Below are positions 1 through 64,000 of a DNA stretch of 64,000 bases, in pieces (position 1 is the first letter of the stretch; every line of letters starts with the position of its first letter). The stretch lies in the NCBI RefSeq assembly GCF_030704535.1, contig NC_081810.1, positions 8,380,501-8,444,500 on the forward strand, written 5' to 3'. The DNA is from Vitis vinifera (Eukaryota; Streptophyta; Magnoliopsida; Vitales; Vitaceae). The translations under genes were made by a program, and so were the position numbers. The notes beneath the pieces are model-generated. The model ran no database searches and had not been told where the DNA came from. It worked only from the letters and a program-made list of their open reading frames with translations.

Positions 1-1575
1 CAATGGACATATCCAACAAAGCGACTCTCGAACACTAATATACACATACTCAATGATAGAGAATAATACACACATGTGCCTTTTTTTTTTTTTTTTTTTC
101 ATTTTTTTTTTCAATTTTTTTTTTTTTTTACATATATACAAATATACATGCTCTGAACGCAAACCAAGAAAGACCCAAAGAAGGGATCAAAAATGAATAA
201 ACATGCTCTCAAATATCAATATATCACAAACTCTCTCTAATGATGTGACCCTCTCAAGCCAAGGATCCCTGGATCAACGTCCGTAGGATAGATAGTGGAA
301 AATGACATGACTACCCTCCATGTAATGAACTGAGGATGATCACCACTCGGGGTGGGAGAAGATGAAGCGGAACAAACGATAGATATAATAAAGAAGAGGA
401 TGAAGAACCAACGAGATGTGACGAAATGCAATGACGCAATGATAGGAAAAGATAATGAGAAAGATCTGCCCCTCGGTCCAAGGCTCATGAAACTCCTAAA
501 CAATGCATGCATACACTGAAGGGCCCCTATCCCGATGTAGAAGGTGAGCAAGGCTATAAGAAATAAAAGGCTATGATGCTCATGCTAGGCTCAAAGGGCT
601 AGCAATGGACTAGATGTCAATAAAGGTAATAGGGTGTGAGCTAACCAAAATGAAGGCCACCCATCCTACGACCACGGTCTCAGACATCGTGCTATCAAGC
701 CTTCAAATGATCAATACTAGAGATCGATGTCCATCTGATATAACCACGTCAACCCTCTAGAATCATGCACCAACCGTACTCCAAATGCTCCATAATAATC
801 TCAAAGATGATCCTCTCAAAGCAAAGTGAACGGTGATCTCATCAGGCAAGACTGCCCATCACAAGCCAACCCTCATCATACAAGATCAATCTCTATACTC
901 ACGGCAAAATAAGTGATAGTCACATCAAGCAATCGACCAATCCACTCATCGTAAGCCATCCAAAGGTCATAAGCTAACCCTCGCCATGCGAGATCAACCC
1001 TGGGCTCAAACTCCTCACACTCTACCTGGTCGGATCAGAAAGGGGATGTGTAAAGCTAGAAAAAAAACCGAGGATGGAAAGGTCATACAATGGTTTGAAT
1101 GGTGATGTTGTGCAAAGCTCACAATGGATGGATGTAGGTCAAAACAAGAGTCAAGGTGCGGGAAGTGAGCAAGGTATGACTCTGATCATAAGAAGATGTG
1201 TCACAGTCTCAAACTCCCTAGGTCAAATCTCTGATCCTAAGCTAATAGGCTCAATATCTCCCATGATAGGTCAAGCCTCAAGACCACAATGTGCAAGTGA
1301 AAAGACGCCTCAAGTCAAAAGTATAGCACATCATAAAACACAAGCATACGTCCATAAAGGAAAATGCATACACTGGGATAATCCGATGAGTACATGATGC
1401 AAAAGAAGGATAACAAAGACAATAGTCAAGAAACGAGTTATAGTCTCTAAAAGTCAAAAACAAAACAAGACTAAACAAACAAAAACAAAAACAGTGACTG
1501 GTCCTGTCATCACATCTCTGGCCATAGAAAGAACAAAAACTGAGCACCACTGTACCAAGGTAAGCCAATCATGAG
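1..1575. other. Non-coding flank or internal part of the gypsy element
   Basis: No coding sequence is recognised. Two T-rich runs lie at about 80-130. The rest has the same base style as the neighbouring minus-strand gag region (many CATG, CTC and TGAT words) and is probably its downstream internal sequence. The short open frames at 237-551, 1074-1397 and 1278-1568 have no recognisable domain. Confidence 0.4.
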
Positions 1576-2241
1576 TCAATCGCCCAAATCAATAAGATCA
1601 GGGACTGCTGGTAAAGGGAAGTCTGCATGCATGGCCTGAGCTGAGGTAGAAATAGGAAACATATCGGACTGAGGATGCCCAAACGTCCCAGAATCAACAA
1701 TGTCCTGTATGGCATGTCGTAGAGCAATGCAACGATCAGTGTGATGTCCTACTGACTGATGGTACATACAATATAAATCAAGTCGAAACTGTGGAGGCAC
1801 AGGATCTGGAAGTGCCCTAGGAGCCAAAAGTCTCATGGCCTGGAACGTCTCAAAAACTCTGCTCAGGGGTGCGCTCAAATCTGAAAAGCGTCTCTGACAT
1901 CGTCGACGAGGGCAAAGTCGCTCCTGAGGAACTGTAACGACCGGAGGGCCCCGAAGCCGGGATGGAGGTCATGCCAACGTAGTCAATGAAATGGATGAGG
2001 AATGCTGCTGGAGTACTAAATGTGGGCGAGGTCGTGGATGCGAGGCACCCAAAGTAACAGGTGTCGGTGAAGTCAAGTGTGGCAATGAAGGCATCGCTAC
2101 TCCTGGAGCTCCTCTCGATGACGATGGATACTCCGAAAAAATAAGCTCAATCCTCTCAACCGTCCGCGTCAAATCCACCATCATCTCATAAAGAGCAGTA
2201 AGAGTAATGGGTGTGATGTCGTCCGACATGGTGAACCTCAA
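1576..2241 (-). pseudogene. Second, internally deleted gag copy
   Basis: Two short frames (2241-1969 and 1878-1576) resemble a gag that has lost its middle. The second matches the C-terminal part of the gag at 2648-3007: both have a proline-rich stretch followed by a YH-x4-GH-x-TD-x-C pattern and an LRH-x-I-x-D-x-(I/V)DSG tail. The first encodes a short N-terminal-like segment and a Pro/Ser linker. The retrotransposon-gag core seen at 3200-3850 is absent. This is a duplicated and deleted gag lying downstream of the fuller copy in the same orientation. No function is expected. Confidence 0.55.
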
Positions 2242-2647
2242 CTGAAGAAATCTAGTCTCAAGGTGCTCTGTATCATGATCATCATACCATCAATCTCTGC
2301 TCGGGGACCAGTCACGACACTAAAACCGTCTAAGACTCTAAAACAAACACATGCAAGAGACAAAACAAGACAACACACGATGCTACTCAAAACAACAACA
2401 CATAAAATACATGATACGAAACAATGATAAAAAGAAAATGGGAACACATACCCAAGAAAACAACAATATCACTAAATGAAATGAGAGTACATCATGCAAA
2501 ATAATAGGACAACAAAGGTCTACTCTCGAAGCACAAGGTGCGAACTCAAAACACTAACTATAAAACAAGACTCAAATACAAAGAAAAAGAGAACAAAAAC
2601 CCAAACGACCAACTAACAATGTAGTCCCAAAATACACCAACAAGGTA

Positions 2648-4102
2648 TCAAAGTGTCCTATGAATATCAGTGCCCTGGGTGTCCAAAACGTGATAGTATA
2701 AGCCTGAAGGATGAGGAACTGCATGTGTGGAATAGGCTGGAAAGGAATCCGCAGTCATATCTGGACCAAGATCAGTATCTGTGGTCGATACGGGAAAACT
2801 AACTGCACCACTGTCAATAAGATCATGTATGGTGTGACGTAGAGAAGCACAATAATCAGTACGGTGGCCTGCCATTTGGTGATATGCATAGAACTCATGA
2901 GCATGAAAACGCGGAGGTAGGGTACTCGGGAGTGGCCTAGGGGCCAATGGTACTAAAAAACCAGTAGATCTGAGTCGCTCAAAAGCTCTATCCAAAGGCA
3001 TCCCCAAATCAGAATAAGTCCTCTGACGTCGCCGATGGGGACGAGACTGCTCACGCCGTGGGATACTAGTCTATGGACGCTGAAACTGGAATGAAGGTCG
3101 TACTGTGACAGTATGAGGATGCATAGAAGGGTACTGCTGAACTGGATGAGGATGATGATGCTGTAAATGTGGGAAATCACTCCTGGGTGTCTGCAATGAT
3201 CTCACATAGGGGTGATAACCAGGTCGTCGATGCTGAAAGTCTGCTGAACATACGTCTCCATAGCTCTCAGATGATCCACCAACTCCCTTCCCCTCAGTAT
3301 CTGAAGAAGGAATAATATCTGACCATAATCCTCTAGATATGCCATCGTCTACATCAATCAAAGCCTGGACCAATGATCTGAAATCCCGGAATGGGACTCC
3401 TGTCATATGCCGAGCAAACCTAGGATGCAAACTCCTCAAAAACATGCTCATCTGATCCCTCTCGATAAGTCGCTCAATCATCTCTGTAGCCTTCTCCCTC
3501 CAGCGAGAGATAAAAGAAGAAACAGACTCATCTGATCCCTGTCTAAGAGACTCAAGCTCTCTACGTGTAACACTCGTATCACCGCTGAAGGAATACTGTC
3601 TCAGAAACTCCTGTGCTAAGTCCTCCCAAGTTCTTCGACGAGATAACTCTAATGAAGCGTACCATCTCTGTGTCACGCCGCTCAATGACAATGGGAACAA
3701 AGTGAGCAACTGTGCCTCATCTAGACCAAGAGCTCTCATAACTGTGCTATAAAGTCTGAGATGAATACGTGGACATCCAACACCCGTATATCTCTCTATA
3801 TCCGGCATCCTAAAACCGACTGGCAAAGTGGCCACTGGCACATCGTCAGGGTCATCCCATGAAATCATCTCATCAGGATCTCTCATCTGTCTAATCCTAT
3901 GCTCGAGTCTGTCCATACGAGAACGAGGATCCCCAACAATGGTAACTGGTGTGACAATAGGTGGAATGACAATAGTCTGATCATGTGAAACAGTAGGCAA
4001 CGTCTGTGTAGATGGCATCTGAACAGGTAGAATAGGTGGTGTCACTAAATCAGATGGCGTGTCCTCGAGCACTACATGTCTACTCTGCTGAGTATCCATC
4101 AT
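2648..4102 (-). pseudogene. Gypsy gag polyprotein with one in-frame stop
   Basis: The frame from 4102 runs 343 codons to a TAG at 3073-3071, and the same frame continues to 2648, about 485 codons in all. The central part has the retrotransposon-gag fold signature: aromatic and leucine positions around SGVTQRWYASL, then WEDLAQEFLRQYSF, then a Q-x2-DESVSSFISRWREKA motif. The C-terminal part has a histidine/cysteine cluster (YH-x4-GH-x-TD-x-C) that resembles the zinc-binding segment of Tat-type gag. In the family this protein packages the element RNA in cytoplasmic particles. It lies downstream of the primer binding site, as expected for the first gene. The stop and the missing pol make it a pseudogene here. 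Confidence 0.8.
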
Positions 4103-6147
4103 CTAACTCAAACTGGTCAATGCCTCCAGAATCGAAACCACAGAAGCAATAAGCTAACCAATCGAAACTGACTGTGAATCCGTCTATAGCAGCTCAGCAA
4201 TACGAATCAACCTCCCACTCAACCCAGGGCACTGAACCAAGACTGGGACTACAAATAGACTCCTACAAAAGAATCGAACAAAACGACTCAAACACGACTC
4301 ATGCAACGACACGAGATGTAACGAACAATGACCAATGCATGATACAACACAACTCAACACATGACAGGGTGCGACACACAATCATATGGTGACAATCAAA
4401 ATTTGGATAGATGATAGAATCTCTAGAGTCACATGAGTGTCCAGTGTGAGACAACTACAAATATGACTAAAGAATTTCTATCGATGATCCAAAAAATGAT
4501 CAAGGTGTGAAGAAAGTGAATGGGGTGTGAAGAACACTATCACGAGATCGATACTCAATATAGACCAAAATATCCTTGATTCAACCTTCAACTCGAGCTC
4601 CATAAGAAACAAAATGATAAGGTGATCAAGGCGAATCTCTCGAAAAATGTGTGAATATGAAAATATGTCTTTCACCTTTCTGTAATGAAAATATGAGCAT
4701 CGAGTCGAAAATCGAACCAAGGATCAAACAAATGATGAGGTATTGAGCCCGTGATAGGTGTACAATATAAAAAGATGATCAATGAACATATCCCAAAATA
4801 TCGAGTGAGTGACAACAAAGTGAAGGGGTGTGTTGAGCCAAGAAATGAGAACGAAAACCCTAGGGAGAAAACATGCTAAACTCATCAAGTAAAAAGCATA
4901 ATCTAGAGCGACGAGACGAAAAGGTGATCCAACCGATACTCAAACTCATACCGGTCTCCGAGCACTCTCAACTGGAGACTAAAAAGAGGGAATACTGGAT
5001 CCGAATTGTAACCACAGAGGCTCTGGAAGCCCTCAGATGTACCCACGTGTAGGAAGGGAGTCCTAATTGAAGGATCTATGGCTCAACCTACAAGGTGAAG
5101 GTGGCTCTAAATGGATATGGGTGGACTTTAAAGGATCCCTAGCAGAAGCGATCATACCCTCCGGCGGTACGCAACCCTCTGCACGCCTCCGAAGAGACGG
5201 GGTGCTTCCATGCAAGGTGGTCATCACCTCCACACATGCACTACCTCGACATCCCAGGGGGTTTCCTATGGTGAAACCTCTCAAACTCTCAACGCTCAAT
5301 GGTCGACTAGAGTGCACAGTGAATGGTGTGGGTGCATCCGAAAACCCTAAGAAGCTAAAACAAGAGAGAAAACACACTGGTCGCACGACTATCCATGAAA
5401 CCTAGCTCAGGGCTATACAGGTCTTCAATGATCGGACTCCTCCCGACATCAGTGTGCCGGTCACCTCCAGGATGCTCCCATACATCAATATAGCCCATCG
5501 CTAGACCCTACTCCTAATCTCTGGCTCGGTCAAAAAACAAGCACACAGAAGGCCTCACACTTGCAAAAGTGAGAACCGAAATGAAGGAAATGACCAAGAC
5601 CAAGAGAGTTGGAGGTAAGGGGATAGAAGTGCGGCCCACACGGACAGACAGCATGCAATCATGCAGAGGAAGGGTAGTCATGCACCATACAGTCAAGCAG
5701 AGTACAGGTATATCACTCATGTCCACACAAACCATGATAAACAGATAAAAAAATGATAAATATATACACCATGCTCAAAGACGATCGAGAGGATATACAA
5801 GTCAGAGAATCAACATGTCAAACTGAGTGATATACAGTGGTGAGTGTATGCATGTGAAGTGATCAGAATAATCATGGCAAAATCAGGATCGCTATACCAA
5901 GCAAAACAAGGTGAGCAACCTATGATAATCGACATGTCAATGTACCAAACTAATATAGCAATGAAGTACAGAAAAAGCGACATCCGAAACCCCAAATCAA
6001 AATGATCAATCATATCAATGTCACAACACAATGTCCAAGCATACATCAAAAACTCCCAATGTGCAATCAAGAGACAGGTACTCGCTGATCGACTCATCAA
6101 ATGCCATGTTTGCTTCATCTTAAGTTCAAGTTTGACCCTCTATCGTC
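4103..6147 (-). other. Untranslated leader of the gypsy element
   Basis: This 2 kb stretch between the primer binding site and gag has no long open frame. Ogre-type elements often carry an extra open frame here; none is recognisable. The small overlapping frames at 5063-5405 on both strands have no domain that I can name. Confidence 0.5.
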
Positions 6148-6166
6148 ATCCCCAGTGGAGTCGCCA
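6148..6166 (-). promoter_or_regulatory. Primer binding site, tRNA-Arg type
   Basis: On the minus strand, three bases after the LTR end comes TGGCGACTCCACTGGGGAT. Its complement reads like a tRNA 3' end including the terminal CCA and, from memory, matches the 3' end of plant tRNA-Arg(ACG). It primes minus-strand DNA synthesis and fixes the element's orientation: LTR to the right, gag to the left. Confidence 0.8.
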
Positions 6167-7029
6167 TTTTGTGGACCCCGCATTTCGCTCGCTCAATGCG
6201 TTTCCCACTCGATGGCGAGCTCGATTTTTATTTGAAAAATTGATTTTTATTGATTATTTGAAAATGACTTGGAGTCGCCACTTATTTTTGTTTTATTTTT
6301 AAAGGGTAAACAAAATAAGAAAGAAAAACCCTAAGTGTGACTCCTTATTTTGGAAAAGGTGATCTACGAAAAATCGGATCGGGTTCGGGGGTCAGGTTAC
6401 TTATTGGGAAGGTACGGTAAAGACCGTAGCACCCCTCTAAGTCCCTAAAGTCGGGTCTCTACTAATAAAATGAAGCCGACGTGGCAATGATGAGGAAATC
6501 AATGAATACTCAACATGATCGCACATATGGGAATTAGTACATGCATAGAGAATTACAAGAATGGGAGTGGACACGTACCTAGGTGATGAGCCGCCATGCG
6601 CTATCAAGAAATGGGGTTAGAGCATAGTTAAGAAATAATCTCATGCATGTCATAGATCAGGATAAATCAATTATGCATGGCAGTCAAATCAATCAATCAG
6701 TCAATCAATCATGAAGTCACATATGTCGGGCCCCCACCAAAGCCCGTTTATTTTTGCATGAATTAATTCCATAAATTCCATCACTCGGAATTACGGAATT
6801 TAATTCTTGCTTATTTTTAAAACATTTTAAAAAACAAAGAAAATGCAAAAGTGGCTTGCCGGAAAGAAAATGGCAACCAAATTTTACATAAAAATGGGAT
6901 TCTCGGGTGATCCTAAAAATTCTAAGGATGAAAGAGGGGAAAATTGGAATTATTTGAAAAATCAGAATTTGAGAAAGATTTTTACAAAATGAGATTTGAG
7001 AAATCATTTTCAAGATCAGATAAGAAGAA

Positions 7030-7678
7030 ATCCCAGAATATTACATGGAGCAGCTTCTTGACGGGTAGAGTTTCTCTTCACAACCTTGGGAATACGTGAC
7101 ATGAAGGAGGTGCCATCAAGAGAAAGAGCATGTCCTGCAGCCTCTTTTCGCATGAACTCTACATAGTCAGACCCCTTTGGTTGCCTTGTAGCAGCATCAG
7201 TTACTATAATCACTTTTACCACTTCCCCAGACTCATTAAAATGCCGAGAAAGACTATCCTTGGTTGCAATAAAATGAACATTGTTAACAAAGATGGTCCG
7301 AGAATCAGCACCCTCTAAAGGACGACCAGTAGGATATGAACCAGGAGCAGATAGCTACATCTTCTGAGACTCTCCCTGAGTATCTACAGCAGGTTTTGCA
7401 TTTCCATTGCCAACCGAGACAGGGTTTCCATTTGCCTTCATTAACTGCACACCAAATTTGCCAGTGCCTGTTTCATTTCCCCGCACAGGTTTCTGACCAT
7501 CCTCTTCCTCAACCTCCCTTAATCCCTGATAATGAGCTGGTTTCCATGTATTCACACTCACAGAGATATTCATGATCTTACGAGAGGTGTTTGCTAAAGC
7601 ACTAAGCTGACCCTGATCTTTACTTCGCATTGTTCGCATACCTTCATCAGCATTCTTAGCTGCACTGTGCTGCACCAT
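7030..7678 (-). pseudogene. Captured fragment of an RRM RNA-binding protein
   Basis: The minus-strand frame from 7678 reads through a Gly/Asn/Thr-rich linker to a TAG at 7357-7355, then on in the same frame into an RNA-recognition motif: RTIFVNNVHF (RNP2-like), then KVIIVTDAATRQPKG and SDYVEFM (RNP1-like). It resembles the C-terminal RRM of plant poly(A)-binding-protein-like or CCCH/RRM nuclear proteins. About 215 codons align without any intron-like break, which suggests capture of a spliced transcript. It lies inside LTR A, in LTR-sense orientation, directly abutting the GAUT fragment. No intact start, and one stop, so it is not functional. Confidence 0.65.
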
Positions 7679-7684
7679 TCATCT

Positions 7685-8330
7685 TCCCATGGAGATTCAC
7701 TGACCATGATGCAATCAAGTCTTTCTGTACAACAATATCATCATCAAGAAACAATATCTTATCTGACTTGGGATAAACCTCAGAGAGATAAAACTTCAGG
7801 TGGTTAAGCATTGAGAGATACTTGGGATTCCTGTACTTTAGATTAGAAGAGCCTGATGACAGAGTACTGGGATACCTCTGATTGAAATATGATACTTTCA
7901 CAGCAGCAGACTCGAGCTGCCTCAGAACTGGGCAGTAGGATGAATTAAGCCACTTAAATTCATCAACGTTTTCCACATGGATGGTTACTTCTCCTGGGGG
8001 TTCAACGGAAACCACATATTCATGGCTTCAAAGTTCAGCTCATCAGTAACCAGATAGAATACATGTTTTTCTGATTCCCTGGCGTTCAAGATGGTTGAGT
8101 TGACAACAACCAATGGTCCAGCGCATAGACAAGTAGTGGATTCCATTAGGAATTGTCCTGGATGCTAATTGACTCAGGAATGTGCTCTGTTTTTTTCAAG
8201 CTCCTGACTTGTTCCTCTGCTGACTGAAGCATTGCTCTCAGCTTCCTAGTGGCTTGTCTGAGGGCTTTTTGGGCTCATAATTTTGTATCTAGTACCTCAA
8301 GAAAAGTCAAGCCCTTGCACTGGCCCAGAC
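7685..8330 (-). pseudogene. Captured GAUT1-type galacturonosyltransferase fragment
   Basis: Minus-strand translation matches the N-terminal half of GAUT1-class glycosyltransferases (GT8, pectin homogalacturonan synthesis in the Golgi). It has a coiled segment ending LQSAEEQVRSLKK (near 8220), then VVVNST and HVFYLVTDELNF (8040-8115), then HVENVDEFKWLNSSYCPVLRQ, and the nucleotide-sugar-binding motif LFLDDDIVVQKDL near 7730. Several frameshifts break it, and only about 215 codons of a roughly 650-residue protein are present. Pieces that should be separated by introns in a genomic copy run together, so it is probably cDNA-derived. It sits in sense orientation within LTR A. Confidence 0.75.
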
Positions 8331-10445
8331 TGGTGAGTTCTTCAACTATATTGGCATTTTCGAAGTTTATCTTGTGACTCCTTCCATGCAAACCTTGTCA
8401 ATGGGTCAGATTCACCTCTTCCGTTAACTTCACTTGCCACATCTACATGGACTACCCTTGCGTGGCCTCTGCATGAACCCTTAGCTGAAAGATCTTATCT
8501 CCGCCACTGCCACCTTCACCCTAACTGACATTGCATCACCCACACTATGAAACGAAACCGCGAGGATGTCACCAAACTTGATGGTTTCAAGGAAATCGAG
8601 GTCCTTGAAACTGAATGGGATTGATAATGCTATTCCTTCATGCACAGCTTCGTCAAAAAGTTCAGTATGTCAGCACAAAATACCCTCTCTAAATCCTGTC
8701 ACATGTGGCCAATCAAGCTTCAGGCGCATCAAACATCTCCATGTCTTTTGTACTCCAGCTGTTACAGAAATAGTGATGAGAAAGCCACTAACAGCGCAGT
8801 GTAGATCGCCATTGACAGCACTCTACAGAATCATCTCCAAGACAAGCAGTCCCTGCAGCACCAATAATTCCTTCCTCTTCTCCTTCAAGATCGCTAGCAT
8901 GCTTTCCTCTTCTTACGCTGCGTGCCCACCATTTTTCCTTGGACAGCAGCTGCAGCTTCACGAGTCTTGTACTCATCAATAGCATCTTGAGCAAATGCAA
9001 TATCTACATCCTTCTCCCATGTTGCTTTAGCTGATGACCTGAACTATCTCTGTTAAGCTGGTCATAAGCCATGACTTTCCGTTACATTGAAGCTTTCTTT
9101 GCTTTCTCACTCCTCTTATGAAATATTCCATGCTCCTTAGCATCTTAGGTATACCCCAAGTAGTCCACAAAATTCACGACAGCTAGCTATAACGAGAATA
9201 TATATTCAAACACCCGTGACTTTGATATTTACATGGAGGTCCATAAAACGCAGCTATCCGCTTTAAAAAGAGACATCTGTCATTACCAAGTTCATACATG
9301 CACATGGAACACGGGTCAATGCCTCCCAAGCTCATATCCAGAACACCATGCATGACCATTCGAATACTACTGGATGGGGTAGCGGGTTTGAAAAGTGCAG
9401 GTTGTGATTAATGTGACGGATAATGAGAGAAATTGGTTGGGGGTAGGATGAAAGAAGGAGACGTGGGCATGATGATGGAATAAAAAGATTAAATCTGAGA
9501 TGATGATCAAATGAGGAAAGAAAGACATGGAGAATGGTAGACAAATGGGAAATGGGCAGCAGATTGGACATAATAGAGGCTTAGAAGCGAATTGAGCCCA
9601 GGTAGAAATGCATGGTGATCACGTGCGCATGGGAAATGAGGAGCGAGTTAGCCGGGTATGTGTGAATAAAGTAGAAGGTTATGAATAGTAATGGGTATGA
9701 AGAGTATGGGTGATTTTAGATATAGTGAACATGAGACGAAATGGATGTGGTGAGCATGGAGTGGACAGCTGGAAGACTGGAACAGAATCAGCCACAGTTA
9801 AAGGCGTCATAGCCTCACAGAGCACCCAGTTTTCATGACCTGACATGGCTCCAATCAGACTCTTTCCCTCAGCATCATGCGTGTGCGCATGGCCATCATA
9901 TATACACAGCCTGCTAGTTCATCAGATGTGTCGACACCAAAACAGTCAATGACATAGACAATTTGAATTTCGGTCGGCATCATCACATCCCTGCACCAAT
10001 GAGCCATGGGTTCCACTTCCTGCATGTCTACGCAACTTTAAAACATCATGATGGCGCTCCTCCTCTATGAATATTAGAACCCCAATTCGAGCCCTCACTT
10101 CAGTTTCTGCCAGTTTGTTTTCGGATGGAAAAAAACAAATTCTTGGTCTAACCTCAAATTCCCATTGCCCACTATGATCTCTTTGTAGCAAATAATGGTT
10201 CCCACAACAACGCCCAATAATGGAGACGAGACTTTTGACTTCTGGCCAGGTGAGAATGACCTTCACTCTCTTGTCCCTCTATATCTCTGCTTGCTTTTCC
10301 CAAAGATTCCTAAGAAAAAATTATCACTCTCTGGTTCTTCTTCTCCTAGACTGATTTCCCCTGCTTGCAGGTCCTCTCTTATTCCCCCAAACCAACAGAG
10401 TTTTCTGACTTGGCAACTGGATCAAAGCTAGAGGTTGACTTGGCT
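8331..10445 (-). other. Interior of LTR A, partly shared with copy B
   Basis: The stretch around 8560-9000 is related to 41450-41740 in LTR B: both have an ACCAAACTTGAT block followed by similar words. The ATG/GGTATG-rich stretch at 9300-9800 resembles 41640-42400. No host gene can be named here. These may be older captured pieces or ancestral LTR sequence. Confidence 0.45.
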
Positions 10446-12405
10446 TTATTTTTCAGATATGGCATGTTCTGCCAAGTTCTTGAAAAGGAGACCCATTAGG
10501 AGCATTTCTTGAGGATCACAATAACATAAACTTGACTTCTCAGGCGGGGTAGTCTTTTCTAATGAGAAGGCCATGTTATTGCTCTTTAAAAGGTCCTGGT
10601 TGATACTAGAAAATTTCTCTATAGAAGAGAAGTCAAATAAAGAACTTGAATCATCAGGAAGCTGGGTACTGATTTCAGAAAACAAAGATGCCTCCATGTG
10701 TTCCAACTTCAAATGTTTTGGAACAGAATCTGTCCATTGTTGATTTTGAAGGGGCTTCAGTTCATTATGCTTAGTGCTTTCAACCAACTGATGCGATTAA
10801 AACTTTGATTCCAAAAATGACCAACAGCTATATTTGTCACTCTATAGTATTTGACCAGCTTGACGCACCATAGTCATCGAGGCAAAAGAGGCAATATTCA
10901 ACTCTATTTTGGATGCCATGAACTGAAATAGCTAAACACTTGGACTACTGCAAATAGGCAAGCTCTCAACTCAAAACCAAACAGACAGGGAATTCAGCTA
11001 ACACCTTGGGAATAAATAGATATTAACCACAACCATGGGACACTTTCGAAGCTTTATTTCAGAAGACATTGGCATCATGGCATCTATCTCATTTCAGCAG
11101 CAAATCATCTACTTCTCACCAAGGATGAGAGTAAACTTGTGCATGCAGTGGTTTTCCCTTGGAGATTCAACTTCGCAATCATCAGTGGTGGAGTCAATCT
11201 CGCAAAGTAATGAAGCAACCTCAGCTTTGGCCAACAACGAAGAGGAAATGGTCATCTCTTACACAAATGCCATACCTCCAGGATGAGTCAGTGCGAGAAC
11301 TTAGGCCCATCAATCCTCTTACCATAGACTGTCAAGTTCAGCTTAGACCCGGTGTCTCCTAGTGACAGAAGGTGAGCATTTACCCTCTCATTCCACCCAG
11401 AAGAATGACTTTCCCACCAGATATACATAGAGAACTCCCCATCCAAACACCAAAATCACCAATCCTTAAAGGAATGAACTCCTGATTTGAAGAACTGAAA
11501 GCACCAACCTCCTACATTGAGTGAGATTTCTGACCTTCTGACCAGAGCTACTGACCAATCATAGGAAATTAATACCCTGCTGCGTTGATTTGATACCCAT
11601 ATGCCCCACACATCCACCCAGATTCATAGACATCTGAAAGTCTCTTTTATCCTCAAATGTTCCTCAAATTAATTCATTCTCCACCAGCACACCAGCACAG
11701 ATTTACAGTCTTAAAGCCTTGAGCATGCATTCAAGAGAAAACAGAGGAGCAAGAAACAAAAACGAGAATAGAACATGAAGCATTTAACAAATATGTTGAG
11801 CCCATTTCCTCATTTTATCCATGGAACCAACAATCAGTGGGTTAAGATGAAAAATATTTGCCAGAATAGAGCATAAAATGTAGCAAGCTCTCTAAATATT
11901 AAACCAATGCAACCCAACAAGCAGAGTGGAAATCACAGAGAATGAGTCATGAGAAATATGAAAAAAAATGAAAGTGCACAGGAAAGCCATAAAAATCATA
12001 CCTGAAAGCCTCTTCTTCAACTAGGTGTCTTGGGTTGCAACTCCCTGCTCCGTCTCCGGTAAGCGCTCAGCTCAGAATCCCTCTCTAAGATCTCTGCTCC
12101 AGACTATGGCTCCTCCCTTACCCTCCAAAAACTCTCTGAAAAATATCTCCCCCCGTCCCAACATCTCTAACGGCTTCCTCTCCCAAAAACGCTCCTCCCT
12201 GCAGCTCCTTCTGTCCCTCAACAACCTGCAGCTTTTGTAGATTCCTCCTTGCTAGGTGTCAATCTCTGATTGGCTTTCAAAAACACTGTTCTGATTCCAT
12301 GATAGCCAATCAGGGATTGACACGTGGCCTCCTAGAAATGCTCCATCTGGCCAAATAAGCTGCAACAAATTCAAAAAGAAAGTGCTCCCAAAATGGGGGT
12401 CTACA
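10446..12405 (-). other. Upstream part of LTR A, conserved with copy C
   Basis: The region 11380-12060 aligns well with 31381-32060 in copy C, for example at ATTTAACAAATATG, GGAAATTAATA and CTTTTGGGTTGCAG-like words. This is presumably the LTR's promoter and leader region. The minus-strand frame at 10787-10446 (113 codons) has no recognised domain. The end next to 12405 includes a CCACGTGTC block also present at the start of copies B and D. Confidence 0.5.
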
Positions 12406-13030
12406 AATATGCCCCTATTCGGTAGAGTTCACGAGTGCAAGGAATATGAACACTGAAGTGAATAGTAAGTGTGAATAGTGAGTGGAGTGAAGTGAACTCT
12501 GCCGAAGAATCAAAGAGACCCCCATAAGGACACTAGTGAAATACGAACTCACTCAGGCCAAGAGGCGAACACAAAGGCTCTAATCATAAAAGAGAAAGAT
12601 GGGTGCCTCAAAATGCCTCTGAAGCCACACTAAGGATCCAAGCTCCCTCTAAAACGTCTTCAAAAGTGACCCGAAGATCGATGTCAAAGGTGAGTAACGG
12701 TCGAACCACCCTGGAGTATGAACAAGAATGCGTCTAAAGGAGACTGTCCTATGTGGACTACGAGATGAATAGGCGATAAGCACAGGGTAACGAGGTGAGG
12801 AGAGTGAGAATAAGTGCAAATCCATGAAGGTGAGACATGCAATGCCAGAGAATATGAACGCTAGGAGCTGTGACTCTGCATGACAAGACTGACTCTAAAC
12901 ACTAAACTAGAAAATAAGAAAATAAAGCTTTGGAAGCCAAACCAAAAAGCTAACTCTAAACGCTAAACTAAGAAAATAACAGCTCTGGAAGCCAAACCAA
13001 AAAAAACTAACCCTAAACACTAAACTAGAA
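12406..13030 (-). other. Spacer next to LTR A with purine-run (PPT-like) edge
   Basis: On the minus strand the bases entering LTR A read GAATAGGGGCATATT, resembling a degenerate polypurine tract. If it is one, this spacer could be the 3' end of another internal region and copy A would be shared between two elements. No coding sequence is recognised. Confidence 0.35.
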
Positions 13031-13888
13031 GGCCCATAGGTGAAGACCTACGGTGGTGCCACAATAAAAATGCCCATAGATGTCAATCTATGGTGGTGAA
13101 AATCTCGAAAGCCCAAGGATGAAAATCCATGGTGGTGATAACTGAAAGCCCAAGGATGAAAATCCATGGTGGTGATAACTGAAAGCCCATAGATGAAAAT
13201 CTATGGTGGTGATAGCTGAAAGCCCAAGGATGAGAATCCATGGTGGTGATAACTGAAAGCCCATAGATGAAAATCTATGGTGGTGATAGCTGAAAGCCCA
13301 TAGATGAAAATCTATGGTGGTGATAACTGAAAGCCCAAGGATGAAAATCCATGGTGGTGATAATCTCAAACGCCTAAAGATGAAAATCCATGGTGGTGAT
13401 AATCTCAAAAGCCCAAGAATGAAAATCCATGGTGGTGATAATCTCAAAAGCCTAAGGATGAAAATCCATGGTGGTGAATCTGAAATGCCCATAGATGTCT
13501 GATCTATGGTGGTGATAATAACTGAAAAGCCTATAGATGAAAATCCATGGTGGTGAATCTGAAATGCCCATAGATGAAAATCTATGGTGGTGATAATAAC
13601 TGAAAAGCCCATAGATGAAAATCCATGGTGGTGATAACTGAAATGCCCATAGATGAAAATCTATGGTGGTGATAACTGAAACAAAGGCTCATGGATGAAA
13701 ATCCATGATGGTGAATCTGAAATGCCCATAGATGTCTGATCTATGGTGGTGAAAATCTGAAACAAATGCTCATAGATGAAAATCTATGATGGTGATAATA
13801 ACTAAAAAGACCAAGGATGAAAATCCATGGTGGTGATAACTGAAATAAATGCTCATAGATGAAAATCTATGATGGTGAAAATCTGAAA
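13031..13888. repeat. 22-unit minisatellite of GAAA-loop hairpins
   Basis: Twenty-two units of about 37-42 bp follow one another. Each has an 8-bp inverted repeat around a 4-5 base loop, usually GAAA, followed by TGGTGATAACTGAAA-type linker. Typical stem: CCATAGAT-GAAA-ATCTATGG at 13187-13206. Variants keep pairing: TCATGGAT-GAAA-ATCCATGA (13689-13708) and TCATAGAT-GAAA-ATCTATGA. The CCAAGGAT/ATCCATGG form has one mismatch. Loop variants are GAAG, GTCA and GTCTG. It lies between two head-to-head gypsy LTRs. Open frames across it (for example 13612-13088) are by-products of the repeat. Confidence 0.95.
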
Positions 13889-13968
13889 GAAGGGGGATGC
13901 CCTAAATAAGATGACAATAGGGGATGCCCTAAACAAAATGACAGTAGGGGGACGCCCTAGGTGATAAC
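13888..13968. repeat. Three short AGGGGGATGCCCT repeats
   Basis: Three partial units, each with an AGGGG-ATG-CCCT core that can fold back on itself, follow the hairpin array at about 13890, 13920 and 13950. A related AGGGGAATGCCC lies at about 14035, just before LTR D begins. Confidence 0.7.
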
Positions 13969-14046
13969 TCATAAAAATCGGCAAATGCGTCTGACAATCA
14001 TGAAATCAGCACGAGACATGGCAAACCCAAAGAGAGGGGAATGCCC

Positions 14047-15911
14047 TTGCAGCTTGCTTTTAGCCAGGTGTCACCATCTGGGGGAAGCCACGTGTCACAT
14101 TTTGACTAGCTGCTAGAGAATCACAATAGTGGAGTTGGAGGAGCAATCAGGGGTTAACACCTGTAAAGGTGATTCTGAGAAAATCTGCTGGCCGTTAGTG
14201 CAAGCTGGAGAGGATATGCAGAGGAAGGACGTTGCTGTGAAAGGGGGGCGTCTCCTGCAGGTGGTGTCGTCTGACCGTTGAGGATACTTTTAGCAGACAG
14301 CTGCAGCAAAGGAAGGGGGGGATCCCATTGACGACGGTAAGAAAAATTCTGGAGAGCTTTTTGGTGAGCTTGGGGCAGGGAGCTGCAGGAGAGAGGGGTG
14401 TGTTTCTGTTGAGGAGCAGCAAACTATGAGAGAGAGGTGTGAGGGCTTGAGAGGAGGGTCTGAGAGTTTTTTGGGGGGAGCTTCGGAGGGGTTCATTGGA
14501 GCTGCAGGAGGAGGGGGTGCTGTTCAGAAGGGTAAGCTGGTTGGTTTTGTTGACATTGGAGGAGGATTGAAGGCATCGATAGCTAAACAGAGCCTTACTG
14601 GAAAAGGGTTCTTTCAGGTATGAATGCAATTGATTTATTATTTGATCTGGATTCTTATTACTCCTCTATGATTCCTACTGATGTTTGAGTGTTTATTGAT
14701 TTGCTTGGGGTGGATAATGAAGGCCACTTATTGCTTGTTGAAACATAATCATGCCTACATGTTTACCACTGTTAATCTTAGTATGTTTTGCTCCTATTGT
14801 GAAAATGCTCATAGTTGCATTTGAGATGGTCTTTCTCACCTGATCAGAGGGCTCACTGATGACCCATGAAGTGAAGCCTTTGAAGATCCCCTTTACTCAT
14901 TTTCTTTTGTGTTCTATTTTCTATGGATTCTTCTTTGTTGTGGCCACTATTTGTTTCTATGCCTTACTCAATGCAATGGCTTTGAAAGGGTATATCCAAG
15001 TCTGGCTGCACACTCCCACAGAGATCTATTATGGTTGAAAGGAACATATTGGGTTTTGAGAGATATTTTGTAGAGGTTGTTCTGGTTGAAGAAGCAAACA
15101 AGCCGAAGAGAGACAGAGAGAACAGAGAGAGTAGGGAATGATGTTTTTGAGAAGAGGAAGTAGCTTGGAGAGAAAAAGAATACTTGAGAGAGAGTTGCAG
15201 GTATTTTTGAGAAGGTAAATGAGCAGAAAAAGAATGTTCTCCAACTGGTCTAAGAGGGGTTCTGAGAGCTCTATGAGAAGGATCTGAGAGTAAAGCTAGC
15301 TAGGGAGAGAAAGCTTGCTAGCGAAGAAGAAGAATAAGAGGAAGGTCATGCCGAAGACTTTCATGTAATCCAGATTTGATACCTGAAAGCAGATTAGAGA
15401 ATGAAGCTAAAGAAGATACTCCTTTAGAAAGAAATCAGGGTTTGGATGATGGGACAGGGGTGTTGACTTTATTGAAACTGTGGATATTTTAAGTGAACAT
15501 GCTCGTCTTAAAGCTGGAATTCTCGTGCATGGAGAATCTAGCAGCAATGTGGAGTACTATGTATGGACGGCTGGGAAGTCCTGTAGCTGATGGAAAGATT
15601 CCAACACTATATTGAAGACGATAGAGATGCCAAATGTTGTCCTGCTCCAGGCTGTGATTATGAAGTTGTTTTTTTGTTGTTAGTGGTGGAAGCTGTGATG
15701 TTTCCTGCCACGCTCATGTAACTTTTAATGGAATTGTACAGAGGGAGCTCACCTTCCTGTTGATTGCAGCACTGTAGCCAAGTGAATTCTGAAGAACAGT
15801 GCAAGTGATTGTGAAAAGCCCTCTCTGTCTTAGTCATTAAGTAAGCGTTCAACCTGACAGAAAGTGAAGTGGTGACTCCTATTCCCTAGGATCCCACTAC
15901 ATGATTTGCCA
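14047..15911 (+). other. 5' part of LTR D, unidentified
   Basis: Purine-rich leader-like sequence without a recognisable gene. A short frame near 15460-15575 (DILSEHARLKAGILVHGES) looks protein-derived, but I cannot name its family. Other small frames at 14195-14629 have no domain. Confidence 0.4.
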
Positions 15912-16015
15912 GAAAGTCTAACAGATAGCATGTTCAAGGGAATCTACAATGGCAAGCAGTGCCACGGGTTTGATATTGCAGTAGTGTTGAGCAGAGCTTG
16001 GAGTGCTGGTGTTGA
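15912..16015 (+). pseudogene. Captured TatD-type DNase fragment
   Basis: About 30 codons around MFKGIYNGKQCH and VLSRAWSAGVDGII match the N-terminal part of plant TatD-family metal-dependent deoxyribonucleases, where this segment precedes the VTGG strand. The similarity stops abruptly at about 16025, where an unrelated frame (PSVVALLPGAVVLGEFPG) follows without a gap, as in a chimera of short inserts. It is in LTR-sense orientation. Far too short for activity. Confidence 0.6.
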
Positions 16016-16984
16016 TGGAATTATTAACCAGCGGTTTTGACGTGGCACCATCTGTCGTTGCATTGCTGCCAGGTGCCGTTGTCCTAGGAGAATTTCCAGG
16101 TGTCCCTCAGACGGTGCCAGCAATGAGTTAAAACATGTTTCCTCTTGAGGCATGCGCTCTTCAAATTCCTAGACAATGGCTTCAATTCTGTCATGTGGAA
16201 ATGGACATTTCAAGCAGAAACCTGATCCATTTAGTGGTTCTGTGGCTTTCTCATCAGCAGTAACGAGCACAATGATGTCAATGGCATGGTTTCTGAGGCT
16301 AGTATCATAGGCAAACACGTCTTGTTGCCTTCCCGTTTGTGCATGGAATTTGACTTTTGAATCACCTATGGATTACAACAAGTGAGGCCCGTTGTCTTCG
16401 CTCGACGTTATCTTGATATCCGGCATCAGTGTTGACGAGTATAGGCATAATGGGTTTCCTTCGACGTTACTTCGGTTAGTTTGTCACAGCTGCACACACT
16501 TCCATGAAGAGAATCCAGGGACTTGCAAATTCAACCAAAGAGCAGTAGCGGCAGCGGCATCATCATCAGTAGCAGCATCAAGCTTCTTCGCGTCCCAAGT
16601 GTTTTCCTCTTGTCTAGGCTTTGGTGCTGCACTCACACTCCCGCAAACCAAATGCGTACTACAATGGAGCAACTTGATCCCCCAAAATACTCTCAAGTTG
16701 CAGTGCCTTATTCCTACTCTCTTGCATATGCACTTATCTTTCTTCATCATGACCGGTTACCTCGGCAAGGCTATCAGGATGGTAATAAATTCTTCTTGGT
16801 TTGCAAGGAAAGAATGGCAACTTAGCCTGAAATGCTTTGTTGCTTCTGCCCGACAACTCTCAAATGATTTCTTGAGATTATTGTGAATGTGAGATCTGCT
16901 GAAGAGTCAAATCACTACAAGCCAACCGACAGAGGTGAAAATGGAGACAATGAACATTTAGTTCCGGTAATGTCCATAAAGGAG

Positions 16985-17172
16985 GATGACGAGTGCAAGT
17001 CAATTAAGTTTGCTGTTGACTATGGCAACCTCCATAAGCAGAAGGCGTAGTCCATGGGGAAGGCAGCCAGTGATTTTATCTAAGAGGACTTGAAGATGGA
17101 CAACGTGTATGCCTACATGTTTCATCTTTTAAACGAATATGCTAAGCTGTTGAAGTTCAAGCCCACTGTGCC
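16985..17172 (+). pseudogene. Captured GT90 O-glucosyltransferase-like fragment
   Basis: The frame reads CKSIKFAVDYGN, then AASDFI, then a stop, then VYAYMFHLLNEYAKLLKFKP. This is the C-terminal signature of plant DUF821/KDEL-motif proteins of glycosyltransferase family 90 (secretory pathway). At least two in-frame stops are present (at about 17048 and 17081). Similarity ends at about 17172, where an unidentified frame follows. About 60 codons remain of a roughly 500-residue protein. Plus strand, LTR sense. Confidence 0.7.
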
Positions 17173-17589
17173 TGATGAAGCTATGGAAGGCTATCTGGAA
17201 GGAGTTGAGCCTGATGAGGAAATTTGCTATCATGTTGTCTTCCACTTTTCTGAACATGCCAAAGACCCAGGGATTAAATCTGATTGCTATGGAATCTGCC
17301 AAGGAATTAAATAGGCCATTTTATAGTAATCTCATTGGTACCTCCAGCTCAACAGGGTACTATAGATTTGCAGAGTGGGATTCGTCATGTGGAAGATGCC
17401 TGATTGGGCATACATGAAGGATCATGTAATTCTAAAGGCCCAAGAACTCCAACAGCTAGTTGAAGTCCAAGAATCCACTGGAATTCCAGTAAACATTGCC
17501 AATGGAAATAAACATTATGGAAGCAATATGCCACAGCCTGAGTTTGCTATTGTTCTTCCGTGTAATGTTGATGTTCAGACGAGCAATTG

Positions 17590-18030
17590 TTGAGGATGTG
17601 ACTGAAAATCGAAATGAAAGAGATGCAGTGTACTTAAATCTTGCTCTTGAAGGCGTCTTTGAAACTGCATACCAAGTTTCAAGACATCACAGCAGGAAGG
17701 ACTAGCATGTGCCCATTATATAAGTGTAATTGTATGCATACCAGATCTGTCATGCACTTAACTGCATGCACAGTGCTATTGGGGTCTGTCATTGTGATAT
17801 CAAGCTTCAAAATTTATGGGTCAATCTCCACACTCATCAGCTGCATATATGTGATTTTGGAAGCTCAAAGAAGGTGGCGCTAGGTGAACCAAACAAGTCA
17901 TATATTTGCTCAAGGTATCATAGAGCTCCAAAAATGATCTTTAGGGCTACAGAATATACAACTGCCAGTGATATGTGGTCTGCAGGCTGCTTTGTGGCTG
18001 AGTTTCTTCTTTCCATCCAAATGCATCCTT
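17590..18030 (+). pseudogene. Captured GSK3/shaggy-like kinase fragment
   Basis: About 145 codons in a single frame match plant GSK3/shaggy kinases, from the YLNLALE strand through the catalytic loop to the APE-containing segment. The loop HRDIKPQN of the family reads HCDIKLQN here (catalytic Asp kept, Arg lost); DFG is intact (CDFGSSK); the activation segment reads [12 protein letters not shown], with APE altered to APK. Three in-frame stops lie at about 17703-17738. The family's genes have many introns in this region, yet none is seen here, so the source was probably spliced RNA. It lies inside LTR D in sense orientation. Confidence 0.85.
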
Positions 18031-18383
18031 AGATCCTAAGACTCTTATCTTATTCCACACAGCAGTTACGTGGTTATTTCCATCATGAAACCCCTCCAGA
18101 TGGCAATCATAGGTCATCTGTAAACCTGCATAGATTTGACCCAAGAGATAAATCACGTCAGTGCCACTTGAAGCATTTGCTTAAGGGATCCGCAACCTGG
18201 GCAGGGGAGAAGTTTCTCACTCCAAAGTTGCTGGTTGTAACATCTGTAATATGCAAATCTCGGTGTAAAATACCTTGCTAGAGCATGTCTAATCCTCGTG
18301 CATGGGGTCTCGTCTTTGTAGCCGCGAGCTGGGTTTCGGTCAGCCTGCTTTATGCTCTCAATGCCTTTTAAGAGCTGTGGGAC

Positions 18384-19005
18384 TTTTGATGCAAGGAGAG
18401 GCTATTGCCCAACTAAAATCTGCTAAAGCAAGTAAGGGGGAAATCACCGCATCTGTGGCTGAACTTAACAAGGCTAAGGAGAATCTCTCAAGGCTGGAAG
18501 AGCGATCTAAGCTTAAGCCTGGTATCCCTCAAAAATATGGGAAGATTGATTATTCCCAGGATTTCTTTGCCCGTCAAGCATTTTTTACTGTTTCTGGCCA
18601 ACTGCTAGTTGAGACTTATGCATGTGCTATTGGCAGTGTTTATACATTTGGGCCAACTTTCCGAGCTGAACACTCTCACACATCAAGGCATTTGGCAGAA
18701 TTCTGGATGGTGGAGCCTGAAATAGCATTTGCAGATCTTAAGGATGATATGAATTGTGCGGAGGCCTATGTGAAATTTCTTTGCCAGTGGTTACCTGACA
18801 ATTGCATTGATGATATGGAATTCATGGCTAAAAATTTTGATAAAGGCTCCATTGATCATCTAAGAATGGTTGCATCAATGCCCTTTGAGCGAATTTCATA
18901 TGCAGAGGCAATCAAACTTCTGGAGGAAGCAATCAAGAAAGATAAGAAATTTGAGAATAAAGTGGAATGGGGGATTGATTTAGCATCTGAGCATGATCAG
19001 ATTCT
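18384..19005 (+). pseudogene. Captured asparaginyl-tRNA synthetase fragment
   Basis: About 205 codons without a stop match plant cytosolic asparaginyl-tRNA synthetase (class II, AspRS-like core). They include a lysine/glutamate-rich helical insert (AELNKAKENLSRLEERSKLKPG), then YSQDFFARQAFFTVSGQL, then VYTFGPTFRAEHSHTSRHLAEFWMVEPE, which is class II motif 2, then DDMNCAEAYVKFL. The N-terminal anticodon-binding domain and motif 3 are absent. The open frame is 18302-19030, but its first 27 codons and its tail are unrelated. Inside LTR D, sense orientation, apparently intronless. It is the longest unbroken captured frame here, but it is truncated at both ends. Confidence 0.85.
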
Positions 19006-20382
19006 GGCCAGCAGGCAAGGACACGTATAAGAAATTGACTTCTGATGGAGGGGTCATCTCAAGCATCTTGGTAATGTACTTGCTGCACCACATGTCCTGC
19101 TGAAGAGATGCTTCAGTCAAATGGTCAGAGTTCCATCATCATTGCTAGGGATATCAATATGTCTCTTTAGGCTTGAGACTCTTTTTGATGAGGATGCACA
19201 GATTGTAAAGAATGCGGGGATTGCTAGCTTTGCTTCAATGAGGATTTTCTGCTCTCCTCAGCATTCGGGTAATAAAGATTTGAAGGACTCCACAGGGATA
19301 TCTTTTAGAAGATGTATGCAGCCTGTAGAGAAGTGTTCAAGGGATGTTTGGGAATTATTTCGATCAGTTGATGGTGCAGTACATGGATGGCCAGCCTATA
19401 TAGCAAGATCATGTGATTCATTTGAAGATGAGTTGTTGACAGAGCAGATGTAGTGGCACTCCAGATTGCATTCTTACTCGGTTTTCCCTCATCACCTATT
19501 CACTTGTATGTCAATGCATGGCTACCTTTGAGGAATGTGCTATCTCCTATTCCCCTCTTTTAATTTTTAAGATAATTGCCCCAAATCCTATTTTGTAAAT
19601 ATTCTCTCAAATTCAGCTTTTCAAATAATCCCAACTCCTATTTTCTAATAAAACTTGGCTGCCTTTTTCTTTCTGGCAAGCCATTTTCAAATTTTCTTTG
19701 TTTTTTAAAATGTTTTAAAATAAGCATGGATTTAATTTCGTAATTCCGAATAATGGAATTTATGGGATTAATTCATGCAAAATAAAACGGGCTTTAGTGG
19801 GGGCCCAACATCAAATAATTTTTCTTTAAAATAAAAATGAATTTTGAGTGAAGTGCCATGCGTGCCTTTGATGATTTTGTACTCGATTTTGTGACATGTG
19901 AGTTATGTTTATACTCTTTATTTTGCACTAACCCTCTCTCTTGATAGCGCATAGTGGCTCGCTGCACAGGTACACACTCATTCCCACTCTAATTAGTCTA
20001 TATGCATTTTCTGACTCTCGTATGTGCATGTTTTGCTCTGAGTATTCATTGATTTATTCATCCATTGCCATGTTAGCTTCACCTCATTAGTAGAGACCCG
20101 ACTTAGGGACTTAGAGGGGTGCTACGGTCTTTACCGTACCTTCCCGATAAGTAACCTGACCCCCGAACCCGATCCGGTTTTTCGTAGATCACCTTTTCCA
20201 AAATAAGGAGTCACACTTAGGGTTTTCTTTCTTATTTTGTTTACCGTTTAAAAATAAAACAAAAATAAGTGGCGACTCCAAGTCATTTTCAAATAATCAA
20301 TAAAAATCAATTTTTTAAAAATAAAAATCGAGCTCGCCATCGAGTGGGAAACGCATCGAGCAATCGAAATGCGGGGTCCACA

Positions 20383-20864
20383 AGGGGCAATTAATATTTT
20401 TCAAAATTTTTATTAAATAAAAATTTACTTTTTTGAGATCTCCTTTTTTGAAAAATTTTTATAAATCAAATTTATTATAAACTACAACCATCATGGAAAA
20501 AAAATAATGATTGAATAAATGACACATAATGAAGAAATGCTAGTCGGATAAATGTCCTAGAATGGGTGGCTAAAACCCATGGTCTAGTCGCAGTGTAAGC
20601 CTCCGGAATTGTCATGAGATCAAGCTCATTACCATTACAATATATAAATAACCCCAAAATACACTTGTTAAAGCATAAATGATAAGGCACGAAAGCTTGA
20701 GAGTTTGTTTCTAATACTTTTGAAAAATATTTTTAACTTCAAGCATGGATTGATCTAATCCAACTTGACTTCAATAATGGGATTGGACTTTAAGTTATGT
20801 TATTTCAAGGCCTAATTATAACCTCATCTAATACTTTTATAATATTTATAACATAAAATATATT
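20383..20864. other. Spacer between LTR copies D and C
   Basis: A 480-bp AT-rich stretch between two LTR copies in opposite orientation. No gene or repeat is recognised. Confidence 0.5.
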
Positions 20865-21617
20865 TGTGGACCCCGTATTTTCACACAATGCATTCCCACT
20901 CGATGATGTGACTCGTTTTTTCATTTATTTGATGAAAAAAAAAATTATTATTAGAAAATATTTGGAATCGTCACTTATTTTTGTTTTATTTTTTTAAAGG
21001 AAAACAAAATAAGAAAGAAAAATTCTAAGTGTGACTCTTTATTTGAAAAATACAGTCTGTGGAAAATCAAAGTCGGGTCTGGGGATCAGGTTACTTATCA
21101 AGAAGATACGGAGAAAGACCGAAACACCCCTCTACTAAATAAGATAAAGCAAGTGTGACAATTGATAAGGAAATCAATGGATACCGATGAAATGATCAAA
21201 TAATAAAACAAATCGAGCATGATAATAAATAAATAAATGAAGTATGAGTGGGAGCATATATTAGTAGCAAATAAGAATGCGCTATCATAAAACGAGGTTA
21301 GTGCACAATAATGAATACAAAATACATCACATGCATATCAAAGAGCAAGACAAAAAAACAAACAATATTCATTAAGCATAACAGTTGACAATAAGAAGAG
21401 AGAACTCATATGTAGGGCCCCCACCAAAGCCCAATTGATTTTACATGAATTAATCTCCCAAATTCTATTATTTTGGAATTATGAAAATTCATTCTTACTT
21501 ATTTAAAATGAAGGAAAATGAAAAATTATTTTAAAATCAAAGAAAATTTGAGAAAAATGCTTACTTGAAAGGAAGTGTAGCAAGTTTATTTAAAAACGGG
21601 ATTTTTAGTAACTTAAA

Positions 21618-21625
21618 ACCCTAAT
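21618..21625. repeat. Target-site duplication, left of hAT
   Basis: ACCCTAAT, identical to 29520-29527. Eight bases is the hAT superfamily's standard length. Confidence 0.9.
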
Positions 21626-22310
21626 TAGGAATGGCAATTTCGCGGGTCAATCGGGTCACCCGCCCCGCCCCACCCCTCCTCTATTGGGACGAGTATGGGA
21701 TAAATTAATCAGGTATGGGACGGGTATGGGAAAGCTTTGTGAAACCCGAATCGGGTTTGAGGCGGGTATGGGTTTGTAGTTACCCGCCTCGCCCTAGAAT
21801 TAGAATTACCAATTTACCCTTAAATATTATAAAATACCAAAAATCTCCTCTGTATATATAATTTATTCTTCCAAGATTTTTATGGTTTTTCTCTCTCGGG
21901 AGAAAGGTTTCGTCTTCTCAGTTCAAATGGCCCTAAAAGCAAAATCTTTGCTCTAAAAACCATATTTGCAATCTCGTAAACAAGTGATTATTGGAGTTAT
22001 TGTGGATTCCTTCCTTCTAGGTAAGAAAACCCTAACTTTTGAAACTTTGTTAAAAATTTGGCTTGTTTTTCAAAATTTTTTGGTTTTAGTTTATGGGTTT
22101 GAGGTTTTTTCAATTGTCTATCAGTAGATTTGTAATTTATATGCACTCTTAGTCTTCGTCTTATATGTATTTTTCAGTTGAATCAATTTTCGTCTTTGAC
22201 TCTTATTGTTCATGTTTTTGACATTAATTTTCACCCTGTCCAAATCAATTTCATCCACATATAAACTGATTTTTGGGGTTTATACGAATAAGAATGATGA
22301 TTTATGGGTT

Positions 22311-22430
22311 TTTCATTATTTTAGGGTTCAATTTTGGTATTCACGTTTTTGCAGAAACAAGTTGTTATAATTTCATTATTTTAGGGTTCAATTTTGATAT
22401 TCATGTTTTTGCATAAACAAGTTGTTATAA
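22311..22430 (+). repeat. 60-bp tandem duplication upstream of transposase
   Basis: Two 60-bp units, starting TTTCATTATTTTAGGG and ending CAAGTTGTTATAA, differ at only a few bases. They lie in the hAT promoter/leader. Confidence 0.85.
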
Positions 22431-22599
22431 GAAAACGATCTAATTTCATGTTGTTTTTTCATAGATGAAAACCCTAATTTTTTTTTTCTAAACAAATTCT
22501 GGAAACATATTATTCATGCTTTCAGAAACATACAAATAGAATTTTATTGTGGTTAAATTGGTTTCAAACTATTTCAGAATATCCTAACGATTCAGCAAA

Positions 22600-24654
22600 A
22601 TGACATCAGAAAGGGAGGAAATTTTTTTCATGCCAAGTAGTGGTTCTAATCTAGCTACAGGTAGTACTTCAACTATTGATGGATCATTGACATGTAAAAA
22701 AAGAAAACTGACTTCAATTGTTTGGAATGAGTTTGAGAAAGTCATAATAGATGGACAAGATTATGCTATTTGTAAGCATTGTAAATCAAAACTCAAGGCC
22801 GATAGTAAGAATGGGACTAAACATTTGCATGTACATTTAGATAGGTGCATCAAACGGAGAAATGTTGATATTAAGCAACAATTTTTAACAATAGAGAGAA
22901 AAGGCTATGGAAAAGTGCAAATTGGTGGTTTCGCATTTGATCAAGATATCTCAAGAGAGAAGCTTGCACGTCCAATTATATTGCATGAGTACCCTCTTTC
23001 AATTGTTGACCATGCAGACTTTAGAGATTTTGCTAGTAGCCTTCAACCTTTGTTTAAGATGATTTCCCGCAATACAATTAAGGATGACATAATGAAGATT
23101 TATGAGTTTGAGAAAGGGAAAATGAGTAGCTACTTGGAAAAGCTTGAAACTAGAATGACTATCACAATTGATATGTGGACATCTAATCAAAAGAAAGGTT
23201 ACATGGCTATCACTGTGTATTACATTGATGAGTCTTGGTTACTACATCATCATATTGTAAGGTTAGATATGTTATTTGTTCAAGTTTTCAATTTTTATTT
23301 TATTTTATTATCGTTTAATGATGTCACTTATATTAATAATATGTTTTTATATATCGTTTAATGTAGGTTTGTTTATGTGCCTCCTCCACATACAAAAAAA
23401 GTTCTTTCTGATGTGTTATTGGATTTTTTATTGGATTGGAATATGGATAGAAAACTATCTACAATCACCATGGATAATTGCTCAAGTAATGATGACATGA
23501 TTGATATCCTCTCAGAGAAATTATCTTTAAGTGGTTCACTTTTATTAAATGGAAAAATCTTTCATATGTGATGTGCAGCACATGTCTTGAACTTGATTGT
23601 GAAGGAAGGTCTAGATGTCATTAGAGTAGAAATTGAAAAAATTCGTGAGAGTGTTGCATATTGGTCAGCAACACCATCAAGAGTGGAAAAGTTTGAAGAT
23701 ACAGCTCGCCAATTGTGTCTTCCATGCAACAAGAAGCTATGCCTTGATTGTAAAACACAATGGAATTCTACATACTTGATGCTATCAATAGCTATAACTT
23801 ATAAAGATGTGTTCCCGCGTTTGAAGCAACATGAAAAGCTCTACACCTCAGTGCCATCAGAGGAAGAATGGAATTTAATAAGAGAAATATGTGAAAGGCT
23901 GAAATTGTTTTATAATATAACAAAGTTGTTCTCAGGGCGAAATTATCCCACTGCGAATAATTTTTTCATCAAAGTGTGTGAGATTAAAGAAGCATTGTAT
24001 GATTGGTTGATTTGCTCAAATGAAGTTGTAAGCACAATGGCATCAAGTATGTTAGAAAAATTTGACAAGTATTAGAGTGGATGTCATATTGTAATGGAAA
24101 TAGCAGTTGTATTGGACCCAAGATACAAGATGAAGATTTTAGAATTTTATTTTCCAATAATGTATGGGTCTGAAGCTTCAAGTGAGATTGGAAAAATTCG
24201 TCAACTATGTTATGATTTGCTTTCTGAGTACCAATCAAAGTCTAAGATGGGTCAACAAACTTCATCTCATGATGCTTCATCAGTTTCAAATCTCTTTGAG
24301 TTGACCTATGACGAACAAGATCCTCTTTCGAAGTTTGACTTATTTGTTCATAGTACCAGTGAAGAAGGTCATGCGAAGTCGGAGTTAGACTACTACTTAG
24401 AAGAAACTATTTTGCCAAGGATTTCAGATTTTGATGTTTTGAGTTGGTGGAAAACAAATGGTATTAAGTATCCGACTTTACAGATGATTGTTTGAGATAT
24501 CTATGTCATTCTAGTATTTACAGTTGCATCTAAATTAGCCTTCAGTACGAGTGGTAGGATGGTATCAAAACATCGTAGTAGACTCCATCCAAATACTTTG
24601 GAGGCCTTAATGTGTGCTCAAAGTTGGTTGGGAAATGAAATGGAAAATAGTTAA
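22600..24654 (+). pseudogene. hAT-family transposase, three in-frame stops
   Basis: Exon 1 starts at ATG 22600 and carries a BED-type zinc finger (CKHC near residue 60, H and C near residue 80) and the conserved TIDMWTS motif. An intron of about 105 bp follows (about 23262-23367). Exon 2 continues through the CAAHVLNLIV block and the SVAYWSATPSR region to a C-terminal dimerisation domain (KYPTLQ, then SGRMVSKHRSRLHPNTLEALMCAQSWL), ending at TAA 24652-24654. Premature stops lie at 23569-23571 (TGA), 24073-24075 (TAG) and 24493-24495 (TGA), all in one otherwise continuous frame. The family protein cuts and pastes the element in the nucleus; this copy cannot make a full-length product. Confidence 0.9.
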
Positions 24655-25184
24655 TCTAAAATATTTTCAATCTTATGGAACAACTATGTTGAATTTTTTA
24701 ATAAAGTTATTTCTTGTTATTCTTACTTTTATTGGGTGATTTTTTGCTTGTTAACCCATGGGGCAAACTCACAATCATGGATGAAGATGATGAATCACTC
24801 TTGTTGTAGGTTCTTTTCTTGAAATGAAGTTGGTATTGGAGATACATTTTGGGACCCAAGATACACCTTTTTTTTAATGCTCTTTTTTAACCTTAATGTG
24901 GTTATATGTATGAATATGTTGGGAAGACTTTATGTTTAATGTTTTTTTTTTTTTAATGTTGCCATATCCATGGAGATTTTCTATTTTTATATGTTGTAGT
25001 TGTGATATTTATTTATTATTCATTTTTATCTTAATGTTATAATTTATATTGTTATATCCATGGTATTAAGCATCAAAGTTGTATCTTTTGCCAAAGAAGG
25101 CATTAGTGCTGACCTAATTGCAGTAAATGAAGACGTTAGGGCTGCTTGTTGGGGCTACAGATTAATATAACTTGGAAGTGATGC

Positions 25185-25552
25185 CAAAGAACCCTTGTCA
25201 TGCCAAGGAAGAAAGGAGCTGATCAACCTGGCACATGAAGCAATGCAGAATCCAAATCATGAATCATCAAGAGGTCCAACTTCTAAGAGAAAAAAAGTTG
25301 TTGTTCCTCTTGGAAAAGAGGAAAAAGTGGACAAGAAATTTGTTTATATTTCTCCAATGTTTCTTAGAATTGTTGTTGCTGGTGCTAGATTATTAAAGAA
25401 CAAAGGTATATTGCCTAAATAACTTGGATGATTTGGGTTGATAAATCTATCTTTTCTTCTAGGGTCAATCACATTTAATTTGTTCCCAAGAGATGGAAAG
25501 CAAAAGAGAGAGGGCCCTTGTGTTGGAACCAAGGGCTTTCGGGCACCTGAGG
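25185..25552 (+). pseudogene. Cdc7-like kinase fragment carried by the hAT
   Basis: The frame CQGRKELINLAHEAMQNPNH, a basic KRKKVVVPLGK stretch, then REGPCVGTKGFRAPEV, matches the kinase insert and activation segment of plant CDC7-like kinases (replication-origin firing). The TKGFRAPE signature is intact. The frame breaks twice near 25420. Similarity stops at the splice-donor-like GTAAGA after RAPEV, so about one exon is present. Neither the catalytic Asp nor the ATP-binding lobe is included. Confidence 0.7.
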
Positions 25553-25654
25553 TAAGAACTTGTAATCATTTTTGCTTCGGTGACTGCATTATTGTTATTA
25601 TTTTCTATGTCATGTTCATTCGAATCCTAACCCACACTATTGATCAAAAGGGGG

Positions 25655-26188
25655 TAATGATTGGTGCTATCACGAGTGGGCAGATTGCTGATTTTATTGG
25701 TCGAAAAGGGGTAAGATGGAGGATACTCTGTCGAGATTGTTCATATTTGAGCATTTTTCCTACACAAACCTTCTCTCACAACTTGCTTTCTTTGTGGGTG
25801 GAATCAGGCCATGGGGATGTCATCCATGATCTATCTAGCAGGATGGCTCACAGTCTACTTATCTTTTGTAGGATATCTCCAATTTTCAATTATAATTTTG
25901 ATATATTTGTATATGTTTTTCTTCATGTTTTACCCTCTGGATGTTTCAATGTAGGGATCTTTTTCCCTTTATTTTGGGAGATTTCTTCGTCTTATATGGA
26001 ATTGGTGTTCTTTCTTATGTGGTATGCTTTTATGAGAAGCTTCTCTTCTTGGATATGAAGTTCCGATAATTATGCAACTTAAGAAGCATTAAACATCTTT
26101 TTTTTCCTCTGGATGAACAGGTACCAGTCTTCATTGCTGAAATAACACCTAAGAATCTTTAAGGAGCACTAGCAACAGCAAATCAAGT
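25655..26188 (+). pseudogene. ERD6-like sugar transporter fragment in the hAT
   Basis: Four exon-like blocks match ERD6-like monosaccharide transporters (major facilitator superfamily, vacuole membrane): MIGAITSGQIADFIGRKG (25656-25710), SSMIYLAGWLTVYLS (about 25818-25870), SFSLYFGRF plus the LYGIGVLSY-type segment (25955-26015, frame shifted), and VPVFIAEITPKNL followed by a stop and GALATANQ (26120-26188). Intron-like spacers with GT..AG edges separate the blocks. These are membrane helices 2-4 of twelve. Only a piece of the gene, from genomic DNA. Confidence 0.75.
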
Positions 26189-27014
26189 AGAAGTTTTTAT
26201 TTTATTTTATTTTATTGTTTGCATTGTTTTCAAAAGCAATTTTGTTGAAGAATAATTTATGATGGAATGATTTCAATATGATTTAATGTAAAAATGTGTT
26301 TTAATATGTTGGATTGGGTTTAAAGCCTCATGCATTAACTTTATTGAGAAGCTTGTGTGCTCTTAGTGCTTTGGATGGTAATAGGCTCACTTAATTTTTA
26401 TGTGATTTCCCTTATCTGCTATTGATGTCTATGGACTTCAGTTTCTGAGTTCTATGGGGTTTTAAGAGTGATGAATACGGTATTTTGATCCAAACAAATA
26501 TTGTATTCATAATTGGCTTGTATTATTTGAAAAAAAAAAATTTACTTTTGTGCATCTTTCGTCCTTCACTGTTTTGTTTTTGATAAAGATTGAGTTTTTG
26601 TGTTTTTCTTCAACCCCTGGATTGACATCTATACTATTATTGCTATCTCGTTTTTGGTCAATGTATTATCTTTCTGGATGGTGCAGTTGCATTTTGAATC
26701 CATCGATGTCTGTTTTGGGGCACTGGCCTGGTTTCATTGGTCGTTAGTAGTTTTCAAATCTTTCTTATTAACTGCTTTAGTTTTTGCTGGGACTTTGTCG
26801 TTCATCGTTATTATTATTACTATTATTATTATTGGTGTTGCCATATGTATAAGTTAAGTCTTTGATTTGCCTTTTATCATACACATAATGTCTTTTAGTG
26901 TCCAAAGGTAATCAATAGTGGGTTTCCTCTTTTTGATGAGAATTGCAGATATTTATATAATGGAAATTGATTCATTCTCTAAACCCTGTAGTTTTTTTAC
27001 TCGTATTCTTATTA

Positions 27015-29070
27015 GGTTGCAATTGAAGACCTGGAGCATATCTTAAATGAGGTGAAGACCCACATCCTTTCTTCTCCTCCTGATCCATCTCCTATGAGGA
27101 CAATGGCTGGGGGCAATGTTGCCAATACTATTTGAGGACTCTCTGCAGGCTTTGGGGTCAACTGTGGAATACTCTGAGCGTGTGGGGAGATGAGCAAGAC
27201 GGCTTGTTTGTAAGTAACATGGGCTCTAGTGGAGTGAACTTTTCAGCATTGAGGATAAAGAAAGGGCCAACAACTCAGGTGAGCTTCATATTTCTTCTAT
27301 ATAAATGGACTAGCTCTTTGACATTTTCTCATTGGAATTCTGGATAATAAGTCCTAGAAATTTATTGACACTGGTACATCACAGTGTGTTTGCCTGGTTG
27401 ATGCATTGGGCAATCATACTATGCGGCCCTGTCTCTCAAGTGTTGTTAAGATTCAGGTGCATGCTGCTTTTTTAGTTTTATTTCTTTTCACTTAAAATAG
27501 TTTAGGCTCCAAGTCTTTCTTTTCATACAGTTTTCTTATTAAGATGAGCATACATAGAGTCTTATTATTGTTTTGTCCCTTGCAGGCAGATGAATTAACT
27601 AAAGAGGATTTTAAAGGGGTAAAGGTAAGACATCTCTAGATGGAAATAAGATATCATGGATCAAGTGTGACCATGGAATTTCTTTTTACTGTTATCTTAT
27701 TATTCATTTTCTTCTTGACATGGTAGGTTAACTTACTATTAACTAGTTGGATTAAATTTGTATCCCAACAAATGATATTAGCTACTTTGTAAGTATCTAA
27801 ACTATAGGCATAAAGGTGCATCTATACGTTTAATTTATAGCTCAGCTTCAAATACATAGATGCAATGTAATTGCTCTGTTTGGTTATTGGTAGTGCATAG
27901 CTTCTGAAAAACATATCATTCAGCGGTTCTGTTAGAACTTAATTGCTGATCCATCTGTTGTTACAGTGGTTGGTAATGAGATATGGGATATATAATTTGG
28001 AAGTTATTCATGCTGTAATTCAGATGGCCAAAGAGGAGGGCATATTTGTATCCTTGGATTTGACCAGTTTTGAGGTATGAGTTTCTTTGCATGTGATTGA
28101 AAGAAGGTATTCCATTTGGTTTTCTACATTGTGATAAACAGAATGAAATTATCACCAAAATGTTAATGAAAAAAAAGAAAAAAGAAATGGAGCTTCATAA
28201 TCTTTATAATTAGTTCCCCTACACTCCCTAAAATGATCATACCTTGTAGACAAAATTTTATGTCCTTTTCAATTAAAAGACTCACTAGTCCTCCAGTGGC
28301 ATAATACCATGTTTGAAAAGCAAAAAAAATAAGGGGTTGTTGTACTTTGACTGCAATATCCTACTCATGCACTGGAACAGACTTGTTCTGAATTACTGGG
28401 TCAGGAATTGTCTTTTTTAACCATTGTTTTTTTTTTTATTATTACCATGGCCAGTTGGTTCGGAACTTTAGAGGACCTCTTCTAAAGTTACTGCAATCAG
28501 GGGATATAGATCTTTGCTTTGCCAATGAGGATGAAACAAGAGAGCTGTTAAGGTGATTGCCAATTGATTTTTCCAAACCTATCATGTTAAAACAATCGAT
28601 GATGAAAGAGAATTAATCCTCCTCATCCAGCTTAAAATTTTTGGTGCAATATGTGGTAAATGGTGCTAATTTCTCTTATGATGGTTGTAGAGATGACGAA
28701 AATGCTAGTCCTGAGGCTGCTCTTGAATTTCTTGCTAAGCACTGCCAATGGGCAGTGGTGGCACTAGGTTATAATAGATGTCTTGCAAAATGCGGAAGAG
28801 AGGTTAGTGCAATGTAGCTACACTGCACTTCTGTTGATGTCACCAATAAAATGCATTTTACTTGTATTCAGATGTGCCCTGTGGAGAATTAGCTGCATTC
28901 TGGTTGTTAGTTTGAGTAACGTATAAAATGTTTCATTTTTCTTTTAGATGGTCCGAGTTCCAGCCATAAGGAAGGCAAAGACAACTGATGCCATTAGAGC
29001 AGGGGACCTGTTTGCAGGTGGGTTTTTGTATGGGTTAGTGAAGGGACTATCACTGGAAGAATGTTGCTGA
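27015..29070 (+). pseudogene. pfkB-family carbohydrate kinase gene in the hAT
   Basis: Seven exon-like blocks with GT..AG edges lie at about 27015-27278, 27383-27456, 27588-27625, 27968-28075, 28456-28552, 28690-28802 and 28949-29070 (ending in TGA). Together they resemble a ribokinase/adenosine-kinase-like protein of the pfkB family: an N-terminal TMAGGNVANTI motif, DIDLCFANEDE, and the C-terminal signature AGDLFAGGFLYG. A TGA at 27133-27135 interrupts exon 1. The usual D-T-x-GAGD signature reads DAIRAGD, so the first Gly of the anion hole is Arg while the presumed catalytic Asp remains. The N-terminal start is missing. Most of the protein length is there but activity is unlikely. Confidence 0.8.
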
Positions 29071-29519
29071 GTGGGCACATGTAGTGGTTGTGTTTTTTTC
29101 CATAGAAAAACATATTCAAAAGATTGTATATTTATTGAAAATAAATTTATGTTTTGCCACATTGATTGAATGCTGAATAGTATGTGAAGAAAATGCTAAT
29201 TGTTGATGCTTTTAAGAGTTGCAATCTATATCATTGTGATGTTGAATAAGACAGGAAAATAACCATGGAACCTATGTCATAGAATTTTCCAACTAGAAAA
29301 AACCCAATACCCGAACCTGAACTAGAAACCCGAGCTCACCCCGCCCCGAAAACACATTTGGTACGGGGATGGGATTATCAAGTCTATTGTAAACGGGAAC
29401 GAGACACAATAACTCATCCCGCCCCAGGTTTGGGACAGGGATGGGAAAGAGATTCAGATAATTGGGACAGGAATGGGGTAGGGGTGGCCCGGCCCAAACC
29501 CGTCCCATTGCCAATCCTA

Positions 29520-29527
29520 ACCCTAAT
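29520..29527. repeat. Target-site duplication, right of hAT
   Basis: ACCCTAAT, identical to 21618-21625. Confidence 0.9.
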
Positions 29528-29534
29528 AAAGGAT

Positions 29535-30420
29535 GAAAAGTGGTAGAATTAAAAAATATTCAAAAACTTGAGTGAAATTAAAATTATTTGAAAGAAAACT
29601 AGAGTTTTGAAATTTATTTGAAAATTGAAGTCTTGAAAATTATTTGAAAATTGAAGTCTCGAAAATTATTTGAAAATTGGAGTTTTGAAAATTAAATTTA
29701 AGAATTGGAATTTTGGAAATTAAATTTGAAAGAAATTGGAATTTTGAAAATTATTTGAGAATTAGAGTTTTGAAAGTTAAATTTAAAAATTGGAGTTTTG
29801 GAAATTAAATTTGAAAGAAATTGGAGTTTCGAAAATTATTTGAAAATTGGAGTTTTGAAAATTATTTGAAAATTGGAGTTTTGAAAATTAAATTTAAGAA
29901 TTGGAATTTTGGAAATTAAATTTGAAAGAAACTAGAATTTTGAAAATTATTTGAGAATTGGAGTTTTGAAAATTAAATTTAAGAATTGGAGTTTTTGAAA
30001 TTAAATTTGAAAGAAATTGGAATTTTGGAAATTATTTGAGAATTGGAGTTTTGAAAATTAGTTTTGAGAATTGGAGTTTTTGAAAATTAATTTTTAAAGA
30101 AAATGGAGTTTCGAAAATTAGAGTTTTGAAGATTAAATTAAGGAATTAAAGTTTTTGAAAATTAATTTTGAAAGAAATTGGAGTTTTGAAAATTAATTGA
30201 AAATTGGAGTTTCAAAAATTAAATTTAAGAATTGGAGTTTTGAAAATTAATTTTGAAAGAAAATGGAGTTTTGGAAATTAGAGTTTTGAAGATTAAATTA
30301 AGGAATTGAAGTTTCGAAAATTATTTGAAAATCGGAATTTTGGACAATTATTTGAAAATAGAAGTTTTAGAAATTAAATTTAGAAATTGAAAATTTGGGA
30401 AATTAAACTTTGATATTAAA
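29535..30420. repeat. Degenerate GAATTGGAGTTTTGAAAATT array
   Basis: About 880 bp of irregular tandem units of 20-45 bp built from GAATTGGAGTTTTGAAAATT and TAAATTTAAG words. The same place in copies A, B and D has only one to three such words, so this is an expansion private to copy C. Confidence 0.85.
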
Positions 30421-30698
30421 ATGTGAAGAATTAAAAAAATGATGAAATGTGGTCTTCAAGTGGTGCATGGAAGGGTGGCCATGCATGGCCATGCGGAAGT
30501 GGGCTTGGGGTGAAAAGTGGCTACCTTGTTGGTGGTGAGTTGACTCGGCATCGTTCATATTAAAAAAAAATATTCCAAGGTTCCTTAAAACTCCTACCAA
30601 TATAAACCATTTTTGGTTGCTCTTTCTTGAAGTATCACTTGTAGTTGGTTGAGTACTGTGGGAAAGACATTGCTTTGTTGCATCAACACATTCTATCA

Positions 30699-31150
30699 TC
30701 AACAATGCAGATTTCGAGCAAGACTGGTTTTTCTCCAAGTGGCGGACTGTGAGTTGATAATGGTAAGCTCGAAGCATTCCCACTCAGTCAAAGAGTTGTC
30801 CATGGTGATCGAAAGGTTAGAAATTATCAGCATTAAAATCCGAAAATTCAAGTGCATTTGATCCATTTCTTGGAACTTCTTTTCCATGGAAGAGACTCCA
30901 CTTAGAAATGATATTCTGAGGTCCATTGGAGCCATTACTGTGACTTTTTGTGAAAATGGAATCAATAATGCAGTCCCTAGGGCAATGATATCCTTGGCCA
31001 CGTTACCAAACTTTGAAGCATCCTCTGAATCTACATGGCCGGCCTGGAGCTTTTCTATTTCCAGCTTCAAAACCTTTTTCATAAGCTTATGAACCTTGCG
31101 CTTAAGATCCTGAAATGAATCCTCAGGAGTTTCATCAATTGCAATAGCTT
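30699..31150 (-). pseudogene. Unidentified coding-like fragment in LTR C
   Basis: A minus-strand frame of about 150 codons (from about 31150, through 31082, to 30699) starts EDSFQDLKRKVHKLM and continues as a Lys/Leu-rich helix, then KDIIALGTALLIPFSQKV. It looks like real protein sequence and shares orientation with the LTR, like the named captured fragments. I do not recognise the family. It has no start codon context or partner domains. Confidence 0.4.
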
Positions 31151-32300
31151 CTCATTTTCTGGAGCTTGTAGAAATCACCATTCTTTCACACTTTACAGTT
31201 TCTTATTTTGGCTATTCCAAGACACAACATTATGCTTGGGCAAGCATAAGAAGGCTCTCTTTGCAAGCACCATCTCACTACATTTTTCATAAAGTTCAAC
31301 AAGAATAGACCTACCGAATAAATTAGAAAAAACCTCCAACCTTGATAGCTTTCATGTACACTCATTCTTCTCTAGCATCCTAGCATGTCACTCACCTTCC
31401 CACAAGATATACAAGTAAAGCTCCCATCTAAACACACAAGTCACCCATCCCTAAGAGGAAAGACTTCTGATTTGAAGAAACAAATGCACTAACCCTTTGC
31501 ATTCAATGAAATTTCCGACCTTTTGACAAGAGCCACTGATCATTCATAGGAAATTAATATCCTGCTGCATCGATTTAATGCCCCCATATCTCACTCACCA
31601 CCTAGATTCACAAACATTTGCAGTTGGGGTTGCCTTTTTACCCATCAAATGTTCTTCACATCAAGTCATTCCCCACCAATGCATCAACACATATTTTAAT
31701 TCATAGGGCTTAGGGTGTACATTCAGGGAAAAAAAATAGAGAAACAAAAGAATAGGAGTGGAAATAGAGCATGAAACATTTAACAAATATGCTAAACCCA
31801 TTTTGTTATTTTATCCATGGGTTTAACAATTAGTGGATTGCACTATAGGAAAGATTTTCTAGAGTAAAGCATAAAATATAGCAAACTCTTCAAATATTAA
31901 ACCAATAATCACCAAATCATAACAACACAACAAGCAAAGTTGAAATCATAGGGAATGAGACAGGACAAATATGAAATATGAAAATATATGGGAAACCTAT
32001 AATGGCCATATCTGAAAGTCTCCTTCCCGATAAGGTATTTTGGGTTGCAGCTCACTGTTCTTTCTTCTTATTTTCGCGCACTATACCTCTAGCTTTGTTT
32101 CAGCTATCTTCACACCTCATTTAGATTAAGCTCAACTCACCATCTCCCAATCTCTCCAAAACGAAGTTCCCATGGATCGTTCCTCTCTCGGTTCCGTCCA
32201 GCTCTCTTCATTTCTTCAGAGAGTTTTGGGCCAAAATGGGTTTTTTCCTAAACTTAATACTAAAAGTGGGTTTCTTCCCAAACTAATGTTCAAAATAGCC

Positions 32301-35300
32301 TCCATCAATCCACATAAGCATAAAACCCAGTTTTTTATACTATTTTTGTTTACTTTCCTAGCTTCCCATTCCATGCTATGTTCTTTATGTAATTTTTTTC
32401 TTCAAAACCTTAGCCCCACCAATGGGCCACTATGAGATAGACATTGTTAGAGTTACAAAGTATCAAGGTTGAGGTTGGTCCCAATCTTCTTTTTGGCTTG
32501 TTTTATATAAAGTTTTTTGCATTTTTTCCCCCCATCTCGGAATCTTGATTTTTAGAAGAAAAAAAAAATTCATGTTGCTTTTGGTTTTCTCTTTTGTTTA
32601 TGTCCTTTACGGCTATTTTAGCATAAATGGTTTGTTATCATCTAAATATTGAAGCCCTTTAAGATGCAGACGTTTGTTGAAGTTTTTGGGGAAAATGAAA
32701 ATTTATGGGGAAAATGAAATTTTCTAGGAAAAAATGACAATCCGTGTTTCTAATATTTGACATTTATTCTATTATATTTTTTGTCTCTTTTCTATTAGGA
32801 CTTTGGGAGAATGAATTTTATATCCTTCCTTAAAGTTGCTTTCCAACGCATCCTAACTCAAGACATACATGTGAGCTTAGTGTCTCACACAGGGCCTACA
32901 GTTGTATATTGTGATGATTAATGTCTTAAGGGCCGATTTCAACTTCGGCTTTGTTAGCTTAAGCATCACATAGGGTAACCTGCATGGAAAAACAGGGCTC
33001 GATTTTGTAGCATCTGGTTCTAGATCTGGATCTACAACGCACTTAAATGGTCCAACCTTGATTTCTCCGATGAATTAGTTCACTTTTTTTTTTCTTTTTT
33101 GGTTGGTAATAAAATGTTTTTAGGTCTCAATTGGTTTTTAGCTTGAAGGTGCTCATTACAGTGCCTGATAGCTTGAAGCTACAGTTGAGTCATCAAGTAG
33201 CAAAATAAAGGGTTTGTTTGAGGGTTTTAGGTATTTCAAGTCAATTATTAATAAATTAACACTACTTATGATATTATTTATGTCATCTACATCAAAGACT
33301 TATTATTACTTATTAAAAAATAAAAATAACTATAATTGTAATATCTTTTACTATCCTAAACTCGCTTTTGGATTTTTCAGGGGCTTAATGTTAAGTTTTT
33401 AACTTTTGTGAATTTGATAATATCATTACTAAATTTATAAAATATTTATATATTTGGATATTTAAATGAATAAATGAATATAATAATTAAAATTTTAAGG
33501 TGTAGTAGAGTCATTTTTATAAATATATCATATTTAAATACTTCACTTTTAAATAAACTTTATAAAATATACTGTTATTTATTTTTATGTTCATATTTTC
33601 AATTGCTAATTTGCTTAATATCTTGTTTTTAAAAAAATAATATTATTTAATTTTATGATAAGTCAACACAATGCATGAATAATATTTAATAATTAAAATA
33701 TTAATCATATTTATTTTGACACATTAAAATCTATATATAAACCCGATGTGATTTGATTGGTCATGTTTTTCAATATGTATTGAATCAGTTCGGCAGCTAG
33801 ACTGAGATCGCATCGAAAATTTGGAGACATGATGGGCCCTAGACACAGAGACTAAGAAAAAAAAAATGTCATTCATCACTTGCTCATTAGATCTCTTCAT
33901 GTATGGGTTTGTGAGAAACTAACCAATAAATGTTTCCTAACATTATCCCTTCTATAAGATAAAAATGGCAGATCCTTCGTAGAAGGATACGTCCATATCA
34001 CCCGAGGTTTGCTTTACCACCAACTAAAATAAATGTTTGAATGTTGGAGGAAATAGCCAAAAAAAAAGTAATAATGGGTAAATATTAGTGCTAGTAAATT
34101 TCATAAAAAAAAAAATTCTTTTCTTCCTCCCTATTTTTAAACAAACAACTTTCTAATGAGTAAGTAGACTAGAACCAAAGATGAATGATATTCCTATTAA
34201 CTATTTAGATATATACCATGTACCATTCCCAGAACCCCCACATACAGAAAATCATAGTTTTCAATATTGGGAATTTTTTCCTTCTGTTCTCAAAGAAGGA
34301 AGAAACTTTTAAGTTTATTCCATGTTATATGTATCGATGCCACTCTATAAAAACTATTGTCCAACCTACTTGTAACTTGTAACTTCTAATGTTACATCCT
34401 TCTCAATGTATGATGCATCCTATCCTATATTCACAAAATACTAGATGTTGTTCTCAATTAATCGATGTTGTTAGGGTACTCAAGCCCCATGAAAAGAACT
34501 TGAATCTTACCTAAACATTAATGTCTATATCATTGAAATTTAAACACATGTTTAAGGGTGTTTATACAGAATTTTAAATCACGGTTCCCAACTTACATTT
34601 TGTCAAAAAAATTAACATATTTAACATATGTTTATTTTAAAATTTAATTTTTAATATAAAAATATTAATTTCATTTTATCAATAAAATATTAGAAGTTAA
34701 TCTCATCCTAATTATCAAATTAGAAAAATAAACTAAACGTGTTTGTAACCCAAACACATGTAAAACATTTTATTGGACCAAAAAATAAAATAAAATAAAA
34801 TACATCAAATTACGCAATAATAGACATAGTAGTAAGCTCAACAGTTTCTCAACATCCAAACAAGAGAATTACCATTAGATAGTTTTCTAAAAATATTTTA
34901 TAAATTTTTGTATTATATATAAGTATGTTGTAATTTTATGAATAATAAGTTGAGCAAATTGTATTTCATATTTCAATTCTCGAACATAAATTTGCTCTTA
35001 AAAACAATTTTTAAGAACTATAGAATAGAGTTAGTTGACTAGTCTTTTTAGATGTGATATATGTTATTGGAACTCGGGGAACTTCCTTCGTAGCCTTTTA
35101 TTATTATTATTTTTCATGTGTTTGTACAAATCATCAATGGAGAAACCGTTAGGTAGAAGCTAGTATTTAGGGAATGGTGAAATAATTCTAATCCATTTCA
35201 AATATGCTACCACCCTAGACAAGGGTCCTAATGCCTATATTGATGTTTAGTATTATGACCAATGCTACAATTTATTGCCATTATTTAGGCCATCTAAGAC

Positions 35301-35751
35301 ATACTCATGATTTTTTATTTAAAAATCAATAAAAGAAATTGAACATAAACCCAATGCTATTTTATTTTATTTTTTGACTATAAAATGACATGTTAATTTG
35401 CGATCATGAGTTCTTCATCTCTATGAATTCTTCATTTTGAAATATTTATTGATATTATCATATTAATTCATAATATCATCCTACTCTTTACTTATACGCT
35501 TATTTGCTTATAAATTGCTTTCATTTGAGTTGAACTTGGTATTTAGACATGAAGCTTTGTTACATTCCAATATTCATTTGGTTTATTCTTGTCTTTTATG
35601 AATCATTGACCGCAAAGTATTATTTTTTACTTGAATAAATATTATTTTTTTTATATAATAACCATTTTTTATTATCTATATGGAGGCAATTATGAATGAT
35701 TCCATGGTAGAAGTGCTATGTTATTGAAATGGAACAATTTTGAGGACAGAA
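32301..35751. other. AT-rich intergenic DNA
   Basis: No gene is recognised in about 3.4 kb. The small frame at 33214-33402 has no domain. The left end of the Mutator-like element that follows probably lies here, but no terminal inverted repeat could be picked out by eye. Confidence 0.5.
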
Positions 35752-38260
35752 ATGGATTTGAGATATATTGGAAATAATGTAGAGATTGAGCCTATAGATG
35801 TGCCCATTCATACGACCTTTGTGGTGTTGTTGAACATGATATATGATATCATTGGTGTTGACAAACACTATCAGTTGGTCTTGAAATGTCGACATCTAAT
35901 TGAAATAAACAAATTTCAACTATTAGTGGTTAGGAATGATGGGACAGTTGCATGTATGCTAGCGGTGCCATCAAAGTATGGAATGTCTTCAGTTCAATTA
36001 TTCATCAAGCAAGCTCCCAATCACTATCATTTGAGTAATGAAATGAGCCATTTGACATGGTTGTCGGCAGGTGATACTGATGTTGATGGCGAAAATGAAA
36101 TAGATGAGGAAGATGATAGAGATGATGCAACCAATACAAATGAGATTCATTTACCTAATGATGATGAAAATTGTTATGAAAAAGAAAATATTGATTTGGT
36201 GATGGTCCAACAAGTTGTGGAATGTGAAAGCACAAGATATGTGAACCTTGAAGTTGGTGATAGGTCTAATAATCTTAAGGTTCAATTTGAGGTTGAAAAT
36301 ACATCACCAGTTGCCTCCCCACATGGTACCCAAGTTAATATCTCTAATGACAATCTAGAGGCAGCATTTGCACCCGTTTCATACCATATGCCACTTGCAC
36401 AACAATTTTTAAATATGGACGAGGCAATTAATTGTGTTGTAAGTGATTGGACTCCATGGAAAAACCCAACTTTAGGAAATGTTGATGGAGAGTTATCAAT
36501 TGGCCAAATATTTTCCTCAAAATCAGATTTGCAACATGCTGTGAAGATGTTTTCCATAAAGTCGCACCAAGAGTTTACTGTTTATAAATCAAATGCAAGT
36601 GTGTTAGTTTTTAAATGTAAAAAAGCACAAGAGTGCCAATGGCGACTAAGGACAATGACGATGAAAGATACAAGTATGTTTAGAATCACAAAGTACAAAG
36701 GTCCTCATATATGTGTCAATCCATGTATAAATCAAGATCATTCTTAGTTGGATTTTAGCTTTGTATCTGAGTATATTGAAACATTGGTGAATGCAGAAAT
36801 GACCATTATAGTTGCTGCAATTCAAGCTGCTATTGCCAAATAATTTGGTTACCAAATTTCTTATCAAAAAGCAATGAAAACAAAAAGGAAAGCAATGACT
36901 CGATTATTTGGTGATTGGTACAAGTCTTATGCAAAGTTGCCTCGCTTCTTCCTTGCTTTGGAGCAATCAAATTCTAGATGTATTATGTATTCCAAAATGT
37001 TTCCTGGAAACAACCCAAATGAAGAAATTTTCCAACATGTTTTTTGGGCATTCGCTCCATCTATTAAAGGGTTTACTCATTGTCGACCAGTTCTTAGTAT
37101 TGATGGGACACATTTGTATGGAAAATATAAAGGGACTTTGCTGATTGCTATGAGATGTGATGGTAATAACCAATTGTTCCCACTTGCATTTGCCATTACA
37201 GAAGGAGAGAATACAGATAGTTGGAGTTGGTTTTTGGCATGTATCAGAGTTGGAGTAATACAAAGGAAAGGCTTGTGTCTAATCTCTGATTGTCATCCTG
37301 ACATTATAGCTGTTGTGAATGAAACATATTCGGGATGGACTAAACCAGATGCTTATTATAGATTTTGTATGTGTCATTTAGCGAGTAACTTCAACACAAA
37401 GTTTAAAGATAAGAATTTAAAGGATCTCATGTGTAGGGTTGCTATGGAGATTAAAGTTAAAAAAATTATTTCTCACATGGATACAATTGGCCGGATAAAT
37501 GCTGAGGCTAGAAATTGGTTGGAGCATATTCCTCTTAAAAAATGGGCACTCTCACATGATGGTGAGCGGAGATATGAGATTATGACAACTAATATGTCTG
37601 AAGTTTTTAATGGTGTCCTTAAGGGTGCTCATAACTTACCAATAACAACTTTAGTCCAGTTAACTTGACTTCATAGTCAGGTGAGAGCATGGTGCTAGTC
37701 AACTTGCTTCAGGTGAAGAATTCACTCCATATATTGAATCCAAGTTGAAGGCTAAAGTTGTTAAGATAGATTCACATAAGGTTGTTTTGTATGATCATGT
37801 AGCGGGATGTTTTCATGTTAAAACTAGACACTATGTTGGAAGTAGTAATAGAAAACCTTGCACATATCATGTTACCCTTTAAACGGGGTCTTACACATGT
37901 AACAAAACACTTTTGTTAGGATTCCCATGTTCGCACATTCTTGCTACTTGTCATTGTTGAGCATTTGATTTTCGACAATTTGTACAAAGTTATTACACCA
38001 CACATGCTTACCTATCAAGGTGGGCTCCCTTGTTTTATCTCATATTTGATGAGTTGGAGTGGTCTCAATATAATGGACCGATAATTGTACCTTCGGACTC
38101 ACTGAAACGACTAACTTCTGGTCGACCAAAATCAAGTCGTTTGCATAATGAGATGGATGCAAGGGAAACTAGAACTTTACAAGCACGTGGACTTTGCAAG
38201 CAATCGGGTCACAATCGACGTTCTTGTCCTAATAGAGAAACCAATGATAGGAAGAGTTGA
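35752..38260 (+). pseudogene. Mutator-like (MuDR) transposase, decayed
   Basis: Domains in order: an acidic N-terminal region; a MuDR DNA-binding segment (GQIFSSKSDLQHAVKMFSIK, then CKKAQECQWRLR, 36490-36720); the MULE transposase core with VLSIDGTHLYGKYKG (37090-37135), AFAITEGENTDSWSWFL and LISDCH; a SWIM-type zinc finger (TCNKTLL, then CSHILATCH, 37890-37957); and a C-terminal zinc knuckle (GLCKQSGHNRRSCPN). Stops occur at 36745-36747 (TAG), 36841-36843 (TAA), 37666-37668 (TGA) and 37879-37881, with a frameshift near 37670. The first ATG in frame is 35752. In working elements the protein moves the element by cut and paste; this one is dead. Confidence 0.9.
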
Positions 38261-38384
38261 TGTACTTCATGAACATTTTATTTTACCATTTTTATTTTTT
38301 TTATTTTACTAGTATTGACCTTAATTGTTTTAAGATATATGTAGAAACTATCTTATTGAACATCTTATTGACATTTGTTTGTTT

Positions 38385-38815
38385 GAAATTGTTATTTTTG
38401 TCAATTCATTCTTATTTTGCTTATATCAGGTTACATGGAAAAAAATATTAATCTCTATTGTTTAGGGAAGATGTTGCTCAAATTTTAATCATGAAATTCA
38501 TATTGTTAGAAAATATTGTGAATTCATTCATATTTTGCTTATATTAGGTTATATGGAAAAAAAAATCGAATCTCTATTGTTTAGGGAAGATGCTGCTCAA
38601 ATTTTTAAAATTTTAATCATGAATTTCATGTTGTTATAAATTGTTGTTTTTTGTTAATTCATTCATATTTTGCTTATATCATATTACATTGAAAAAATTT
38701 GAATCTCTACTGTTTAGGGGAAATGCTACTCAAATTTTTACAATTTTAATCATGAAATTCATGTTGATAGATATTGTTGTTTCTTGTCATTTCATACATA
38801 GTTTGCTTATATCAT
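38385..38815 (+). repeat. Tandem repeats of about 125 bp downstream of transposase
   Basis: About three and a half units share TTTTGCTTATATCA, TCTCTATTGTTTAGGG and TTTTAATCATGAAATTCAT blocks. The last unit is cut by LTR B, whose target duplication ATCAT is part of the TTGCTTATATCAT word. Confidence 0.85.
38811..38815. repeat. Target-site duplication, left of LTR B
   Basis: ATCAT, identical to 44935-44939. Five bases is typical of LTR-element integration. Confidence 0.85.
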
Positions 38816-39773
38816 TGTGGATCTTGCATTTCTACTCATGCGTTTCCAATCGATGGCGAGCTCGTTTTTTATTTGAAAAATGATTTATTGTTTAGAAAAT
38901 GACTTGGAGTCACTACTTATTTTTGTTTTATTTTTAAAGGGAAAACAAAATAAGAAATAAAACCTTAAGTATGACTCCTTACTTGGAAAAGGTGGTATGT
39001 GAAAAATCGGATTAGGGCTCGGGGATCAGGTTACTCATTGGGAAGGTATGGTAAAGATCGTAGCACCCCTCTAAGTCCCTAAAAAGGGGTTTCTACTAAT
39101 GAGATGAAGCAATCATGACAACTAATAAGGATATCAATAGGTATCAACATGATCACACACTGAAATCCAAAGCATATATGGAGGATGGTCAAAGTGAGAG
39201 AGGATACGTACCTTGGCAGTGAACGATAATGCACTATCAAAAAATGGAGTTAGTGCACAAGAATGAGCATAAAATATGTCACACGTGTTACTAAACAGAG
39301 TGAGAAATCACCAGATATCACAATTCACTCAAATTTATTTTTAGAGAAAACATCCACTAATGTTGGGCCCCCACCATAGCCCAATTTATTTTTGCATGAA
39401 TTAATTTTGTAAATTTCATCACTTGGAATTACAAAATTGAATTTATGCTTATTTAAAACATTTTAAAAATCATGAAAATTGCATGCCAAAGAAAATGACA
39501 GCAAATATTTTATTGGGAAAATGGATTTTTGGAACCTAAGAAAAATGCTAAGGATGAAAATGGAAGAGTTGAAATTATTTTTAAAAAGAAACTAAAATTT
39601 CAAAAACTATTCGAAGAAAGGGATTTAGAAAAATTATTTTCAAAATTAAAAATAGTGAAATGAAAAATAGCACATGGGTCAAAGGTGGCCAAGCAACTGG
39701 AAGCATGCAGGAGATATGCATACATCATGCCCAACAGATCACTGATTTAGTCACTTCTAGAATAAGCTGATCA

Positions 39774-40557
<784 letters not shown>

Positions 40558-40569
40558 TCAAGCAAAATT

Positions 40570-40735
40570 CCTTGCTCCCCAAAGATGTAATTTTTTGTGT
40601 GTCTTTTTGTCGTAAACCACACGAGCCTCCACAACCTTACCATATTTACTGAAAACCTGCTCCAGACGAACACTGTCGACACCCTATGGCAAGTTACCAA
40701 CGTACATTCTAAAACCAGGTTCAAACATGCGAGAA
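40570..40735 (-). pseudogene. Captured chloroplast-type RRM protein fragment
   Basis: About 50 codons: EPGFRMYVGNLP (RNP2), a stop, then SVRLEQVFSKYGKVVEARVVYDKKT. This is the start of the second RNA-recognition motif of plant chloroplast ribonucleoproteins (cp29/cp31 type). Similarity ends at about 40590. It directly adjoins the long G-run at 40742-40768. LTR-sense orientation. Confidence 0.7.
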
Positions 40736-40741
40736 GGGAGA

Positions 40742-40768
40742 GGGGGGGGGGGGGGGGGGGGGGGGGGG
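40742..40768 (+). repeat. 27-base G homopolymer
   Basis: An unbroken run of 27 G inside LTR B, next to the RRM fragment. Its exact length is likely to vary or be mis-assembled. Confidence 0.9.
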
Positions 40769-41409
40769 TTTGGCAATGATCTTCGTGGAGCAGCCTTGTT
40801 TACAATAGATGCAACTGGAACCAAAGATGGAAGTTTCCCATCTTTCCTTGCACTCTTTACCTCTTCCTTGGTATACCAGACTTCGCATCCGTATCGATGT
40901 CCAAAGTCTCCAAAACTTGCTATTTATTTTGCAACTCGCAGTGGGCCATTTAAGTTTCATAAGATAATTAAGCTACTCCATTACTTCGTGAATTACTGCA
41001 CAATCTGATTCATCCATCTTGTCAACTAATTCTTCTTTTCCTTCACATGCCGATCACCGTTTGGCTCATGTATTCAATCACAGTTGTATTTCAAACATCG
41101 CAAGACACCAACGTATAAAGCCATTCCACGATGTCGTCTCTTTGGTCTTGGAATTCTACTAAGCAGTTATGTCCTTGATTCACTAGATTTTGTGATTTTT
41201 TTTAGACCACTCATTGTCACGTTTTCTTTCTTGGATGGTTGTGCAGCGACGACGGGTAGAGCAAGTGTGGAATCGGACCTGACCATATGCGTGGAACTTG
41301 GAGAGCGTGTTCGAATGGATAAGGGAGTGAGACGATGGATGAAGGCATAGGTATGTCAATCTCTGAGTAAGTTATGGGGCTTCGTTTCCTACTACACAAA
41401 CAATTGAAA

Positions 41410-41430
41410 CCCCCCCCCCCCCCCCCCCCC
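41410..41430 (+). repeat. 21-base C homopolymer
   Basis: An unbroken run of 21 C inside LTR B, at the edge of the segment shared with LTR A. Confidence 0.9.
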
Positions 41431-43974
41431 ACAGCATGAGATCAACCAACGAGGATGCCACCAAACTTGATAATTTCAATGAATCGGACGTCTTCAAAAT
41501 TGAGTGAGATTGATAACGCTAGTTCGTCATGTACAACTTTGTCAAAAGCTTTCAGTATATCAGCACAAAATAGTCTCTCTAAATCCAAGCACGCTTCATA
41601 CGTGACCAATCAAGCTCTAGGCGCGCAAAACATCTCCATGTCTTTCAAGAAGGCCATGCATGCGTCAAAATGGTCATGCATGTGGGTCATGTGCATAGGG
41701 GAGAGAATAAGAAAGATATTTATGGTGAGTGAATGGTAGAATAGGTAAAGGAGGTAGTGAGAGAAAAATGGATTCGGTGGTGTTAAAAAATGATGATATG
41801 CATGGAGCATGAAGAATGGGTATAGAGATGGGTGTGAGGATATTTGGATTTGATAGAGAATGGAGGCTTTGGTGGGTGGTTATGCAAGGCTTTGGATCGT
41901 TATTGAGGGAACGAAAGATGAAGGGTAGTGAGATTGATGGGTTTAGTGGGTTTAGGAAGATGAGAAAAGAGGTGAGAGAGGTGAGTAGTGAGAGAAAATG
42001 AGGAGTAATGGGCATGAAAGATGGAAATGTGGCAATGAGGGGAAATGGGTATGGTGGTATGGGGATTAGTGGACATTGAAGGATAGCCATAGGTGCATGC
42101 ATGATAGGAATGAATAGGAGAGGTGGTGAAATGAAGGTGGACATGCGCGTAGGATTAGTATTAAGCATAACCATAGGTAGTGAGAGAAAATTAGGTTCGG
42201 TGGTGTTGTTCATGGATTGCATGGATGATGGGGGTGTAATGTGAGAAATGGGTTAATGAGGTGGTTAGAGAAGATGAAGATATGGGTGGTGAGCATGAAA
42301 GACGATGGGTACAGTAGGCATGAGGTGTGAGAATGGAGAAAATGGATATGAGAGGAATATAAGCTAGCCATGCACGCATGAGGGGTGAACCCATCAATAT
42401 AATTTGTGATCTTATCAATATCAAGAGCATTTAGCTTGTCAAAAGAAGCCAAAACTTGCACTGCACTGAGAGTATGCACTATATGTGGATCATGTTTGAT
42501 GTTACCCCCAAACCCACCAGATTCATGTTAACACTCCATGACCCATGAAACAACTTCATCTTAATCCACTATTTCTAGCTTTCCAAGAAGATCTAGAGTA
42601 GTCAATCCCCAGTATGCTCTATTCATTTTTAAATGCTCTGTCACCACTAATTCAAAATCATCCTTCCTCTTTTTAACTTATAAAATGTATCGAACGTGTT
42701 TCTCAGCTTCCAGCTCTTCTATTTTTGTCAGTCCCTTCTTTTGGAGCTCATATTCTTTTTGGCAACTTTTGAAATTCTTCTTCCTTTTTTCCATCTTAAC
42801 CTCCCTTTGGGACCATTTCCATGCCAACTGTCTCTTACCTTCAGCACATACTCATTCACTGAGAGATTAAAGACTTTACCACCAACACTAAAAGAAGCAT
42901 TAGGCATGGAAGAAAGCTACAAACAGTCCACGACTGATCCTCCTATTGGGCTTGGCAGTCAATCACAAAGCTCATTCACATACTCCAACATACATCATCG
43001 TGTTTGATTTCGCCAAAGTTGATTTGGCATCCAAACAACTGCCATTTCACCAGCATAACATCCAACATCATGTACACTAGATAACTTGTCATTGTTCTCC
43101 TCATCCACAACACTCTCAATGATCATGCTGACACCAAGAGTCTCATCAAAGGTACACAACTCAATTTGCGAGTAGATCTTCTATGGTGATGTCTTTGATT
43201 AAAAGTAAATCAATGATCGTTTGCCCATACTGTGCAACTTCAGCCTTGCATTCAAGCACTATATTCTGGAAGCACTGGGACTACCCTTCATGCTAAGTAA
43301 TGGTGCCAACAAAATCAACCCTAAGCTTGGAAGACACTCTCAACAACTAGACTTCTTTCACAACTGAATCTATTGAATTGTTTCAACACTAATGATCATC
43401 ATCTTATTTACCTGAGCTCTCTTAGAAACATTCTGATCAAGATGGCCAACCCAAACATGATGCCCAACTTTCCAAAAAATATCAGAACAGAGGAGAGGGT
43501 GAAGAAAAATAGAGCATGTATAAAATGAAGAAAAAAACTGTCAAGTCTAACTTCATTTTATGAAGATCAAGGAATTGAACATAGGTGGGATCAAAAGGGA
43601 GTGAGAACATGATTTTAATACACTAAGTTCAGGGAAGAAACGAAGCATTAGATATTTTCAAGAGAAGTAAAAAACACCCAAAATAAATCTAAAAACAGAG
43701 CATGCATACTCAAAGTCCCACAAAACAAACAAGTGGCCTATAATATCTACTCCAATCAATAAACCAAATACTCAAAAGAAATATTAAAAGTGAAAGTTAA
43801 TCAAGGTGAAAATGAGAAATCAAGAGCTCACCGATAATCATACCTGGAATGCTTCTTTCAAGCCAAGAGTGGATTAGCTTCCAACTATGCTTTTGTTCCT
43901 CTTATCCTTCTTTATTTTATTTTTTTCTCTCACTGTTCTCCCTTTCTCCTCTCAGCTCAGGCTTTTTTTCTTTC

Positions 43975-44750
43975 CCTTCCTCCTATAACCAACTCACTTT
44001 CAGAGAAAAAAATTTTCCCTCTCGTTTTCCTAAAGTCACCACTCCCAAATATCTCTCTACAACCTAATGAAAAATCTCTATGTCACAACCTGCAACTCTT
44101 TCAGTCTTTCTCTCTCTGTAAAACTTTTTCTCCAAGAAAAACCTTGCAATCCCCTCCATGTTTTGCCTCCCAAAAAAATATCTCACCCTTAGCAACAAAA
44201 TACGCTTCCCCTTCTCCTCCTCCTGTAACCAGCTCATTCTCAAAGAAAAAAATTCCTCTCTCCTCTTCCTCAAGTCACCACTCCCAAATATCTCTCTGCA
44301 ACCTAATGAAAAATCTCTATGTCACAACCTGCAACTCTCTCAATCTCGCCCTCTTTGTAAAACTTTCTCTCCAAAAAAAATCTTGCTATCCCCTCTGTGT
44401 TTTGCCCCCCAAAAAAATATCTCACCCTTAGCAATAGAATACACTCCCCCCTCTTCCTCCTCCTGTAACCATCTCACTCTCAGGAAAAAAAATCTCCCCC
44501 TCCTTTTCCTCAAGTCACCACTACCAAATATCTCTCTACAACCTAATGAAAATCTCTATGTCACAACCTGCAACTTTCTCAGTCTCGCCCTCTCTGTAAA
44601 ACTTTCTCTCTAAGAAAAACCTCGCAATCCCCTCTGTGTCTTGCCCCCCAAGAAAATCTCCCCCCCCCCCCCCCCCCCCCCTCCCCTCCAAAAAAAAAAA
44701 ATATATCTCACCCTCAACAACAGAATACGCTCCCCCCAGCTTGCTCCAAC
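43975..44750 (-). repeat. Three 240-bp tandem repeats at the start of LTR B
   Basis: The block GTCACCACT-CCAAATATCTCTCT occurs at 44034, 44273 and 44514 (spacing 239 and 241), within C/T-rich units that begin near CTCCTGTAACCA. They lie just inside the LTR's 5' end, where enhancer-like repeats often sit in LTR elements. The last unit contains a run of 22 C (44660-44681). Confidence 0.85.
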
Positions 44751-44934
44751 ACCTATAACTTTTCTCATAATATTCCTTGACCTGCGTCAACCTCCCATTG
44801 TCTATCTTAACCACTATTGTGATTCCTTGATGGATAACCATAAGGCGACACGTGGCTTCCTGAGAGCTTTCCACCTAGTAAGAACAAGCTGCATAAAAGT
44901 GAGAAAAAATTAGCCCCCAAAATAGGGGTTTACA

Positions 44935-44939
44935 ATCAT
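44935..44939. repeat. Target-site duplication, right of LTR B
   Basis: ATCAT, identical to 38811-38815. Confidence 0.85.
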
Positions 44940-44959
44940 GTATTGATATACATGCAGAC

Positions 44960-47396
44960 ATGGATACTCCATTGTTTCCTGTTCGTCTTCACCCTAAGGA
45001 TACATTTGTGCTTACTCTTCAGCATCGACATCGATCATCCACCATACGTGTTGATCCAGATATGGGTAATGTTTTGACCTGTTGACACAAGTTTCGTCGA
45101 GAGTGGGTTTTGGATGATCGTGTTCAGCCATACATTATACAATTAGGATTTTATGTCTTTCATCGAGTAGGTCATGTTAAGGTTGATTAGTCTTTGATTA
45201 CTATACTAGTAGAGAGATGGCGCCTAGAGGTGCACACATTCCACATGTTAGTTGGTGAGATGACCATCACATTGCAGCATGTAGCCATCTTATTTGGATT
45301 ACGTGTACATGGTCATCCTGCCACTGGTTTTACAGATATTGATTGGCATGCACTTTGTGAGGAGTTATTAGGTGTTCAACCAATAAAGACTGATATTTGT
45401 GGAGCATCCCTTAGAGTTCGTTTTATTACTACCCATTTCTCCCACTTACCACCAGGGGTTGTAGATGAGGTCACATTACAGCGTCATGCTAGAGCATATC
45501 TTTTATTGTTAGTTGGTGGTTCATTATTTCCATATAAGAAGGGAATCTACATCCAATTAGCAATTCTACCCATGTTAAGAGATTTTGGTGAGACTGCACA
45601 ATATAGTTGGGGGAGTGCAACACTAGCACATATTTATCGAGAGTTATGTCGAGCTAGCTTAGATAGTGCAGAAACTATTGCAGGACCATTACAGTTGTTG
45701 CAGGTATAACTACAAGTCTTATTAATTATGTAATTTTGTCATAATTATGTGCATTTACACATAATTTTGTTTCATTTTTAGTTTTGGTCATGGGAACGAT
45801 TACATGTGGGTCATCCTAGTAGATCACTTCCCCATGCACTAGTGCCTATAGATGGGAGATTCTCGCCAGATGCACTAGGGAGTAAGTAGAGAGTTCCCTT
45901 ATCTCATACAGACACTCCTCATCATGTGTTGGTCACATACAGAGATGAGTTTGATAGACAACAATCTGATCAGGTTTGGGCTAAATATTAGTATTTTTTA
46001 ACAAGATTATTAATATTAATATTATAATTTAAACTTTATTAAATACATACTAAGATTTGAATACATCAGGTATTATGACAGTCTTACATAGATGATATAC
46101 TAGCATTACTTCCAGACATTTGTTTAGCTGATCAGGATATTTGGCGGACGATGTCACCACTTATTTTTTATTTTTTATTATTGAGTGGCATCGTCCTGAG
46201 CGTGTGTTGCAATAGTTTGGACTCATACATGGTATTCCTTTGACATCCCTTATTGATTCTGACCTCACTCCATAGATCGACGTGGTCGACTTCAGTTTGA
46301 TTGGATGTTATATCATGAGCACTACGTGGCATTATGGGAAGCTAGGGGGGACCACATTGTCATTGCGGAGCCTATAGAGCCTCATATGGACTACCATGCT
46401 CCGTACATGACATGGTATCCTCGTATTACACGTCGTTTTATTACACCTATGGATGATTTTGGACCTATGCAATACCAAGCTACTGCCTTATCTGCCCACT
46501 TATTGGTTTGTATCACTTTAATATTATGTACATATTGTGTATAATATTTATTCCAACAAATAATTACATATCATTTTATGTGACAGATTGAGACAATGAC
46601 ATCTATCATATCTCGAGGATGTCATGCATTGGAGGACTCTAATAGTAATGCTTGTCGCACTAGTATTGTTGATATTATTTGTATAGCCACTAATGTTATG
46701 TGCATTATTCAAGAGGATTATCGTATCCCACATGTAGAGCATGGAGGAGGTAGGTCACCAGCTTAGTCGACAGTTGCTCAACTACTACTTGTTCGAGGTC
46801 AATCGACATCTCGAGAGAGAGGTAGATATATTAGTTGTCAACCCATCACATCGTTAGTATCAACATCATTACAACCCCTACCTTTTTATCCTCACGATTA
46901 GTCACCCATCTCTTCAAACGTACCATCAGTGCATCACCCTACTTATTCAGACATACTATCAGTGTAACCCCCTACCTCTTTAGACCCACCATCAGTGCAA
47001 CCCCCTATTTCTTTAAACTTATCTTCAGTTTAGGTCCCTACTTTTTCAAACCCACCATCAACACAACCCCTTACCTCTTCAAACCCACCATCAGTACAAC
47101 CCCCTACCTCTTTAGACCTACTTCTATTACAACCTCCTACCTCTTCAGACCCACCATCAGTGCAGACTGACACATCTACTCAGGTAGATTTACCTCCAGC
47201 CATTCCGAATGGTAGACGGGACCTACGTCGACCTAGATTGCTACTTCCACCACCACCTCTATTTCCAGCTCCAGCCCTATCACAGATAAATGTTCTTCAT
47301 GTGTCACATGCAGTACCTGCTACAGTTAGAGAAGAGCGTCCAAAAAGGAAGAGAGTACTGGTTACACATAGGTTCTCTCCTTGTGGAGGCATGTGA
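44960..47396 (+). pseudogene. Plant mobile domain (MAIN-like) gene, decayed
   Basis: ATG 44960 opens a frame with MDTPLFPVRLHPKD, then VQPYIIQLGFYVF, then the plant mobile domain hallmark FHMLVGEMTITLQHVAILFGL (45240-45300), broken by stops at 45083-45085 (TGA) and 45188-45190 (TAG). Exon-like blocks follow at about 45781-45975, 46068-46505 and 46586-47396, with further stops. The C-terminal part is a Pro/Ser/Thr-rich repeat of about 10 residues (PPTSSDPPSVQ type, 46930-47160) and a basic tail ending in TGA. In plants this domain occurs in MAIN/MAIL genes and inside Mutator-like elements. Here it lies downstream of a MuDR transposase, which suggests the second gene of one element. Confidence 0.85.
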
Positions 47397-47886
47397 GATT
47401 ATATATGTTTTTTTATTTTCCACTATATTAATGTTTGCTAGATATTTTTTGTGACTTTGATTACACTACTAAAAATTACATTTTTAATAGACTTTTTCTA
47501 ATTAATTTCATTAACTAATTTTGTTAAAAAATCTATATATGACAACTGCAACTTAAAAATATATCATTATTTCGATAAAGATAAATTTGTCATAATACAA
47601 ATAAATTAATATCTTAAAAAATAACAAATTAAATATCTTAAATTAATAAATTATACAATTTTATATATTATTTATATGTTATATAAGTTTATTGTTTTAA
47701 GATTATTAATTTATTAATAAATAAAATAGTCATTTATAATATCTTCTATTTATCAATTTATGTTTGTTGAAATAATACTAGATTCTTAAGTTTAAATATA
47801 AATAATTTATTATTTAAGTATATTTTTAAATTTTCAATCATAAATTGTAATTTAATACTTTTTAATTTTAAAAAAAATTAATTAAA
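47397..47886. other. AT-rich flank with a CACTA-like word
   Basis: No gene. CACTACTAAAAA at about 47465 resembles the terminus of a CACTA (En/Spm) element, but no matching opposite end or 3-bp duplication was found. Confidence 0.3.
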
Positions 47887-48112
47887 GTCTCAGTTGGCAA
47901 CCGTGGCTTTAGTTCAAAAATGAAGTCTTAGTTGACAATTGAGGCTAAACTGAAGTTTCAGTTACCTCAGTTGACAATTGCGGCTTTAGTTCAAAAATGA
48001 AGTCTCAATTGCCAATTGAGGCTTCAATTTAAAAATGAAGCCTCAATTGGCAACTGTGACTTGAGTTCAAAAATGAAGCATCGGTTGCCAAATGAGGCTT
48101 TAACTAAAATGA
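47887..48112. repeat. Six-unit 38-bp repeat with CAATTG palindromes
   Basis: Units of about 30-47 bp follow GTCTCAATTGCCAATTGAGGCTT and TTCAAAAATGAA words. Several units contain a near-perfect palindrome (CTCAATTG-C-CAATTGAG at about 48003-48019). They may be subterminal repeats of a DNA transposon. Confidence 0.75.
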
Positions 48113-48170
48113 TGAAAAAAAAAAATTAATGACATAGCACCTATGTGGCACCAAAGAGGCCAATTTGAAC

Positions 48171-49100
48171 ATAAGTTTCAAAAAGTAGTTAAATCTTATA
48201 TATATATTTTTAAATAAATGGGTCATTTTGACCCAAAACTCTTCTCTATAACTCCCTCTACAACTCTCTGTTTTTCTCTCTCAATTACCCAACTCTCTGT
48301 TTTTTTTCTCTCTAAAAAAAAAATCATTGGCCTGAAAACCCTTCTCGGATCCCCTTTTCACCAACTCATTTTTTTTTCCCCACCAAGCTTTTACCGGCTC
48401 CATTGCTCACCTTTCAGCAAATATGTCACCATCTTCAACCACCACCATGGCAAGGTGGTGACATCCTTCGCCACACGTCCCATGCAACCTACCTATGGAA
48501 GTCATCCACCACTCCAAAAAATAAAAATAAAAATACTTAGCTCCTCGAGTGGCTAGCAAGGGGTCTACAATATTATATAATAATATTATTTTTTTTTTAA
48601 CCTTTAAGAAAAAATATTAAATTATATTATATCATATAAGTTTCAAAAAGTAGTTAAATCTTATATATATATTTTTAAATAAATGGGTCATTTTGACCCA
48701 AAACTCTTCTCTAGAACTCCCTCTACAACTCTCTGTTTTTCTCTCTCAGTTACCCAACTCTCTGTTTTTTTTCTCTCTAAAAAAAAAATCATTGGCCTGA
48801 AAACCCTTCCCGGATCCCCTTTTTACCAACTCATTTTTTTTTCCCCACCAAGCTTTTACCGGCTCCATTGCTCACCTTTCAGCAAATATGTCACCATCTT
48901 CAACCACCACCATGGCAAGGTGGTGACATCCTTCGCCACACGTCCCATGCAACCTACCTATGGAAGTCATCCCCCACTCCAAAAAATAAAAATAAAAATA
49001 CTTAGCTCCTCGGGTGGCTAGCAAGGGGTCTACAATATTATATAATAATATTATTTTTTTAACCTTTAAGAAAAAATATTAAATTATATTATATCATATA
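48171..49100 (+). repeat. Recent 465-bp tandem duplication
   Basis: 48171-48635 and 48636-49100 are direct copies that differ at roughly seven or eight positions by eye. Each holds a 112-codon open frame (48218-48556 and 48683-49021) starting MGHFDPKLFS, with no known domain; the sequence is C/T-rich and probably non-coding. The copies read through each other at ATATCATATAAGTTTC. Confidence 0.9.
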
Positions 49101-49109
49101 TTTTTTTTC

Positions 49110-49111
<2 letters not shown>

Positions 49112-49198
<87 letters not shown>
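49112..49198. repeat. TA-dinucleotide microsatellite
   Basis: About 85 bp of pure AT alternation, followed by a short ATTT run. Confidence 0.95.
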
Positions 49199-49199
<1 letters not shown>

Positions 49200-49202
<3 letters not shown>

Positions 49203-50785
49203 TTATTTATTTATTTATTCATTTATTTTTCTATTGTTATCTTGAAATTTTATCATATTTATTAATTTTATTCTCATATAAACATATAAAAAAATTATAG
49301 ATGAATTTTGAATTATACAATTCAATTAACCCAACCAACCCGAGTCCAAACCAACCAACCTAAAATCAACTCGAACTTTAAGAAAATAAAGTTGGGTTGA
49401 GCACCTCGAATTAGAGGTCAAATTTAGTTGGAAATGTTAATTGGTTTTTTTAATTCGAGATGAACTAGCTATCAACTCAACCAATTCTTCCAAATTGTAA
49501 CTGTACTTATAACATTCATAGTGTTCAAGAAAAACATTTAACAAAAATTTAGAAATATTTTTAAAAAGTTGAAAATCATTTATAATGATTATGAAGGAAC
49601 ATTTGATAAATGATTTTTTCAAAAAAAAAATAATAATAATAATAATTAAAGCAAACATTTTTACTAAAAATTCTTCCAATAAAAAACACTTCCAAAAGCA
49701 GTCTAAAATGTATTGAACTCTTATTCGGACGACTATCTTCAACAAGAAAAAAATCTCTCATTATCTAAAACGCACCAAAAGCACCCTTTTCTGCCGTCTC
49801 TGTGGATGGCGCAAAACAATTGGCCTGCTTACCATCTTTCACACCGAATATTTCCATCTTTTTATGTTCTCCTAAATGCAATATTTCTGTAAAAGTCACC
49901 ATTGTTGAACATTAATACCAAATTCAACAAATATCTGAAAATGTAATTATACAAACACTTGTCATGCTAGGTAGATCTTGATATTTCTGCAATTTTCATA
50001 ATACCGAGAAGTGTCCTTTGAATTTGTTGGAAATCATGACCTTCAAACACCAGGATCTGATTTTATATTAAGTTACTAATTTGATTAAAAGGTGAAGTTG
50101 ATAACTTGTTGTCAACCCCGCTTTGATTAAGCAAAAAGGAAGAAGGAAAATTAAAGAGAGCAAGCATGGTATATGCTGATTCCAGGAAACAAGCATCAGG
50201 CCAATTGTTACATTTTGGAAAAAGCAGCTAAATCTAGAAATTTTGGCTGTAAATATATGATATGAAGATCATATCATAGTGTATTAGGCACAGGCCTGAA
50301 CTCTTATTGCCAATGTGTGGTGGATCAAGCTCAAGGTATCATGCAGAGTTGCCTAAGAACCAGTTTGGGAAGTGAGAACAGGAGAAGATGGAGAGAAACA
50401 GATAGAACACAACCTCAAGGATATGGGAAAACAGGAAACGAAAGAAGAAGACTGTCAATCAGAGAACCTCAACAAAATGGATGAGTTTACCTAAATGTGA
50501 AGGGACTTCCATCTGAATTTTGTAAAAAATACTGGGAAAAGCCATTTCCAAAATGTTTCAGATCGGTTTTTTATGCTGTGATGATAGGAAACATGTACCA
50601 AACTGGATCCTTAAAATTTTAATGAAGTACCAGGATTCTTAGACTCAGGTTTCTGTGAGACATTTATGTTTAGTGTGGAAAAAGCTCTCGGGTGGTAGTA
50701 AGCTTAGGAAAGAACAAGAAGAGAAATGGACTCGAACATTATACAGAGACACATAAAAATACCTACGATAGGCATATATGTTTAG
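49200..50785. other. Intergenic DNA and 3' flank of the LURP-one-related gene
   Basis: AT-rich to about 49800, then mixed sequence that probably includes the 3' untranslated region of the minus-strand gene starting at 50785 and running left. No other gene is recognised. Confidence 0.5.
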
Positions 50786-53700
50786 TCAGTTACTTAATCT
50801 TCGTCCATCAAAAAATATTACAATCAAGGCCATAACCACAGCATGATCACCAGACCCAGGAAATATGGTTAGTCGAAATTTGCACCTCCCAACAAAAGCC
50901 TTCCCAAGCTTGTACATGAGGCTAGTCTGCATCAAAATTAATTATGAATAAGAAAACAACATTGTAATAGATTTCATCAACCATGTAGATGATAGAACAA
51001 AACAGACGACCAAGTCATAAGTCCTCTGTTAGGACTCCCTCATCAGGACATGCTGTTTCTATAGAGGAGACCAGCTCACTCTAAGTTCAACTAAACCATG
51101 GAACTGGTCTGAGTCAATAGAAACAGAATGGTGATGAGCCATTATGCACTTGGGAAACCCAAGACTCCCATAGCTTTGCTACTCTCTCCTACAAATTGAC
51201 CATGGGAAAAAATTTGTTACCATTCCCACTGTTATGTTTAGTGCCAGAGTCCAAGGCTATGTTTGGTTCATGAAAAAAATGATAAAAAATTATTTTAAAA
51301 AAAATGCTTACAAAAATGATTTTCTCATGTCTGGATACCATGAAAAATGGTAAGGAAAACAGGGAGAAATATGCTATAAGATTTTCCAGCCTATTTTCCT
51401 CATAAGATGCTGGGGAAAGTGCATTCCTTATAAAGTTAATTTTCTTTCCCTTAATTTTTCTATGGACAATCAAACAAGAATTTTTTTATTTTTTTTTTAT
51501 AATTTTTCCTAACCTTTTTCTTTCCTTCTCTTTTTCCTCTATGTGTTTTTCCCTCCTTCAAACTTTATGGGAATCAAACATAGCCTAAAGGTATGTAATT
51601 GTCACAATCTCAAAACACTTCTATAGGATACCACAAGGATTCAGTAGCAGGCAAGGAATATCGTAAGGAATTCTCTATATAGAATCCTTTAATTGACTCA
51701 AAAGTTCATTCTGCTCAAAATAAAGTGATTCCACTCAGAATAGAGCGGTTTGCAAAACCTCAATTGTAGTGTAGTTAGCATCAATACCTGTGCTACTATA
51801 GAATTGCCTTTGTAGATGGTGCAGGACCTCTGGAATGGGCAACCTTTCATCTTGAAATCTGTGGAGTCTTCACAATTTGCACCACCGAGGAATATGTTGA
51901 ACTCAGTTCTAGTAAGCGTATTCAGTGTTCTCTCAACTCTGAATATCAAATCCTCCCCACTACCATCCCCTCTGAAGCATTGCCAAGATCCATCCTGCAA
52001 GCAGAGACATAACACATTACTTAATATTAAATTCAAAAAGTATCAGATTCTACAACCACCAAGCCTTGTCATTTTGTTCTCATACCAACATAATTAATAT
52101 AGTTATTTAGCTTCAAATGAACGCATACAACTGATCCTAATTGTCATTTTGATCTTGATTGCAGACTGTGTGAAACTCACAAGGAAAATCATGCAAGGTA
52201 AGTAATTACACCAGGCAAGAAAATAAAGTTAACATGTGTTCAGAAACATTCCTTCCTCCTCTCCAGCACCATGGCTTGTTGAGAAGGTCAATGACATCTG
52301 GCTTTCCATTGACAAAATATTCAGCCATTCATTAACAAATATATTGTATTATTTGTATATTTGATTAGTTGTCTTTTATACTTAGACTACCAAGAATAGC
52401 TTAGCATGATTAGCATGATTGTAGGAAATCTCTTGTATAAAGCTACGTCTCCTGATTCAATAGATTTATTCAAAAAGGAAAATATTCTTTTCCCTTTCTT
52501 TTACATGGTATTAGAGCAGGGAATGATACCCTAGCTCTCTGTTTTTCTTTTTGCCTTCTTTTTTATCGTTGTTTCTTATTATCATGGCAAATGAGCAACA
52601 TTCGGATGGAGGCAAGCTTGATGCTATCAATCCATATTTTCTTCACCATTTGATCATCCAAGAATGATGCTTGTTTCCAAGCCTCTCAATGGGGATAATT
52701 ATTCAACATGGTATAGAACCATGATGATTTCTTTGAATGCCAAATCCAAGATAGGTTTCATAGATGGGACCACCACAATGTCGTCTGCCACAACCAAACC
52801 AGACGACTATGCTTCATGGAAAAAATGCAATGATATGGTCCTCTCTTGGATTTTTAATTCACTCACACAGGATCTTGCAGACAGTGTCATTTTTTCAACC
52901 ACCTCCCAAGAGGTATGGGAAGACCTTCGGGATCGTTTTTCTCAAAGCAATGCCCCTCGTATTTTTCAGATTGTGAGAGACATTGCTTGTCTTGCTCAAG
53001 ATCAAATGATTGTTGCGGCTTATTACACAAGGCTAAAAAAATTATGGGATGAACTAGGATCCTATAATGACACCATTTGCTCTTGTGGGGTGGATCATAA
53101 GAGACGCAAATTGATGCAATTTCTCATGGGACTTAATGAGTCCTACAATGCAATCCGAGGACAGATTCTATTGATGAATCCACTACCTGATGTTGCCAAG
53201 GCTTACTCTTCCATTGTACAAGAAGAGAAGCAGCAAAGCCTAGGGGCTGCACGTGAGACGACGGAGAACTCAGCCATGGTTGTTCAAAGGACTGAACCGG
53301 TGGGGCTGTTCAACATGGACAAGGTTCTTCTTCTCATTCCAACTTGTCTAATTGAAAACCTTTGCATTGCTCTTATTGTGACCATGGCCATCATGTGCGG
53401 GAAACATGCTGGAAGCTGAATGGGTACCCGCCAGGACACCTTAAACATGCATCAAACAGGTCCAATCAAAGAAGCACTCATTTTAAGCGCAACAATAGCC
53501 ATCAGCCTTCAGTGAACAATGTCAAGGAGGGTCCAATGATGCAGGAAGTGCCATTGGTGACAAATAGGCTCTCTGATTTGCAAATTCAGCAAATCTTATC
53601 CATCATGCAGGGTAAAGGAACAACACAATCTGCCAATTCTAAAGATGATGTTGTTGTGCTTCTTCAGGTTTGTTACAAACATTGTTGCGCCTCTATCAAT

Positions 53701-56700
53701 TAATTATCGATAGTGGTGCAATAGACCACATTACCTCATCTCCAACTTTGCTTGTCAACAGTAGTAAGAACACCCGTTTGCCACCAGTTGCTATGCCAAG
53801 TAACCATGCTCCGATTACATCCATTGGAAATCTACCTTTGAATTCCAATATTACTTTAAAAAATGTGCTTGGTGTGCCATCTTTCAAGGTGGATTTAATG
53901 TCTGTGAGTCGCGGTACCAGAGATCTCAATTGTTCAATAACCTTCTTTCCTCATTGGTGTATTTTACAGGACTTGATGACGAGGACGATGATTGGTTTGG
54001 GTGAACAACGAGACAAACTTTATTACTTAGTTGCATTGGCATCAGAGAAGCCAACATCTCAAACTCCATCTATAGCAACTACTTCTTGCCGTTCACCCAG
54101 TCATCAAGTCATCTCCTCCACTGTTTTATGGCATTGCCGATTGGGGCATTTGTCTTCCTCTAGATTACATTTTATGGCAAAACATTTGTTAAGTTTCCCT
54201 TTCTAGTCTAATAATGTTTGTGATGTTTGTGCCCTTGCAAAACAAAGTCGACATCCATTTTCTGTTATTTCAATTTCGTCTATTAGACCTATTGAATTAA
54301 TTCATTGTGACATTTAAGGCCCCCATAAAATTCTCTCTTTTTGGTGCAAAATATTTTTTTACTATTGTGGATGATCATTCTAGATTCACATGGGCATTTT
54401 TTATGCATCACAAAAGTGAAACACAAAATTTACTTGTCAACTTTTTTTCATTTGTCCAAACACAATTCCATGTTTCTATAGCCAACATTCAGGTTGATAA
54501 TGGTGGAGAATTCTTCTCTATGTGGGAAGTTTTTAAACAAAAAGGGACCACTTATCAACATTCTTGTGTCTATACCCCTCAACAAAATGGGGTTGTAGAG
54601 CACAAGCATCGCCATATTCTTGAGAGAGCTCGAGCTTTTCGTTTTCAAGCCCATCTTCCTTTACATTTTTGGGTAGAATGTGTTTCTACTGCTATTCGTA
54701 TCATTAATCGTTTGCCTACACCACTCCTTTCTCGTCAAACTCCTTTTGAGCGACTCTATGGAAAACTTCCTTCTTATTCCCACCTTCGAGTTTTTGGGTG
54801 TCTAGCATATGCTATTGATGTGCACGTTCCCCATAAATTCGCTCCTTGAGCCAAACATTGTATTTTTCTTGGCTATCCAGCTGATCAAAAAGCTTACAAG
54901 CTCTATGACCTTGCCACCCATAAAATGTTCACTAGTCGTGATGTTGTTTTTCATGAAACTATTTTTCCCTATGAGTCCATTTCATCCATTTCCTCAAATT
55001 CAAGCCTTGTAGTTCCTCTTTCTATATCCGATTCCTCACCACCAGAACCAGTTTCTCCTGTCCAACAACCCACACCACCGAATCCAATTTCGTTTCTGCA
55101 ATCACCTACTAGTCCTCCTCGTGAACCCATTTTACGTCGTTCTCAACGACCTCACATCCCCCCACGGTTTTACGTGATTATGTCTGCAACCAAGTGACAT
55201 CTCCCAACCATTTGTCGGCTTTGTCATCAAGTCCACAAAAAGGTACGCGATATCCCCTTTGCCATTTTGTCTCTTATCATCGTTACTCACCACAACATCG
55301 CTCCTTTATTGCTACTGTCAGTTAAGATATTGAGCCTACCTCTTATACCGAAGCAGCTTCTCATCCCCATTGGCAAGAAGCAATGCAATTTGAATTGGCA
55401 GCTTTAGACGCCAACCACACTTGGTCCCTCACTTATCTTCCTCCTGGTAAGAAGCCTATTGGTTGTCGTTGGGTTTCTAAAATCAAACGACACTTAGATG
55501 GCACTATTGAGCGTTTCAAAGCTCGTTTGGTTGCGAAAGGTTACACACAGCTGGAAGATTTAGATTATCATGACACTTTTTCTCCCACTGCTAAAATGAT
55601 TACTATCCGTTGTTTATTGGCTTTAGCAGCTGCCCAAAATTGGTCTCTTCACCAACTTGATGTCAACAATGCATTTCTTCATGGTGATCTCCATGAAGAA
55701 ATTTATATGACTCCACCTCCTGGTCTTCAGCGATAGGGGGAGAATCAAGTGTGTCACCTTCACAAGTCGTTGTATGGTTTAAAGTAGGCTTCCCGACAAT
55801 GGTTTGCCAAGTTCTCTACAGTTATCCAAGCTGCTGGATTTACTCAATCCAAAGCAGATTACTCATTATTCACATGTCAGAAAGACAAATCTTTTACAGC
55901 TTTGTTAATATATGTTGATGACATTCTTATTACGGGTAATAATGTCAATACCAAATTAGCTCTCAGGCAATTTCTTCATAGTCATTTTCAGATTAAAGAT
56001 TTGGGTGATTTGAAGTAGTTTCTAGGCATCGAAGTTTCTCGGTCAAAGAAAGGTATTTCCATCTCACAACGAAAATATGCTTTGGAAATTTTAAAAGATG
56101 GTGGTTTTTTGGGTGCTAAACCTGTGAGCTTTCCCATGGAACAAAACATAAAGCTCTTAGATTCAGGTGAATTGCTTAAAGATCCATCTCAGTATAGACA
56201 ACTTGTTGAATGCCTAATTTATTTGACTATTACCCGACCATATATCACCTATTTGGTCCATATGTTAAGTAGATTCATGCATGCACCACGCAAACCACAC
56301 ATGGAAGCTGCCTTACGTGTGCTGCGTTATTTGAAAAGTAGTCTAGGACAAGGTCTATTCTTCCCTTCTCATAATGATTTATCTTTGCAAGCTTTTTCTG
56401 ATTCGAATTGGGCTGGTTGTCCAATATCTCATAGATCCACTACAAGTTATTGTGTTTTTCTAGGATCTTCTCTTATTTCCTGGAGGACAAAGAGACAAAA
56501 AACCATATCTCTCTCCTTAGCAAAAGCCAAATATAGAGCCATGACAGGTGCATGCTGTAAATTATCTTGGTTGCGCTCGTTATTGATAGATTTGAGAATA
56601 TTGCATCCGAAGCCAACATTGTTGTATTGTGATAACACAACCGCATTACATATAGCAGCCAGTCTTGTTTTCCATGAAAGAACCAGACATATAGAGATGG

Positions 56701-57553
56701 ATTGTCCTTTTATTCGTGACAAAATACAAGATGGTTCAATTGTAACCAAACATGTTGCTTCAACGAATCAACTTGCAGATGTATTCACCAAGCCATTGGA
56801 AAAGGAAGCTTTCTCAACTATGATGCGCAAGTTGGGAGTTCTTGACATTCACTCTCCAACTTGAGGGGGAGTGTTGAGAAGGTCAATGGCTTTCCATTGA
56901 CAAAATATCCAGCCATTCATTAACAAATATGTTGTATTATTTGTATATTTGATTAGTTGCCTTTTATTCAAAAAGGAAAATATTCTTTTCCCTACAAATA
57001 AAAAAATAAAAAATGATTGTAGGAAATCTCTTGTATAAAGCTCCATCTCCTGATTCAATAGATTTATTCAAAAAGGAAAATATTCTTTTCCCTTTCTTCT
57101 ACGTGGCTCGTCAATTCAACAGTAATACACAACGAAAATAGATATCTCGTGGTTCCTCAATGGCATACTGGTAAGAGGCATGTGAATTCATTTTACAATT
57201 TGCCTAGTGTTTTTGCTTATAAAAATAAGAATGTGAATTAATTTTCCATCTCTCTGCACACCTAAAATGACGATTCATTTATATTTCCTGGAAAAAATTT
57301 TCCGTGGAAACAAACAAGGGAAAGAAGGAGAGAGACTCACATGGCTGCCGCGCATGGAAATTAGGGGATTGCCTGCGGCATCGAGGAGCACTCTGTTGTG
57401 CTTCGGAGATCGACGGTTGACTCTGTACACGATAGTCCCGCTGGAATCAGCCAACCCGAGATAGCCACGTGGAAGGCCGGGATGTTTCTTGGAGATGAAG
57501 AGATCGAACGGAATTTGGAAATCTGAAGGGTACGCCAGAGCTGAAGAAGCCAT
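50786..57553 (-). CDS. LURP-one-related protein (tubby-like fold)
   Basis: Three exons on the minus strand: 57553-57341 (71 codons from ATG), 51994-51788 (69 codons) and 50926-50786 (46 codons plus TGA). All junctions are GT..AG and in phase 0, giving 186 residues, normal for the family. Residues about 12-60 hold [21 protein letters not shown]; exon 2 has [11 protein letters not shown] and [12 protein letters not shown]; exon 3 ends [28 protein letters not shown], the conserved last strand and hydrophobic helix of the LURP-one/DUF567 beta barrel. The Arabidopsis LURP1 relatives are linked to pathogen-induced defence, but most members have no known activity. Intron 1 is 5346 bp, of which 4827 is an antisense Copia insertion; intron 2 (861 bp) has a MITE. 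The coding sequence is intact. Confidence 0.9.
51255..51586. mobile_element. MITE-like element in intron 2
   Basis: About 330 bp bounded by inverted ends GGCTATGTTTGGTTC and GAATCAAACATAGCC (one mismatch) with an AT-rich, foldable interior. No transposase. A clear target duplication is not visible, so the superfamily is left open. Confidence 0.65.
52277..52505 (+). repeat. Copia 5' LTR
   Basis: Starts TGTTGAGAAGG and ends TTTTACA, 229 bp. Its middle block (about 52379-52420) does not match the 3' LTR. Confidence 0.93.
52506..52517 (+). promoter_or_regulatory. Copia primer binding site
   Basis: TGGTATTAGAGC directly after the LTR, the initiator-methionine tRNA type used by most plant Copia elements (one base off TGGTATCAGAGC). 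Confidence 0.9.
52584..56864 (+). pseudogene. Copia gag-pol polyprotein, broken
   Basis: From ATG 52584: gag with the UBN2-type motif [17 protein letters not shown] (52690-52740); a zinc knuckle ([14 protein letters not shown], from 53365); a protease (IDSGAIDHI, from 53709); integrase with an HCRLGHLS zinc-binding motif, then D, D and E positions in [17 protein letters not shown] and [10 protein letters not shown] (54360-54620); reverse transcriptase with [11 protein letters not shown] and [10 protein letters not shown] (55650-55940); and RNase H (SDSNWAG, then LYCDNTTA) to TGA 56862-56864. Breaks include frameshifts near 52650, 53330, 53680 and 54320 and stops at 54204, 54847, 55734, 55783 and 56016. 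It encodes replication proteins in the family, but is inactive here. Confidence 0.93.
56861..56871 (+). promoter_or_regulatory. Copia polypurine tract
   Basis: TTGAGGGGGAG immediately before the 3' LTR; primes plus-strand DNA synthesis. It overlaps the end of the pol frame. Confidence 0.88.
56872..57103 (+). repeat. Copia 3' LTR
   Basis: Starts TGTTGAGAAGG and ends TTCTACG (terminal CA changed to CG), 232 bp. It holds a second copy of the TTCAAAAAGGAAAATATTC block, absent from the same place in the 5' LTR. Confidence 0.92.
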
Positions 57554-58464
57554 GGAGATGAGATCCTCCGCGAAGGTGAACCAAAAATGGAATGACCTTA
57601 TTCGACAAGAATATTTCAAATCGGCAAAAAAGGGAGAAGTTAAAAAGAGAAAAGAAAAGTCAGGAAGTAGTTGGTCGGTTAAAGATGACCGAGAATCGGA
57701 TGCTTTCGCCGGCCGCGTTTGAAAACAAGTTACAGCAAATGGAATTGGGTTTGGACCCGGCAGATGGGTTTTCAATTTTTATTCAAAATTAAAATTTTGA
57801 AAACATTTTTAAAAAGCATGTTTGATTATTTCTTTCTATTTTTGTTTTTCTGATAAGAAAAGAAAATTTTTCATTCGTAAATTTTTCTAAATAAATTTTA
57901 AAATGGGAAACCAAAGGTCTTTTTCACATAATTATTTCAAAAATAGTTTTCTAACTAAAAACACATGTATAGCAATTTTTTTACTAAAGACAATGTTATT
58001 ATTAAAGTTTCTTATTTTCTAAAATAATTTGGAAGTGCTTTCAATTTTTTCTTGAAAGCATTTTTATTGCCTATAAGTGCATAGTACTTTTACAAAAAAT
58101 AAGTTGAGAAAATCATTTTTAATCAATTAAGAGCTATTTTAAAGAAGTGTACGTTGCCAAACAGCCGCCAACATTCCTAATGTTCCCACATCCTATACAA
58201 CACCTATCTGAATATTGAAACATTGCAAAAATTACTAATTTTTATTAAGGAAGAAAATAAGGACAACCAAATATGCTTGGTATGTATAAAAATTAAAGAC
58301 GTAATTGAAAAAATAAGAATATATTTTATTTCTAAATAGTAAAAAACTGAAGTGTGCCTAAATGACAGCCAAATAGATATTGAATAGAAAAAAATTTCTA
58401 TCATTCTCCTCTGTAAATATACAACAGTTGTATCATACTGCAATCACTAATATTGATTTGGCCC
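57554..58464. other. Intergenic: upstream of the LURP-one-related gene
   Basis: The first 200 bp left of about 57760 probably hold the 5' untranslated region and promoter of the minus-strand LURP-one-related gene. The rest is AT-rich spacer down to the 3' end of the PPR gene. No other gene is recognised. Confidence 0.5.
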
Positions 58465-60105
58465 TCACCAGTAGTTTCCACAAGAGCATACTCCATCTTT
58501 GAAATGATGAAACCTGCTGGAATCTCTTGCAACTATCTCCCTCCCTTCAATCTTTGAGATCAACCCTGTAAAGACATGGCAGTCTGCACATACCCTAAGG
58601 TTCTTAACTATCAAGATGCATGTACCGGGATGCGTGCTCATGAGCCCAAGTGCAATGGCCAGCTTCTCACTGTGACCAAGAAGTATCTCTTCTTTGGTTA
58701 GCTCATCCACATTTTGGGCCACCATACTTGTGTCGGGGACATACCCAATGTTCTTCATTTTCTGAATAAGAACTTCCAAGTACTTACAGATCTTTAGGTA
58801 ATCAGGATGAGACCTGTCTCCTGATTCAAAGCTATGAACTTTTCGGCTAATTTCAATCCAAGTACAGGCCTTCTCTTTCCTTATTCCCCTTTCTAACATC
58901 AGCCTTCTCACATTGGCAACACCTTCCAAGTCCCCAACAAGTCCATAAAAGTTTGACAGTGAGATGTAGGCTCCTGCTTCCTGAGGTTGTAACTGAAGTA
59001 GTTTCTGCCCAACAGTCCTAGCTAGCTCTACATTCTTGTGATGACAACATGAGCTGAGAAATGCTGTGAGAAGCTTTGCATCCGGGTTTATTGGCATCCT
59101 CTCTATGAAGTCATGAGCCTCCTCGAGATGCCCAGCTCGAGCAAGGAGATCAACCATGCACGTGTAATGCTCCATCGTTGGGGTGATCAAGTATTTGTGT
59201 ACCATGGTTGTAAAATTACTCCATCCTTCTTGTAACAATCCTGCATGGCTACAAGCATATAGAGTACCCAAGAATGTGATTTTGTTTGGCACAACACCTT
59301 CCATTTCCATTTGTTGGAATGCCTTCAGAGCTTCAATCCCTAATCCATGCTTTGCATAACCAGAAATTAGAGAGGTCCATGAGATCACATTCTTGAATGG
59401 CATGTTCTGAAAACATAAACAGGCATCATCCATACATCCACACTTAGCATACATGTCAACAATGGCATTTCCCACTGGTAAATACTGCTCAAACCCAGAT
59501 TTAATCACCAACCCATGAACTTGTTGAGCATGAACCATCATTGCCATATCGGCACAAATGGAAAGAATGCTCATCATTGTCATAACATCAACTTCAACAT
59601 CCTCCACTCTCATCCTCCCAAAGATAATCAACGCAGTCCTCCCTTCTAAATTCTGTCCAAGGCCCGAAATCAGCGAATTCCAAGTACCAACATCTCTCTC
59701 AGATTCATTCATTTTGGTAAACAAATCGATTGCATACGATGGTAAGTGACACCTGCAAAGCCCAGAAATCATACTGTTAGTCACAACTACGTCTCTTTGG
59801 GGCATTTCCTCGAACACCCGGCAAGCTTCTTGAATGTTGGTGCATTTGGAGTACATGTCAAGAAGGGTTGTCATTAGAATCAAATCTGCATTGAACCCAA
59901 GTTTCAGTATCAGGCAATGAGCTTGCTTTCCTTCTTGTAAAGCTTCAACTCTTCCACAGACCTTGACGACTGATGAGAGAAGAAATTCAGTTATTTTTTG
60001 CCCAGACTTCTGCAGTTGATGAAACTCGGTTATGGCTTTTCGACTTTGGACTTGATTTGCCAGAGAAGTGATCCTTCTGGCCCATGAGAAATTTTTCTGA
60101 AGCAT
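58465..60105 (-). CDS. DYW-class pentatricopeptide repeat protein
   Basis: An unbroken, intronless frame of 546 codons. After a short N-terminal region come PLS-type PPR motifs from about residue 35 to 370 (for example LLDMYSKCTNIQEACRVFEEMP, VGTWNSLISGLGQ, AIVDMYAKCGCMDDACLCFQNMP, VISWTSLISGYAKHG), then E and E+ motifs (CTWIEI, VHSFESGDRSHP), and a C-terminal DYW deaminase domain. The zinc/catalytic ligands are present: HSEKLA, then CADCH, then HHFKDGVCSCG. The last three residues are NYW rather than DYW. Such proteins bind organellar RNA and usually carry out or assist C-to-U editing in mitochondria or plastids; the RNA target cannot be told from sequence. The start follows an in-frame stop region, so the length looks complete. 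Confidence 0.95.
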   Translation of the reverse strand: MLQKNFSWARRITSLANQVQSRKAITEFHQLQKSGQKITEFLLSSVVKVCGRVEALQEGKQAHCLILKLGFNADLILMTTLLDMYSKCTNIQEACRVFEEMPQRDVVVTNSMISGLCRCHLPSYAIDLFTKMNESERDVGTWNSLISGLGQNLEGRTALIIFGRMRVEDVEVDVMTMMSILSICADMAMMVHAQQVHGLVIKSGFEQYLPVGNAIVDMYAKCGCMDDACLCFQNMPFKNVISWTSLISGYAKHGLGIEALKAFQQMEMEGVVPNKITFLGTLYACSHAGLLQEGWSNFTTMVHKYLITPTMEHYTCMVDLLARAGHLEEAHDFIERMPINPDAKLLTAFLSSCCHHKNVELARTVGQKLLQLQPQEAGAYISLSNFYGLVGDLEGVANVRRLMLERGIRKEKACTWIEISRKVHSFESGDRSHPDYLKICKYLEVLIQKMKNIGYVPDTSMVAQNVDELTKEEILLGHSEKLAIALGLMSTHPGTCILIVKNLRVCADCHVFTGLISKIEGREIVARDSSRFHHFKDGVCSCGNYW

Positions 60106-62294
60106 TTTTCATTCTCGTAGAGAATCTACATTTTGTTTGATTAGATGAGGAATTTGATCAAAATTCACTTCCAGTTTTGTTAGGGCTAAACCCGAGGGTA
60201 ACAATTTTGATTTAAAATATTTTTTATGTACAAAATTTTCATACTAAAAACCTGATATGTGATTAGTCTACTTCAAAATTACAATCAATCTTTCCTTTGC
60301 TAATTGAAAATAGAGGCAAGAGAACGTCTAAACCCATGTTTTTTTGCTCGAAAAGGGCCTTAATTTGAACTTCAAGCCCTATTGCTAGGGAATAAATACT
60401 TTCCTAGCTGCTTGTCCATGAAAAACCAAGTATTTTCAATTGTAAATTCATTCTTTCAAATAGATAAATGCTACGTTTTTATTCATTTATTCTATCCTCG
60501 CTTTACTCTTGTGTTAATTCTTTCTTATAAGAATGTTGTTTTCTTGTATTTTTTTATTTTGAAAAATATATAAAAGCTTATTTAACACATAACTTAACAA
60601 TGTAAAAAAAAAAATTAGGAGGTTTGGCCCAATAAATACGTTTTTTTTTTCATAAAGTAATATTTTTATATTATATTAAATTTAATATTTTTTTTTATAA
60701 AAAAACTGAACATAACAATGAATTGGATCAATAGTATATATAAATGTTAAAAAAAAAAAATCAGGTAATGATGATAATATATGTTAACTTATTTAAATCA
60801 AAGCCTTAACTTTTTTTTTTTTTTTACAATTTAGTACGTCATTTTCCATGTAAGAAAGATGTTTTTATCAAAGACAAATTTTTCAAGAAGAGTAATAATA
60901 TTTGCCAGGAAAAAGCAGCCTCCATCCGGTTAAAGAATATATATATATATATATATATACTTTTTTGAAAAATCCCTGCACACATGGATGATACATAGAT
61001 GTGGCAAAACGCACAAGTCCTCAATTGGTGTATTATAATTTGGGAGAATTGTGTTTTGGGTCCAAAAATTAATATTTGGTCTATATATCATGTATATTTA
61101 AGCTCAAGACCTAAACAAAGTATGAAAATTAAGATAAAAATATATTGTCTTTCATTAATCCCTAAAATACTCTTAACCCTTACATAGGTCCAAGTGAGTG
61201 TGAATTTCAAATTTTTTTGTGTTTTTTTTCCCTTTTCTATTCCTTATTAAGTATTACTCATTTCTAATTTTTTCTTTTTCTTTTTCTTCCAATCTATATT
61301 TCTATTTGATGTCAAATAAAAAGCAATAATGTTTTTTTATTTTTTATTTTTAAATATATTAAATCTTTTTGCTCTTATTATAAGTAATGATAAAATTTTT
61401 GGGATTTTTCATCCAAATATTTTTTATCTTTTTGTATTTATCTTTTAGTTTAATTTTCATTTTTTATTTTAAATTTATATTACCCTTTCATTTATATTTT
61501 TCTCTTATTTTTAATTATTTTTTTATATTTTCTACATTAACCATATTTTAAAAATTTTAAAAATTGACTATCACTTCACTTTATTATATATATATCTTTT
61601 TAGCTTTTTATTTTTTAATGTTTTTATTTTAAAATTTTTAAAAAGATAAATTTATTGAAAAAAAAAACTAAGATATAAAGTTTTAATATTATATTAATAA
61701 TTTTTCTTATTTAGATAAACTAATGCAAAGTATTTTGACTCACAATAAGAAATTTGTCAATACAATTTTTTAGTTAAACTTTATAAATTAAATTTCAAAT
61801 AAAATATATTATATAAAATTTTATCTAAAAATTATTGAAAGTGGTATTTAATTTTTTTTATTGACTTTCAAACTTATCTAATTTTTTACTTGAAAGGTAA
61901 TAGAACATGTTTACAAAAAAAAAAAAAAATTAGTTTTTCATTTTTTTAAATAAATGAGTATAAATATATTAAAAGAATTAAAGATAATTTTAGTAAAAAA
62001 TTTGATAAATATGATTATAATTTTAAATATGATTCTTTATTTCAAACTTATATTATTTTTCATATATATTAAATAATTTTTAAACACCTCATAAAATATT
62101 AGTATTATTTATTTGTTCTAACTTGTAAATTAGGTATCATCAAATATTATATTTTTTCAAATTTATAGAACATATAATAAATACTTTTTAAATACCTCAT
62201 AAAATATTATTATTTTTTTTTTTTGTAACTTGCAAATTAGACACATGATGTTTATTATTTTGAAAATAATTTAAACACTCACATGCATATATAT
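60106..62294. other. AT-rich intergenic DNA
   Basis: The first few hundred bases are upstream of the PPR gene. There is a TA microsatellite at about 60936-60959 and many A or T runs. No gene or element with clear ends is recognised. Confidence 0.5.
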
Positions 62295-63520
62295 TGTGAA
62301 ACCAAGGTTTAGTTAATCTTGATTTTGATGATAACAAAATAAGGTTTAGAACTAATAATCATATTTCAAGTGTGATTAGGCAAGACGATTTCCAAAATGG
62401 CAATCACAAAGACAAATCAAGCCAAAGAGAAATCATGAAGAAGAAGACCACCTCAAAGAGAAGAGTTTTTTCAAGACCAAAGCTTCATAAGATCTCTTTG
62501 TAAGGTTGTTGGTGCACTAGGACTTTCATGCATTTCATTCTTTATTTATACACCAAAATCATCCAAGAGTAATATTGTTTTAAATATCTTAAGAATTGGA
62601 TGATTTCATATTCTCAACTAAAACCTTGTGTTAAATAATTTTCAAACTTGTGTTAAAAGGTTTTAAATTAAAAAAAGTTGGGTGTTGAGCCAAAAAATGG
62701 CTCAACCGATTCAACTAGTCGACCGGTTGTGCTCGTCCGATCGAGGATCGGTTGAGGGAAGCCAAAAAGTTTCTCTCTCTCCCAATGGCCTTCTCTTCCC
62801 GGTCAAGGTTGAACCTCAACCGGTTGAGGTCCGATCAAGGTCCGGTTGAGGTCCTATTGAGGTCCGGTTGAGGCCCAACGGTCACTTTCCAAGCATTAAA
62901 TGCTAACAGCTAGTCAACCGGTCGACCCCTATCTCGACCGGTCGAACCCCCAACAGCTAATTTGACTTTTTTCTTCTATAAAAAGGCTTCAATCTTCATT
63001 GTTTTATAAACTTAACCATCCCAAATCATTCTTGATTATATTTGAGCCTTGAAATAGTGTTTTTGAGTGTACCATTGTTTCATAACTTGCATATCTTTAT
63101 TGCATCATTTAATCCTAATTTTTTTTGTATCTTTGAGCCTAAAGTTCTATTACTAGGATTTTTGTGAGATCATTATTTGTATATCTTTGTGAGGAATTTT
63201 CTCAAGTGAGGGGTATCACTTGAGAGGTTGTTCAAGAGAGGGATATCTCTTGAAGAAGTGTAAAGGGTGCTTGGAGCCAAAAGTCCAAGAGGGTGAATTG
63301 GAACCATAATACAATTGTAAAGAGATTAGAAGCTTGGTGTTTGCACTCTCTCTTCCTTAACTCTTTTAAATTATATGCAATTGTCTTTATTTTGTTTATT
63401 ATATACTTGCATATAATTGTCTCTTATTTTTGCATAGTTTAAATTTTTGAAAAAGAAACCATCACCCTATTTACCCCCAAGATGATTACCATAGTTTGGA
63501 TTAACCTCAAATTCCTAACA
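62295..63520 (+). repeat. Solo LTR, Copia (SIRE/Maximus-like), 1226 bp
   Basis: Starts TGTGAAACC, ends CCTAACA, and is flanked by TATAT on both sides (62290-62294 and 63521-63525), though the flanks are low in complexity. TTTTGATGATAACAAA near the start is typical of SIRE/Maximus-type Copia LTRs. A TATA box (TATAAAA, about 62977) precedes a leader-like region. A cluster of GGTTGAGGTCCG and CGACCGGT words lies upstream of it (62700-62950). No internal sequence adjoins, so it is a solo LTR. Orientation is from the TATA box. Confidence 0.75.
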
Positions 63521-63525
63521 TATAT

Positions 63526-64000
63526 ATATAATTCCAAAATTACCTAATTGCTCTCCACACTAATCCTAAATATTTTTTAATAAAGATTTAAATATTTAAA
63601 ATCATTAAAATAAATATTTTCTTATTAAAGCAATTTTTTCAAAGTAATAAGATAAAAATCATGAAATCTTCAAAACTATAATTACAACAAATATTTTTAA
63701 TTTTAAAACTAATTTCATAATTTAAATTAATAATTTTAAAAAATAAAAACGTTATAAAAATAATTTTTTTATTTTTAATTCTATTTAAATATGATTTTTT
63801 TAATCTCTATTGATAACAATGAAATTATGTTTATAAAAGAAAAATAGTAAAAATATATATTTCATTTAGTTTACTCATAATGAACAATTCAAACATGATT
63901 GATTTTAATTTTATTTCCTATGTGTTAATTTTTGTAGGGAATCTCTTAATGACATAGTTTGGCAAAAAAAAAAAAAAAAACTATCAATAATCGTCTTAAT
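63526..64000. other. AT-rich intergenic DNA
   Basis: Nothing recognisable to the right edge apart from A/T runs. Confidence 0.5.

Follow-up and report, generated by a model that had tools for sequence, protein, structure and literature searches.

LTR copies and element context

The window, a 64,000-nucleotide stretch of Vitis vinifera DNA, holds four related LTR copies, labelled by position as A (minus strand), B (plus), C (minus) and D (minus). LTR A (6170..12405, minus, 6236 bp) is the 5′ LTR of a leftward-running element and is followed on the same strand by a PBS-like sequence and then by gag, LTR B (14042..20382, plus, 6341 bp) is a 3′ LTR, and LTR D (38816..44934, minus, 6119 bp) is a solo LTR with ATGAT on both flanks, these three measuring 6.1-6.3 kb. 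LTR C (20865..32415, minus, with an approximate upper bound at ~32.4 kb) is diverged and is interrupted by hAT transposase pieces at 22588-24492. MULE transposase pieces lie nearby, at 35740-37668.

All four copies are LTRs, as originally proposed, on the basis of their TG...CA ends, the PBS-like sequence, gag, the polypurine tract (PPT) and a 5-bp target site duplication (TSD). TG...CA ends with a short inverted repeat were read on A (TGTAGACCCC...GGGGTCCACA) and on D (TGTAAACCCC/AAGATCCACA), the inverted repeats of D being imperfect and ~10 bp long, and the start of B is shortened to TGCCC. The duplication, ATGAT, is readable at D alone, the only complete flank pair within the window, since the partner flanks of A and B lie outside it; a search for a target duplication at LTR C found none. 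DNA-transposon ends or 9-bp duplications, named at the outset as counter-evidence, were not found, the flanks of D being 5 bp. Pack-MULE identity (9-11 bp duplication, long terminal inverted repeats) was rejected on the 5-bp TSD and short imperfect ends of D, and Helitron identity (TC...CTRR, no target duplication) on the TG...CA ends and the TSD at D.

The PBS-like sequence TGGCGACTCCACTGGGGA (6149..6166, minus) begins 3 nt past LTR A, and its reverse complement ends in CCA in a tRNA-like manner; it may be a tRNA-Arg match. The gag ORF of the same element (3071..4102, minus, 343 aa) matches Retrotrans_gag (PF03732, E 5.9e-13), and no Pfam match at E 0.05 was obtained in the three minus frames of positions 1-3070, the rest of the element, pol included, lying beyond the window. 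On the other side, the element terminated by LTR B has its internal 3′ part at 12406..14041 (plus). This part, which would correspond to the post-pol 3′ region, contains 37/111-bp tandem repeats (13072-13889, plus) and closes with the polypurine tract AAAGAGAGGGGAA (14029-14041, plus) directly before the LTR. The PBS-like sequence and the PPT were thus both found, but on different elements. We read the element as a Ty3/gypsy retrotransposon, probably of Ogre/Tat-like type. Ogre/Tat elements likewise have very long LTRs, and their internal region carries tandem repeats towards its 3′ end. A tRNA-Arg match is given for the Ogre PBS in the available part of one account, in which host cDNA chains within the LTR are, unlike here, not described (PMC9289625). 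The LTR motif gave 0 matches to viral contigs, in a collection that may omit the window's own genome.

Shared ends and host-derived interiors

As the original prediction held, the copies of ~6.1-6.3 kb combine fixed ends with different middles. The 5′ ends of A, B and D are alike over 162-207 bp (65-68% identity), and the 3′ ends are common to A, B, D and C over ~0.76-0.94 kb, with 770 bp at 81% plus 166 bp at 67% for A/B, 897 bp at 73% for A/D, 915 bp at 71% for B/D, and 67% over 808 aligned columns for A/C. Similarity among A, B and D breaks off ~170-240 bp into the LTR and ~870-940 bp before its end, and the interiors are mostly unrelated; the weak matches comprise 46 bp between A and B (37 bits), 261 bp at 60% between B and D (44 bits), and matches of the tandem repeats of C to the 3′ portions of the other three copies. 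One cassette is nevertheless common to A (8539..8748, minus) and D (41428..41645, minus), at 76% over 218 bp and with 159 bits versus 31 bits for the best of 20 shuffles, and its neighbours differ between the two copies, which bears out the proposed exchange of pieces. The match stops in D at a 21-nt G run. A further segment near the 5′ end of LTR A (11408..12050, minus) is common to LTR C (678 bp at 72%) and was not found in B or D. LTR D has three G/C runs in all, of which one sits at this demonstrated breakpoint, a second lies, by eye, apparently within its RRM piece, and the third is near a tandem-repeat array; non-templated tailing by reverse transcriptase was considered as their source.

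The interiors carry pieces of host genes. In LTR A, an RRM piece (7094..7294, minus; PF00076, E 2.3e-13 / 1.6e-11) and a GAUT (GT8) piece (7659..8110, minus, upper bound approximate) are both in LTR-sense orientation, and both had been expected there. The GAUT piece contains frameshifts and spans an intron site; it matches PF01501 (E 6.4e-24 at 7662-7994), and its stretch upstream of the intron site, taken alone, gave no Pfam match in six reads and no PDB match in one.

LTR B corresponds to the copy for which TatD, GT90, GSK3 and AsnRS had been announced, and the last three were recovered there. All lie on the plus strand: a GT90 piece (16955..17188; PF05686, E 6.1e-25), a GSK3-type kinase piece (17688..18029; PF00069, E 1.1e-24 / 1.1e-23) whose top PDB chain is the serine/threonine kinase 8qcw (2.9e-41), with GSK3 entries next at ~1e-31, and an AsnRS piece comprising WHEP and catalytic core (18392..19027), without an intron at the site 18731-18760. 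The TatD-like piece (15897..16007, plus) is weak, with no Pfam match and a PDB match at E 0.0069 to 3e2v (3′-5′-exonuclease), presumably TatD.

The copy described earlier as holding ketol-acid reductoisomerase (KARI) and RRM sequences is the present D, and both were found. The KARI piece (40186..40536, minus) matches PF01450 (E 2e-9) and PDB 1qmg (E 8.8e-43), two candidates from a KARI protein search giving no match, and the RRM piece (40594..40704, minus; PF00076, E 1.1e-6) stands 19 residues ahead of the KARI match in one frame. The same LTR carries a prenyltransferase piece that had been missed (42393..42713, minus; PF00432, E 3.4e-18), which we take to be Rab geranylgeranyltransferase beta-like.

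Across the 18 frames of A, B and D, the host pieces above the Pfam cut-off number 8 in sense and 0 in antisense, in accordance with the predicted content and orientation; the chance of 8/8 sense is 0.5^8 = 0.004, in a small sample of 8 pieces. The kinase piece (with overlapping PK_Tyr_Ser-Thr matches) and the AsnRS piece (including WHEP) were each counted once; left out of the count were sub-cut-off Pfam matches in single ORFs and, in D, a sense match to an aspartyl protease (E 0.026). LTR sense is fixed by the PBS, gag and PPT, independently of the cargo; a reading in which it is the reverse of the cargo was discarded, as all three run the same way as the cargo. In LTR C, no Pfam match came from 29000-33200 (three sense frames) or from 20865-22500 (one frame). 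A LINE-type 3′ poly(A) tail was sought and not found in A, B or D: sense A runs of at least 8 nt are absent from LTR A and LTR B, and D has one 8-mer.

Intron sites and relatives of the cassettes

Intron absence was examined for the AsnRS and GAUT pieces. The AsnRS piece of LTR B reads ADLK-DDMN across its intron site, where the motif is held by 55 among the 120 relatives listed; of these 55, 33 turn into V (GTN, the start of a splice donor), 20 continue into D, one continues into N and one ends. The GAUT piece of LTR A reads VVVNSTILNARESEKHVFYLVTD across its site, and P0171 (named Musa) has VVVNSTVLHAKEPEKHVFHIVTD, with a similar stretch in P0215; six ORFs (P0130, P0131, P0151, P0165, P0200 and P0204) carry unrelated text, with Q just before the site, and P0199 and P0209 also carry other text. 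At the level of sequence comparison, both pieces are shown to lack an intron at the tested sites, and the claim that the pieces run on without introns holds for these two.

The claim fits one relative less well. Four AsnRS relatives (P0001, P0002, P0003 and P0013, two of them named Vitis vinifera), which like the other relatives of the cassettes presumably reside in LTRs, have one 3′ junction in common and three kinds of 5′ side, one of them a helicase piece, a pattern expected if copying runs 3′ to 5′. P0003 seems to retain an upstream intron edge yet lacks the next intron, which suggests that some templates may be partly spliced pre-mRNA. P0029 retains the ADLK intron with its upstream exons joined, and P0073 lacks introns and ends differently at its 3′ side; together with P0003 they point to several events, some of which may have started from RNA that was not fully spliced. 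Among the GAUT cassettes, P0121, P0122 (23 members), P0124 and P0125 start at a common frameshift and three of the four end at one join, and F6GUH1_VITVI (P0161) consists of two stretches, both within LTR A.

Route of capture and its alternatives

An RNA route of capture is well supported, and we think it likely that template switching brought host mRNA, time and again, into the LTR of a Ty3/gypsy element that is probably Ogre/Tat-like. Switching to spliced mRNA, as first put forward, agrees with the LTR identity of the copies, the sense orientation of their cargo and the absence of introns in two genes, with P0003 hinting at partly spliced pre-mRNA. LINE-made processed pseudogenes that landed serially in old LTRs and were then copied along would likewise be intron-free, and Mascagni et al. 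suggest, in the available part of their paper, that L1 may account for the excess of processed pseudogenes in grape (PMC7935947); this origin is nonetheless unlikely, given that 8/8 pieces are sense, that they are internal coding pieces without poly(A), and that the RRM and KARI pieces lie just 19 residues apart in one frame. No more probable is an origin at the DNA level, in which filler-DNA repair of double-strand breaks, gene conversion or unequal recombination would carry gene fragments and retrocopies already present into LTRs: the mosaic neighbours around common pieces fit it, as does the solo LTR at D, which indicates that recombination is active here, but the two tested sites without introns, the absence of antisense pieces and the similarly placed breakpoints of A, B and D all speak against it. 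Captures by Pack-MULEs, Pack-CACTA or Helitrons nested in the LTRs are highly improbable, for although such elements are established as the usual plant carriers of gene fragments and MULE transposase pieces lie close by (35740-37668), the whole units end in TG...CA, D has a 5-bp TSD, and such captures are known to take genomic DNA, introns included, in either orientation.

Under the template-switching reading, reverse transcriptase would start at the 3′ end of the element RNA and copy upstream during minus-strand synthesis, jump from the LTR template to a co-packaged host mRNA or part-spliced pre-mRNA, copy a piece, switch further and return to the LTR template, with a 5′ edge of ~0.2 kb and a 3′ edge of ~0.9 kb kept and the ~5 kb between them becoming a chain of host cDNA pieces. 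Normal strand transfers would then put the altered LTR at both ends of the new insertion, the cargo being copied into both LTRs because the change sits within the LTR, and later rounds would multiply it. The switching step, its timing and the copying into both LTRs are what we infer from the arrangement of the copies. More tentatively, and as a possibility towards which we do not lean, the LTR might act as a self-renewing cDNA cassette, whose conserved ends would serve like vector arms and whose host-mRNA cargo each cycle may extend or swap, chiefly on the 5′ side and then in both LTRs.

Several known systems resemble this arrangement in part. Pack-MULEs and Helitrons also combine fixed ends with interchangeable gene-fragment cargo, but their capture is at the DNA level and their ends and duplications are different. 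The host pieces of maize Bs1 are internal. As far as the available text of one source goes, Bs1 likewise combines fragments from several host genes within a single LTR element, where they make a new chimeric gene, whereas the pieces here lie within the LTR and vary by copy; BARE-2 and Veju were similarly altered, in the LTR or the element, by abnormal template switching, but with another retrotransposon or unknown DNA as donor rather than several host genes (PMC13317346). In rice and sorghum, too, host genes have been multiplied by LTR elements, but a figure legend lists the captured genes separately from the boxes for the 5′ and 3′ LTRs, and the available part of that report makes no mention of cDNA chains within LTRs (PMC3726574). 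No title or abstract opening in the literature searched described chains of host cDNA within LTRs.

LTR elements are already known to capture genes; if the capture takes place inside the LTR, the cargo would be doubled, would lie next to promoter and terminator signals and could diversify. If the cassette reading is true, chimeric sense transcripts are possible, and it could explain part of the processed-pseudogene excess of grape, in which, in the available part of that survey, unprocessed and processed pseudogenes stand at ~2:1 versus ~10:1 in four other plants, an excess tentatively tied to L1, with LTR elements also named as a mediator of retroposition (PMC7935947). LTR cargo may underlie certain gene models of grape, namely F6GUH1 and conceivably VitviT2T_008424 and VitviT2T_018531.

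LTR copies and the conservation of their ends

Four copies of a single repeat lie in the window, whose 64 kb contain no N. Copy A (6170-12405, minus strand) is a 5' LTR by its ends, TGTAGACCCC at the start and GGGGTCCACA at the end in the minus-strand reading, and by what lies downstream, namely the primer-binding-site-like sequence TGGCGACTCCACTGGGGA 3 nt past the LTR and a gag ORF (4102-3071, minus strand) with a Retrotrans_gag Pfam match. As the three minus-strand frames of 1-3070 yielded no Pfam match, element A may be non-autonomous or have a pol that falls outside the window. A polypurine tract lies ahead of copy B (14042-20382, plus strand), as does, in the adjoining internal region, a tandem array (13072-13889; 37/111-bp unit, 21 or 7 copies), so that B reads as a 3' LTR; from the abutting boundaries, the internal region of element B was apparently the insertion site of element A. 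Copy D (38816-44934, minus strand) is a solo LTR with ATGAT on each side and neither PBS nor PPT in its 15-bp flanks. The more diverged copy C (minus strand, from 20865) contains hAT transposase pieces at 22588-24492 (a BED finger below cut-off, a hAT-like RNase H and a dimerisation domain). Between C and D, MULE transposase pieces (35740-37668; DBD_Tnp_Mut and MULE domain) apparently have no tie to the host gene fragments carried by the LTRs.

The 5' ends of A, B and D are alike over 162-207 bp (65-68%) and their 3' ends over about 870-940 bp (main blocks 71-81%). C and A match over the last 763 bp of A plus 678 columns near the 5' end, and the tandem repeats of C match the other three copies more weakly, in their 3' parts. 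Beyond these ends, A and D have in common a 218-bp cassette (76%); on the D side the match stops where a G run of 21 nt lies. Weaker matches link A with B (46 bp, 37 bits) and B with D (261 bp, 60%, 44 bits); the A interior scored at most 31 bits against 20 shuffles of the D interior. Only three G/C homopolymer runs of at least 8 nt occur in the whole 64 kb, all within LTR D (40742-40768, 27 nt; 41410-41430, 21 nt; 44660-44681, 22 nt), one of them at the breakpoint of the A/D cassette. Additionally, a PBS-like motif, TGGCGACTCCA, is found inside all four LTRs 101-113 bp before the 3' end, exact in A and B and with variation in the other two, resembling the remnant of an older LTR end and PBS taken up into the LTR.

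Orientation and splicing of the host gene pieces

The comparison with Pfam, at the curated cut-off and with stops as X, covered the 18 frames of the three LTRs A, B (taken from 13890) and D. LTR A gave GT8 and RRM pieces above cut-off; B gave protein kinase, GT90 and class-II tRNA synthetase; and D gave KARI_C, RRM and prenyltransferase. The original prediction that the named host pieces run in LTR sense is borne out by these eight of eight (0.004 under random strand), the nine antisense frames containing no host piece above cut-off. PDB matches agree with the KARI, GSK3-type kinase and AsnRS identities; the GAUT piece had no PDB match, and the predicted TatD piece drew a weak one to 3e2v (E 0.007), which we take to be TatD.

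The further claim that the pieces lack introns holds for the two genes examined, as the AsnRS and GAUT pieces both read through predicted intron sites. The AsnRS search gave at least 7996 matches (7999 candidates scored) and, among the matches listed, IAFADLK or a close form occurs in 55 of 120 relatives, followed directly by V (33), D (20), N (1) or the end (1). To judge from sequence, V at this position is as a GT donor would read; the window piece is unbroken across the site (GCAGATCTTAAG-GATGATATG). The GAUT search matched 95 of 98 candidates, with P0171 (named Musa) reading VVVNSTVLHAKEPEKHVFHIVTD at the site and P0215 similarly. The text differs from that of P0171 in six ORFs (P0130, P0131, P0151, P0165, P0200 and P0204), where it ends in a Q directly ahead of (E/D)P.KH, which would suit a putative intron 3' end; in P0130 and P0204 this text is mutually similar. 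P0198 has MNAK alone before the site, and P0199 and P0209 have other text. LTR A crosses it with VVVNSTILNARESEKHVFYLVTD, a stretch that, taken alone, has no Pfam or PDB match.

Related copies and a proposed template-switching account

Among the AsnRS relatives, P0001 (97%, named Vitis vinifera) agrees with the piece in LTR B at both its 5' and its 3' join. The 3' join (...LASEH/DQILA...) is common to P0002 (Vitis vinifera, 96%; a gene model, known here as protein), P0003 and P0013, and the 5' sides differ: AsnRS continues in P0002 and P0003, and a helicase piece (Helicase_C in Pfam) is present in P0013. P0073 has the AsnRS site without intron and a longer 3' extent. This simple picture is complicated by P0003, which starts with the intron-edge text of the host-type ORF P0025, and by P0029, which retains the ADLK intron with upstream exons joined; some templates may have been part-spliced, or capture may have happened more than once. 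A single GAUT capture was probably multiplied, since P0121 (97%), P0122 (92%, 23 members), P0124 (82%) and P0125 (92%) start at the window piece's frameshift and its end join recurs in P0121, P0122 and P0124. The 76-aa F6GUH1_VITVI maps within LTR A, its first 7 residues at 8812-8792 and last 69 at 7865-7659, which would place the window in Vitis vinifera or a close relative.

Most simply, reverse transcriptase would switch between element RNA and host mRNA as templates while copying the LTR, and normal strand transfer would follow; the timing, and the copying of the cargo into both LTRs, are inferred. This account fits the sense bias, intron loss, lack of poly(A) and 5' neighbours that change while the 3' join downstream of them stays constant. 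LINE retroposition, DNA repair and Pack-type transposons are poorer explanations.

Relation to known gene capture and other features

The consulted parts of a 2026 review of plant gene capture describe transduction, abnormal template switching (Veju, BARE-2) and transduplication, and contain no LTR-internal chains of host cDNA (PMC13317346). Ogre elements are reported to have large LTRs and a tRNA-Arg PBS (PMC9289625), and grape is notable for its processed pseudogenes (PMC7935947). The present finding is a variant of LTR-element gene capture. Separate from it are a direct repeat of about 515 bp (95%, 48171-49250) and an inverted repeat near 49106-49247. A 546-aa ORF (58465-60105, minus strand) is, by its look, presumably a pentatricopeptide-repeat protein.
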